A DNA stretch of 64,000 nt. Origin: Hexactinellida sp. DTS-2022 (Eukaryota > Porifera > Hexactinellida). The stretch covers positions 4,281,042-4,345,041 of the forward strand of contig JAPNXP010000010.1 of NCBI GenBank assembly GCA_028753945.1, in the 5' to 3' direction. The notes under the pieces are model-generated. The model saw only the letters and a list, made by a program, of their open reading frames with translations. It was not told the DNA's origin and ran no database searches. Both the position numbers and the translations under genes were made by a program. Position 1 is the first letter of the stretch; each line of letters starts with the position of its first letter. Positions 1 through 64,000 of this stretch are shown here, piece after piece.

Positions 1-2
1 AT

Positions 3-152
3 TTTGCTTCGTTAACAACCTGCGCTGCTGCCTACTCTCAGAATTTTGCCGCTTTTTCTCAGATTGATTTCTGGGGCGAGGTAGACATGAATAATCAATC
101 CGGCGACGGTGTGCGGGTGGAGATTGTGACCTTTCTGATTCAAGACGTGTAA
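3..152 (+). CDS. Unrecognised coding end at the window edge
   Basis: The frame is open from the first complete codon to TAA at 150-152 (50 codons). Base composition is markedly GC-richer than the flanks. The residues include AAAYSQNFAAFSQIDFWGEV and end RVEIVTFLIQDV, which reads like protein rather than chance translation. I do not recognise a family. It could be the C-terminus of a mobile-element ORF or a terminal exon. It is followed at 205-440 by a tandem array. Confidence 0.35.
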   Translation, partial: FASLTTCAAAYSQNFAAFSQIDFWGEVDMNNQSGDGVRVEIVTFLIQDV

Positions 153-204
153 AAATGATGAATGATTTATGTTGTATGATGTCATGATTTATTGTTGTAT
201 TTAT

Positions 205-440
205 AGGCCACCCTGTTGGTAGTAACCAATAGGACTAATATAAGTCCAGCTGGTAGTAACCATTAGGTTCAATGACAATCCAGCTGGTAGTAACCATTAG
301 GTTCAATGACAATCCAGCTGTCAATAACCAATAGGATCAATGACAATCCAGCTGTCAATAAGCAATAGGATCAATGACAATTCAGCTGTCATTAACCAAT
401 AGGATTCATATCCCAGTTAGCAGTAGCCAATAGGGCTTAT
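205..440 (+). repeat. 34-bp tandem repeat array containing CCAAT motifs
   Basis: About six diverged copies of a 34-bp unit built around CCAGCTGtcAATAACCAATAGG..CAATGACAAT. The unit carries an inverted E-box-like CAGCTG and, in several copies, AACCAATAGG (a CCAAT box). The array ends next to CTTATATAAGC (around 430-441), a good TATA-like sequence. The arrangement resembles a proximal promoter or an LTR U3, but no transcription unit was identified downstream. Confidence 0.7.
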
Positions 441-554
441 ATAAGCACATTAGTACATAAACACAAAATACTGTGTAATTCTGGAACTAACACCTTTTTT
501 TGGAACCCAGTATATTTCCCGAGGTCTCCCTTGGAAGAGCTTTCGATTGAGATT

Positions 555-800
555 TACCGTATTTCCCCGAAAAAGCGCCGGGTCAATAAAAATTACAAAT
601 GTATGATAAAATTTAAACACATTGGTAGATCACTGCAATGTAATTCCATTGATTTTTGGCAACTTCTGTAGGTATACTGTTGGTGGAAATCATTAGAACC
701 GACCTAAATATTATATTCTGGATTTTTCACAAAAACTTCAGGATAATTTTGACCCACGAAAACAATGAGCGCCGGGGCGCTTATTCGGGGAAATACGGTA
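555..800. mobile_element. MITE with TACCGTATTTCCCCG ends
   Basis: A 246-bp element with inverted termini TACCGTATTTCCCCGAA and TTCGGGGAAATACGGTA, plus inner GCGCC. The outer TA pair fits a TA target duplication. A second copy, in the same orientation, is at 49232-49492. The interiors match (CATTGATTTTGGCAACTTC and GAACCGACCTAAATATT are present in both). No ORF of note. Confidence 0.75.
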
Positions 801-814
801 TTTCGTCAGGATCG

Positions 815-886
815 GATAATGTAGCAAAGAGTTACAGGGGCGGACGGACAGACGGACGGACCAAGCTTTCTTAATAATATAGATTA
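815..886 (-). mobile_element. Helitron 5'-end fragment
   Basis: On the minus strand the sequence at 886 reads A|TCTATATTATTAAGAAAGC, the same 5' TC start as the complete Helitron at 2212-2962, followed by a run of CCGTCC repeats. Only the 5' end was recognised. Confidence 0.45.
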
Positions 887-1214
887 CATTACGTATTATA
901 CGTATTACATATCCTATTAAAGACGTGAGAAACAACTAAGAATTTTGTACTGTGGACTTTAGAGTGTACGAAACTCTGGATATGGGAACAGATTCTGTCC
1001 TTTTCAGCCCCATTCGTTGCCTTTTCAATGAAAATCATTTCCTTTAAAGCGAATTCCAGAAATCGAGTTAAACTTTCGACCTTCGCTTTGTATTGGTCTT
1101 ATTTAAAGTAATCAGTATAACATACACGTAGAATACATATACACTCGAGTATATCATAACAAATACAACTTGGAGATAAACATAAGGACATTGTGTGCAC
1201 AAGTTGACTAGCTC

Positions 1215-1460
1215 TTACAATTGCTCCAAATGACTGTTTAGAGGGTCCGCATGTATATAACTAGATTCATGAAGCTGAATGGAGAAGAACAAGGGATCAC
1301 TAGGTTGGATAAGAACAAATCATTTTAGAATGGAATGTTGTTAAATTCCTATAACATTCCTGATTCAGTGAACTTCAAAGAAATTTGTCTCGACCACTCT
1401 ACGACGCCAAATTATATGTTGATACGAATATCAGCACGAAAATCGGCGCAACCAATTTTT
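1215..1460 (+). repeat. Dispersed repeat, copy 1 (partner at 32236-32500)
   Basis: About 245 bp alignable in direct orientation to 32236-32500: both carry GAGGGTCCGCATGT, GAATGGAATGTTGTTAAATT and GACGCCAAATT in the same order. The second copy keeps a 66-codon open frame while this one has lost it. Family unknown. From 1460 to 2004 nothing was recognised. Confidence 0.6.
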
Positions 1461-2211
1461 CAGGGACAGTATTTCCATCCGTCAGAATTTATCTGAAAAC
1501 AATGGAGCTACGATGAACTTGTCATACTTACAAATTATCCAGGGATTAAGGGAATTATATTTGCTTATATTTCCGTTAATAAATATGCATTGTATGTAAA
1601 AATATTGTTATTCTAGAAGAATATAATTCTCTAAATAGTTCAAGAAGAGGAACTATAGAATTTCCATTTCCAGGTATTTAGCAAATCCAGGGGATCGCCG
1701 TTACCTTTAGGAAAATAATTTGGAATTCTTAAGAAGCTGAAAAAACTGGTTAGACACGGTTGACGGTTCATACAAACGGTAAAATATCTGAAAGTTTGCA
1801 ATTAAACTGTAAATGGTGTAAATGGTATTGATACAAGTGTACAAAGCCACACCCAATTTATACATCCCACCTTTGGGAATTTTACCCATGGTCCACCCGT
1901 TCAGATATGTATTTAGTCCACTTGACTCTATAAACTCTGTATATCACTTCTGAAAGTGACTAAGCTCTGTATTTAGTAATAGATGGGTCATATAAAATAA
2001 ATAACTTGTTTACAGGGGCGGATTAAGACTGTGCGGGGCCCTAGGCCATACATTTTGGGGGCCCCCCTAAGACTAAATACTTATTAATGAAAATACATTT
2101 ATTATGTAATATTTTCTTAGATACATAAATCATTACATATCCATCAAATCAACTATTTCAAGCTTTTATTCTTGCTAAGTCACCAATGATCTCCGATGAC
2201 TGCATGTCTAA

Positions 2212-2962
2212 CTAGTTAACTTATACGAGCCCTTCGATCTCGGTCGCTTTGCGACAGAATGGTGCTACGCACCTCAAGTTAACGGCCGCTGTGCGGCCTT
2301 ACTCCTCACACTTTCTACCATGGAAATGGTAGAAAGGAACGTTATGATTTTGGATTTTGATTAATTTGTTTACCTATTTTGTGTAAACAACAACAATATT
2401 CATATTAGAAATCTTTAAACGCAAAATTCGTGTTCAGCATACTTGTTTACCTATTATAACATTTGTTTACCCATTATAACATTTAGAAGTTACTTTATAT
2501 CTCATATATAAATGCTGTTTCTATTCCCCCATCACTTTAATACAATCCGTACAAACACACACACAAACAAACAAAAACACAACAATCGCATACCTGCCAA
2601 CCGTACAGGGAGTTCTACGATATTGGTTGTTCTGTACAGGCGTACAGGGATTTATTCCATTTGTTCAGGGATTTTTAATTTACTAATTATGCGTCAAATA
2701 ATGCCTAAAAATGTCTACAGTGATGATAGTATATTCTGCCATGGCAGCCATGCATTGATACATATAAGCACAACTGGCTTATATATTCATTCAAGCGTAT
2801 AGGGATTCCCTGTACAGTATATAATTTGGGAGGTGTACAGGGATTTTGGCCAATGTACATAGGGAAAGGTGTACAGGGATTTTGGCCAATGTACAGAGGG
2901 CCCTGACAGAGATATCACTCAAATAGGTTGGCAGGTATGCAATCGAGATTTAATAATATAGA
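2212..2962 (-). mobile_element. Non-autonomous Helitron inside a hAT
   Basis: Read on the minus strand it starts A|TCTATATTATTAAATC and ends CTAG|T, as expected for Helitron insertion between A and T with no TSD. Near its 3' end are the palindromic blocks GTCGC..GCGAC and GGCCGC..GCGGCC followed by GAAGGGCTCGTATA, shared with copies near 57.5 and 59.0 kb. It contains a T/G-rich stretch (GTTTGTTTGTGTG) near its 5' end and an inserted 351-bp element (2589-2939). No Rep/helicase. Confidence 0.65.
2589..2939. mobile_element. 351-bp TIR element inside the Helitron
   Basis: TIRs CATACCTGCCAACC and GGTTGGCAGGTATG are flanked by CAATCG on both sides (2583-2588, 2940-2945), a 6-bp TSD. The interior repeats GTACAGGGATTTTGGCCAATG. 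The superfamily is not determined. It is the youngest layer of a three-level nest. Confidence 0.75.
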
Positions 2963-3779
2963 TTACGTACTATACATAATATACGTTGCCATTTCGAGAC
3001 ATAATTATCAAACATTCAGATCACATTAATAATTGACGAAATGTCAAACCAGTCAGAGTTTCTAAACGAAAACTATCATTTAATAATTTAAACAACTTAG
3101 CGGGAGTGAACGATGAATAATTAAAGGATGTATTAAGTACAATCATATCAATGTTATAAAAACGTATATTTAATTTGGTTGCCTTATAAATAGTAGAAAT
3201 TTGCATGCATCAATATCAATTTATAAATTAAAATGAGTAACACTATATCCGATAATAACGGACCCAATATAAATATTAGCATACGTGCTTGACACGATGA
3301 GTCCATCTGCCCAATACATGAAGCCTCATTTTTAATTTTTCAAAAAATTCACCTATACGCCCTCGGAGCCGCTACAAGCGCGGGGCCCCCCAAAAGCGCG
3401 AGGCCCTAGGCCATGGCCTACTTGGCCTATGCGGTAATCCGGCCCTGCTTGTTTATCATTCTGTCCCTCCCAATTTTACCCTCTGTCCGGATATATTTTA
3501 TTATTATCTTATGAACATAATCGTACAAATATTAGCTATAAATGTCTTGTATTTAGGGCATTACTTTAATTATTTGGGCACTGTCAAGTGATTTTATAAT
3601 TAAATTAAATATTTATTGTTTGGCATAGGATGCTGTTATTTGCAGATTAATGGAAAATAAAATAAAATCCCATCCGCCGTCCGCATTTTCTGAAAAAATC
3701 TGGATTATTAACAATTAATTTACTTTACCTGGCTTTACTAATAAATATTAGAATTAGTTTAGTTCTTTTGGTAGGGGAG

Positions 3780-3860
3780 TGTATGTATAATGTATATATA
3801 TTTGTTTTATGTTCCGAGTTGGTTGAAGAAACTAGAAAACGTTGATAACTCTTTATTTGA
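3780..3860 (+). mobile_element. Helitron-like fragment
   Basis: TATATATTTG, then TATGTTCCGAGTTGGTTGAAG, matches the 5' part of the Helitron copies at 46.9 and 48.6 kb. The neighbouring stretches 3456-3780 and 3860-4550 are AT-rich with nothing recognised. Confidence 0.45.
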
Positions 3861-4554
3861 TTCAACTGTAATATATTATTTAGTCATTTATTCAGTGTTA
3901 TAAAATTCTATAACATTTTCAGGATTGTTATCTGGGAGAGAGTGCAAACGATTGGTTGGGGTTGCATAAGGTAAAGGCAATAGAAGAAGGTACAGTTGGT
4001 TCGCTCTCAAACTGAACAACTTTGGTTTGATTACTACTATGATACAACCTTATCAACCTTGTTGCAGTTAATACAATTAGTATGTATTCAACCTCTTCAA
4101 GTCTAAATATATTAATGTATTTCATGTAAGTCAAACAATATTAAATTAATCTTCTTAAAATAAACTTAATGCCATAAATGCTTACCTTATTACTTTAATA
4201 GCTAACAATTCAATAAAATTCCACTCGATTCCACCTTTCAGTCATATCCCACAGATTCCACTATTCAGTAAAGGCCAACTTTTAGCATAGTTTAACACGT
4301 TATAAACATTAAGAATTGCTATATTTTCTTACAAATACTTAATTAAATATATATTTCCTAATTATGTATGGAATGCTGCACATTCCTCTGTTTCCAGCGA
4401 AATGTCCGTATATACTACGTACAGTAGTATAATTATTTATTATAATATAGTCGGTTTAAATTGTTAGTTTATAATTTATGATAGTTTTTAATTTTTATAA
4501 TGAACTGCGCCCTCGATTCAATTAATATCACTTCATGAAACATCTACTTTCGAG

Positions 4555-4680
4555 TAGAACCTCGATAGTAAGAATCTTATCCGGTATTTGTATTAAAACC
4601 AATATATTTTGTATTGTAAAGTTTTGATGTGAACAGAAATAGTGTCCGTTCCGTGTTCTTACTAACGAGGTTCTACTGTA
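4555..4680. mobile_element. Small MITE directly upstream of a CEP290 exon
   Basis: Inverted termini TAGAACCTCGATAGTAAGAA and TTCTTACTAACGAGGTTCTA enclose about 85 bp. The ends resemble pogo/Tigger-type TIRs (CAGTAGAACCTCG). The right end lies 21 bp before the AG of the 4702 exon, so the element borders or supplies the branch-point region. Confidence 0.65.
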
Positions 4681-4701
4681 ACTTGTTAGCTTTTCCTATA
4701 G

Positions 4702-5011
4702 TACGGATGATAACATTGAACAAGTTATTGACGATTTATCTTCTCAACTAAATTCTTTACAAAGTCATTTATATTGCCATAAATCTTCAATTTTCAAACA
4801 TACAATTTTATCTGTTCAGAAACTCATTGCTTTATTGGAAACGACAAAGTGTACGCAATATAATTATAATAATACCATAAAATACCTACGAACACAAGTT
4901 TCTCAACTACACGAACAATTGTCAACATTAACTGGTGAATTAAATTACATCAGAAAACAACAAAACATCGGGCAATTGTTTGGAGATGTTACAAACACCA
5001 AGTGCATTGAG
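4702..5011 (+). CDS. CEP290: CEP290 orthologue, internal exon (first in window)
   Basis: Exon of a ciliary transition-zone coiled-coil protein that links axoneme to membrane at the cilium base. The reading frame is open from the AG acceptor (CCTATAG, 4695-4701) to a consensus donor (GAG|GTAAGA at 5011/5012). The first base completes a codon from an upstream exon, and the exon ends in phase 0. The translation is heptad-like (IEQVIDDLSSQLNSL, then TILSVQKLIALLE, then YLRTQVSQLHEQLSTLTGEL) and matches in order the CEP290 segment that in vertebrates reads IIPSLERLINAIE followed by LKAQVDQLTGRNEELRQEL. The next exon continues the same alignment. The upstream exon was not found in 1-4701. The identification rests on recall of the vertebrate protein and becomes strong when the three exons are read together. 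Confidence 0.8.
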
Positions 5012-5118
5012 GTAAGATTAAATTTATATACACGTATATACTTATATATATATATACCTATCATACAAATTTATCGTGAGTAGTGTTAATTTACGCCACT
5101 TCTGAGATTGTATATACT

Positions 5119-5285
5119 GCAGGGGCTTAGACTCGTTTTGGAGATTGGTAGGGCCCTTATAGGCTGGATGTTAGGATTGGTTGGGCCATTTTGGAATATT
5201 TGTGTTAGCTTCTATGGAGAAAAGACAATTCTTGGTAGGGCCATGGCCCTAGCAGCCCTACCGGAACCTACGCCTATGTACTGTC
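5119..5285. mobile_element. Possible hAT-like MITE
   Basis: Starts CAGGGGCTTAGACTC and ends with CCGGAACCTACGCC near 5273. The interior has imperfect inverted GGTAGGGCC/GGCCCTA blocks. No clean TSD was found, so this is tentative. Confidence 0.3.
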
Positions 5286-5399
5286 AGGGACTTCTTTAAT
5301 ATATGGACTGTAAACTTCATTTTACGGTAAAATTAGCGTAGGCCTGTTGCATGATATTTTGAGACGCGTGAGATTCTGAGACGCCTATGTGATACACGC

Positions 5400-5960
5400 T
5401 ATACACCATGGATGTGCTATTACAAATTATACAGTGATATTTTGAGACGCTATAAAAGGAAATTTTGGCTTATTTTACTTTGTATTATGAATTTAATTCA
5501 AGAATGAGACGCGTGAGATTTGAGACATTGTATTAGCAGACCATGGATGTGCTATTAGAATTTATACAGTGATATTTGAGACACTACTATAAAAGTAATT
5601 TTTGGCTTATTTTTACTTTTTATTATGAATTTAATTTAACAATGAGACGCGTGAGATTTTGAGACATTGTATTAGCAAACCATGGATGTGCTATTATAAA
5701 TTATACAGTGATATTTTGAGACGCGTGAGATTTGAGACACTACTATAAAAGTAATTTTCTACTTATTAATTAATATAACTTATTATTATGAATTTAAGAT
5801 TCTTACAATTTTGAGACGATAGTATAGATAAACCATAGAGACATAGATGTGATAGCTATATATTGTTTTGAGACACTGGTATATAACAATTTCTGGCTTG
5901 ATTACCTGTTTTGAACGCCTCACTATATTTTGTATTCTATCTGCAATATTTATCCCTTTT
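5400..5960. repeat. Subterminal tandem repeats of the Ginger1 element
   Basis: The left terminal arm repeats a roughly 130-bp unit with GAGACGCGTGAGAT, GAGACATTGTATTAGCA, CCATGGATGTGCTATTA, ACAGTGATATTTTGAGAC and TTTTGGCTTATTTTACTTT. The right arm (11440-11603) has essentially one unit. This length asymmetry between otherwise inverted ends arose by tandem expansion. Confidence 0.75.
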
Positions 5961-7221
5961 AATTAACTTTTAATTACTGATAATTATAGCAAGTTATCCC
6001 AGTAACCCGATTTCCAATCAGGAAATTATCCAGGATCGCGAGACGCTCCTTTTTGAGATGATTTAGGAAAAAATTAATTAGGAGCGCGAAAAATTGGAAA
6101 CTTCTCCTATACCGTAACATTAATTTGTGATTTTGCGTATGAAAATTGGATCAGAGCGTATTATTTACAAATGTCTGTATAATACACTGTTCCCAATGTA
6201 TATCTAATTTTACTAGTTTTTCCTAATCTAATAATTTCCCAATTCAGCATATGGTTATAATACTAACAATTACAGGGACTCAACTTTATTTTAATACAAA
6301 AACTACTACGTATTACAAACAAACAGAATAAATATACTAAATTATTTAAATAAAACACACTAATAAATACTTAAACTAACTAAGAATTTAAATACAAAAA
6401 ATATTATAAAAACCCCAATAGCACCCCTCCTCCTCCCCAGTAGCATCCTCCTTAATGTCAATATCTCCCCTTCTCCACTCCACCTCATCTCCTCCTCTCC
6501 CCTTCCCACTACCCAAAAATGAAACCAGAGCAAATAAATTAGTACACGTAACATTTAAATTAGTTAAATTTGTTAGCTATTACTTATCAGTAGGTACGTA
6601 TTAACTTTGTATAACCAACATACGAAATTATAATACACAGTGTCATTTACGCCAATAGCCAACACTAGCTTATCTGATTACGATTAACAAAATAATATAA
6701 ACAAAATATTTTATACAAAATTTGTTGTTGTGAAATAAAACGATTTAAAAAATGTTTAAACCTTTTAATTTCTCCTGAATTTCAATAATCTAATCCTTGA
6801 TTTCTTACGACTTATGGTTACTATGATACTATCCTACCAATTATATTGGGTATAGAAATAATCACAACGATTAACTTCTTTCTAAATGTACTAGGCGAAT
6901 GTCTAGAAAGAGATATGCATATATTTAAAGATAAGTAAAAGGTATACTATTTTTTCAATCAGTTTTTATTGTATTAACCAATTATTATTTTGGGGGCCTC
7001 CTCCTTTACCTACACAGCCGCCCTATCCTTTCCATTCATACAGTGGAAACCGCACATCTATATCCATTCAATCGGCCCCAATTTTTTATTTAATTACCCT
7101 TCGTTCGTATGTGTGTAACGACATAACAAAATGAGCATCGAATTGATGCGCCCTGATAATGTGGTTCCCAGTGTACAAAAAAAACTCTCAAAGGAAAATA
7201 GGTTAAGTTACACTAAATTAC

Positions 7222-8037
7222 TCAAACTATGAAATTAACCAGTATTACAGTGAACTCCAAGTCGGCTATAAATCGGCTTATAACGAAGTTCAATGGTCCG
7301 GACATCCGTATATTTGAGTATACTATAGTCAAATAAATCGATATAATGAAATTATATTTTTGGCTAAGATATTTATTTTGGACATAATCTGAAGTTGTTC
7401 CATAAGTCTTGTAATTCGTGTTCAGCATTGATACGACAAGTTGATAGTGGTCGAAGAAGTTTTGGATATAATGGATGGCTGTAGGGTTATATGTGGCTCT
7501 GTGCAAACTCCAACGCACCTCGCGAATTACTGAGTCTTTCGTTCTGTAGAAGACTAGAAGTTATTGGCAATGTTGACATCGGCATCAAGAATAGCAGAAG
7601 CAGCATAAATTTCCACATCTGTTCTCCAAACGGATTCACGATTCATAAGTACATGTCTAGTAAAGTATTCACACGGTGTAATTTGTTTGGTTTTAAAATA
7701 CCATCCTAGTTTCCTTGTTCCTTCACTGGCGATAATGATAGAACGAAGCTGTAGGTGGCTGTTTTCACTCCCAGTAACTAATTTGGATAGGCATCAGATC
7801 TCCTTCGATATGTTCCGCTTCGTAAGGTTCAAAACCGCTAAGTAACTTCCCAACGCTATTATATGGTTGTCTGCAAACGGATTCAAATGATATCCCCAAC
7901 ATATATATCACATTTACTTAGCTGCCAATTTTCAGGTCTCACATTGATACTTGGGTCCATCGGTGTGTCGTATGGATTACGGAGCGGGACGCGTCGTGAA
8001 ATGATTCCCTTAGCATTGTGTTTAGATACTGCATTCC
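7222..8037 (-). pseudogene. OTU-like cysteine protease domain of the Ginger1 gene (degraded)
   Basis: OTU enzymes cleave ubiquitin-type linkages. Read on the minus strand, the pieces in order are SKHNAKGIISRRVPLRNPYD (from an AG acceptor at 8038-8039), a possible 50-nt intron, RNISKEI then CLSKLVTGSENSHLQLRSII, CEYFTRHVLMN, RESVWRTDVEIYAASAILD, and finally PTAIHYIQNFFDHYQLVV. These fit the OTU pattern: a G-S-E..H..lR helix, a W-x-x-D-x-E-I-x-A-A block, and a C-terminal HY catalytic histidine motif. The usual D-G-N-C-L-F-R catalytic cysteine motif is not intact: where it should fall I read NLTKRN. Frameshifts and stops interrupt it. It lies downstream of, and in the same orientation as, the integrase exons, so it was probably the C-terminal part of the same protein. 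Confidence 0.65.
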
Positions 8038-8350
8038 CTAAAATATTAATTTGTTTACAATTTAATTAATAAAAGAATAATTCTAATGTTATAGCCTGCT
8101 TTCGAAGGTACGTATAGACTGAACAAATATATTAATTTAACTGAATTTGAGTTGTATGAGAGTATTGTTAGATTATTTTAACTTAACACGAAATACAGTA
8201 CTTAGTGTATGTATCTAGCAAGTTGGGTATCTGTATAGCTGGGGTAGATATCTGTTGTCCATCCAAGTATAATCTCCATAATATCTCTCTTCTACAATAA
8301 ATGGATAAAATTATAATTTGTAGTTATCGTATGAATCATTGTTAACTTAC

Positions 8351-8494
8351 AACTTCCTCTTCTTTTCCACCATCCAAATACTCGAATAACATTGTTTTGG
8401 GAGTGTAGTTGTGCGCTTTCTATAACAAGTTGTGCAGCTCTTCATGTAGAGGAGTCATGAAGGTCTGCCCACTTATATTCTGCTTTAGGATTTC
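8351..8494 (-). CDS. Ginger1 gene, exon between integrase and OTU (144 nt)
   Basis: Bounded on the minus strand by TTTGTAG|GAAATC and GAAGTT|GTAAGT. The translation includes ILKQNISGQTFMTPLHEELH and NYTPKTMLFEYLDGGKEEE, with one stop-like codon between them. No domain was recognised. It links the integrase C-terminal exon to the OTU region. Confidence 0.5.
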
Positions 8495-8645
8495 CTACAA
8501 ATGACACATTGTAATAATATTATTACGGAATGTTACAAATATTCTGGATTGACGTCAATTGAAGGTGTAAAGCTAAAATAACAATGAGTGTCAATAAAAA
8601 TAACACTCAATGAATTATACAGTATAAGTGAAAACGGAACCTTAC

Positions 8646-8708
8646 TTTTAAGTTATTAAGGTGTTGAAATATAGATTCCGTAGAAAATCCGAAAAGATTC
8701 TGGTACAT
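8646..8708 (-). CDS. Ginger1 gene, small exon (63 nt)
   Basis: Acceptor CCTTTTAG|ATGTAC and donor AAAA|GTAAGG on the minus strand. It encodes MYQNLFGFSTESIFQHLNN followed by L-K. The length is a multiple of three. No domain. Confidence 0.45.
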
Positions 8709-8779
8709 CTAAAAGGAATATTTTACGATTAAAACACTATTTTATCTTTTAAATAACAACTCAATCACAATGAATTTAC

Positions 8780-9044
8780 CTGTGAGGTGTTGATTCCGAT
8801 GCTAGCTTTCTTAGTAAAAATATTGGGACTAGAGGATCTTTCGAAGTAAGGTCTTGTGATATGGATTGGAATCTTTTTGTCCTTCTTCGTTCCTAATTCT
8901 GTTTTAGAAATTGTAACATGGCTTTCTGTTGCTTTCGACACCGTGTAAGGCCCAAGATGTTTCGTTTGCTTCTTTGTTTTGGGCATGTGTTTTAGTTCGG
9001 GCATGTTGGTATAGATTATCTTATCATCCTTCTTTAGAGATGCA
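8780..9044 (-). CDS. Ginger1 integrase, C-terminal GPY/F-type exon
   Basis: Acceptor GTAATTAG|TGCATC and donor CACAG|GTAAAT on the minus strand. The translation runs SLKKDDKIIYTNMPELKH, then TKHLGPYTVSKATESHVTI, then IPIHITRPYF. The GPY and RPYF pieces mark the chromatin/DNA-binding C-terminal module of gypsy and Ginger integrases. Spliced structure in an integrase gene is typical of Ginger1 and not of gypsy. Confidence 0.7.
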
Positions 9045-9185
9045 CTAATTACAGAGAGAATAATTATGAAAATAATTATAATCGAAAGAATGAATCGAAC
9101 ATTAGTAACAAGATAGACTGCGTGTTATGTATGATTAAATATCGTCAGCAGTTCAACTAACCGATTAGTGATATATATATATTAT

Positions 9186-9594
9186 TTATTTATTTCTTAT
9201 CATATTGTATCTTCTGCTTGAGTTGTTCAAATTGATGCAGTCCATAGCTGACTGCTGTGTAGAAATTCGAGATTCATCAATGTTGCTAACTGCTTCGAGG
9301 GGATTATCAGGAGGTGGGAAAAATATGTCGTTTATTCCTTCGGTATCATCTAGTGGATCTGTGAGTTCAGAGAAAATCGATTCTTCCAAATCAAAGTCTT
9401 CCTCATCGTTGGTATGCAGGTCGTTAATGGTGGACAAGAGATCTTGATGCCGGGACTCTCTTCCCCACATAACCTTGAAGGGAGTTTGTCCGAGGGATCT
9501 TTTCTTACAGGAGTTCATTGCAAGCACAGCCTGTTTCAGCAGTCTGGACCAATGATCCCCTATCTGGCTCTCCATTTTAATCAGTTTCTAAATG
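9186..9594 (-). CDS. Ginger1 integrase, post-catalytic exon
   Basis: Minus-strand open frame starting KLIKMESQIGDHWSRLLKQ and continuing AVLAMNSCKKRSLGQTPFKV then MWGRESRHQ. W..L...v..iN.......tPf.vmfGR is the conserved end of the integrase catalytic core. The second half is acidic (NDEEDFDLEESIFSEL). The 3' end appears frameshifted: an alternative frame gives HQFEQLKQKIQYDKK. The exact 3' border is uncertain. Confidence 0.65.
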
Positions 9595-9639
9595 GATAAT
9601 TCGTAAATGGGTCTTAAAATTATATTACAAAATACTAAC

Positions 9640-9746
9640 TGTTTCAGAATCTTGTTGTGCGCTTCGACTAAGCCGTTAGCCATGGGGTGGTAAGCACGAG
9701 TGCTACGATTGTCGATACCCAATTTCTGGTTGAATTCCTTAAATAT
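9640..9746 (-). CDS. Ginger1 integrase exon with catalytic glutamate
   Basis: Acceptor TTAACAG|ATATTT on the minus strand and donor near ACA|GTTAGT. It encodes IFKEFNQKLGIDNRSTRAYH then PMANGLVEAHNKILK. The YHPMANGLVEAHN motif carries the third catalytic acid (E) of the DDE integrase core. Confidence 0.7.
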
Positions 9747-9870
9747 CTGTTAAATACAATAAATAAAAATACAATAAATAAATACAAATAACAATACATA
9801 CTATAATGTTAGTATGTAAAATTAGATAATTATGATAATTTACACTAATCTAACAAACAGTGTTACATTA

Positions 9871-10192
9871 TACTACTCACATTGCTTGTGAACTCCTTGC
9901 CCTGGTCGTGCTGGATAATATCAGGTAATCCCATATCGAGATAGATGTCCTTCAGATTCTGAATAACTTCTTGTGATGTCTTGGACTTGAGATGGCGTAC
10001 TGCAACATATTTGCTCAGGTAGCATACAGTGACTAGAATGTGTTTATAGCCGTCTTCACTCTCAGGGAGGTCGCTTTTAAGGTCCATTCCTATATGTCTC
10101 CACGTTTTAGAAGGAGGTGGTATTGGCTGGAGTTTCTTTTGCGGTTGAGGTGGCAAGGCCGCTGTCATCTGACATATATCATATGGCACGTC
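9871..10192 (-). CDS. Ginger1 integrase exon with first two catalytic aspartates
   Basis: Ends at the consensus donor AGCAAT|GTGAGT on the minus strand. The translation includes TWRHIGMDLKSDLPESEDGY (first D), then HILVTVCYLSKYVAVRHLKS and GLPDIIQHDQGKEFTSN (second D in HDQGKEF). The start carries the second Cys pair of the HHCC zinc domain, but a 5-nt insertion (CATAT) seems to turn TCDICQM into VPYDICQM. The gene may therefore be inactive. Confidence 0.7.
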
Positions 10193-10301
10193 TTTACCTT
10201 GATAATATAAGAAAGACATTACTATCGTATCTCAATATCATGCAACAGTATTACTATGTTACAAAGCTAAGTGAATAGTTTCTAATCATTATGAATTTGG
10301 C

Positions 10302-10416
10302 ATATATTAGAAAGTACAGTGCGCATGCGCAGTAAGTACACTGCGCATGCACAGTAGGTACAGTGCGCATGCGCAGTGTACTTACTGCGCATGCGCACTG
10401 TACTTTCTAATATATG
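10302..10416. repeat. Near-perfect long hairpin of GCGCATGCGC blocks
   Basis: The left arm CATATATTAGAAAGTACAGT and GCGCATGCGCAGTAAGTACA is mirrored by a right arm ending TACTTTCTAATATATG, with an arm length of about 50 nt. It lies in the Ginger1 integrase intron (10193-10919). Alternating purine/pyrimidine GCGCATGCGC is also Z-DNA-prone. Likely a MITE. Confidence 0.8.
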
Positions 10417-10919
10417 GAGGTATTATTTTCCACTGAGATACAGCCACATTTCCTTATGTGCCACTTGTCCCACAAGTAGCACGTGACATAGAGTAGACAC
10501 AGATGCCACTTCATGGATAATTATTGGATAAACATGACTTAAAATCATAATGTTATGATATTTATAATTATATTACAAGATTAAGTCATTTGAGAGTAGT
10601 TTAATCTAGCAGAATTTATTACGAAAACGAGAAGTATATTGTAATTCAGAAATAAAAATTCAGTTCTTCAAATAGTTTTCGTGGGTTAGTATACATTTAG
10701 TTAGAATGCATCATAACATTTAAAATGATTCTCAATTAAATAGCCCATTTGAATAATAAAAATATAGGTAGGAAATTTTTATAAAGTATGAACAAATACA
10801 GAAGTGGTCCGGACAAAGATGGACAATCCTTTATAATAATGTCACTGTAAATGGCAAGTGGTCCGGCCATGACCGAACCACGTGATACCTAGGAAAGTAT
10901 GCCGAATAATTAAACTAAC

Positions 10920-11093
10920 ATATTCTTTAACGTCTTGGGAAACGCCTGCCCATCTGTATATTTGCTGAACTGAATGTAGGGTCGTGTTTATTCCGGGATG
11001 ACCGACTTCGTCATGGAACTTCTCATAGATGCTGTCCAACTCAGACTACAATGGAACTGCCAAATCTGTCTCTGTGCCTTCCAGTTTTACTCT
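10920..11093 (-). pseudogene. Ginger1 integrase H2C2 zinc-domain exon (premature stop)
   Basis: Acceptor CTTTAG|AGAGTA on the minus strand, donor GAATAT|GTTAGT, 58 codons in phase. The translation begins RVKLEGTETDLAVPL, then an in-frame TAG, then SELDSIYEKFHDEVGHPGIN followed by TTLHSVQQIYRWAGVSQDV. H...GHPGINTT supplies the two His of the HHCC domain. The TAG breaks the reading frame. Confidence 0.7.
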
Positions 11094-11164
11094 CTAAAGG
11101 GAGAATCCAATTAAACCATGGGATATTTAAAAATGGTCTAGGGGAATAAGGAAGTCAATATTAC

Positions 11165-11311
11165 CTTGAAAAGTCTGTTGGTATCTCCAATAAAATAGGA
11201 AGACGATCTTCTTTTGTAGTTCCATTTTGTCTGACGTGAAGCTTGAGATGCTTCAGGATATTTTTCTTCGCGAATAAAGTGAATGATTTCGTCATATTCA
11301 TTTGGATTCAT
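11165..11311 (-). CDS. Ginger1 integrase gene, first recognised exon
   Basis: ATG at 11309-11311 (minus strand), 49 codons, donor TTCAAG|GTAATA. It encodes MNPNEYDEIIHFIREEKYPE then ASQASRQTKWNYKRRSS. Such short basic N-terminal exons precede the zinc domain in Ginger/KRBA2-type integrases. The start is chosen as the only ATG ahead of the conserved part. 11311-11440 is AT-rich up to the right terminal arm. Confidence 0.6.
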
Positions 11312-11609
11312 TTCAAAATAAGAAAGGATTTGATTGTTTGTTTGTTATAAATGAATAAGACAATTAATGTATATATTAATTTTCTTATTAGTTAATTAAT
11401 TTGATAATAGTATTGGGTTTATGTATATTATGATGTCAAAATCATAGTAGTATATTCTTAAATTCATAATGAAAAGTAAAATAAGCCAAAAATTACTTTT
11501 ATAGTAGTGTCTCAAAATATCACTGAATAAATTCTAATAGCACATCCATGGTTTGCTAATACAATGTCTCAGAATCTCACGCGTCTCAAAATATCATGCA
11601 ACAGGCCTA

Positions 11610-12035
11610 AAACAGTATTGTTACTTATTGATATCCCGTAATCCGCTAATGCTAGACACAGGAAATGTATTATTGTCGTATAGGAAGTCATATTTGGGAG
11701 TCCAACGGTCATATGGGGATATCGAAAATATTTGTGGAGTGCAAGTTATGCGATGTTCACACCTTTCCATATATGGTAATATTGTTAAAATCTCGAGATT
11801 AGTTATCTTTATCCATATGAAATTTATTTTTGGCGAATGGGAAATGGGAATTCATATTTAGGGACTCAGTAGATCACATTGATTTACCAAAGGCGTTCCC
11901 CTTAGCCTATATTATTATTTTGGAACTCTCCACAAGAGGAATGCCCCGACCCTGACTTGTAGTTTAGCTGATTCTTACCTATCAGATATCTGTCATTATG
12001 TTGTTTATTAAAAAATCTTGATAAGTTTCTTTCAA
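11610..12035. other. Intronic stretch, nothing recognised
   Basis: Intronic AT-rich sequence. Short open frames only, without recognisable motifs. Confidence 0.5.
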
Positions 12036-12158
12036 ATCTATTCCTTTTTATTCTGACTAATCCTAATGATTATGATAAATAAATTCAGAGTATGGGATTA
12101 TGTATGGGATTATTTATTATCTGAATATATTTATCATAATCATTAGGATTAGTCAGAA
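12036..12158. repeat. Hairpin-type MITE
   Basis: CTGACTAATCCTAATGATTA and the rest of the arm are inverted at ATCATTAGGATTAGTCAG with a short AT-rich centre, forming a roughly 38-bp stem. Confidence 0.65.
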
Positions 12159-12161
12159 ATT

Positions 12162-12768
12162 AACAAGGGTGGGGTTGGCTAACCGATCTGAGGCTACGGA
12201 TACATCCGATTTCTCGCTTCGGTTAACCGGTTAACCGCCCATCCTACTCAATACAATAAATCCTTTATAAAAATTTGATTACGTACAGTGGCGGCGCCAG
12301 GGGGGGCACACTTTTGAAAGATTCTTCGGAAAACAAATATTCTCAGATATTTTAGCGAAATATGAACATTATTGAACATGAACAACAAGATTCATCAGAG
12401 TCTTCAAACATGAATGCCCAATCAATGTTAAGTGTTAAATGCAACAGTGTTATTAGACCAGTTTTGGATGCGAACGGCTTGCGATTCTTGGAGTTTTGGG
12501 CAATTTGGGATTAGTTTTCTATACTTTACTGGGAAAATATGTGGATTCTCGAGTCTCGACGGCAACTATGAATTCCCTCTGTTTTTTTCTAAAAAGGTGT
12601 GCCCCCCCTGGGTTCAGGTTTGCCCATCTGGTGTCCCCCCAGCGGCGGCGCCCTGGCGCCTCCGCTGATTACGTATACTACAGAATAAGACTCAGGTGTA
12701 TAAAGTATAACTGCATAAGTATATAAACTGATACATTTCGTGCTTTAGGTTCCTTTTTATTCTGACAA
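12162..12768 (-). mobile_element. TTAACCGG-rich MITE, partial, cut by a hAT
   Basis: Starts CAAGGGTGGGGTTGGCTAACC. The sequence matches the reverse complement of the copy at 46009-46390, including AATAAATCCTTTAT and GCATAAGTATAT. It is interrupted at ATTACGTA by a 382-bp hAT. At about 12768 a second, oppositely oriented partial copy (CAAGGCTGGATTCAGTTAAC) begins and runs to about 12960. Confidence 0.65.
12286..12667. mobile_element. hAT-type MITE, 8-bp TSD ATTACGTA
   Basis: Ends CAGTGGCGGCGCCAGGGGG and CCTGGCGCCTCCGCTG, flanked by ATTACGTA at 12278-12285 and 12668-12675. The uninterrupted target is visible in the 46-kb copy of the host MITE. Same family as 31075-31641. Confidence 0.85.
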
Positions 12769-13029
12769 GGCTGGATTCAGTTAACCGGTTAACCGTTGTT
12801 GACATCGGTTAACGGTTAGAGATTTTATCAACCAGTTAGCCGGTCTGTTGAATATCAACAGAGTTATTGGGAAATTAATGTATAAAGTATTACATTTTTT
12901 TGAATTTTATCAGAATATGTAGTCCTAAATCCATTTCTCATTACCACTTAATAAATAGCGTAAATAGCTTAGTATAGTCAAATTTAACATTGTGAAATTT
13001 TAATGAATACGTTTTCATTCGATAATGAG

Positions 13030-13200
13030 TATATATATTAAATAATCTGGTGTGACCAACATGTCCGCATCATCATTGTACATATTCTATTAATTTTCAG
13101 ATTTTATCTCGTAGAAGGATCCGAATTATATGCGATTAAGTGAATTTTCACGTTCTAAAATGTGACAATGACATCATAACTTGACGAGGATCGTTAACTT
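13030..13200 (-). mobile_element. Helitron-family fragment, reverse orientation
   Basis: GGTGTGACCAACATGTCCGC and GTGACAATGACATCATAACTT are the reverse complement of the interior of the 46.9-kb Helitron. Neither end is preserved. Nothing was recognised from 13200 to 13880. Confidence 0.5.
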
Positions 13201-13894
13201 TTGATTGAAACCTGAATTTGTAATCGGGGCCAAAAGTTAACCCTATAAGCCAAAATCGGATTCTGAGACCGTTCAATTTCATCATATATATTTAGAATAA
13301 CTTCAATCCTGAACTACGAAATAAAAAGCATGCCTCTTAATTAAATAAATGGACCATGGATATCTTAGAAGTGTCAAATAGCGTTCATTCATTTATGTAA
13401 ATGCTGTTCGAGTATAAGTTTTATAGTAACTGTCCAAGAAATGGTTTTTCATGATTTATGAGTTCATTATTAATGAATAATACTTATCAAAACACAAATG
13501 TATGCAATTTACAAGTTAACGTTCATATTTCTACGGAAAATATGCTATCCATTAAGCTTGTATCACAAGCTATATGGACTTGAATAGTTTTGAGTTTTTT
13601 TAATTTTTCGATTTTCACTATTTGAATTTGCAAGTTCTCTGAGTCTTGAGTTAACATTCCAGACTTTATTGGCTAGAATACAGTTTGCTGCAATTGATGT
13701 CATTTAACGGAGTATTGTCCATCCTTGTTGATTACAGGAGCCGCACGTATTTCTCCTGCTGACACATTGTGTATCCTCTATGTATGTATTAGCGAGTTGG
13801 ATTAATATCATTCTTGAAGGTCCTGCCAAAAACTGGTGCATCATGTTAGAATCACCTTCTATTGTCATATAGATCTTCAAAACAATAATAATAG

Positions 13895-14280
13895 CCAGGG
13901 CCTGATTAACAGAGGTGGAGCCAATAGGCGCCAAGTTTGGGGTTTTGGGGTGGGCCGCCCCCCCCCCCCCCCTTATTGTTGATCGCCCCTCCCCCCCCCC
14001 ATATTGCTGATTGGGGGGCTGGGGGTCACTGGGAGCGACCTCCTGGACCTTTCGGTGGATTTAATTTTTGTATGAAAGTGGTCCTTTTGATCGAACAAGG
14101 GATGATAGAGGGTGACAATCACGTTTGTTTACTCAATATATCCAGATTTTGTTTCTGAAGAAACAAATCTGGAAATATTTGGCAAACCTCCTAGTGGCAC
14201 CCCCAGACCTCCCCAGACCCCCCCAAGTGCTCCCCCAGACCCCCCAAGTGCCCCCCCCATCTTTGATTATAAGTTCCAAA
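13895..14280. mobile_element. Degenerate hAT-like, C/G-homopolymer-rich element
   Basis: Begins CAGGGCCTGATTAACAG, like the hAT at 2013, and continues with runs of C and G and a CCCCCAGACC repeat. The right end and TSD were not found. Confidence 0.35.
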
Positions 14281-14289
14281 ACTAGACTC

Positions 14290-14656
14290 CCTAGAATACA
14301 TATTGAGATTTTCACTCTAAATTTCTTACCGCTCGCGATATTTTCACGTCATTGTCACATTTTGAGAAGCCGTAAATTCACTTAGTCGCACATAATTCGA
14401 ACCGTTAACGAGATCTCATTCTAAAATTTTAATTGAACATGTACATTAATAATGTGGACATGTTGGTTACATCATATTATCAATATGTTAACTCATTGTC
14501 GAATGATGACATAATCATTAAAATTTCACACTGTTAAGTTTACTATTTTATGCATTTTGAGCTATAATTATATTTAGAAGTATTAATTAAACCACACACC
14601 AACCGCTTTACGGTTGGTGTATGGTTGTTTTTTTACACGAAGCGCGCTACTGTACA
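14290..14656 (+). mobile_element. Helitron-family 3' fragment
   Basis: Shares GAGATTTTCACTCTAAATTT, ACGTCATTGTCACATTTTGA and the terminal hairpin CCAACCGCTTTACGGTTGG followed by GAAGCGCGCTA with the copies at 46.9 and 59.1 kb. 5' truncated. Confidence 0.6.
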
Positions 14657-15041
14657 TTAAACTCTCGTTGTTGACAAAGTGCCTGGTACTTTGACCTAAT
14701 AACTTGAGAATTACGAAACTATAGAATAAAACCATTATGACAGCAATTGGACTATATGGTCTATATCCTATTCTAGTCTAGACTATTACTTCTAAATTAT
14801 ATAATATCTATCTACATTGATCTACATTGAATAAAACTCTAATACTTAAATTACTGATAACTACTCTATGTGGTCCTTGTAACATCATCATCTCTGGCGC
14901 TGGCTGAATTGTTTTAATTATCAATTGAACTAAATGAAATATCTTTGTTACTTCATCATTGATATTTGTTCTGTATATTAATATTAATATTATTATCAAT
15001 ATTTTACACTTCACATTATAATGTAAATAATTCATCTTTAG

Positions 15042-15281
15042 TTGTGTGGAGAAAAGACTGAAAAAGGAGTATATTTTGGCGAAGTTAACCAAGGAATTAA
15101 ATTTTCCTTAGGTGTTCTTCCTCCAAGAATGGAGATGTTTTCACAAGATCTCAACAGCATTCTCTATGATCCTTTACTACAAATATTCGCTGCTAAGGGT
15201 TCTCTTGAAAACAGAATTAATATGATGTTGTCAGAAATGGTTAATTATGAAAGACAGTTATCTACAATTCTTTATCAACAG
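15042..15281 (+). CDS. CEP290: CEP290 orthologue, internal exon (second in window)
   Basis: An 80-codon phase 0/0 exon, bounded by TCATCTTTAG (acceptor, to 15041) and CAACAG|GTTAAA (donor at 15282). The translation contains EVNQGIKFSLGVLPPRMEMF and ends SLENRINMMLSEMVNYERQL followed by STILYQQ. This corresponds in position and length to the vertebrate CEP290 region with a short proline-containing linker followed by a helix ending in FAVIRHQQ. It joins the previous exon without a phase conflict across a 10.0-kb intron that contains a whole Ginger1 element. No stop or frameshift is seen, which suggests the host gene is functional. An alternative would be a processed fragment, but flanking splice sites and collinearity with the other exons argue against that. 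Confidence 0.82.
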
Positions 15282-15739
15282 GTTAAATATATGTAAATAT
15301 ATTTATTTGGTTAACTTAACGTTACTACTCTACCCCCTTTACCTTTAGCAATTGACTAATTCATTAATACACTAGAATCCAGATTAAGAACTTCTACTGG
15401 AAAACGATTTCCGTGTTACCTATTTAATTTATGTCGGTTATAGAACATGGTTATAAGAGCATCATGCAGTTCGCTACGATGCTATTATAACCAGTATCCA
15501 CTGTAATAGTGATCAACTAATGAATTTGTATCATTTCAATTTGAATTCTTAAAAATTCACTGACCAATTAACGAGCAATACTGTATAAACCTTTTTTCCC
15601 CAACCATTTTTTTCAGGTAAGAATAGTTATAATACGCAAATTGTTAAATTCAAAAGTTGGAATAATTCCGATTGTTAGAAAAACCGATATTATTTATAAG
15701 ATTGATATTTATACTTTTAAAACACTATTAATATTTGTT

Positions 15740-16236
15740 TATGTATATATATATGTAAGTATATATATATTTGTTTGTATTTACAGAATCGGTTGAAGAA
15801 ACTACAATACCCACTGGGCTGATTTTTGGCATGCAGGTTTATGTTGGTTCTGGCTCGGACAAGTTCGAGTCTTGAACGAAAATTCCCACCTACCATGGAA
15901 TTATGACATAATTTTGACTTTTTTTAAAGTGTAAAAATTTCCATAATTACTTATAATACACACTCCATGAGATATAGAAACGTGAAAAATAATACAATAT
16001 GTATATCATTAGTACCAATATATCTCCCACCCAAATCACAATATACTGAATCATTGCCAATTATGACGTCATCATGACTATACAAAATCTACAAATACTT
16101 TTATTCTGAAAAATATATAGTTTTCTCCTTCGCGAGGCACGAAATGTCCAGGGGAGCACACTACAATCGCGAAGCGGTTGTTGTGTGGGTGATACACGTC
16201 GCAAAGCGATCTAGCAAGCGTAGCGCGCTTGTTAAT
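15740..16236 (+). mobile_element. Diverged Helitron-family copy
   Basis: TCGGTTGAAGAAACT and TGATTTTTGGCATGCAGG near the start, then the terminal hairpin ACAATCGCGAAGCGGTTGT and AAGCGTAGCGCGCT at the end, follow the order of the family. Nothing was recognised in 15282-15740 or 16240-17690. Confidence 0.5.
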
Positions 16237-17730
16237 CATATTTTGTGAAAAAGAATGACTAAAAATTCGTAATTGGGCCATTAACCTACGAAATATATTC
16301 TTCGCCCGATTGAAGATTATTTTCAAACACACTTGTCATTTACTTTGTTGTTGGGGAATTGACATTAGATCCTGCTGAACTTTGCTCACAACATTGGACA
16401 CTTCCCGGGTAATCGCAATTATGCTTCTGGAAATATTTCTTATGCCATTCAGACATTCGCTACACAGTGGGCATTTTCAGGGGTGTAAGTGGAAATAGGA
16501 AAAACTATGCTAGATATAATATAATGAAGTATTATTGACATATAGGTTATTCGGTAGCTGCAAACTGAATGGCAATCTCAAAAATTATATATGTAGTCTC
16601 CTAAACGCAGTTCTAGACGATTAATGATAAATTAGTCATAAATTATATTTTAGGTTTGTTAACAAAAATTTATTGTTCAACCATGATCATTGATTATGAT
16701 TCTTGAACCTGATATAATTTTTCAAAAATAGTTAAAATCCTAATATATTATGTTTAAAAGTCATTAGATGACCCCAGTCGCGCCCTTTCGCGCATCTAGA
16801 ACACTTTTTAATTTGAAGGTATCATCATAACCTTTCATTTAAAATGTAAAAACCAATTGCTCATGAGTCATGATTGCTCTCAAAAGTTCTTGAACAATAT
16901 TGGAAATTAGTGAATGCGTCCGAATCATAAAATTCTGGTAGGAATGTATTATAATTTTAGACTATATAAGAAGTTAAAATGCATTCATGTTACATTGATT
17001 TCATACAATGCCAATGACAATGATAAAGCTAACTTAATATTTCATTAACATAATATAATTTGTTGAATTTTGTACGACTTTGATACTGCAATTCTGAATC
17101 CACAAAAATTGCTTTTTTTACAATTGTTGTAACATGATGATCTCATTACACATAACTCTTGATCTCGAATTTTTCTCAGCACAATAAATTGGATTTTTAG
17201 GTTTTCATGTATGCTGAAAACGATTTCAATAATATCGAGTCAATCTGAGGCCCTCGAAAAATGCTCTATTTCCACTTGTTTGCCCACTGTGCGCTAATTG
17301 TAGAGACTCTTAATTAAACAGGATATTGCTAATCTTTATCATTGTCACTGTCATTTTCCATTGCCTCTAAACCAAATTATGAATTATCACATCGATATCT
17401 ATAACATGATCCTCACTTGTATCAAAATCCTCTAAATCATTAACATCTGAGAATTCCTCAGGAATATCTGACATATTATCCATCGCCTCATTTTTCATGC
17501 ACATGACTTAGAGGACCTGACTAAAAACGATACTTTGAAAAAAGCATTGGGAATACTAGTCAATTTGAAATTATTACACCACAAATTATTGGAATAATCC
17601 GAGTTTGAAAATACAATATAAAATAACCCATGAGACACCCGTCCTGAACTTTTGGGCTCTTAATTAATTTAACTCTGTTCTGAGGAGTGGCTACGGGAGA
17701 AGAATAATAATAATAAAAAATCCAAAATTG

Positions 17731-17832
17731 CAGCCTGTGCCTACGCATGTTCCTTTGGTGGCACTATATTTTGTTGGTTGTTTATTGATAGTGCCTCCAA
17801 AGGAACATGCTGTCGGCACAGGCTGCAATTTT
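17731..17832. repeat. GCAGCCTGTGCC hairpin, copy 1
   Basis: Arms GCAGCCTGTGCC(T)ACGCATGTTCC and GGAACATGCTGTCGGCACAG flank a loop of about 25 nt, giving a stem of about 38 bp. The same structure occurs at 29220-29320 and 35998-36103. Confidence 0.8.
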
Positions 17833-18534
17833 GGATTTCTTTTTCACCAAGTCATCAATGCCTCAAGGTGTCAAGAACCATTTGTTAATTTGTCCGTGTC
17901 ACAAGGAACGGTAGATAAATTTGAAGTTTGTTTCTATCATAAACCATCTTGAGTTTGATGCCATATGTATGGATAATAAATTATAACATAATGTTTAATT
18001 AATTTAGCAATGTTATCCACGGTTGGTTGAGTTGAGTCAACGAATTCCATATATTATATTACTTTATTTAATCCATTGTATAAATTTGTATAGTAATACT
18101 ACAATTAAATAGAAGCCAGCTGGAATTTTTATGTTAATCAATATATTTATTGCAAGTTGAATCAATAGAGTAAGATTTAGCAAGTTAAATCAAAATAATT
18201 GTTATGGGAGATGTTGTCAATCGGGAGATGTTGGCGAATTACTAATTATGGCTTCAGTTGTTTCTAATTATGGTTTCTATTATTATAATATACACACGTA
18301 TATTATTTGTTAGCAAACTTTCAAATTAGGTATATAATTTCTCATATACGTAGATAATTAACCTGCAAAATACGAATGTTTATCTTGTATATTTAAACTC
18401 AATGATTTTTTTGTCCGGAATTGATTAAGGAACTGGTAAGAGGTAAATAGTACAGACTTGAAATTTGCATCGGTGTTGGAAATAGCCATCTATAAACAAC
18501 TTAGAATATCTAAGAAAAGTATCAACAACTTTTG

Positions 18535-18575
18535 TTCATTTGTTTGTTTGTTTGTTTGTTTGTTTGTTTGTTTTT
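18535..18575 (+). repeat. (TTTG)n microsatellite
   Basis: About nine uninterrupted TTTG units inside the Ginger-like element. Confidence 0.9.
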
Positions 18576-18858
18576 CTAGACAAATTGTAATAATGACACA
18601 ATGAACTACATTACATTCCATATAATTGTCGTAGTTGCTTGCTTTCACCAACTATATGAGGTAATCGAATATGCTGATTCCTAATAGGATATTGTCACCA
18701 ACAACATGTGTATATTTGTTGTTTACATGTTGAAATGTAAGAAAATTCCAAATTCACATTGCTGCTTGCTTGAAACGAGATTACAGGGCAGTATCACAGT
18801 TTATAATTCTACTAATTTAGGAACGCAAAGTACTAAAACGACCTCTGTTAGAGGTCAA

Positions 18859-19498
18859 CTAACATGGAATAACTAAATAGACTACAAAGTTGACTTTACT
18901 ATTTCGTGGGTGTTTTGAGTGTTCTTCTAATTCTATTTTCTTGTTTCTCATTCCATCGTAATGGTCACAATTTGTTCCAATGAATGTTTTCAGGGTAAAA
19001 TGATTACCAAATAGAAGTGTATATCCAAGGAGGTTGAAATATTGGAGCTTGTTTTGATGAACCAGTTGAATTTTCTTCTCAATGTTTTCTTCAAGAACCT
19101 TAAGATTGCCCAATTCTAAAATTATTAACGGAGATTAATTGAGTGAAATCCCCTTGTAATTGTATAACATCATTTTGTCGCTTGCATATTTTACATAAGA
19201 GAGATGTCATCTTACTTTCGATCGTAGCTTGGCAGTTGTTCGTGAATTTATTGAATGTGGTGATGTTAACTACCTTGGAGATTTCTTGAGAGCAGCCAAT
19301 ACACTTCATCTGATATTTATATTTCATGCAACTTATTCCAATTTTAGTTAAATGTTTGACCATAGTATACTCCGACCCATAGAAGTCAATTGCCAAATAG
19401 TTTTCTTGAATATTCATCTCTTTTGATAGCCAATAGCGTAATGAATCAAATTTTCCAAGCTGTATTTTCGTAATGAAATCGCTTAATTCATTGCTCAT
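18859..19498 (-). pseudogene. USP-like cysteine protease-type ORF of the Ginger-like element
   Basis: Two overlapping minus-strand frames joined by a frameshift near 19105. The first (132 codons) has paired Cys motifs (CIGC and CKIC) in MKCIGCSQEISKV and LLCKICKRQNDVI, typical of a zinc-binding insertion. The second has QYFNLLGYTLLFGNHFTL then CDHYDGM, the NHF..HYDG pattern around the catalytic histidine of ubiquitin-peptidase-like domains carried by several transposon families. No catalytic Cys box was identified. Its place beside an integrase suggests a protein-processing or deubiquitinating accessory role, which is inference. Confidence 0.45.
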
Positions 19499-19603
19499 CT
19501 TTGTCTGTACATATCGAAATGCTGACCTAATAGGATTGATGTGCAGGCTAATTAACGTTATATAATTGTCGATTGGACATGTATTTACTAACTGTGTGTC
19601 TTT

Positions 19604-20230
19604 CTAATAACCTCCCCACTCAACACACAGAGTTTCTATTTGTAAAATAGAAGGAGCAAGATCAGTTATTTCACCGACCTGAATGCTAGGAGAACATATA
19701 TCCACGTCTTTCTGTGCAAACTTCGAGTTTATCACGTCATCGAATGACATTGAGAAAGAATGGGCTTTTTTTGGAGACTTTTTGCGAAATGGAGGAGTTA
19801 CTTTAGATTTTAATTTGCGTGATTCTAGTAGAGTATTCTTATTATCAGAATTTTTGCAGCTGGAATTAGATTTAGGATGACATCCAGAAGTACAATGGTA
19901 TCCACGCACTTTACAAGGACAATGTTTCGTCGCACAATTTCCTCTACATAAACATTTGTTTTTTGTACCTTGAGAAAGAAGATTAGCAATCGTATGCATT
20001 TTGATTTCTGTTGTAGGAATATCCTGAACACTGATATAGGATGAATCTTTCCTATGTTCGATTTCACCCCTTGAATAATTCCGGGCTAAAGTTCCCTTTT
20101 TGGTCCCTATACGATAGGAATTGTTTGACACTTTCGTTATCACACCTAAATGTGATTCGGACCTAGTTTTCCTTTGTCTACTTTTGGGATAGGTACCCTT
20201 ACATTGTCTCCAATACTCAGTGTGGGAAGC
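19604..20230 (-). pseudogene. KRBA2-like integrase C-terminus with cysteine-rich domain
   Basis: Minus strand. The frame upstream of the largest ORF gives LPTLSIGDNVRVPIPKVDKG then KLGPNHI, a stop, and then ITKVSNNSYRIGTKKGTL. GDNVRVPIPKVDRG..DPRN and YRIGTK.GTL are the conserved C-terminal module of KRBA2/Ginger-type integrases. It is followed by a CXC-like cluster, CLCRGNCATKHCPCKVRGYH then CTSGCHPKSNSSCKN, probably zinc-binding. The main ORF runs 179 codons to a TAA near 19604. The DDE core that should lie upstream is missing, and the frame ends at the MULE insertion. Confidence 0.6.
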
Positions 20231-20296
20231 CTTAAAGCTGTATCGGTAAGCATAGCGGTTTATATTTTGCGGAAGCCATATAGTTTACCCTATACC

Positions 20297-22381
20297 GGAA
20301 TACCGACATAATGTTACACGACAAAACGTTACACGACATAACGTTACAGACAGAATGTTACTTGGACAAAATGTTACACGACAAAATGTTACATAGACAA
20401 AATGTTACACGACAGAATGGTACTTATTTGATTGGCTAGTTTTTTAGACTTCATAATCATTAAATGGTTACTTTAATATAACGGTATAACATTAATTATA
20501 ATAAATACTTCAAAGGACACATACAAATAAATAATTGGTTGATGATTTACTATACTATATCACATCTTGACTCCTTAAGCAGTTCCTAAACTAAAATGGT
20601 GCGTTACTCCGCTTAAGAACTCCAATCTAGGACGAAAATAATAGCTCACAATCAACGTTTTTAATGCTTGTTCGTTGGCTTGGCACCTCCTCCTCTTGGA
20701 CGGCTGAGCTCCTGCGACGAACTTGGCATGTCGTCCTTCGACTAGTCCCTGCTCCCGCTTCAGGGCTGTGATGAATTTCCACATGTTCGGATGATGACAT
20801 CCAACGGTTGAATTAAAGGAGCGATGCCATGCCTCGACAGCATTAGTGGTTCGAGGTAGTCCGAATGGTGTCATAATGTGCTAATTCCACAGGCCGATAG
20901 GAAATAGAGCCTCCTGGTAAATTCCGCTCGGGAGCAGGCGTCCGATGTAGGTGTCCTCGAAGTATGTCAGCAGACCGGCTGCTTGTGGCATCGGCAGCTG
21001 CCCAGCTACCTCATTGAAGAGATGTCGTACATGGGATGGTGGAGCAAATGCGAGAGCTGGTAGCAGTCGGATGCTTCTAGCCAGATCTCCATGCAGATTG
21101 AACTCAGCTTGCATCCCCTCAGCCTGCACCTTGCGCCATACATTTTGCGTTAGGTGGAAGAAACAACACTTTAGCAGTGTATCGGGCCAGAAGTGTGCAA
21201 AACTGTTGAGTGACGCTTTTTCAAAGTCCATTATCATCTCGATGGGATGAGCAGCAGGACAAAGGAGCTGGATTTGCTGCCACATCCTTGTGTAGGTTAC
21301 CTCTGTTTTATTAGGCAGGAGCACGAAAAGACTAGGTAACAAGTGGCCATCCTTCATGGGATCAGCCCCACCACGTAATGCATGCACCACATACACCTGT
21401 GTGAATAGGGTGGGTGCTGTCTTGAATGTTCCATCAGCCAACCAGATCTGGGATAACTGCAACATCTCCAGGTTTTGATGTATCCCGAAAATAAGGATTC
21501 GCTGTACCTCCGGTCCAGAGTCGTACAAGAGGAACTGTTCGCCTTTGGCTGTTTTCTTGTACTCTGGTGGGAGTGTGAGCTGTTCCAAGGTAGCAGGCTG
21601 TGCAGGAGCTGCCAATGCCTGCACGCGTTGCCTCTGAATGGTGCGCTTCAGGCTGTCTAGCTTGGGCAGCTTAGCAGCGGTGCCTTCTGATACCGTAAGG
21701 AGACACTCACCAACTATGTGATGGGAGCTGTCCTGGGATCGTAGTGCTTGCCTCTTCATTCCGACCTTGGTCTCGTAGCACCTCACCGACTCCGTCTGGG
21801 CATGGAGATGTTCGTTAGTGCGTCTCACTATATCCATCCTTTAGTATGTACTCTCGCCTTGCAAACCCGCCTCTGTTCACATTGCCAATGCGTGACATCA
21901 TTTACTCTCCTTTGCATACCATACATATATCCACCTTCAATCATCTTCTGTCCTCCTTTCTGAGATATGATCACCCTAAACGTCTGATGAGGAGCAGTCG
22001 CCATGTTGTGTGTATTTAATAATAAAGTTTCCGGTTTTGAAAAAGATGTACTATTTATACATGAAGTTTTCCTATTATTACAGTACTAAATCACCAAAAG
22101 GTGTAAACTCACTACACCATTCTAGTACCTGAATTCTACTAGATGAGATTGCATTAATCACCTGAGGTGTAAACCGTCCACACCATTCTACATAGTACCT
22201 AGATTGTTGTTCTAGTTTAGATTCCTTGTTTTTGGTAAACAGAGTCCATATATATGAAGTTTAAATAACTAGCCAAATCAAATAAGTACCATTCTGTCGT
22301 GTAACATTTTGTCCAAGTAACATTCTGTCTTTAACGTTATGTCGTGTAACGTTTTGTCGTGTAACATTATGTCTGTATTCC
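20297..22381 (-). mobile_element. MULE transposon with 9-bp TSD
   Basis: Ends GGAATACCGACATAATG and CATTATGTCTGTATTCC, with the perfect 9-bp TSD CCCTATACC (20288-20296, 22382-22390). Subterminal regions on both sides contain inverted runs of (A)CGACAAAAYGTTACA units out to about 20450 and from 22255. Its GC content is clearly higher than the surroundings. It carries a minus-strand transposase gene. Compact (2085 bp) and little degraded, so a recent insertion. Confidence 0.9.
20575..21947 (-). pseudogene. FLYWCH-MULE transposase (one frameshift, one stop)
   Basis: The minus-strand reading starts MIEGGYMYGMQRRVNDVTHW then QCEQRRVCKARVHTKGW, a FLYWCH-type zinc finger. A frameshift near 21840 leads into the 318-codon frame (IVRRTNEHLHAQTESV). 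The catalytic core shows IWLADGTFKTAP (first D), MIMDFEKASLNSFAHF (second D) and CCFFHLTQNVWRKV (C-x2-H). After an in-frame TAG at about 20880 it resumes with GLPRTTNAVEAWHRSFN, which carries the catalytic E. The protein ends LKTLIVSYYFRPRLEFL. Only two lesions separate it from an open gene. Transposase of the Mutator-like family, acting on the TIRs that bound it. Confidence 0.85.
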
Positions 22382-22939
22382 CCCTATACCATAATTAGAA
22401 ACAACTGAAGCCATAAATGGTAAATCGCCAACATCTCCCGCGGGAGAGTTGGCGATTCGACAACACTCTCTCGATTGACAACATCTCCCATAACATAATT
22501 ATTACAAGTTGAAACAATAGAATTAGATTTAACAGCTTTACTGAAATTGAAGTGTGAGTAAACAAAGAAATTTCAACCCCCATTTATTGCAGAAATAAAT
22601 CCATTATTCAAAAATTTCTTTTCCCATCAGACGCAGAATTTTAAGATGAATCCAATGGTGAAATAGAATTTTGGGTTTTAGTAAAACATTTTTTGAGCCA
22701 TGGACCAGTGAAATTTTGAAATGTGTCAAAAATGTGTCCAAAATGTGGTAATCAAATATTGTAATTCCAGGTGCAAATTATACGGTCCCACCGCACCTAC
22801 ATATCAAGTTTCAGCTCATCAACTATAAAGCTCTGGTCAGGGCACCGTCTACGGAGAAAAAATATAGAATAATAATAATTTTAAAGGCAGTAAGATTAGA
22901 ACTGGGCCACTATACTATAGTATAGTCGGCACAGTAATA

Positions 22940-23870
22940 ATAATTATAACGAATTAATGTACAGTGAAAATTATTTGGAGCAAAACGATAGTTAGAATAT
23001 CCAGTGTTAGAAAAACGATAATTCGCACAATATTTAGCTCATGTTATAGAAACATACCACTATCATTATTCCCAAAAAATCATAATCACAACGGGATATA
23101 CATTCTAACGATGGCAATTAGCAACTATCAAATTATTCAATATGTGATAGGCGTATATACAGTACATTGTCCTGTTATAGGGTTGCGATCAAAAGATTTT
23201 CGTCGCATACACTCCCACGAATATATTGGTCGATATTTATTAAAAGAATCGCTCCAGCTATGTCATTTATTGTAGTCTTTGTGGATATCCCACACTTCAT
23301 CTTGTATCAGTTCACAAGACTCCTTCCTGTACATTGAATTTACTCAATTTGTCCAGGGTTAGTTGAAACAAACCCAGTTGCGGTCCCATGAGGAGCAAGT
23401 TTATAATACATGATGAAGAAGAACTTTCTGAATCGGAAAGCCTCTGTTAGGATTTGCAAGGTTGTACAGTATTATTATTTCGCATTAAATATTTTTAGTA
23501 AACATAATACGTGACCTACGTTATAATAAGGCCAGTTCATTAGCGTTAAATTTTGGACCATGGATGTCGGTTAATTCCATTGATTATTTTACAATAAATT
23601 TTGTAGTTATAGTTAACCAATTAACATGACCTATGTTATATTAAGGCATGCCATTTATTCAAAATTTGGACTGAAAGTTGCTTCAGGCTTAAAGAAAGTT
23701 CATTTTCTTGTCTACCCATATTATTTATATATTTTTTGGATCAAGCTTTTGACATTCAAAATAATTACAGAGCGTCTTTATTATGTCTTTTTTGCCAACT
23801 AACCTTCGTTTTTATTTTCTAAATTGACTGTTTCCTTTTCATAGATCTTTCTTTCTAGTTTAATCTACGG
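22940..23870. other. Intronic stretch, nothing recognised
   Basis: AT-rich with a 103-codon open frame at 22964-23275 that shows no family features. No TIR or repeat was recognised. Confidence 0.4.
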
Positions 23871-23873
23871 TCA

Positions 23874-24048
23874 GTGGATGCCGGTTATAAGCACTTCGTC
23901 GGGAATTGCACTTAATGTGCTTATAAGCGGCATGTTCTTATAACCGACATAAATTTATATAGGGTATATGGCAACCGTTTTCCAACATAGTGTGCTTATG
24001 TCCGATATGTTCTTATAACCGGTGTGCTTATATCCGATATCTACTGTA
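23874..24048. mobile_element. Small MITE with GGTTATAAGCAC ends
   Basis: CAGTGGATGCCGGTTATAAG at the left and CTTATATCCGATATCTACTG at the right form imperfect TIRs. The interior repeats TGTTCTTATAACCG. Resembles pogo/Tigger-type MITEs. It sits just ahead of the P-type relic. Confidence 0.55.
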
Positions 24049-24117
24049 TTTACATTTGGAAAACCTCCCTCTCCATTTCTTCCTTGTGTATTTTTAACAT
24101 TTTTGACTTCCATTAGA

Positions 24118-27000
24118 AGCCATGCCCAACAAGTGTTCGTCCCAGGATGTCGGAGTAATTATGCAGGAGAACCGTATACTCCAGTATTTAAGTTTCCAAG
24201 TGGTCCACCTGAGATCATCAATCGTTGGCTCCGAGCGCTCTGTAGAGAAGATATCAGAGACTTGAGAATGTGTTTGTATGTTCTTAATCTAAACATTTCC
24301 TCGACGAAGAAATTCAAACTAATTTTTCAATCCTTCAACCTGGTTGATCATATTACAAGTATCTGCTAAGCCTAAATTACACAAAGAAGCGGTACAAAGA
24401 TTCCTACCCAGTTGCCCATCTCATTTGTCTTTGTCATCTGACACCAAACATCTCAGATTTGATCGATCTTTGAGAGAACAGCAATTGATTGATACTGCAA
24501 TAGATGAGAGTATAATACAATACAATCAAGACAAAGAGCTTTTTCAATTCACGACGCTACGAGATTTATTATTCAAAACAAAGCACTTAGATATACCTAA
24601 TCATTAGATAATTTGGTCTTCTGATGATAGTTCCTTCAATTTAATTATACCTTCTATAACAAGTAACTGTTTGTTTTCGATTCGTTGCTCGTTAACCATT
24701 ACCGAAACACTACATACTATTGGTTTCTATGAAGGTGTACTACTTTTTCTTTCCTTACCTCAGATTAATGATATTCGTCAACTTAACATTCTACTCAAAC
24801 AAGTTGAACATCATTATATTCCAATTAATTCTCCTGGACATTCTAACACCATATCAGAGAATCTACCTTTAGCTTACATAAAGCTATTGACATACTCTCC
24901 CCTTCAATTAGAGAAGTTTCTGGTGACCAGCAGGGTGTATTATTACGTCTTCAACTCTTGTCCTGTCGCTCAAATGTCAGCTTATATCTCCAGTTTGCTA
25001 CAGATATCTTCAGTCCCTAGATTTCCTATCCCCTGACGCATCCTTCAACACTTAAACGTTTGTATTCAAATTTTGGTCTGGATGCTGAGTTTACAAACTA
25101 TCTTAAACAATCAGCCACTCAGTTGAACAGACGGGAGCGAAATGTTGTAATCCAGATGAATTAAATTCATGTAAAATTAACTTTACATACAAAGGGGGTA
25201 AGATAATAGGATATTCTTTGAATACTACTGATCCTGCAAAAACCGTTTTTGCCTTAATGGTGTCAAGTTTGTCAAAAAGATGGTCCAATATTGTTCGTTT
25301 ACTTCCCTATGCCAGCTCATCTGCTGTTGAACTCTTTCCTATTATCAAAGAGGTTATTCAAGATGTAGAAGCATGTGGACTCTTGTTCACGTTTTGTGTA
25401 CTCATAATAACCAGATGAACGTAAATATTTCCAAGTTATTTCTCCTAAACGAATCCTAGAGCCTATTGTTCCTCACATGGGCGTATAATTTATCTTAAAA
25501 TCGAAAAAATCTGGGGGGCGAGATAAGATATTTCTAATAACCATTTCCATTAATTTCATACTAAAAAGCCCCTCAGAGACGGGATGGGAGTGTGCTCCTT
25601 CTGATTGCACTTCCCCAATGTTTAATTTAACTAGAATTTCAATATTCAAATTACATTTCATCTTATTGTAATATATTTTAATTAATGTTTGAATTGTGAA
25701 GAATTCAAATGTTTAAATTACGGTATTTAAAGATTAATTATTACAAATATAAATTAGGAATACGTGTGTATTTACGTTACTATTTTGAATAATAGAATTG
25801 ACATCATCATCAACTTGTAAAATGTTCCAACTTCCAAGTGTTTTCATTGCACTTGTATGAAACACATATTCACTTACAAACCAATCATTAACAGTCATTA
25901 TATAGCAGATAGTAGGCTTATGTAATATGTTCCATAGTATTCAGTATACTATAGAGTAATTACAATATGGAGAAGATGGCTGATTTACATAAAAAACCCG
26001 TTAATACCTCGTAGAATTGATTAGCGAACTAATCATTTTAATTGATATGTAGAAAGAACATCCTTAGGAGAATACCACCTCTATATTTTCAATAACTAAT
26101 TCGAATTATTAAAGATTCACTGGACCAGAATACAAATTTCGATTTCGATATAACTGACGAACAAAAGCGAAATTGAGAAATCGGGCTTCGAGGTGATCAT
26201 CTCGAAGAAATTCTATATCTCCTGTCCAAATTTTAAATCTCTATCACAAATGGTTTAGTCAGGCCATCGCGTACGGCCGGCCGGCCAGCCGGAAGTCCGA
26301 CAGAGGTAAGTTCAATAGTGTGCACTTATAGTATAAAACTATAGTAGGACCCTACTATAACGTTTTACTAGAAGAAGCCACTAAAAAATAAACTGAGATA
26401 CCTAGTGTTTATGCAGTAGAATCTCGATTATCCGAACTCGTTGGGACCGGTTAAAAATGTTCGGATAATATACAATTCACAAAGAGCCAGTTAGGTTTTT
26501 ACCAAAACACCTTCGTTCAAGGTTTCAACTTAATTGGGTTATTTTTAATGGGTTGGCATCAATTACTTTTTATTATTATTTTAGTTTCCTTCAAATACTG
26601 AGGATTCGTGTTAATATTTACTACACATTGGAGAGAAAAGAACCAAATAGTTGGGGGGGGGGGGCATAGTATGGACCGCTCCCCCAGTTTAAAAATCTAG
26701 GGGGGGGCGCCCCCCGAATTCTAGGCCTATGGTTCCTCACCCTATGGACTTAAATCGGCCATTGTTTTTGCTTTTTGACTTCGTCCATATAACCATACGA
26801 TCCATAATAACTGGCTAAATGAAATAGATTGTGATAAGACATTCAGTTATCCAGATTTTGAGAAGATCCATGTACGAACAAGGCAGTTTTTGGAGAGATT
26901 CGACAATTGTACAAATGTTAGCAACACTCTGTTGCTAAATTAGCTCTAATGTTAACTTCTAAAGCTTGTTGGTCTTCTACATTTGAAAGACAAAATGTTA
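24118..27000 (+). pseudogene. P-element-type transposase relic (THAP + catalytic region), cut by a hAT
   Basis: A THAP zinc-finger half at 24130-24270: VFVPGCRSNYAGEPYTPVFK then FPSGPPEIINRWLRAL. Downstream open pieces follow (24344-24607 and 24671-25036, the latter with SPLQLEKFLVTSRVYYY). Then 25190-25420 gives GGKIIGYSLNTTDPAKTVFA and LMVSSLSKRWSNIVRLLPY, the conserved RNase H-like region of P transposases. After a 1.26-kb hAT insertion the reading resumes with IVPHPMDLNRPLFLLFDFVH. A frameshift then leads to NNWLNEIDCDKTFSYPDFEK. DFVHI..iRNNWLNE is the family signature at the GTP-binding insertion. Several frameshifts and stops make it a dead copy. Its TIRs were not found. Confidence 0.75.
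25476..26731. mobile_element. hAT element inside the P-type relic
   Basis: Ends CATGGGCGTATAATTT and GAATTCTAGGCCTATG (imperfect TIR), flanked by GTTCCTCA (25468-25475, 26732-26739). Excising it restores the P-type reading frame across the junction. The interior contains G-runs, a CGGCCGGCCGGCC block (26274-26292) and a pogo/Tigger-like half-element starting GCAGTAGAATCTCGATTATC (26413). No transposase was recognised. Confidence 0.85.
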
Positions 27001-28385
27001 GTCTAGCCTATTAAGGGTATTTGATGAATCAACAGCCGCTGCATTGAATGTTGACCACCAATATCGATACCAAATTTCTACAAATTCACAGACTGCAGAC
27101 TTTATTTCCATTATATGTAATGTTTGGAAGATATTCAATATCAATACTCCCAATAAGGGATAAATTTCCATTCCATTAACCAACAATGATACCAGATTTA
27201 ATTCCTTCAACGTGTAGTTGATTGGGCTGAGTGTTGGTGAGCCATGTCAAACAAGAGAGGTAAATTAAGTCCTCAAACCTTTATCAGTTTTCGTCCCTCT
27301 TGCATTGCACTCTCGTTTCGTCTATTATAAACCATCTCACTGGAAGTTGTAGCTATTTGTACGTTCTTTTTTTCGTTCCTACAAAATGATCCCCTTGAGC
27401 ATCACTTTGGCTTGAACCGGATGATGTCAGGTGCACAATGACACATTATCTATTGCCAGATACATACTTGAACAGAACGGAGATTAAAGTTGTCCAGCAT
27501 ACTAAATTATTTTCGAAAAAGCCTGTGGAAGATAATATATCACTGAAAAACTTCTTAGAATCATGCTCATCCTCCTGCGAACAAACCCTGGAACCTCTTT
27601 AAGCCTGTAGCGGGTATGGATCCAGCACAAAATATCTGGGAGGTGCAAAGTCAAGATTAGTCTGGTGGACCCCCAAGTGTCTAATCTATATTTTCTTGAT
27701 TCGATCAAAAAAACAAAACTAAAAGTTTTAAACTGGTTTTGGATACTTTAGGATACTATATACGAGTATTTGTTGTTTAATTTTATCTTATCTCTATGAT
27801 TGGTTTAATGATGTAGATTAGCTTGGCTTTACACTAATTAGGGTACCGGTTTAGAGAGGTCCTCGTATCTGAGAGGTCTCAAGATTTGCAGGGCATGCAT
27901 CACGAAGCTGCTCCGCGCTGGAGACTATTTTATCATCTGGAAGATTCTTAAGATTTCTAAAATATACAAACCTTGCAACAATGCCTGTGTATGATCCCAG
28001 TCGTTTCAGTAATTTAGCATCAACATTATCTAATATAACCAGGAAGTTGCCTATGCACTTGTCGGTCGGATTCTATGGCAAATCAGGAGCTGACCCTGGA
28101 ACATCGTAGCTGCGATTACGCTGGCGCATGCGTCTAAGCTCTTGGATGTAACGGCCTCATTCACTAAGTTCCCTCCAGCCTTAAACTTATCAAACCTTGT
28201 CCGAAGCTTATGGATGAATTCGCTATCACCTCGCAAATTGCAAGATCGCTATTAGAGCCTAGTTGTCCCATTACAGCAGCTGATTGATTACATTAAAATG
28301 ATGCAGGATGTGGTTCAACAGCAAGTGTGTCGGTCTCGAGATGATTCATATAGGAGGCGAGATCACTGGCTTCTTGTCGAGTTTT
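27000..28385. other. Intronic stretch with a possible decayed ORF
   Basis: From 28095 to 28390 the plus frame reads IVAAITLAHASKLLDVTASF ... LNLSNLVRSLWMNSL, one stop, then PLQQLIDYIKMMQDVVQQQV. This is coding-like but not assigned. The rest shows nothing recognised. Confidence 0.3.
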
Positions 28386-29336
28386 TACTGTGCCGACTAT
28401 AGTATAGTATAGTGGCCCAGTATTGAAATCACTGCCTTTATTATTGCTGTGCCGACTATACTATTGTATAGTGGCCCAAGTATAATCTTACTGCCTTTAT
28501 TATTATTGTTATTTATATCTTTACTCCGTAGTCGGTACCCTGGCCAGAGCTTTATAGTTGATGGGCTAAAACTTGGCATGTAGGTGCGTATGGACCGTCT
28601 AATTTGCACCTAGGGTTATGATTTTTGATTAACAAATTTTGGACACATTTTTAACACCTTTCAAAATTTGTCTGGTCCATAACTCAAAAAATGTTTACTA
28701 AAAATTCTGCGTCTGATGGGAGAAGAAATTTTTTAATAATGGGTTTAATTTCTACAATAAATGGGGGTTGAAATTTCTTTTTTACTCACACTTCAATTTC
28801 AGTAAAACTGTGAAATCTAATTCCATTGTTTCTAACTTGTAATAATTATATTGATTTAACTTGTTAAATCTTACTCTATTGTTTCAACTTGCGATAAATA
28901 CGTATATTGATTTACTTATAAATTCCAGCTGGCTTCTATTTAATTGTAGTACATATTACTATACAATGGATAAAATATAATAAAATAATATATGGAATTT
29001 GTTGACTTTACTCAACTCACCGTGGATAACATTGCTAAAATAAATAACTAATAATATAATTTATTATCAATACATAATGAATGAATGGCATTAAACTCAA
29101 GATGGTTTATGATCGAAACAAACTTCAAATTTATCTACCGTTCCTTGTGACTCGGACCAATTAACAAATGGTTCTTGACACCTTGAAGCGTTTATGACTT
29201 GGCGAAAAAATCCGAAATTGCAGCCTGTGCCGACAGCATGTTCCTTTGAAGGCACTATCAATAAATCACCATCAAAATATAGTGCCACCAAAGGAACATG
29301 CGTCGGCACAGGCTGCAATTTTGGATTTTTCTTCTG
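28386..29336 (+). mobile_element. Hairpin-bearing interspersed repeat, copy 2 (uninterrupted)
   Basis: The reference copy. It starts with two tandem approximately 58-bp units CTGTGCCGACTATAGTATAG..CACTGCCTTTATTATTG and passes AGCTTTATAGTTGATGGGCT and ACTCAACTCACCGTGGATAAC. It ends in the GCAGCCTGTGCC hairpin and AATTTTGGATTTTT. The pre-insertion target of the 18200 Ginger-like element is intact here. No ORF and no TIRs. Confidence 0.75.
29220..29320. repeat. GCAGCCTGTGCC hairpin, copy 2
   Basis: Arms GCAGCCTGTGCCGACAGCAT then GTTCCTTTG, and CAAAGGAAC then ATGCGTCGGCACAGGCTGC, with a loop over ATCAATAAATCACCATC. The stem is about 38 bp with one bulge. Confidence 0.85.
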
Positions 29337-29421
29337 CTCGACGTTCCTCGATTGCATGGTTTATTTCATCATAACACTTTACTAAATTGGTGTAAGGGAA
29401 GTGTAGGGAAATTAATACAAT

Positions 29422-30026
29422 CAGGGGCGCCGAGAGGTTTCGGGGCCCCATGGCAAACAATAATGATTACCTGTCACGAAATATTGGTCTGGAGGACCAA
29501 AGTTTTCATAAAATTTGGTCCTTCTGTGGAAAATTGGTCCTTCTGAGGTTTGTGTTTATCTAGTTTCCGTATTTACTAGAATAGAATCCTAGGCAATTTT
29601 TCGCCATATTGGGACCCAAAAACTTTATGAATAAGCCTGTCACTGAAAATTGATCCTGGAACAAAATATTCCATGGAATATTGGTCCCGCGGACCAAATA
29701 TCCCCGAAAAGATTGGTCCGGGACTCAATATTCCATGGAAAATGGTCTTAGGACCAATTTTTTAGGGGACAATTTTCCATTAATAGGCCCCTCTGGAATC
29801 TTTCCCTAACCCAAATGTTCATTTTACACGATTTCCTCATCTCTTTGTAATTCAAGTTTCAGTTATCTATATTTCATTAAATTATATTATCTGAAGGCAG
29901 CATTTGGCTGTAACATTATGCTTACATTCTTAAACTAATAACTTTGTTTAGGAATTTTCACGGGAACCCCTAGACCCACGGGCCCCGAGCAACTGTACCC
30001 CCTGCACCCCCTTCTTGGCGGCCCTG
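29422..30026. mobile_element. hAT-type MITE, 8-bp TSD AATACAAT
   Basis: Ends CAGGGGCGCCGAGAGG and TTCTTGGCGGCCCTG, with AATACAAT at 29414-29421 and 30027-30034. The interior repeats GGACCAATWTTCC-type motifs. No ORF. From 30035 to 31066 nothing more was recognised except a short pogo-like CGTTATATCCGAGTTCG around 30575. Confidence 0.85.
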
Positions 30027-31074
30027 AATACAATTAACACTCTCTTTCAATCTAAGCTCCCATAGTTGTATATTAACTCAAATGCATAAATGTGGTAATA
30101 GAGGACATTGAGGAACATAATCATTCCTTGTAATTTCGAATTAAACCATGTTAAGATTATTAACTATTCCACCAGGAAGGAAAATCTTTAATTCATTTCA
30201 CATCACTGAGTTCTGGAACTTCCATCCCTTTATCTCAAGAAAATTGGCCAATCAACTGGTAAACTCTGTGCAACATTGCACCTCTACTTAGCGCACTTCA
30301 CAATAGTATAAACACCCTATATAGAGAGTCGAAAATAATAGTAATCTTTCGTCGCTGTTAAATGTTATTATTTTACTATCAGTATATCCAAGGAATTTTT
30401 CATAGCAAAAGGTTTTTGGTCCAGCATGGTCCAATATACCTTTCTAATATTTATAATTTTATATAGAGCAATAATCCTATTTTATTTTTGAGATTCTATA
30501 ATTCTTGTTTAGCGTATTACTGCAACATTTTAATGTATTAATGCATTTAGTGCTCAGTTAATAAGCGGGTATTTCGTTATATCCGAGTTCGTTATATCGC
30601 GAGTTCACCTGTATTTATTGTTGCTGTTACAAAATAGCAAAAAGTTGATAAATTCGAAATGCACATAGAGGCCAGCTTCCAACGGGTTTAATAGATAAAC
30701 AAGGATGATGATTTCCAATTTAGAATCGGAATATTTCTGAAATGATATTTATTGTTGTCTTTGACACTTTGTGGTAAGAAATTACTTATATAAAGCTCAG
30801 CTCTGGTAGAGTTCAGTTTTTCAGTATGTGTATTCAGGCACTGAGAAAGGTCAGTTTTCCCAAGCTTTGAAATATGACCTTTAGAAAGTAAGCCTGGGCT
30901 TTTAGTATGGGAAAAAATCTGAACTCTACAAAGCTCAGCTCTATATAAGCATTCTCTTGTGGTAAATAGGAAAAAAGTTGTCAAGTATTATACTTGACCT
31001 AAAGACTAGCCTTCGACAGATAAACTGGTTAATACATTTGCTGAATAGAACTTGTTTTCTGGCAGGTTTATTGT

Positions 31075-31641
31075 CAGAGGCGGCGCCAGGATTTTCAGGT
31101 AGGGTGGCCAGTGGGGATTTCAGGGGGGGGGCACACTGTACAACCAGTAATGTGCTCCGTTACTAGTAACGGAGTAACGGTAACGGTAAGGGAAAAACTA
31201 ATGGTAACGGGTGTCGACAAGTAAAGGTAACGGGCGTCGCGGAGTAACGATAACGGAATTCCGTTACTTTTAACTAGTTACCGTTATCTTTAATCTGTTA
31301 CTCTTACCATTACATTACCGTAACACAGTAACCGTTACTACGTTAAACTTATTCCACTGCCATTACGACGTTATTTTAAATCAGTTACCGTTACATTAAG
31401 GTTACTGTACTGTCAAAGGTAAACGGGTAAACTTAACAAAAGTAACGGAGTAACGGTAACGGAAGAAATAAAGTAACGGTAACGGAGTAACGGTAACGGG
31501 AGGTATAAAGTAACTGTAGCGGAGTAAACGGAAGATTTAGTAACGGAGCACATCACTGTGTACAACATTGTTATTCTAGGGGGGGCCAGCCTCAAAAGAG
31601 GGGGGGGGGGGGGGCATGCCCCCCCCCTGGCGCCGCCACTG
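31075..31641. mobile_element. hAT-type MITE, 8-bp TSD, containing another hAT
   Basis: Ends CAGAGGCGGCGCCAGG and CCTGGCGCCGCCACTG, flanked by TTTATTGT (31067-31074) and TTTGTTGT (31642-31649), one mismatch. Long G and C runs lie near the right end. Same family as 12286-12667. Confidence 0.8.
31145..31558. mobile_element. hAT-type foldback element made of GTAACGG repeats
   Basis: Ends CAGTAATGTGCTCCGTTACT and AGTAACGGAGCACATCACTG, with the perfect 8-bp TSD TGTACAAC (31137-31144, 31559-31566). Almost the entire 414 bp consists of variants of GTAACGGTAACGG in inverted arrangement. It is nested in the hAT at 31075-31641. Confidence 0.85.
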
Positions 31642-31773
31642 TTTGTTGTTAAGTTGAAACAACTAATAATGACCCATATTTTGATGAATATACGAGAGCG
31701 CGTAGCGGTTGAGTGATCTTACAATTGAGATTTTGAATACTTATTCAATATTCTAACTGTTGTTAGGTCAATT

Positions 31774-31880
31774 AAATCCTTCGTTGCCTGGGGTAAAAGG
31801 TACAAATAGAAAAATCCCATTTCAATTCAATTGAAATTGAATTTATTTTCAGTTTGACATTCACATACCTGGGGCAACGA
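31774..31880. repeat. Short inverted repeat CCTTCGTTGCC..GGCAACGAAGG
   Basis: CCTTCGTTGCCTGGGGTA is mirrored by ACCTGGGGCAACGAAGG about 107 bp apart, with an internal CAATTCAATTGAAATTGAA palindrome. Probably a small MITE. Confidence 0.55.
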
Positions 31881-32235
31881 AGGGGTATATACGTATATAT
31901 CGTATAACAGAAACTATTAACAAATGAAGTATTGAAACCTGGGATTTAGAAAGAATTCCCGGGATTCTAACCTCTATTAGATAAAAAATATATTTGTATT
32001 TGCCTTCTATTTTATAAACTTGGTTTGAAGTGTTACTTAAGTGTTGCATAAGGAACCGTCTAAGTGTGATTACTGGTATAAATTAATCCGGAACGAATTT
32101 GCTATGGAATAGTCAAACCCATAGAAATGATTAACACTCTAAATTTAGCCCGGAACTAATTTGTTAAATGAACAATTTATGAGAAATTGGTACCGGCCGG
32201 AACCATTTTGCTGCCGGAACAAATATGTCAGAACA

Positions 32236-32500
32236 GTACAATTGCACCAAATGACTTTTAAGAGGGTCCGCATGTGTCTAACTAGCTTCAGGAAGCTGAG
32301 TGGAGTCGAACAAGGGGTCACTAGATAGTGTTAGAATAAAATTTGAGAATGGAATGTTGTTAAATTCCTATGACATTCCTGCGTCGTCAAGGAAAATTGT
32401 CTCAGGTGACCACTTAAATGACGCCAAATTTAGTGTTGATTACGAATATCGGCATAAAAATTGGATTGGACTTGATTTGAGGAAGTTAGATGAGTTCTAA
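32236..32500 (+). repeat. Dispersed repeat, copy 2, with a 66-codon open frame
   Basis: Aligns with 1215-1460. The frame at 32300-32500 reads GSLDSVRIKFENGMLLNSYD then SGDHLNDAKFSVDYEYRHKN and ends at TAA. It could be an exon of an unknown mobile-element protein. Confidence 0.5.
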
Positions 32501-35285
32501 CACCTTCAAAATGTGTCCCTTAAGTGGTCAATTGTGGCCGACACATTGGAATTGGAATAGGCACTATATCCAAAAATACACTATTTGCATGAAAGAACAA
32601 ACCTACAAAGTCTGAAAATTCTATATAAAAATGCATGATTAATGTTGTAAGCGGCTGAACTATAGAGCTGAGCTCTTTATAAGTAATTTCAAAAAAGAAA
32701 TAATACAGGTGACTGATAGTAGTAATAGTCTTCAACATATTTATAATTAACAGTTCACTAAATCTAGTATTGACGATTTGTGCTTTGATAATTTTACTTA
32801 TCTTAAAACATGCCTGTGGAAAGTTAAATCTGATATTAAAGAATAGGTTTTCTAATCGACTTACACTAAGCCTCCTTTCCCGGGCACTGACTTCCGAATG
32901 GTGCTCGTAACTGGGAATTTGCACAAATCTGAAAAATACAATATGTAGTCCTTTGGCTTAAATTTTTTTAATTTCACTCATTTTCCAAACTTCAAGGATA
33001 AATGCTTGTTTTTTTTGTGAATTTTAGGATGTAATTCGAAGTACATAATGCTCCATCCATCAAAAGTGGATAATATCAAATTTTCAAATTATCAGATTTT
33101 TTAGATTGTTATTTTTGATGGTAAATCAATCCTACATTAGATGGTGAAAACCATGTACTTAAAACCGATTTATTTAGAAAATAAATATTAACTAGGAAAA
33201 ACACCGAATCTTGCTATCGAATGCTACTGAGTTTATCTATATTGAATAACTAGAAGTGATACTAATATCTAATGGTATTGAAGTACAATTAAATTAGAAG
33301 TTGATACTAAGCCTACTGCACTGTCTTTTAGGCACCAGCATCTTCCTCTGAATTAAGGTATGAGAATTAGGTACCCACTGATTTTGTCAAATCATCAACT
33401 GTGTAGTTACCTGAACTATAGCAACCTATACTATTTATACTATGAATCTTCCTTCCAAAGTTCTAATCATGTATTTTCATTAGTATACTGTTTTTAGTTT
33501 ATTTTAGCTAACACCAGGGCGTTTGGCTTGCTCAGGTGCTTCGCGTCAATAGACAACCACACGACAACCGAAGAGTGGTTGTGTGGAATCCACACAACCA
33601 CTCTTCGGTGAATCACACTGTGGATTCATTCTTCTGACGTTAATTATTGCATTAAGTAATCTCTTAAAAAAAGTCAGATTTATCAAATTGATTTCAATAA
33701 TACATCATCATTCGATAATCAGTAAGCTTGTCGTTGATAATCTGATTTTTCCAACATAGTGATCCGCTACGTTAGTTTAAAACTCCAGGCTTGGAGCTAG
33801 ACATTTATTTTAATTAACCACGTGAAGTTTTGACAAGGTATCGTTTCGAAATTTATATAGAACTTTAGACCAGCACGAGTTAATCATTAACTATCTCGGG
33901 ATCTTGTTTTCTATTCTAACTTAAAATAAGCCAGCTTAATTTATCAAGAAATTATAAAAAGAATTAATTGCCTTAATAATTGGTATTTTCGCAGAATAAT
34001 CGTAAAATTGTAAAAAGTAATAGGATATGTCTGCCAAGTATATCTTTAAGGAGATTTGCCTTAAAATAGAAGGACTTAAATTTGAAGATTGATTTTTATT
34101 GAGAAAATGTGCTTCAGATAATGTATTTTGACATTATCAACCATATTTATAGCTCGCACCATATTTTTGAGTTCAGGAGGACTTAGAAAACTGTTACTTA
34201 GTGATTACTTTATAGAGTTATAATTCCCTTTACAACCAGCGCTAGACATTTGTTGGAAATAATTTTGCTACCTACTGAAATATTAAATATTAATTAAATA
34301 CTAGCGAAAAAATCTCTGGAGTATAGTCCAGGGTGACCAAAATACGGCCCGTGTGATAATTGAATCCCGCTCACTCCAATCTGCACTAACAACTTTTATA
34401 CCCTTTACTTTATACGGTTTATTCGTGAGTAATCCTTGACCACTTCTGCATCAAATATCAATTATGTTATTTAGATTTTTGTATAATATCCTTGGAATCA
34501 TTTTTCAGCACACTTGGACTGCCATTTCATGAACCCAACTTGGCCGGCGATTGAAACGAGTTGGGCACCCGTGATATATATTACCGTTCTTCGTATAAAT
34601 ATCAAAATAATAGAGGGTAATAAGAATTATTCTAGAAAAATTACTAACGTTGGTTTATGCATCTCATTGCATTAGATGACAAATTGACAATACATTATTA
34701 TCATATTTAGTTCAGTAATACATATTATGGTTTATTATCGAGCAAACAATCTGGATATAATAAAGAATTCATTACATAAAACCGTTGTTCAAGGCTTTTC
34801 TATACTTCAGAACAACATTAGATCTATCATTTTGAAGCTGTTTGAGCATAATTTTGACAATTTCTTCAGCCAAAAGTAGAGTAGATTGACTTGTACACAA
34901 AGCCAATATCCAATATTTCAATTGATTTTAACTGAATGAAATATTTTCACAATTTTCAAAAGTCATGTTAATAACGATCATTGCTTTGCCTAGTGGTTTT
35001 CTAACTGTTAAGAACCGTTCGATCACGAAAATTAAGCTTTACCTCTAGTTTTAAGGTCCAATATTACTTCAGCTGTTTCCCTAAATATACTCTGAGCCAC
35101 CAAAAGTATTTTAACAACAGGAATTTTATTCCAGACACAATAAGCTTCTTGTAGCTTTTGTAGCGTAACCTACTCTGAAACGACTTTAAATATATAGTTA
35201 TAGTTATATACTATAACATTCTTGCGATTTAATCCATTTTGTCCAATATTCATGAAATGGCATAAATACTTGCTATAATTAAATT
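32500..35285. other. Long intronic stretch without recognised genes
   Basis: AT-rich sequence. The only structured feature is the hairpin at 33567-33609. A 134-codon minus-strand open frame (32520-32924) shows no family features and is probably chance. Confidence 0.5.
33567..33609. repeat. Perfect short hairpin
   Basis: ACCGAAGAGTGGTTGTGTGG and its complement CACACAACCACTCTTCGGT are separated by a few bases. It resembles the terminal hairpin of the local Helitron family (CCGCGAAGCGG-type), so it may be a Helitron remnant. Confidence 0.75.
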
Positions 35286-35289
35286 GATT

Positions 35290-36121
35290 CTACTAGTGAA
35301 TTCGTGCTCGCTTCAATTTAATTTTAGTATTACAATACGATGGATTAAAGCGAATTAAATTAAATAAGGAATTTGTTGAATTAACTCAACTCACCGTGGA
35401 TGACATTGCTAAAATAATTAACTATTAAATAATTTATTATCAATAGATAATGAATTAATGGAATTAAACTCAAGATGGTTTAAGATATAAATAAACTTCA
35501 AACTCATAAATCGTTCTTTTGTCCCGTAACAACTTGATAAATGGGTCTAACCACCATAATATATTTTAATTGACATTGAAATTGATGTTAATTATTAATA
35601 ATTTTAATAAGTTTTTATACTATATAGCTAATATCATAAATCTCAGAGATTTTATATGATAGAAACAAACTTCCAATTGATCAATTGATCTTTATCCCAC
35701 GTACACCTATATTAATGGGGCTTGGCATCTTGAGGTGATTATGACATTGTCCAAAAATTGTAGTTTACAATTTAATTAATTATATATTTCGAATGGGTTG
35801 GTTCGTGTTGAGTGAACGCCCAACACACACAAAAAAATGCTGACTCATTACCTATTATATTCTTACTAAAATTCAATATCTCTGAAATGAAGTGAGCTAA
35901 AAGGAAATCCCCTCCACTCCAAAGGTCGTCCTCCGAAGATCACCTTTCTGAAATGTTTAACATCTCCAGAGTGATGATGACATGGCGAATAAATCCAAAA
36001 TTGCAGCTGTGCCGACAGCATTTTCCTTGTAGGGACTATCAATTACCCTACCAGTAGCCACCAAAAACTAGTGCCTCCAAGGTAAATGCTGTCGGCACAG
36101 CTGCAATTTTGGATTTTTATT
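35290..36121 (+). mobile_element. Hairpin-bearing repeat, copy 3 (5' truncated)
   Basis: Begins in the middle of the family (ACTCAACTCACCGTGGATGA) and ends with the hairpin at 35998-36103. Copy 4 follows about 45 bp downstream in the same orientation. Confidence 0.7.
35998..36103. repeat. GCAGCTGTGCC hairpin, copy 3
   Basis: Both arms lack the same C (GCAGCTGTGCC instead of GCAGCCTGTGCC), and both carry GCATTT where the other copies have GCATGT. Pairing is thus preserved through matching changes in the two arms. Confidence 0.8.
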
Positions 36122-36758
36122 TGTATTATTTTAAAACTTTTTCCAGCACACCATTATATATTGAGGGTTGAAAGTTGGCATGTAGGTGCGAGTTCCTGAT
36201 TAATTTGCACCTGGGATTACGATTTCTTATCAAAAGATTTTAACACCTATGTAAACTAACTATGGCTCATTACATGAATGACCTTTAAAAATGTACATGT
36301 ATGGATAGAGAGTTAAATTCATACATTTTTGGCTAGTAACGAATTTTTCCTTAGTTTCTGGAATAATTGGGGTGCAAATCTCCTGTATTTCCTCGCACTT
36401 CAGATCCAGTAAAACCTTTTCCGTAAAATTTAATTATATTAATTAAACTTGTTAAATCTTACTCTATTGTTTCAACTTTCGATAGTTATATTGATTCAAC
36501 TTGTGAATTCGAGCTGACTTCATGAATCGACCGAGTACTCGGCCTCGGCCAAACTCGGCCACTTTTTCGAACTCGGCCTTTTGCTCGGCCTCGGCCGATC
36601 CAGGGCGATTTTGGCCGAGTATTTAATCCCAAAATACTCACTTAAACCATGGGATAACAACACAGTTCTCAAACTTTATATATAGATGAAGTTACTTTAT
36701 TGTTAATAATTGTGATTAAAGGCACTAAATAGTATGATTAAAATGAGCATCCTTATAT

Positions 36759-36872
36759 GTAGACCGTCTAGAAATAAACGGTCTATAAAAGCCCATACAA
36801 ATAAGCCAAAGTTTAAGACCGTCTATGAATTCTGTAGACCACTTGCCCTACTTTTTGTGGGTAATACTAATG

Positions 36873-36903
<31 letters not shown>

Positions 36904-36926
36904 CTGGGTATTTCTAGACGGTCTAC
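36759..36926. mobile_element. GTAGACCGTCTAG MITE
   Basis: Ends GTAGACCGTCTAGAAAT and ATTTCTAGACGGTCTAC. The interior has further ACCGTCTA motifs and an (AT)n run (36873-36897). A palindromic remnant with the same flank is at 39312-39360. Confidence 0.7.
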
Positions 36927-37031
36927 ATACTATAAGATATCTCGATTAAAATATATTGAGCACTGCTAATATCTGTCCTAAATATTTCGCTTGCTGCAAG
37001 TTTGCTATCGCACAAATTTGAAATATAATAC

Positions 37032-37310
37032 AGTACACCCTCGCTAATCCGAACAGGGGATACTAAAGTATTTTTCTAATAATAGTGGGAAAAAATCGTA
37101 AATATTGGTATATTGTAATGGAAATATCAAAAATAAGCTCAGTAAGGAGTACAATAGATGTTTAGTGCGGATTAACAAGGTTTGTACAATTTTGGTTCGG
37201 ATTATCGAGATTTTCATTTATAGATGCCCATAGGAAATGCATCACTTCACTAATCGGAACAGAATTTTTTTGAATCGGAACACCTCTGTTCGGATTAGCG
37301 AGGGTGTACT
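37032..37310. mobile_element. pogo/Tigger-like MITE
   Basis: TIRs AGTACACCCTCGCTAATCCG and CGGATTAGCGAGGGTGTACT, 279 bp, non-coding. The terminal sequence is the type seen in pogo-related MITEs. The TA duplication is not clear-cut. It is nested in the hAT. Confidence 0.75.
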
Positions 37311-37739
37311 AAAATACAATAACATACAATATCATCCAGGGAAATATTTTGATAGCAAACTCAATATTTCACTAAAATAGGAACTCGTCCGGAAACTCGG
37401 CCTCGGCCTCAGCTCGGCCAAAAATATTCAAACTCGACTTCGGCCTTGGCTCGGCCAAAATTCTGAACTCGGTCGATTCATGGCTGACTTGTATTGAATT
37501 TTAATATTTCTATACAATTGATTTAATTTTCAATAAATTTAATGAATGAATTTATTTTTACTTAATGAGTTTAACTTTGCATAATATTGCCAATCTAATG
37601 TATTAAACGTGCATTAACATTACTTCCAATGACATGACGAAATTTTTAAAAATTACAGCTGTGCCCAGAGTATTTCATTTGGAAGCGCGCACATGAACAT
37701 GCTTTCAGTACAGCTCTAATTTTAGTTTTTTAGGATTAA

Positions 37740-38275
37740 TATGCATCATTCATTTATTCGCGATGCAGAATTCACGTATGATAATAAAGCATGATTTGGT
37801 TATATTTATGTTGATTATGGTTTTAATCTATTATTTGTGAGGTATGATTTGTTAATGCTACTCTCAAAGAATGGAACGCAAGTATTTACTAATGTGCAAC
37901 TGTTATGTAAATGTTGAAATTACTGGTTTTGCTCATTGCATTATTGAAATTACATTTAATATTTTGTTTGAATTTCCAATTGATTAGCAAAATTGTTTTC
38001 AAAAGATCTGTATTTAATAATTTTTCATGGTTTTTATGAATCGTCTAATAATGAACCAAGCGCTTACTGCTTCGTTCTAATTTATTCGAATGTTTACCCC
38101 CCTTTTTAATGTACTAATGTTTGCTACCTTCCTACATACATGTATTTCCAAATTTGAATAAAATATTATCATAAGAAAATATTCAATCATTTTACATTTT
38201 CACCTTCATTCTGCCTTTTTGGGAATGTTACACAAGTACTTAATCTTTATCTCTAAAGTTGATTTTAATTCTTAG
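37740..38275. other. Intronic stretch before the 38276 exon
   Basis: AT-rich with a pyrimidine-rich run into the acceptor at 38274-38275. Nothing else was recognised. Confidence 0.5.
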
Positions 38276-38668
38276 GGATTTATTTATCGTGATCATTTAA
38301 ATAAACATGAAGTTTGGAACACAGAGAAGAAACATTGGATAAAAGTTGAAGAGAGATCTAGTCTTCAAAATGAAAAATATCAAATTTTAGTTGAAGAAAT
38401 TTTTCAGTTGAAAAGTTCTCTCTCAGAAGATCCTAATGAACTAAAAACTCAATTTGTCGATCTACTGAGTAAATTTTCAATCCTCCGAAATACTGAACAG
38501 ACACTACATAGAAAATATTATATCCAGAAATTGAACGAAACTGGACTAAAGAATGAAATTTTTACATTAAGAGCAGAAATGAAAAGCATGGAATCTACAA
38601 TTACGGAAAGGATTAGTTATCTCAATAGGTTTAAAGATGCTGCTTCATACAAAATTGCTCTACTGCAG
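38276..38668 (+). CDS. CEP290: CEP290 orthologue, internal exon (third in window)
   Basis: A 131-codon phase 0/0 exon between TTAATTCTTAG (acceptor, to 38275) and CTGCAG|GTTGAT (donor at 38669). This is the clearest homology in the window. It starts GFIYRDHLNKHEVWNTEKKH, against vertebrate CEP290 GLLYKEYLSEKEVWKT, and ends YLNRFKDAASYKIALLQ, against vertebrate SLQRFKEMAIFKIAALQ. In between lie SSLSEDPNELKTQFVDLLSK and FTLRAEMKSMESTITERI, which fit the vertebrate block with MDSDEMKKML and LSMEAEVTEKI. It is a coiled coil throughout with no stops. It is separated from the preceding exon by a 23.0-kb intron filled with nested transposons. Expected location of the protein is the ciliary transition zone. 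Confidence 0.9.
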
Positions 38669-39079
38669 GTTGATTTTTTATTTAATTTAGATTCTGTTTT
38701 TATTTTCTCATGGCGAGAATTTTAATGGATATGTTGACAGTTGTAAATTGAAAAATTTGTATAATTTTCTTCGATATAAATTTAGTTCTATAGTAAATAG
38801 TAATACAATGAATATGCCAGTGCATAGCCTCCTATATACAGGCCATTTCACTGAGCCAAATGCGCCTGGACCAGGGATAAGATAAAGGGGATATTCTTAT
38901 ATACCCATAATGTAAATATAAATATTTTGATTAATACTAAATGCTAATCTGGTTTAGAAATATAGTTAACGAAATTCGTCTATGTAAATATTAGCTATTC
39001 TAATTACAATTTCTCTTTAATTCAATCATACTTTGCCTTTATAATGCTAGCTCCTTGTTTATTTATATCCTGGACTCAT

Positions 39080-40805
39080 GCTCAACTCTTGTTCTGCTCC
39101 CAGATGTGCTATGTATACTAGCTATTGTGATCATAGTGGTGTTGCAGTATTTCACATTCCTTCTGGGCCGCAAGACATAAATGATAAATGAAAACGTTTT
39201 CTGCATAGAGATGGTGAGTATATATTTACTAGTTGGACAAGCTTAATTAATTACTTTACCAGTTTTCCTTTTAAGCTTAACATCACTTACATACTTTAAT
39301 TAAGAAATAACTTATCTGTAGACCGTCTACATATAAGGATGCTCTTTAATTTATCATACGTAATTATGTAATTATATGCTAGATCTTCACACACTGAAAA
39401 ACATTTTCGTTTGTGCTAAACACTTTGATCCTGATGATATCATTGACACACAAACTTATCTTAACATGATGGCCAAACGAAGATGCGAACAATAAAAGCT
39501 ACATTGAAGAAAGGCGCAGCACCTAAATACCTTCCTGGTGGCCCTGATCGTCTTATTGATCACACTATCAAGTATCAGCGGCTTAATAGAGACAAAAAGG
39601 AGCATGATTTACAGATCCGAGTATGTCAAGTTGTGCTAAATGTAAAAGTTTTTGTATTTTAACATGTATGTTATTGTATATTATAGGCAATGAAACAGTG
39701 TTGACTTGTACGAATAAAAACAGAGAAAATACCTAAAATAGATGACATAATCACTAAATTATCTCACATTAAGATCCCCAAGGATGGATTTTTGGCACCT
39801 TGATGCCACATTTATATTGTCAATCTGACATCAAATACTGTAGTGATTTCAGTCCAAAAGATTATTACTATTGACAAGTTTCTTCAAGTTAAAGTGTTAT
39901 AATTGTGGAACCCTTGCGAATCTCTCAATCCGCTGTATGTTTGAAAACCGATAAATATGGACATTGATTGATTAATCAACTCTTGGAAGGGAATTGTCTC
40001 AAGGATTGAGATTCTTGCCACATATACATAATGATGCCAGATTTAATTGAATGTCTACTCTAGTTCGTTGGTTATAGCCTGGGGAAGCTTGCCAGTTCAT
40101 GAGGAAATTAACAGTTCAAACCTTCACGAGTTTTCACCATTCAAGTATTGCACTGCCTAAACTTTTAAAATATTGACCGGCGAATGTGGAAATACCTAAG
40201 TATTGTTACAATCAACAAGATCATTTATACAAATGATCTTGTTGAACACCATTTTGGATTATACAAACAGATGTAAAACTACAATGTATTGCTTAGTCAA
40301 GTCCTGGAAAATTGGAGGGCACTTAAACCGTCTAATATTCTCCAGTTGTATAATAGGAAAGATTATGTCCATAAAGATAGAGATTCGTTTATGGAATTTA
40401 TCAGCAGCTTCGAAACCCATGAAGATGATCTTTATCGCAGTCATCCTGAGAATTTTGATTTCACACATTTGTGTATGTGGGCACTCTTTTGAAGTTTTTT
40501 TTCATGAATTATTTCACAAGACAAACCTCTAGCTTTTATCGGAGGATATGCTGCCTTTCATATTAAGGAAATTGTCTAAAATCTCATATTTGTACCCGAT
40601 TGTTGTTCAGTACTCACTAAATATATGGAATTTAATGGAAATTGAAGACCCGGATTTATCTAATGCCTTGATTGGCCTTTTTGATCTTGACTGCTTAAAA
40701 TGGCCCTTCCAATTACGTGCTAAATGTGGTGTTTACACCTTGGAAAGTCTTTACAATTATGTTTTCAATCGGATTCAAGCAACTCCCTCTCCTAAAACTC
40801 GATAG
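39080..40805 (+). pseudogene. Second P-type transposase relic (THAP)
   Basis: THAP first half at 39085-39215: SCSAPRCAMYTSYCDHSGVA then VFHIPSGPQDIND, ending at a GT donor. Second half at 39380-39480: DLHTLKNIFVCAKHFDPDDI, with C-x2-H (VCAKHF). So the THAP domain was spliced. Then 39490-39620 has KATLKKGAAPKYLPGGPDRL. Further on, 40290-40490 has LSQVLENWRALKPSNILQLY and HPENFDFTHLCMWALF, and 40530-40560 has GGYAAFHIKE, the GYA.R motif near the P transposase C-terminus. Many stops and frameshifts. Dead. Confidence 0.65.
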
Positions 40806-41152
40806 TGAGAAGTGCGAAGACTTCGTTGATTAGTGTATAGATTGCTTAGTACAGAAGGAAAATCAATTTATTACTTTATATTTTAACAACAGTAGCCAAT
40901 TGTTACTTAACAACAACAACAATGCAAAAAACCATAATGCTCCTACTACCTGCCGAGAACTCCTAAGAAATTCCTCTAAGCATTTGCTTAGTTTCATAAT
41001 TCTATTATCTAGTTTGCATGTAATAATATACTTGAGCTTGAATTTATGTTGGGAGACAACAATGAACCATATATAATACTTTGATATGTGTAGTTGATAT
41101 AACGATTCTAGTATTAATCAGGTAATTGGTTACAGTTAGAAAGAGGCGCATG

Positions 41153-41870
41153 CATTTGTCCGAATTTATAAGCTGTCATTTGTCCGAAAATCGCTAACTG
41201 GCGTTTGTCCGAATCGTAATTTGGAATATTGTCATTTGTCCGAATCGTAATTTGGAATATTGTCATTTGTCCGAATCGTTATTTAGAATATTGTCATTTG
41301 TCCGAATCGTTATTTCCAATATTGTCATTTGTCCGAATCGTATTTTGGAATATTGTCATTTGTCCGAATCGTAATTTGGAATATTGTCATTTGTCCGAAT
41401 CGTTATTTGGAATATTGTCATTTGTCCGAATCGTTATTTGGAATATTGTCATTTGTCCGAATCGTTATTTGGAATATTGTCATTTGTCCGAATCGTTATT
41501 TAGAATATTGTCATTTGTCCGAATCGTTATTTCCAATATTGTAATTTGTCCAAATCGTATTTTGGAATATTGTCATTTGTCCGAATTGTTATTTGGAATA
41601 TTGTCATTTGTCCGAATCGTATTTTTGGAATATTGTCATTTGTCCGAATCGTTATTTGGAATATTGTCATTTGTTCGAATCGTTATTTGGAATATTGTCA
41701 TTTGTCCGAATCGTTATTTGGAATATTGTCATTTGTCCGAATCGTATTTTGGAATATTGTCATTTGTCCGAATTGTTATTTGGAATTTTGTCATTTGTCC
41801 GAATCGTATTTTTGTATTATTGTCATTTGTCCGAATCGTATTTTTGTATTATTGTCATTTGTCCGAAATG
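41153..41870 (+). repeat. 31-bp tandem repeats, left foldback arm
   Basis: About 22 copies of CATTTGTCCGAATCGTTATT + TGGAATATTGT with minor variants. A 31-bp period with no stop in several frames explains the long but meaningless open frames here. Confidence 0.95.
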
Positions 41871-42163
41871 TGATTATTGATAAATATAAAATATATTTAT
41901 AACATGATACTAGTATAGGAAAACAAACATTGTCTATTTATCACACGTTATGAATCAGTGCACACAACTGCAATTTAATAATATTTTGATTTTCGAGAAT
42001 CGATTACTAGAAATATCCATTCATCTTATTAGTATAAAAGAATTCCCATAATTAACTTCGAAATCATTTCGCAATATATAGGACATTATGGAATTCAATT
42101 CTGAATAGTATAAACGCTGTATAGGAAATATTCTGACATCGACTGACTGACACAAGTATGTTC

Positions 42164-43120
42164 AGTCAAAAATTACTGAGAAATATATTTACTTAAAGTC
42201 CGCAATCTTTAGGAGTGGTTGTAAGGGAACTGGTAAAATAAATCGTGCTAGAAATTTGATAATCCCAATGAAGGAACATAATCATGATGTTGATGCCTAC
42301 AAAGCTGATATTTATAAGCTCAAAACCAAATGCAAAACGGTTGCCAAGCAGGTGAAAACAACAGGTCTAAGGGAGGTATTCGATGACGTTACTAGGAACG
42401 ATTTATGTGCACGTGAAATTTCTTTTGCGGAGTGCGAATCGTCGTTGTATAGTGATAGGAGAAAAACACATCCCAAAATACCATTGACGGGTAGTGAATT
42501 TGTAGATATGTTATCTACTACTAGACTCGGCGCACAATTCAAATTTTCTGTTAGAAGCGGGGACCAGATTGGAGTGTTTTTTTTCTCGGATGAGATGAGG
42601 AACACACTTTCAGAGGTTACAAATATACAGTTCGATGGGACTTTTTATACGGTTCCAGTCCAATTCTATCAATTATGGACGATATTCATAGCTGTTGGTA
42701 GGCATACACTTCCTGCTGTCCACTGTTCATTGTCGGGCAAGACGCAAGGATTATACAAAGCAGTTTTAGAAAAGATTATTATTGACATCCCTCAATTTAA
42801 ACCCGTAGCCTCCATGTCTGATTGGGAACCGGCAGCTAGGAACGCTTTCAAAGAAGTATTTCCTCATATCAGCAATTACGGATGTTGGTTTCATTATAGC
42901 CAACGTATTTGTGCGAAAACCCAAAAACTAGGTCTTAGTAATGAATTCAAAAATAATCCTGAAATAACAAGATTTATTCTACAACTGATGGCCATACCCT
43001 TTTTGCCTGCATCTCTCTTATACCCAACATTCACATTAATCCCTACTCCAACTCTAGAAAATTCAGAAGCAGTACTTTTGACAAACTTAAAGAATTATGT
43101 CAGAAAGCATTGGTTGATTC
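42164..43120 (+). pseudogene. MULE transposase, N-terminal and catalytic part
   Basis: Starts in a zinc-finger-like stretch (KITEKYIYLKSAIFRSGCKG then NLIIPMKEHNHDVD). This fits the FLYWCH pattern C..GCKG..HNH, although the first Cys is read as Ser. The DDE core shows NIQFDGTFYTVPVQFYQLW (first D) and ASMSDWEPAARNAFKEVF (second D), followed by YGCWFHYSQRICAKT (C-x2-H). The frame runs into the MITE at 43121 and then stops. The second part is at 43914-44473. Confidence 0.8.
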
Positions 43121-43913
43121 ATGGCCTACTATATTATACGGCTAGATAAGTCAAGTATTTGTCATTTTATTTCCAGGCCAGTGTTTACTTTCTAATTGCT
43201 CGTAAAATAAATTACATATTGTCATGGAATAAATTAAACTTAGGTTTTCAAATACGCTGGAAACATCTAAAATACTTTTGAGAATGATTTCTCATCGGAT
43301 TTAACCACAATGACGTAATCAAATATACCTACCCATATATGGTAATTAATACTAATTATGAAGTAGAGATTTGAAGTAGAGATTTTGTGAACATTAGCTA
43401 AATAAGTCACAAGAACGGTCATTAAACTGACTGGGCAACATGTACGTCGTCAAACAGCACTTTTAGACTAGATTAAAATATAACTATACATTTCAAAAAA
43501 ATACAAAACATATGGTTTGATAACAATAGCATAATTATTTACTTACATTGACGTTGAAAAGAATTTGAGTGAAAGGAATGACATAATTTGTTACTGTAGT
43601 TAGTTTTTTTACAAGAAAAATGCATTAGGATAAAAACGGCAAAGTTAGATTCTCAAATTATCTAAAAAATTAACATTTATTTAACATCATTACCATATAT
43701 GGGTATGTATATTTGATTACGTCATTGTGGTTAAATCCGATGAAAAATCATTCTCAAAAGTATTTTGATAATTCCAGCGTATTTGAAAACCTAAGTTTAG
43801 TTTATTCCATGACAATAGGTGATTTATTTTACGAGCAATTAGTATGTAAACACTGGCCTGGAAATAAAATGGCAAATACTTGACTTATCTAGCCGTATTA
43901 TATAGTAGGCCAT
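43121..43913. mobile_element. MULE-type MITE with ~230-bp TIRs inside the transposase gene
   Basis: Ends ATGGCCTACTATATTATACG and TATTATATAGTAGGCCAT, inverted over about 230 bp. The target duplication GGTTGATTC is at 43112-43120 and 43914-43922 (9 bp, as in MULEs). Removing the element and one TSD copy rejoins the transposase frame exactly. No ORF. Confidence 0.88.
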
Positions 43914-44473
43914 GGTTGATTCAATCACCCTCTGAGGAATTATCAATCTATGAGTTGAGTAATACTACAAATAATCGTGCCGAGAGCTATCATTCGAAAC
44001 TGAAATACCGAATAAGGACTAGTCATCCAAGAATATGGACTTTAATGTCCTACATAAATGAAGTTATCTTGGATGTGGACAATGACATCGGAAGAATACG
44101 ATCGGGAAGAGAAATTAGTCGGAGCCGGAAGATAACTAGTGTAAGAAATGAAGAACAAGGGGCGTTTCTTAAACATAAACTTAGTCTTGGAGGGTTACAC
44201 CATGGGAGTTCTTGCAAGCGATTAGTCATACGATTGGCACCATTCCAATTCAACACATTCAAAGGCATACTACACATAAACGCTTCTGAGCGTTTATGTG
44301 TAGTATGCCTGTCGCCTCGCACAACAACTTGGATCTTCATGCCCTGCAGGCATGCGAACTTTTGCAGCGATTGTAGTCTGCAAGTCATTTTACTCGAGCG
44401 AGGATGTCCAATTTGCCGATCCAACATAGACACGTTTCGAAATATTCACAGATTAATTGATTACTTATATTAA
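43914..44473 (+). pseudogene. MULE transposase, C-terminal part with RING finger
   Basis: Resumes with WLIQSPSEELSIYELSNTTN then NRAESYHSKLKYRIR, carrying the catalytic E in NNRAESYH. The end is a C3HC4 RING-type finger. It runs LCVVCLSPRTTTWIFMPCRH then ANFCSDCSLQVILLERGCPI and CRSNID, with Cys/His spacing C-x2-C-x11-C-x-H-x3-C-x2-C-x12-C-x2-C. RING fingers usually recruit E2 enzymes for ubiquitin transfer, so a transposase-linked E3 activity is possible. A stop follows at 44471-44473. Confidence 0.85.
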
Positions 44474-44639
44474 CAACGTAATATTATTTTCTACTTCTCT
44501 TAGCAATATAATTTTCATGCATTAAAACTACTATTACTTGAATATAGTGAAATCTCGTTTAATCTAATCTAAGTTAGATATTCAGATATATCGATATACT
44601 TTAATATAAAAGTTTGTTATTCTCATATCCTGGATAAAT

Positions 44640-44975
44640 ATATTGATATTCCAAATAACGATTCGGACAAATTACAATATTCCAAAAATACGATTCGGAC
44701 AACTGACAATAATCCAAAATTACGATTCGGACAAATGACAATATTCCAAAAATACGATTCGGACAAATGACAATATTCCAAATAACAATTCGGACAAATG
44801 ACAATATTCCAAATAACGATTCGGCCAAATGACAATATTCCAAATAACGATTGGGACAAATGACAATATTCCAAATAACGATTCGGACAAATGACTATAT
44901 TCCAAATTACGATTCGGACAAACGCCAGTTAGCGCTTTTCGGACAAATGACAACTTACAAATTCGGACAAATGCA
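44640..44975 (-). repeat. 31-bp tandem repeats, right foldback arm
   Basis: Inverted copies of the same unit (ATTCGGACAAATGACAATAT..), about nine, ending TTCGGACAAATGC. Shorter than the left arm, as expected from unequal slippage. Confidence 0.95.
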
Positions 44976-45156
44976 GCTCCCCCGTTAGAAAAATAAACCA
45001 GCCTTTATCTTATCCCTGGTACAAATCAGTGAAATAGCCTGTATATAGTAGGATATGGCCAGTGCTATTTCCAGTTTCACTTTCAGATTAACCTGGATCT
45101 TAATATGGATCGTATACCCACCCATATTGCGTTGACGATCCATGTTAACCAATGTA

Positions 45157-45533
45157 CAGGGATTGAAAGTTTCACGAACGGACTGAATAAACCCAATTCA
45201 GTTCATTTCAAATTAACGCACGTTCAGTTCGTTCACGTTCACCTCCTAACTTCAACACCACCAGCGTTCAGTTCGTTCGTTCAGTTCGCTCAATCTAATA
45301 GTTGTTGGTAGTTATTAGGTATGACTTCTGATATATTTATATTTTTATCTACGTATGGATTAATGGTCAATATTTCTAATTTATTGTTATTCAGTTTAGT
45401 TCTTTCAGTTCGTTCGTTCAGTTGTTTCGTTCGTTGTTCGGTTCGTTCGTTCAGTGTAAATGCCATAAAAGTCCTGCTTTCAGTTCGTTCAATTCAAGAT
45501 CAATAAGTTCGTTCGTGAACCTTTAATTCCCTG
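45157..45533. mobile_element. hAT-type MITE of GTTCGTTC repeats, TSD CCAATGTA
   Basis: Ends CAGGGATTGAAAGTTTCACG and CGTGAACCTTTAATTCCCTG, flanked by CCAATGTA (45149-45156, 45534-45541). The interior is mostly TTCAGTTCGTTCG repeats. Short open frames are artefacts of the repeat. Confidence 0.85.
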
Positions 45534-46008
45534 CCAATGTACTAGTAAATATAGAATACAGTGGAGTTGCTTTATTAGCAACTCCCCTATTAGCAACTTT
45601 ACTCTATTACCAACCAATTTCCATGTCCCGATCTAAAGCACGTGGAATTATATAAAGTAAAGTTCCCCTATTCGCAACTCGGTCAATAGCAATATTTGTT
45701 TCGATCTGTTCCCCTATAAGCAGCTCAAAGTTTCAAATAGACAAACACAAAAAAGTTCACTTTCAAGCAACTCAAAGTTAATAATAAACGAACAACAATT
45801 ACAATACTCGCACAAATAATATAAATTATTTACTATACATATTAGCACGTAGCATTCTTATTGTGTCGGCATATTTAGGTTGGTAATGTGAGTTGAAGGT
45901 TTTTCCAAATAGGAGTTCCTCAAAAAATAAATTCTCTCATGATTTCAATACTTTAAAGTATTTTATATTATTTATACTCTCATTTTCAAAATGCAAGGCT
46001 GGATTCGG

Positions 46009-46390
46009 TTAACCGGTTATCCGTTGCTGACATCGGTTAACGGTTAGAGATTTATTGACCAGTTAGCCGGTCTGTTGAATATCAGCAGAGATATTGGGAA
46101 ATTAATGTATACAGTATTTATCAGAATATGTTAGTCCTCAATCCATTTCTCATCACTTAATAAAATTTCTTACACAACATTGATTTATATTTACCTAAAG
46201 CACAAAATGTATCAGTTAATATACTTATGCGGTTATACTTTATACAGCTGAGTCTTATTCTGCGTTGTAGTATAATCAAATTTAGATAAAGGATTTATTG
46301 TATTAAGTAGGATGTCGGTTACCCGGTTAACCGTGGCGAGAAATCGAATTGTAACCGTAGCCTCAGATCGGTTAACCAACCCCACCCTTA
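46009..46390 (+). mobile_element. TTAACCGG-rich MITE, complete copy
   Basis: Ends CAAGGCTGGATTCGGTTAAC and GTTAACCAACCCCACCCTT. The copy at 12162 is the same family. The flanks share ATTTTCAAAATG near both ends, but the exact TSD is ambiguous. Confidence 0.65.
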
Positions 46391-46560
46391 TATTTTCAAA
46401 ATGTTTACTATCCAAAGTTGGGTCTCTGAAATATACCTTTCCCGATCCATTACCCCCTTTCACCATTTTACAGGAAAACTGTATGCTCTTATGAAACCAG
46501 TAGCTGATCAAGAAATACCGTGAGGAGGATGATAATTTGTATTTCCATTATCATTTCTAG

Positions 46561-47575
46561 TACAGTGCTACCTCTATAAGTGGGGGGGCTTGGGACGGGC
46601 AAAATTTGAATTGCCCCCCCTTTCCCCAGATATAATTTTCAATGGATAGACGCTACATATGGTTATATGTATTATGAAATATATACTTGTAACACATCCA
46701 TTAATGTAATATCTAGTCAGTATTTATATATTTTGACAATTTAGTTAGATTCTGATCCACCGCCGATGATTTCTTTAAAACATTAGAGTAAAGCCATCAA
46801 AAATATTTATTCTGTAGATCTTTAGAGTGTATTTATTACAAATGCAGCATAATTTATAAGTATACTATTAAAACACAAGGCTGGGTGTATATGTGGGTGT
46901 GTGTATATATTAGTTTGTATGTGCTGAGTTGATTGCAGAAACTGGACGGTTTCCAAATGTGATTTTTGGCATTTAGGGGTAACTTTTGGTACCCGCCAAC
47001 AAGTTGAGGTTTCCACTCAAAATTTCTCACATCTCGACAAGTTATGACGTCATTGTCACATTTCGAGAACCCTGAAATTCACTTAATCGCACATAATTCG
47101 CGCCCTTTAAGAGATAGAAATCTGAAGATTTAATAGAACATGTACATTAATGATGCGGACATGCTGGTCACACCAGATCGCTAATATGCTAACTCATTAT
47201 CGCATGATGACGTAATCATAAAAATTTCATATTGTTAAATTCTACTATTTTAGGCCTATTTACGCTTCATAATCAATGTTAGAAGTGTATAAACCACACA
47301 TCAACCGCGAAGCGGTTGGTGTGTGGTTGTGTTCTGCCGCTATGCGACCTATCAAGTGAAGCGCGCTAGTAAGTATTATGTTAGAATTTGTCCATCTCCC
47401 CATTTATAGAGGTTCTTTGTATGGGGATACTAATTCCTTTAAAATTAAGATCCCCATTCCCAACTTCCCCGCTTATAGAGGATCATTTGTATGGAAATGA
47501 ACGAATATTGATTAAGATTCCCCGCTTATAGAGGTTCCCATTTATAGAGACCCCATTTATATAGGTTGCACTATA
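46561..47575. mobile_element. CCTCTATAAGTGGGG TIR element holding a Helitron
   Basis: Left TACAGTGCTACCTCTATAAG and right TTATATAGGTTGCACTATA are inverted. Inside, CCATTTATAGAGG/CCGCTTATAGAGG motifs repeat at 47396-47560. A Helitron occupies 46859-47369. Confidence 0.6.
46859..47369 (+). mobile_element. Non-autonomous Helitron, near complete
   Basis: The 5' region TATACTATTAAAACACAAGG parallels the A|TCTATACTATTAAAAC start of the 48.6-kb copy (its first TC is altered). The 3' end has the hairpin CCAACCGCGAAGCGGTTGG, then GTGAAGCGCGCTAG|T. No TSD and no coding capacity. It is the consensus member of a family with at least six partial copies in the window. Confidence 0.65.
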
Positions 47576-47864
47576 CTTACTATATTAATTAAGAGAATGA
47601 GAATTACGAATTACGACGTAAATCATGATTCATTTTTTAAAAGAAAATTTCGCCTAAAGCAACTATTTTGGCAACAAAACCCTAGTTGCCAATAAACGAA
47701 CTGCACTGTACTATTATTTAAGTAGTAAAGTATTAAACACATTCCATGTTTCACTGGATGTATAGAATACTGTAATAAGTATATGGAGTTTAAATTAATT
47801 ATATAGCCAATAATATATGTATGGTGTATTCACGTAGACAACTCATATGGATAAATATAACTTT

Positions 47865-48287
47865 GTCAGTACATCACTATATACAATACATAATAGATAT
47901 AGTGATATTGGATATAGTGATAATTTTGCAGCTTTAGGTGCGTCCCGAGCAAATCCCATACAAATTTTATTGGTTATAGTGATATCATTATTGGATATAG
48001 TGATAATTTGTGTACAGATTACACAAGAATATTGGAGTTTTGACCTTCCTTGGACCCCATAATTTCATATTTTACAGTATAAATATCGTTACCACTTGAA
48101 TTTGATATGGAATTTGATTATTCTTTTCAGAATATAAGTATTGACAATGTATACAGTCATATATTAGATGCGGTGATACAGTGGATATAGTGATATAATG
48201 GGTATAGTGATATATTGAATATAGTGATAATTTGGCCACAAATCAGATGTCCCCACCATTATCACTATATCCAATATGTACTGCACT
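47865..48287. mobile_element. GGATATAGTGATAAT repeat element
   Basis: CAGTACATCACTATATAC at the left and CACTATATCCAATATGTACTG at the right. The interior repeats GGATATAGTGATAATTT. Possibly a pogo-like MITE, TSD unclear. 48290-48608 holds nothing recognised. Confidence 0.4.
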
Positions 48288-48609
48288 ACAACATGTTGTG
48301 TCCTATATATCTATTTGAGATTATTACTGTTGTACCAAACAATTTGTCTGGTTTACTGTCGCTTAAATAAAAATCCTAACCTATTAACTCGAATGGACAA
48401 TTAACAATAATGAGTATTTTAGTATGTATATGTTTTGGTAAATTTTAAATATTAGCTAATTTATAAAGACTAAAGTTTTTATACTTAGATTTGACGGATT
48501 TCCTGAATATCTGATGATATTATAAAAACAAAGGTACTAATTGGAAACATCTATTCCATATGCAATTAGATCACCAAATCGACTATTAATTCTTTAATTT
48601 GACGATACA

Positions 48610-48850
48610 TCTATACTATTAAAACACAAACCTTTAGGTGTGTATGTAAATATATATGTTTGTATCAATTGTATGTTCCGAGTTGATTGAAGAAACTGTA
48701 CGGTTTCCGAATGTGATTTTTGGCATAATAGGTAACTTTTGGCACCCGCCAACAAGTTGAGGTTTCCACTCTAAATTTAACACATCTCGCCAATTATGAA
48801 GTCATTGTCACATTTCGAGAACCCTGAAAATTCACTTAATGGCACATACA
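48610..48850 (+). mobile_element. Helitron 5' fragment
   Basis: Starts A|TCTATACTATTAAAACACA and follows the 46.9-kb copy (GGTTTCCGAATGTGATTTTT and GGTTTCCACTCTAAATTT) until homology ends near 48850. Confidence 0.65.
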
Positions 48851-49231
48851 TTTTATGTAAAATTACTCCTATATGGGTTAAACAAAGCAATTTGTTTGAA
48901 AAAGCGAAATTGAACATTTTACATGCGTTCAAAGTTTTAGCATATTTGGCCTATTAGACAAAACGGTGACGTAATTTCGACATAGTGCTACCTCAAAAAT
49001 ATGCGTCTTGTACATGACTACCTTTATAAAAAACAATTACACAATTAGAAGCCCCCTGAAATACTTATTTCTTAGAATAATTGCTTTGTATATCTTTAGT
49101 TGACTATATTAACTAATCCCTGGTCCAGAGATTTGAGTGAGTGGCATTGCCTTGGATATGAATATTAACAAATCAACATACGCAAGTTTTGAACTAAATA
49201 GTTCACAAAATGGGTAATTTGACAATTTGTT

Positions 49232-49492
49232 TACGTATTTCCCCGAATAAGCGCCGGGGCTTGAATATTCGCAGGGTCAATAAAAATTACATTGGTATGA
49301 TAAAATTTAAACACATTAGTGAATCATTGTAATGTAATTCCATTGATTTTGGCAACTTCGGTTGGTATACTGTTGGTGGAAACTATTAGAACCGACCTAA
49401 ATATTATATTCCGGATTTTTCACAAAAATTTCAGGATAATTTTGGCCCACGAAAACAATTACCGCCGGGCGCTTATTCGGGGAAATACGGTA
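49232..49492. mobile_element. MITE with CGTATTTCCCCG ends, copy 2
   Basis: TACGTATTTCCCCGAATAAG and CTTATTCGGGGAAATACGGTA bound 261 bp homologous to 555-800. Confidence 0.75.
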
Positions 49493-49584
49493 TTTTTAAA
49501 ATTCCTTCAAATTTTCCAAGGAGTTTTGGGTTAATTGTCAAAGTTAGGTGCCCTTCCAGCAGGGTAACGAGATATACTTTAAAA

Positions 49585-49765
49585 GGGAGAAGCGTCGATT
49601 GATCGACTCATAGTGTTTGCAATTCCTCGACTTTCTAAAGGTTTGCAACAGCGACTTTTTCTAAGGTGTGCAATTCATCGACTTTCCAAAGTTTTGCAAT
49701 TCATCGACTTTCCAAGGTTTGCAATATATTGACTTTCCTATGGTTAGCAAATTATCGACTTTACT
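49585..49765 (+). repeat. Approximately 27-bp tandem repeat
   Basis: Six degenerate units of GTTTGCAATTCATCGACTTT + CCAAG. No flanking TIR was seen. Nothing was recognised from 49765 to 50040. Confidence 0.7.
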
Positions 49766-50199
49766 GTGACAGTGGTCCTAGGTGACCTACCATCCCCCAA
49801 AGAAGGACACGTTTAAAATTAAAGATCGCAGGTTGAGAAATCCAGTATTAGATTAGTAGAACATTTGAGAAATAGACATTTGTACAAGGGCATGGGCTAG
49901 TATACTTTAATAATTCTAAGTATGCTTGAACAACAAAGTTATTTAGACAAGAAGAGGAGTGGATTATTAGACAGAACAGACTATAAAGAATTTTTAAAAA
50001 GATACAAAAGGACATAGTGTAATAAAGCAGTTTGCCTGAGAAGGACTGTCCTTCTAAAAATAGGACATTTGGTCAGCCTGCTCGTCAGGTCCTTTGCCAG
50101 AGCCGTCCATCCCTCTGCCCCCCCCTCAAGGGCCCCCTGGCCCCCCTCAAGAGCTCCCCCTCGCCTCCCGGGTTTGACACGAGGTGGGCTCGGGGGCCC

Positions 50200-51930
50200 C
50201 GAGGGGGGGGGTCGCATATTAGGCAGAGATCTACTGAGGAAATTCGGCCCCACAGAATTGATTGGAATACACAGCGCATACGATTTGGATCCGTCTGGAA
50301 AAACACACAAGCTATTCTGGAGGGTGGAGACCCTTTGATCCGCTCAGCAGTCGCCGCTCTCGAGAGCGAAGATGACTTTAAAGCGAAAGACCGTATTTTC
50401 AGTACTGTAAGTACACTGGGACGGATAAAAGTCTCCAATACTCTCCATCAACCCAGACCTACCCGATAACGAGCAATTGCAACTAGCCGCCTTAGTTGAC
50501 GAATTCTCGGAAGTTTTCGCGGCCAATTCCAAGTCGCTTAACATCACGCCAAACGCTACTCACTCAATCGATACTAGTGGCAGACTGCCCGTAAAACCCA
50601 AACAGCGGCGCGTCTCCCCGGCTTCTCAAGCTCTGATTGATGAACAAGTTGCAGAAATGCTGCATAACGCGATCTGCCGTCCAACCAACTCTCCATGGAG
50701 TAGCCCCATAATCCTAATCACCAAGAAGGATGGAGGTACCAGATTCGTCGTTGATTATCGCGCTTTGAATGACCTGACTCGCAAGGATGCTTATCCTATG
50801 CCCAACTCCCGCGATAATTTAGACAGCCAACACAGCGACTGTTACTATTCCTCGCTAGATTCCGCGAGCGCATATTGGGTCGTAGCAATTAATCCCAAAG
50901 ATCAAGCAAAGACAGCGTTTTCGACACCTCGGGGACATTTCGAAACGACACGAATGGCTTTCGGGATGTTCAACAGCCAGGGAACCTACCAAAGGTTGAT
51001 GGACAGCGCTCTACACTGTTCCGAAAGCTCCCATTCATACGTGGATGACATCTTGGTTCATTCCCCTGGTCTAGCTCAACATATCGGAGATCTCCGGGAT
51101 ACACTAATCCGACTCCGCCAGGCGAAGATCCAACTACGCGCTGACAAATGCCGCTTGGATACCAGGAAATCGAATTCGTGGGACATATAATAACCCAGAC
51201 GGACACAAGCCACTCCCGAGCAACATTCAGCGGGTAACCACTTATCCACAGCCAAAGAATCGGACTGAACTCCAGAGGTTCCTTGGACTAGTGAATTTCT
51301 ATCGCGATTACATATCCGACATGGCCAATGTAGCCTACCCCTTATACAAGCTGACTCGGAACGGTGAATCTTTCTTCTGGGATAGGGCCGCCTGCAACGC
51401 ATTCGATTCCCTAAAACAAGCTCTTACGAGCTCTCCAATGATGTTAGCATACCCCGAATGGGATCGCCCGTTTACTTACAGGCTGACGCTTCTCAGGTAG
51501 CTGTTGGAGGTGTACTTTCCCAATTGGACAATGATAACAGACTTCGCCCCCTTGCATACTTCTCAACAGGACTTAACCAGAGTCAGTGTAAATATTCCGC
51601 TGGGGAGATAGAGTGCTGGGCCCTGATCGCGCAAAGTCGAAAATTCCGTGACTACCTTAAGGCAGCGTGCAAGACAATCTTTCTAAGCGATCACAATCCA
51701 TTACAATGGCTGAGGAAGCAGCGCGATCCGCGTAACAAGTTCGCTAGGTGGATGCTAGAATTAGAAGAACTGGATTATGAGATACGTTACGTGAAAGGGA
51801 TTAATAACTCAGCAGCTGATTTCCTTTCCAGAATCAACTGCGAAATCGACAGCCAAGTGAACAAGTAAAGCGAGTTCATCTACAGATTTGTCTACAATCT
51901 CCCCTCTAATCACAACCTCCTAGATGAGAT
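50200..51930 (+). pseudogene. Ty3/gypsy pol fragment: protease end, RT, RNase H
   Basis: The plus strand begins inside the protease tail (RILGRDLLRKFGPTEL near 50215). The reverse transcriptase region runs 50477-51190. It has PWSSPIILITKKDGGTRFVV, RALNDLTRKDAYPMPN and the catalytic YVDDILVH. After a frameshift near 51170, the RT thumb and RNase H continue (MNFYRDYISDMANVAYPLYK, then QADASQVAVGGVLSQL and FLSDHNPLQWLRKQRDP). Frameshifts near 51170 and 51480 break it. Integrase, gag and LTRs are absent. Codon and GC usage is clearly richer than the flanks. A fossil, non-functional fragment. Confidence 0.85.
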
Positions 51931-52164
51931 ACTCGAGGTAGAGGCGTAGACTTCGAGGTTGGTCATGGGGGTGCCAACACGTACAAACCCACTTACACCA
52001 AATAGAGACATTTGGTAGTGGATAGAACCAATGTATTACAGAGTTAATTTAGATGACGTTAACTTGAATATTAAAACAAAAATTATTCGCATTAATTTTA
52101 TGTATTAAAAAATGTTCTTCCCTCAATCGCGTTAATTTCATGTATTTGAAAATGTTTTGCTCCC

Positions 52165-52212
52165 AGGGGCGTCCTGGCCTTATAAGGGCCCCCGTGAGGG
52201 CCCTTATAAGGC
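52165..52212. repeat. GGCCTTATAAGGGCC hairpin
   Basis: GGCCTTATAAGGGCCC and GGGCCCTTATAAGGC pair around CCCGTGAG. It lies in the 350-bp gap between the two gypsy fragments. No TSD found. Confidence 0.7.
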
Positions 52213-52244
52213 TATTATATCTGTACAAAAGCATAGAAATTTCA

Positions 52245-52676
52245 ATTCCCCACTTTCGTAAAGCGTCCCTTATCTTCGTACCATCAACATTAGGCCCTTG
52301 GTCACTAAGGAAGATCTCAGAGTCCGTGTCTTAATATTCAGGAAGATTCTAGAGCTTCAACGATTTTGTGGGATGTTTGGTTTCTCATAGGGACCAGTTC
52401 AATCCATTTCGAAAACATGTCTGTAATCTGGAAGAAATATCGGTACCCATTACCCCACGGGAGGGTAGCGACATCATACGCTACCACTTAACGAGGGGAT
52501 GACGCAATGGTGATTGGGGTGATGAGTTCTGTCGATCCAGTCTTGTGTTTGTTCTTGTGACATATTTCGCACTTCTTGCAAAACTGTCGCACGAAAACTG
52601 ATAGACCATCACATGTGAAGTTTTCCTTCACGATAAACGTTGTGCGTTTTATCCCAGGTTGTGCTTGATTGTGCAC
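52245..52676 (-). pseudogene. gypsy integrase, zinc domain and start of catalytic core
   Basis: The minus strand reads HNQAQPGIKRTTFIVKENF then VRQFCKKCEICHKNKHK (the C-x2-C of the zinc domain). After a frame break comes DVATLPWGNGYRYFFQITDM then FSKWIELVPMRNQ (first catalytic D). A further shift gives LSDQGPNVDGTKIRDAL-like residues with the second D. It ends abruptly near 52245. Inactive. Confidence 0.7.
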
Positions 52677-53360
52677 TATGGTAAGTACAGAGTTCTCATA
52701 ACTTCTGGTACCAAAATCTTCCCGTTACGTAGAAGCAGACGATCAGATATTGTTAAGTGTTGGTAGTTGTAACGTCCTATACTTGCATATCCGACTTCCG
52801 ACACCTGCTCGCGTGCGTATTTTATCGCATGATCCTTTAATTGCTCTTTTTCGATCATTTCGACTAGCTCAGGGTATGGCATAGTTAGGTGGTATACGAA
52901 TCTCTCAAAATATTCGAATTCGTTGTTTACTTGACTATCTATGTCACTCTCAATGCGGGAGAGGAAATCCGCTGCGTTATTCTGGTTACCCTTTGTGTAT
53001 ACTATTTCATAGTCCAAACTCTCTAGCTCTTGTATCCATCGGGCGAGGGCCCTTGGATCACGTTGCTTCCGTAGCCAATGTAGTGGATTATGGTCGGTAA
53101 CGAAATATACTTTGCGTGCTGCTTTTATATAGTCGTTGAATTTCCGTGACATGGCGATTATAGCCCAACATTCGATTTCCCCGGCCGCAAACTGCCTTTG
53201 CGCTGGTTTAAACCCGAGGAAAAGTAAGCAATAGGTTTAAGGCGACCTTGAGAATCCTTTTGGGATAGGACTCCCCCCACTGCTACTTTAGATCCGTCGG
53301 TTTGGAGATAGAAAGGTTTCTCCCAGTTTGGATATGCCAGCATTAGTGGGGACTCTGTCA
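52676..53360 (-). pseudogene. gypsy RNase H region
   Basis: Minus strand. MLAYPNWEKPFYLQTDGSKV begins the RNase H domain (QTDGS has the first acid). A frameshift near 53155 leads to VYFVTDHNPLHWLRKQRDP and NAADFLSRIESDI, typical RNase H end motifs. Related to the plus-strand fragment at 51291-51868. Confidence 0.8.
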
Positions 53361-53489
53361 GGTATCGTTTGAGAAGGGAGAAAGCTTCAGAAACTGACTT
53401 GTCCCAATTCCAGTTGGTGTCCTGGCGTGTGAGGCGGTAGAAAGGTTCTGCAATGTCAGGGAAGTTTGGTATATACTCTCTATAAAGGT

Positions 53490-54100
53490 TTACCAGCCCT
53501 AAGAAACTTTGGACTCCTTTCTTGTCTCTTGGGGGCTAATAGTTCGAATACGTGAAACCGTTTCTGATAGGGGTCTGTGCCCTTCAGGGGTAATAATGTG
53601 TCCTGCATCTCTCAGTCTCTTGAAAACCTGTCTGAGGCTATTTATATGTTGATCTATTCGACTTGAGTGGATGAGGATATCATCAATATAAGACTCCGTA
53701 CTCCCTATGTTTCGCAGGGTTTGATCAATTAGCCGCTGGTAGGTTGCTTGGCTATTACAAAGTCCAAATGCCATTCTTTCCATTTCGAAATGTCCACGAG
53801 GTGTAGAGAAAGCTGTCTTGGGAATGTCTTTTTCTTCCAATGCGACAGCCCAGTACGCGCAGCAGCAATCCAGTTTGGAGAACCCTTGGTCTCCTGACAA
53901 TCTGTCTATTATATCTCGTGGGTTTGGCAATGGGTAGGCGTCTTTCTTGGTCATGGAGTTTAATGTTCGGTAATCTACTACGAATCTTATTCCTCCATCT
54001 TTCTTTGTGACGAGTATAACCGGATTGTTCCAAGGGGATTCGGATTCCGGCATATTCCGTTCTGTAACATTTCGTCAATTTGGTTCTTTATTTCAGTTTG
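53490..54100 (-). pseudogene. gypsy reverse transcriptase
   Basis: 184-codon minus-strand frame with PWNNPVILVTKKDGGIRFVV, GFSKLDCCCAYWAVALEEKD and the catalytic IDDILIHSS (YIDD). It breaks by frameshift around 53560 before the thumb (53343-53500). Upstream, 54100-54250 is a degraded RT N-terminus (EICSEFSDIFATN). Catalytic residues are present but the frame is not continuous with protease or RNase H. Confidence 0.85.
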
Positions 54101-54253
54101 AACCTTTGGTGAGACGCTTCGAATTTTGTGTTTTATCGGTTGAGACGACTATGTTTCGTAAGTTGAGTTAGGCGTGGTGACTTGAGATTTGTTGCAAAGA
54201 TATCTGAAAATTCGCTGCATATTTCCGTTCGTTGTTGTACTGGTAGTGGCAAT

Positions 54254-55263
54254 CAAGGGCGTCGATCCTGGGGGGGCAAGGGGGGCGAATGCCCCCCAAA
54301 TGTCAATACAGGGGGGCGAGTATATCATTTCGCCCCCCCCATTATTTGGCGCACCTTACATTAAAATTAGTAATTATTGGTGTAGTGAAATTATTTATTA
54401 ATAATGCGTGATATGTTAGGACAAAACCCAAAAATACAACTATGAAACATATGATTTGTTCCAATGATGTTAATTGTTATAAGTTCTCTAGGGCTTGAAC
54501 GTCTAAAAATTTTGTCCGCTCGCAACGCTCGCTCGGTTGTATTGTTAAATTGCATGCTACAACAGGGTCGGCGCAGCTGTTACGACTGCTTACGGAAATT
54601 GCCGTACCCCTTTTTTCCTAGATGAATAATTCATGAATTGTTGAATAACTAATGATTTATTCATAATTTACGGGAATTATTCAACGAATTAGTCAACATA
54701 GCTTTTTTCGGAATTATTATAGCTACCTATTCGCAGGCGTGGAAATTGCCGTACAAGTTTTTCCTCTGTAAAGTTTTGCCGTACCACCTTAATTTTGCTT
54801 CCGCCGGCCGCCGGGCCTGTACAACAAGGTAATCTATCTAGAAACTTTAATTGTTTCAACCAATGCAAAAATACAAATTACCCCACCCACTATAAGTTTT
54901 GTATTTCCATTATTTCCATTAGCAAGGTGTATTTTAACAAAAAGCGAACATTTAATGTTAACTATGTTCCACTAATAGCAAGTTCGTCTATTGGCAAACA
55001 AATTTCATTTAAAATACGATTTATTATCTCGAGAAACATAATCGTACCCCAAATTTTAGGTTTGCCCCCCAGTTTCAGAGAGATATGCCACTGTTTAGTT
55101 AAAGTAACATGAAGTATAAATTTTGTCCGGGTGCGGGCTTTTGGAAATCTGGCAACCCTAACGTAATGACTGATTCCATCTCAGGACGAAACTACGCTTT
55201 TCACCTAATATGAGACAACATGATGTTCGCCCCCCCAATCTTCTTTTCAAATCGACGCCCCTG
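54254..55263. mobile_element. hAT element inside the gypsy element
   Basis: Ends CAAGGGCGTCGATCCTGG and AAATCGACGCCCCTG, with the 8-bp TSD GTGGCAAT (54246-54253, 55264-55271). 1010 bp, G/C runs near both ends (GGGGGGC at left, CCCCCC at right). No transposase recognised. It separates the protease from the RT N-terminus. Confidence 0.88.
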
Positions 55264-55335
55264 GTGGCAATCTTGGGTTAATCTTAACGGGTATTTGTTG
55301 GTTAAGTCCAGTTACGTTAGTACCTAAATCATTAT

Positions 55336-55905
55336 CTAAACTAGCAACGTGGGACCGTCCAAATATGTCTCCACATTCGAGTACAGCCTCGCTAGCTTTC
55401 CATACACGCCCAAGTCGGATCTTCGTGCGTACCAGTCGAATTCGGTTGGTCCAAATTTACTTAGGAAATCGCGGCCGAGGATCCGTATGGTGGATGCCTC
55501 CTGTAGCACTCCAAATGGATGCGATATTCTTTGATCGTCTCCCAGATCAACAGTGAGGGATATGTTCCCAACTACATGTATAGGTTCTTTTCCGACTCCG
55601 TATATTCTCGTGGGCCTTTTCTGTATTTTCGATTCTAATCCTAGGCTTCGGATTGTTCCAAGGTCAATAACACTGGGGCCAGCGCCGGAGTCTATTAGCA
55701 TGGTTATTGCAGTGTTGTTAATCTTGGCGGTAATGGCGATGGAGGATTCGTTTGGTCTGCGTGTGACGTGAAGTAACCGTTTGTTCTTCCCTCTGTACCT
55801 GTTTGGACAATTTGGTACGATGTGTCCCTTGTTTCCGCAGATTGAACATTTTCTCTCGGGGCAGTACCGCATGATGTGGTTTGCTCCGCATATGTAGCAC
55901 TTTAT
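55336..55905 (-). pseudogene. gypsy zinc knuckle and aspartic protease
   Basis: Minus strand. Knuckle CSICGNKGHIVPNC (C-x2-C-x4-H-x4-C), preceded by a second knuckle just upstream in a shifted frame. The protease then has AITMLIDSGAGPSVIDLGTI with the catalytic DSGA and a C-terminal half IRILGRDFLSKFGPTEFDWY. The frame is open for 178 codons to 55336. This is the best-preserved piece of the element. Confidence 0.8.
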
Positions 55906-55921
55906 TTCTTCTCGCTGTGGT

Positions 55922-56731
55922 TTATTCCAGTCCCGCTGTGGTTGATTCCAATCCCGCTGTGGTTTTCCCAGTCCCGTTGTGGTTTATTCCAATCCAGCTG
56001 TGGTTTATCCCAGTCCCGCTGTGGTATGTTTCTTTGTCTTTGTGGGTACTTATTCCTCGGTTGATAATTGGTAGAGTAGACAGTACTTTCCATGTCGAAC
56101 GTTTCGCTCCGTCCCTCAAAGCTAGTGTTAGGCGAGGAGTCTGTGTGTTCCTTTTCGATAACTGCCACTTTTCAATTGCCTCACATTTTCTACTGCCGCA
56201 GTCGGGGCTGTAGCCTTTCTCTTGGAGTTCCTTCTTGATAGCTATTAGCAATTTTCTGCCATCTGGCCCATCCAGTTCGGGTTTAATCCCTACGATCGTT
56301 GCTTTGATTTTAGATTCTACGTCCCTGGGTAATTGGGCTGCTATAAGCGGAGCGACAAACTTCATGTCCACGTTCGCCTCAACTGCTTTGCGCTTGGTGG
56401 AGAAGAAGAAATCTTCGATACGCTCTCCGGGCTGCCAATTGATGCGGCTAAGATGCTGCATGGCTGTATACTGGTCTGAGGGTGGATCGAGTGTCTCTGC
56501 AAGTATATCGAGAGCTTCACTGACCGTGGCTACAGATTTGACTAAGTCTTGTACCAGGACTCTATCAGCCGTGTTCCGATTGACAAAAGCGGGGAGCATT
56601 TGCAATACGTGCCGTTCACCATTTTCGGCGTACCTGAGTTGTTCGGTGCTAGCTTCAAAGATCACCCTCCAGTCCGAGATGCGGTCGTCATCTTGCAGTT
56701 TCGGGGCTAGGAGATTTTGCGATGCCATCAA
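55922..56731 (-). CDS. gypsy gag-like polyprotein start
   Basis: 269-codon minus-strand frame from ATG at 56731, starting MMASQNLLAPKLQDDDRISD. The capsid-like part has RHVLQMLPAFVNRNTADRVL and YTAMQHLSRINWQPGERIED then FFFSTKRKAVEAN. It ends in imperfect decapeptide-like repeats (GINHSGTGINH-type, 55922-56020) produced by a 24-30-bp tandem repeat. The zinc knuckle follows in another frame, so gag is probably frameshifted near 56130. Function: virus-like particle formation of the retroelement. Confidence 0.7.
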   Translation of the reverse strand: MMASQNLLAPKLQDDDRISDWRVIFEASTEQLRYAENGERHVLQMLPAFVNRNTADRVLVQDLVKSVATVSEALDILAETLDPPSDQYTAMQHLSRINWQPGERIEDFFFSTKRKAVEANVDMKFVAPLIAAQLPRDVESKIKATIVGIKPELDGPDGRKLLIAIKKELQEKGYSPDCGSRKCEAIEKWQLSKRNTQTPRLTLALRDGAKRSTWKVLSTLPIINRGISTHKDKETYHSGTGINHSWIGINHNGTGKTTAGLESTTAGLE

Positions 56732-56989
56732 GGAATAGTTATGTAATCGTTATTATTATGTTGTGCCCAAGTTATACGTTTGATAAGTAAATATACGTAT
56801 GTACACGAACAATTATGAATAATAACGATTAAATATAGCAGTAACTAGTAAATTAGTTGTAAGTCTATATATATAATCTACTAATTAGTGAATGAGCATA
56901 ATCTCGTGTGAGCGGGGATTGATTCCTAATGAACAGCATAATTCCGTTGCTAATCTCGTATAGTTACCTAACACTATTAAAAGTTAAAA

Positions 56990-57300
56990 CACAAACCTTT
57001 GTGTATCTATCTATCTATCTATATATAAAAAGAGCAATTGTTGTGTGTTTGTGTGTTTGTGTGTTTGTTTGTTTGTTTGTTTGTTTGTTTGTCCAGAATT
57101 AATTGGAAAGACTACGAGTCCCAGAAAGCTGAAAATTTGTATACAGGGGTAATTTTATACTGCGACAACGATCTATTGGTTTTTGAAGAGAAATATTTAC
57201 ATTTGAAGGTGACAAAATATGTTAGCCAATTAAATTCGAGGGTTTGTTAGTATGGATTAGCAGATTTCATCAATTAGTATAAATAGATTGTGCATAATAG
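56990..57300 (+). mobile_element. Helitron-like 5' fragment with (GTTT)n
   Basis: ACTATTAAAAGTTAAAACAC near 56970, then TATATAAAAAGAGCAATTGTTG, a GTTTGTTTG run (57040-57092) and CCAGAATTAATTGGAAAGA. The same block recurs at 57604-57740. Confidence 0.5.
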
Positions 57301-57469
57301 AAATATTTTCTGAGGCTGCAATTTGATTGATTGAAAATAAATTAATTTAACCAATCAATCATTAGTCTATTCTATTGCCTGTTTTTCTTTTAGTATTATT
57401 TTGATTCGAGCTTTCTTATCGTGCAACTGAAATTTATTGAGCTATTAAAGCTCATTATTAATGTGATTG

Positions 57470-57745
57470 CTTTGGGGAGGGAAAGGCCGCGAAGCGGCCG
57501 TTAATTGTATCGCGTAGTGCCTAATACGAACGAACAAAAGTCGCGAAGCGACTTTTGTGAGAGAGTGATCCGTCGCGAATCGACCGAGACCGAAGGGCTC
57601 GTATATTAAAAGAGGAATTGTTGTTTGTGTGTGTGTTTGTGTGTTTGTCCAGAATTAATTGGAAAGAGTTCGAGTCCCAGAAAGCTGAAAATTTGTATAC
57701 AGGGGTAATTTTGTACTGCGACAACGATCTATTGGTTTTCTAAAC
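57470..57745 (+). mobile_element. Adjacent Helitron 3' and 5' fragments
   Basis: 3' part: GGCCGCGAAGCGGCC, AAGTCGCGAAGCGACTT and GACCGAAGGGCTCGTATAT, the end shared with 2212-2962 and 59000. It is followed at once by a new 5' part (TTAAAAGAGGAATTGTTG, GTGTTTGTCCAGAATTAATT). Suggests head-to-tail tandem copies. Confidence 0.5.
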
Positions 57746-58539
57746 GAAATAATGGGATTATGACGTCAGAAACGCACATATTTGGTAATAACTCTTTCAG
57801 TTTTTATTCGATTTGCCCACAATTTTAGATGATAACACAACATACAATGAGACACACGTGTTCCGATTTATGGGAATGTGACGTCACGTGGGAACTACTT
57901 CGGATTCAGCTCTTACACTTTTGGTTCAATCGACAAATAATTTTGTCACATTATAAAACAGAATGTATTATGTATTGCATGTTTCTAGAAATTTTATAAT
58001 TTTCGCATTTTATCTGAGCCAGGCAATAACAAAAATGAAACCTCCAATTGCTGCGTCATTGCACATATTGAGGTTTGACGATTTAATCTTCACCTACATT
58101 ATTTCCGAAATTGCATACTTGATTAATCCAGCTTAGCTTCCATCAGTTTATTTCTATTCGTGATGTATTTAGCTTACGTCAATGACATAAGTATGCATAA
58201 TATTAATATCAATCTGATTTGTTTGGTTAATTAACAACAATGCGCTTAGAGCTCTAATGCATTGTTTATTTATTACACCTATATTGGCTTCTATAATAAG
58301 ACTATCAATGGAACCTAGGATTTCTACTAGAAATGAATTAAGTTAAATAATCTAGCATTTTGGTTCTGCCTAACGATGAGATTTATTATGTTAATTTTTG
58401 CTATCAATTAAATTAAATAATTCACTAACCCAGCTCCTGCAAAATCATTTGTTTATGGTGAGATTTATAAATGTTTATTACTATTAAATCAAATAATTTG
58501 CAACCATGAATTTACCTCTGCATAATAATGGTTTAATGG

Positions 58540-58602
58540 TGAGAATAAGACCGCGAAGCGGTCTTATTCTCATCTTTAAACGATTATTATGCAGAGATTA
58601 AA
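58540..58602. repeat. Long inverted repeat around GACCGCGAAGCGGTC
   Basis: ATTATGGTTTAATGGTGAGA + ATAAGACCGCGAAGCGG is mirrored by ATTCTCATCTTTAAACGATT + ATTAT. The stem is about 30 bp with few mismatches. Confidence 0.7.
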
Positions 58603-58914
58603 TCCAGAGTTGGTAAATTACTTTGCATTACAATTTACTGAAGTAAATTAATTGCGTATAAATTTACTAAGACAGGTCTCAATTTATTTGAGCTATAACA
58701 AGCTAACGTTTTAATATAGCTGAACGAGCTACCCTTAAGAATTATTGAGCTATTAATTAACTAATAATTAATAACTAATGAGCAATGCGAATAACTTACA
58801 TAACATAATTTCCCAAACAAATTACAGTAACTAATCACAACCCAAAATGAATTTGGGCACGAGTTAATAAGTCATAGTGTCTAATTTAATTTACTAGCCA
58901 CAGGTGAACTCCTT

Positions 58915-59402
58915 ATTAATATTATTGCTTTGGGGAGGGAAAGGCCGCGAAGCGGCCATTAATTGTATCGCGTAGTACCTAATAACACGAACGAACAAAA
59001 GTCGCGAAGCGACCGAGACCGAAGGGCTCGTATATATATATATATTTGTTTGTATGTTGCGATTTGATTGAAGAAACTGGACGGTTTCCAAATGTGATTT
59101 TGGCATCTATGGGTAACTTTGGCACCCGACAACAACATTAGGTTTCCACTCTAAATTTCTCATACCTCGCCAAGTTATGACATGTTGGTCTCACCATATT
59201 ATCAATATGCTTTCTCATTATCGAATGATGACGTAATTATTAAGCTATCACATTGTTAAATTTGACTATTTAGGCCTATTTACGATTTATATCGATGTTA
59301 GAAGTAGTATATAAAATGGTAAATACCCATACTCCAACTGCGATGCGTTTGGTGTATGGTTGTGTTCTGCTGCGAAGTGACCTAGCAAGCGAAGCGCGCT
59401 AC
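58915..59402 (+). mobile_element. Helitron-family 3' fragments in tandem
   Basis: 58920-59035 repeats the GGCCGCGAAGCGGCC..GAAGGGCTCGTATA end. 59035-59402 then follows the 46.9-kb family (GAAGAAACTGGACGGTTTCC to GCGAAGCGCGCTA). The first has no 5' end and the second starts abruptly. Confidence 0.55.
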
Positions 59403-59749
59403 TCTTTATTTAGATTGGAAGCCATACAATATTATGCAAATAAATAATATATTTTTCCACTGGACATTTTCCAAATGTAGAATTGAATTGAATTAGTAAT
59501 ATGAAATGAACCCACACCTAATACTAGAGACTATTAATCCTAGTACCATGAATTCCAGAAATCTCTGGGAAAATTTATTTTTTCTCTAAAGAACAATACT
59601 TTGGATACATTTATGAATTAAAAGAAGCTTTTAAATCGACTACGAAATATAACATTACAGTCTAAGCCAATACGAGATGTGCGATAATTTTTTCAGTTAA
59701 TGGGAAATATTTTACCCCCGAGTTTTTATTTTCTAGATCTGAGGTCAGT

Positions 59750-60300
59750 GTAGGAATATTTAGGCCGAGTCCTCCGGGAGTGCGAGAATCTCACGCTCCT
59801 GGTGGTCCATGTATCCCTCCCCGTCAATTTTGGTATCAGCTGCTCTTGGATGGTTAGCTCCATCGGGACGAATAAGTCAGCTACGCTGGGCGTGGTCCAA
59901 CTAATGAACAGCCATTTCGCGGTTAGTCCATGTGTAAGGGCAGCGTATGCTGATTGGGGTTGTGTTTTGGCTATATTGGCTATTTTAGAGAGTTCTGAGC
60001 TGAACGCGTCAATTTTATTTCCACGTAAGATCGCACAAAATCTTCTGTTCCTACGGCGGAACCGAGTAGTTTTATTCCTTGACGGGTGATGTTGATCCCG
60101 GTCCCGTCGAAAAGTGCTTCGGCTTCAGCTTTCTTCGTTTCTTTACGATAATCCACGTCTTGCTCGAGTTCTGCAGGTATCCAAATGCAGGGCCAGCCTT
60201 ATTTAACTCGTCCCACCATACCTTGTCTCGCTGTAGCCGGCTTCCCCATGTGGCATTATCTGCATATCAAACTTGTTTTGTCTGGGGGCGCTTCAGTTTT
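59750..60300 (-). pseudogene. Retrotransposon pol fragment (RT downstream region), frameshifted
   Basis: The minus strand reads YADNATWGSRLQRDKVWWDE then LNKAGPAFGYLQNSSKTWII. After a shift it gives AEALFDGTGINITRQGIKLL then GSAVGTEDFVRSYV, and then LSKIANIAKTQPQSAYAALT then HGLTAKWLF and LIPKLTGRD. This fits a family of animal retrotransposon proteins with the pattern GP..GY.PN.SKTWL.VK..LF.GTGI.IT..G...LG..IG....YV, followed by AYAAFTHGL and LLALPARLGG motifs. The element class was not determined. At least three frameshifts. Open frames on the plus strand here are shadows. Confidence 0.65.
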
Positions 60301-60423
60301 CGAATAAGGGGGAGTTTGTTCTCTTACAATCAATCTTAGGTTGCACATCTCTGTTCATTCTTTTATAAATTTTTGTTTCTTGATGTGAAATGGTTGAAAT
60401 ATTGATAGTTGAGATCAGTGGCT

Positions 60424-60575
60424 CGCTAGCTCGGCGCCACTGGTGGGGCACAGTTGGGGACAGCCTACCTCAGGAGGGGCACACTAACATTAATTCCCTA
60501 CCTAATGTGGGGCTTTAGGTGGGGCACGCTCAAATTCAGACGGGGCACATGCCCCACTTGGCCCCACCCTTCTTT
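60424..60575. mobile_element. Possible hAT-like fragment, GGGGCAC-rich
   Basis: CAGTGGCTCGCTAGCTCGG then repeated GGTGGGGCACA motifs and GCCCCACTTGGCCCCACCC, like the ends of the hAT MITEs at 12.3 and 31.1 kb. No right TIR or TSD. Confidence 0.35.
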
Positions 60576-61099
60576 TATAGAAATATCGTCGATGGGCGGC
60601 TGCAAGAATAGAAGACTTTTGTTTTTATTTTCAAGCTTTTAATTTACCTGTTTTTCACGTTGTATATACTTCTTGGAAAGATGTATAGGATAAACAGCTT
60701 TATTCTTTGTAATATTTTTACAGTAAACACATTTCTTTTGTTACTGAAGTGGAAGGAAATGACCCGATAAATTTTGGTTGTGTCTTATTAGTATTGGGAG
60801 ATTCGTGTATTTTTTGACATTGCTTACTAAAAACAACTCTCCCCCTTGAAATTCCGCCTTAAAATACTATTATTTATTAAGGTATCCAGTTATATATTTA
60901 TTTATATTAGTTATCGTACTATATACCTGTTAGTTTTCACTTACTTACCATATATCCGCTTATGCCTTTTCTGCTCAATTTTAATATTTAAACGATTCAG
61001 TTTCATTTTGCTGCCGAATTATCTGCTTTTCTTCGCCAAGAATGTCAGTATTTTCAGAGTTCATTGGCAAAAGGATTATTTAGAGAGTTGCTGTGGGAC

Positions 61100-61325
61100 A
61101 ATTCATTTTCTGAAGATTCTTCGCTAGTAAATATCCTGTATTCTTTTTGCTCAGATTTAGTAATGGAATGGCATCACACTTGCGACCAAACATAAGTTCG
61201 AATGCTGTAAACTTTGTGGTTCTCTTAATCTTAGTGTTTTAAGCTATTACTGCGAATTGTAGTTGGTTAGCCATGCTCCATCTGAAGTTTAGCAAACTTT
61301 CACAATTTTCTTGCCAAATATTAGA
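61100..61325 (-). pseudogene. Integrase core end fragment (gypsy/Ginger type)
   Basis: The minus strand reads IWQENCESLLNFRWSMANQL then, after a stop, KRTTKFTAFELMFGRKCDAI then PLLNLSKKN. TTK.TAFELMFGRK is the conserved motif at the end of the integrase catalytic core. The surrounding sequence holds no other recognisable piece. Confidence 0.6.
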
Positions 61326-62345
61326 ATAGTTAACATATGATTAATTTATTATGCTTCATTTTCAAACAAAATGATAAACTCAAACTATCAAAATGTTAAT
61401 ATGTGCCTCCACAAGACAGTTGCTTTGAGGATAGTATTCTCTGTTCCGCACTGAACTCTTGTAAAATAATTTGAAAATAAATCGAATATTTCATTATTAT
61501 TTCAATAGCAACAATTAGAATTTCGTGTTAATTCAATATAAGATTATGATTTAGCAGCATTCAAAACAATGAGACGTAGTAGAACACCCAAACACCTGTT
61601 TTGGTTAGATAACGCTCTATTTGAATATATTGCGAGACTAATGCTAAAGTTAATTTAATGATGCAACTGTTGCATGTGGTCTTGTTGGAATTTCTCGTAT
61701 CAAAACTGTAGAGACCATAACTACTATCGCGTTATATTTTAGTATTATTGTAATTACTAACCTTGCAGGTAAATTCTCTTACTGGTATATTTTTGGGACA
61801 CCGTATATGAGATATATACTCAATAGCTCAGCAACTACTGCACTAGTTTTCGTTATAAACAACTTAGAGAACAACATAGAGCACATGCTTGTATCCACAC
61901 TCATTTTGAGGCATATCAACAAATATATCAATGCCTATATGCTGCCAATGCCTCTCAGGAGAATTGATGGGTTGGAATTCCCTGTTTGGATGCGGAATTT
62001 ACAGAAATTATCTTACTAAAGTGATATGACTTGACCTATTAGTAGATTGTTGTTATATTAAAAGTTATCATTGTAATAACTAACCAATTGAAACAAACTT
62101 ACAAATTTTTTGATTGTGTCGTACATATTATCCCAATAATAGGTTTGTCTAATACAGGACATTGTAGCATTGAAGCTCGGGAGATCCACATAATTCGCCT
62201 CCAGAATATTAGGAATTTGAGATTTGTGTGGTTATTCAAAACGTTAAAGATTAGCCCAATTGTTACGAATAACCTATAAGAGAAGTTCCTGATAATACGT
62301 TTCTGAAATTTCATTCGTACGTGTAGTACACTTGGACATTAGTAT
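61325..62345. other. Intronic stretch, nothing recognised
   Basis: AT-rich. Open frames of 60-70 codons occur on both strands without family features. Confidence 0.4.
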
Positions 62346-62357
62346 AAACCCATCATA

Positions 62358-62566
62358 CACGCATGTAACATTGTTGCATCTTGGATGTTGGATTTTGTTT
62401 TTTGGTATTTCATGCAAACTTTGTTGCATGAATCTTGTTGCATGGAAATTCAGCAGTATTCTGTTTTTCTCAGTAGAAAACGCAACACTGTATGCAACAT
62501 TGGTGCACGTTGCATGTCACCATTTGGCATGCAACTTTATTATATTCAAACAATTGCATGTAAGAA
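62358..62566. repeat. TTGCATG-rich MITE-like repeat
   Basis: CATGTAACATTGTTGCATC near the left and GGCATGCAACTTTATTAT..CAATTGCATGTAAG near the right. At least eight GCATG/CATGCAAC motifs in both orientations lie between. Probably a foldback-type MITE. 62590-63146 has nothing recognised. Confidence 0.5.
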
Positions 62567-63146
62567 CAATTTCGATAAAAACTTAATTAATTATAAAAAC
62601 CTTAAACTAAGTTACTTTTAATTAATAAATATATTATTGGCTACGCTTCAAACAATATTCTATTCTATTACAATGCTGTTCGGATCTAGGTTGACTAATT
62701 CATTGAAAATGGCAAGAATTATTGATTATTCATGAATGTTTATTGTGCTCACATTCAATTGTGGATCATTTAATACCAGCGGTAGCAGTAATATATGACT
62801 CATTTCAGGTTCTTAAAGTAATACAATTGACAATTGTATCCAAGAAAATAGTGGAAACCACTATTTTATGAACATAAATTTTGAGTAAATCTTGAATGAT
62901 TCATGAATTAGTCAACTTAGGTTCGGACGGATCATTATCAAATAAAGTGCTAATTTTTATTGCTTCATCTTAACTGAATAAGTTTCTTAAAACCAATTAT
63001 ATATGTTTTCAAAGAATAACTGCAGAACTGCAATATTAAATTTTCGAAAATGTATGTGATAATAAAAATTGAATTCTTACAATGGCTCTAATAGACAATA
63101 ATTTTGGAATGCAATGGGTTAAACGGAAATTTCCAATAATACAAAG

Positions 63147-63230
63147 AGTTGCTACCTTCCGAAACACCTCAAGGAATTGGTTTATTTCCATTATGGTGAA
63201 AATGACTTGAATAAAATTTTAAAATCACAG
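63147..63230 (+). CDS. CEP290: Candidate short CEP290 exon (fourth in window)
   Basis: A 28-codon stretch open in the phase required by the previous exon, ending in a good donor (TCACAG|GTATGC at 63231). The translation starts SCYLPKHLKELVYFHYGEN and ends DLNKILKSQ. It can be aligned without gaps with the vertebrate CEP290 segment SLSELELANKQYNELTAKY, RDILQK, but identity is low. The acceptor (TACAAAG) lacks a pyrimidine tract, and an in-frame stop lies just upstream at 63120-63122, so the exon cannot be longer by more than a few codons. It could be a chance open frame. No further exon was recognised from 63231 to 64000. Confidence 0.4.
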
Positions 63231-63601
63231 GTATGCATAGACGTTTTTTGTCTATTTCTTTGATTTTTGGATATTTAGTCTATTATTCTTCTATTTAGCG
63301 GTGATTTCCTAATATTATAATTCCTCAATCTTTACCTAGTAAAAAATTCTAGGTTTCTCACTATCTTTTCTTCTCGTAGTTACTAATGTATTTAAGGCAT
63401 TGACAGTTCGTTTTTAACATTATTTTTATTAAACTCTAAAAATTAAGCTTTTGGGTAAGTCAAAACTACAGAATGAATATTTTGATGTGGTAAATTCCAA
63501 GTAATTACAAACATAATTCTATTTGTTAATGTAAGTGTTGGGTCACTTTAAAACATACTATTATGTATAATATCAATAATTAATTCATCTAGACATACTT
63601 A

Positions 63602-63858
63602 CATGGGCGTAAACTTCATCAAAATACCCATGGTGCCACGACACTTTGTTCATTCCCTAGTTATATATTTTTCTGGATAACTATTCATTTTGTGTTTTTG
63701 TGTCTTAATTAAAAAATTATTTAGCTCGCCATCTGCTAAATTAAGTTTGTGGGGTTAATTTCGGTTTGAAAATGCCAGAGCCAGACACATTTGGCACCAT
63801 GACATCACAGCCGTCAGGGTGCCAGGCACCCGCCGCACACCCCAAGTTTACGCCCCTG
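63602..63858. mobile_element. hAT-type MITE, TSD CATACTTA
   Basis: Ends CATGGGCGTAAACTTC and CCCAAGTTTACGCCCCTG, with CATACTTA on both sides (63594-63601, 63859-63866). 257 bp, non-coding. It lies in the intron following the candidate fourth CEP290 exon. Confidence 0.85.
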
Positions 63859-64000
63859 CATACTTATATGCAATTAAAATTATTAACCTAAAATAATTTT
63901 TAATTAGAAATCCCAAGATTACCCGTACGAACTGTTAACATGATTCTGTACCTGGTAAATATTTCAATCAGGCGGTTATTCCACAAAAGAGTAGTTGCCT

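Follow-up and report, generated by a model that had tools for sequence, protein, structure and literature searches.

The window (the entire 64,000-nt stretch of DNA presented here, C2:4281042-4345041) has a GC content of mostly 30-37% and belongs to an 18-contig genome of 112.4 Mb. An 18S gene is located at C5:4209286, and COX1 was not found in the assembly. Three open stretches with AG/GT borders occupy the + strand of the window: exon A (4702-5011), exon B (15042-15281) and exon C (38276-38668). Exon A is an open frame bordered by cctatag/T...GAG/gtaag (slashes mark the exon limits); its first base completes a codon, so it is entered in phase 2, and it is left in phase 0. Exon B (80 codons, ctttag/...CAG/gttaaa) and exon C (131 codons, ttcttag/...CAG/gttgat) have phases 0/0. 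The concatenated exons are stop-free and both internal junctions are in phase 0/0, precisely as the first-pass annotation had described them. The rest of the window consists of intron A-B (5012..15041, 10,030 bp), intron B-C (15282..38275, 22,994 bp), the 3′ part of the intron preceding exon A (1..4701) and the 5′ part of the intron following exon C (38669..64000).

The three exons had been read as the middle of an orthologue of CEP290 (also MKS4 or NPHP6), a disease-relevant protein that forms a long coiled-coil scaffold in the transition zone, where the base of the cilium is gated. The comparisons used a working copy of the human protein (2,479 aa), a piece of which scored 179 bits against PF16574 (CEP209_CC5), the CEP290 coiled-coil family, a check on that part of the copy. 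Exon C, which includes YLNRFKDAASYKIALLQ, aligns with human residues 822-950 (tblastn E 1.6e-10, 35% identity over 131 columns), none of 1,000 shuffles was as good in the expected human interval, and the exon has one match in the genome. The best human match of exon B falls at the expected place (about 759-819); shuffles did as well in 8 of 1,000 cases within that interval and in 35 of 300 when compared with the entire human protein. For exon A (expected at about 590-745) 70 of 1,000 shuffles were as good in the expected interval, and its best match in the whole protein, equalled by 5 of 300 shuffles, lies elsewhere, at 1044-1120. Judged by sequence, the assignment to CEP290 is certain for exon C, moderate for exon B alone and, in view of its shuffle counts and displaced best match, weak for exon A alone. 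Exon A is, in addition, backed by the reading frame, as the preceding exon (Y, see below) leaves in phase 2 and exon B is entered in phase 0, a difference that exon A bridges.

The expectation that the concatenated exons A, B and C would match a CEP290 profile was not borne out in Pfam, where all the matches listed were below their cut-offs; among the best 25 of 35 matches to exon A the highest was Prefoldin (19.8 bits, cut-off 23.2). Likewise, a search of the PDB with the three exons yielded nothing meaningful (two matches listed, best E 0.77). The missing profile match says little, since the only CEP290 model that matches this gene covers a segment encoded downstream of the window.

Exons beyond the window

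The sequence analysed comprised 334 kb, that is the window with 200 kb downstream and 70 kb upstream. A gene model was built by aligning the human protein to this sequence and then adding splice borders. Positions outside the window are given in continued window coordinates, which count zero as a base, such that the genome position is the coordinate plus 4281041. All exons of the model are on the + strand. Upstream of the window are exon Z (-55867..-55711), in which the alignment to human CEP290 starts at residue 422, and exon Y (-21493..-21118), which ends at C2:4259923. Downstream, exon D (66822..67044, C2:4347863-4348085) lies 2.8 kb beyond the window end and is followed by exons E (91466..91677), F (128049..128285), G (150511..150729), H (167932..168151), I (217621..218256), J (249907..250226), K (257434..257775) and L (261583..263517), the last of which encodes the C terminus and the stop codon. 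The gene therefore spans at least 319,385 bp (C2:4225174-4544558) and has at least 14 exons, those identified measuring 157-1,935 bp. The joined frame encodes 1,939 aa with a single stop, at its end, and thus all 13 junctions keep the frame. As exons continue on both sides, all 64 kb of the window are intragenic; the earlier count of four or fewer small exons holds inside the window but not for the gene as a whole.

The joined protein gave one collinear blastp match to human residues 422-2454 (656 bits, 27% identity). In same-strand tblastn the matches follow the human order, namely 454-556, 822-950, 1046-1114, 1115-1191, 1192-1264, 1268-1339, 1343-1562, 1556-1668, 1679-1763 and 1769-2454. Tblastn also aligned further human segments out of register with the last exon and with a − strand stretch near 119 kb; such matches are expected of coiled coils and were not used. 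Nine of the 13 exons tested (Y, C, E, F, G, H, I, J and K) beat 1000/1000 shuffles at the expected place. In the last exon ELNALDPNFFEEIEDLKFNHKESVQKNI corresponds to human ELENFDPSFFEEIEDLKYNYKEEVKKNI, and the surrounding 55 residues, here called the C-terminal FEEIEDLK block, are 51% identical.

A profile search of the genome with PF16574 returned a single match at E ≤ 10 (C2:4498673-4498891), on the same strand as exons A to C and about 154 kb downstream of the window end; by this measure the gene is single copy. Exon I alone scored 30 bits, above the curated cut-off of 25, and exons H and I joined across their 49.5-kb intron scored 35 bits (E 1.8e-8, profile positions 15-127 of 128). The extension of the match supports that splice. 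No other Pfam family reached E ≤ 0.001 in residues 1-1,342 of the joined protein. These data support the view that exons A, B and C encode the middle of a CEP290 orthologue, as originally proposed, and it should be noted that this support comes mainly from outside the window, from the PF16574 match and the collinear joined exons.

Candidates for further exons were also considered. Among the 39 listed of 267 candidate exons between Y and A (nested ones included) none was convincing, and a candidate at -3772 was dropped because of its weak match (E 3.8) and poor donors. Searching the whole genome with human residues 1-708 recovered exon Y and four weak matches elsewhere, with no collinear N-terminal exon, and human residues 1-421 were not located. 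One of the four weak matches, on the same contig 1.85 Mb upstream, contains two in-frame stops and was discounted.

Intron lengths and intron content

The 13 known introns range from 3.8 to 49.5 kb and 11 of them are at least 10 kb long. Intron Z-Y measures 34.2 kb by the exon coordinates; intron Y-A, which starts outside the window at C2:4259924, measures 25.8 kb and intron C-D 28.2 kb. Downstream, introns D-E, E-F, F-G and G-H are 24.4, 36.4, 22.2 and 17.2 kb in length, and introns H-I, I-J, J-K and K-L are 49.5, 31.7, 7.2 and 3.8 kb, respectively. By comparison, of the 129 intron-like gaps sampled in genes for myosins, dyneins and kinesins in the same genome, only 3 reach 10 kb. Myosin heads contributed 60 gaps (median 359 bp, none above 3.8 kb), the dynein domain DHC_N2 21 (median 277 bp, one above 3.8 kb, of 13.0 kb), kinesins 33 (median 398 bp, three above 3.8 kb, two of these above 10 kb) and the dynein domain AAA_6 15 (median 268 bp, none above 3.8 kb); the 129 gaps are not all independent, as DHC_N2 and AAA_6 derive from the same dynein genes. 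Control gaps were taken inside conserved domains, between pieces linked only in profile order and within 200 kb. Once missing profile positions had been corrected for, only gaps longer than 20 bp were kept; a gap would be overlong where an intervening exon has no match. CEP290 is extreme in intron length, but it is not alone in this genome.

If everything that has a second copy in the 334 kb analysed is counted as repetitive, repeats make up 44% of the gene span, and every one of the 14 exons scores 0%. Profiles of element proteins were searched with 20 ORFs of the window, ten of which had no match at E ≤ 0.01. Intron A-B contains an integrase-core-like (rve) ORF (9863-10231, − strand) that scored below its cut-off. 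In intron B-C there is a MULE on the − strand (20297-22381) with a transposase ORF (20881-21840, PF10551, 39.8 bits) and, at its two ends, arrays of a 15/31-bp repeat in inverted orientation (arms 20297-20395 and 22283-22381, 95% complementary). Intron B-C also holds a TNP-like transposase fragment (25107-25418) just below its cut-off. A further MULE lies on the + strand in intron C-D (41151-44975); it has a MULE ORF (42151-43149, PF10551, 34.7 bits) and a RING finger ORF (43868-44473, PF13920, 49.1 bits), and a 31-bp repeat forms inverted arrays at its two ends, with inverted arms of up to 256 nt. The same intron holds retrotransposon fragments in both orientations (50429-56749), comprising RVT_1 with RT_RNaseH at 50429-51868 (+) and 52676-54074 (−) and a gag-type protease at 55336-55983 (−). 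The integrase core of intron A-B and the reverse transcriptase, RNase H and protease fragments of intron C-D are presumably Ty3-like. All these elements lie in introns and none interrupts the reading frame, which bears out the earlier suggestion that CEP290 is the host context of the mobile DNA.

Nature of the locus

We are highly confident that the window falls entirely within a single-copy and very probably functional CEP290 gene with long, element-filled introns. The locus shares with known CEP290 the diagnostic coiled-coil domain and its single match in the genome, the collinear order and the C-terminal block, and differs from the human protein in being only about 27% identical over the aligned part; the N terminus was not found here. 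The human gene has 54 exons in about 93 kb, in contrast to the at least 319 kb occupied here in an otherwise compact 112-Mb genome. By orthology, the gene would be transcribed from left to right through about 320 kb or more and its exons spliced into one mRNA, the product of which would be a long coiled-coil scaffold with the same role as CEP290 elsewhere. CEP-290 of Caenorhabditis elegans is reported to localise to the transition zone of the cilium, where it assembles the MKS module and maintains the gate (PMC4794247).

Very long introns full of elements, together with the failure to find N-terminal exons in the genome, would also be seen in a decayed CEP290 pseudogene that mobile elements have split, the working gene being elsewhere or lost. 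This is very unlikely, as the frame runs for 1,939 codons without an internal stop, with 13 in-frame junctions and canonical borders; moreover, the exons are repeat-free in a span of which at least 44% is repetitive, and the PF16574 match at this gene is the only one in the genome. We assign a similarly low probability to misassembly, in which element-rich contigs wrongly placed between the exons would account for the size of the gene. The repeat content is indeed high; however, neither the window nor the 200 kb that follow it contain any N (264 kb in all), the 14 exons stand in human order on one strand, and as 11 of the 13 introns are large, misassembly would need many separate errors. That the exons come from another long coiled-coil protein, myosin-tail-like or golgin-like and similar to CEP290 by composition only, is scarcely credible: exons A, B and C alone lack a CEP290 profile match and exon A alone scores as a generic coiled coil, but PF16574 exceeds its curated cut-off, the collinearity extends over about 2,000 residues and the FEEIEDLK block is 51% identical.

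The gene itself is known, and so is intron gigantism; it is the setting that is unusual. The window resembles pure mobile DNA, yet it lies within a single ciliary gene that is conserved and relevant to disease. As its exons of a few hundred bases are mostly 10-50 kb apart in a genome where the sampled intron medians are 268-398 bp, automatic annotation could miss the gene.

Intron gigantism and its setting

Intron gigantism is described in the Drosophila Y fertility genes kl-2, kl-3 and kl-5 and in mammalian dystrophin, and the gigantic fly introns are reported to be a burden on transcription and splicing (PMC12965833); transposable elements are similarly described in introns of the fly Y-loop genes (PMC13370334). 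Likeness to these systems is found in introns that dwarf the usual ones of the genome, that are filled with repeats and transposable elements, and that occur in few genes. The repeats suggest that the CEP290 introns grew by insertion of mobile elements, possibly under weak selection against length. Unlike in the Drosophila Y genes, the largest intron here is 49.5 kb rather than megabases, and no large satellite array was seen in the introns of the window, which hold transposons. Furthermore, the fly kl genes encode sperm-tail dynein subunits, whereas CEP290 is a transition-zone scaffold and not an axonemal dynein. In the titles and abstract openings of the papers listed, neither a giant CEP290 gene nor the pattern in this genome had been described before, which does not imply absence from print.

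Long introns are not the rule for transition-zone genes, an idea rejected because the domain of one such gene, CC2D2A, is in two pieces 61 bp apart, the gene being compact in the piece seen. Long gaps do occur in a dynein heavy chain on contig C10, in which the 13-kb gap is followed by a further 63 kb to a same-strand AAA_6 part, taken for the same gene, such that the pieces extend over 78 kb. The AAA_6 part as read is without the usual AAA1 P-loop, and the heavy chain is called degenerate; in this we take it to resemble DNHD1. CEP290 and the C10 dynein may belong to a small set of genes, with at least these two of cilium or flagellum type, that display intron gigantism outside a fly-type Y chromosome, their introns either setting a slow, splicing-dependent timing of expression or marking a non-recombining (for example sex-linked) region, a proposal that we regard as speculative and improbable. 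Six dynein heavy-chain matches in this genome, by contrast, lie in single open frames of about 4,000-5,000 codons, which places strong intron gigantism beside apparent extreme intron loss in one genome, a contrast that might help to study how intron length is determined in individual genes.

Architecture of dynein heavy-chain genes

Dynein gene architecture in the 112.4-Mb assembly, which comprises 18 contigs (named C1, C2 and so on), is strongly two-sided. Six dynein heavy-chain matches (C1:1356755, C2:5814940, C11:14936361, C8:1646431, C4:680629 and C4:555342) each lie within one open frame of about 4,000-5,000 codons, whereas other dyneins are intron-rich. Two dynein AAA_6 regions on C3 (5028483-5029555 and 5032141-5033213), which have nearly identical scores and are 3,658 bp apart, may represent a recent tandem duplication.

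Long gaps in motor-protein genes

The region C10:2243324-2321368 contains a degenerate dynein heavy chain that, as read, has no canonical AAA1 P-loop. Within this sequence there is a 13-kb gap, and an additional 63 kb precede an open frame of 1,523 codons; the locus is probably a second giant-intron gene in the assembly. The kinesin genes at C17:2899585-2909806 and C5:1240559-1253938 each display one long gap, of 10.2 and 13.4 kb, respectively, the other gaps being short.

Mobile elements and small repeats in the window

The MULE at 20297-22381 and the Ty3-like elements differ in G+C from their host sequence. The values rise to 42-50% at window positions 20001-22000 and 50001-56000, where these elements sit, compared with 30-37% across most of the window outside these two intervals. 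The MULEs at 20297-22381 and 41151-44975 are two different elements, and both have long inverted ends consisting of tandem minisatellites, with 15/31-bp units in the former and a 31-bp unit in the latter, which also contains a RING-finger ORF (43868-44473). Close to the Ty3-like fragments is a 152-bp direct repeat (57065-57216 and 57621-57772; 87% identity). At 10312-10405 a 22-bp palindromic unit (AAGTACACTGCGCATGCGCAGT) occurs in tandem copies.
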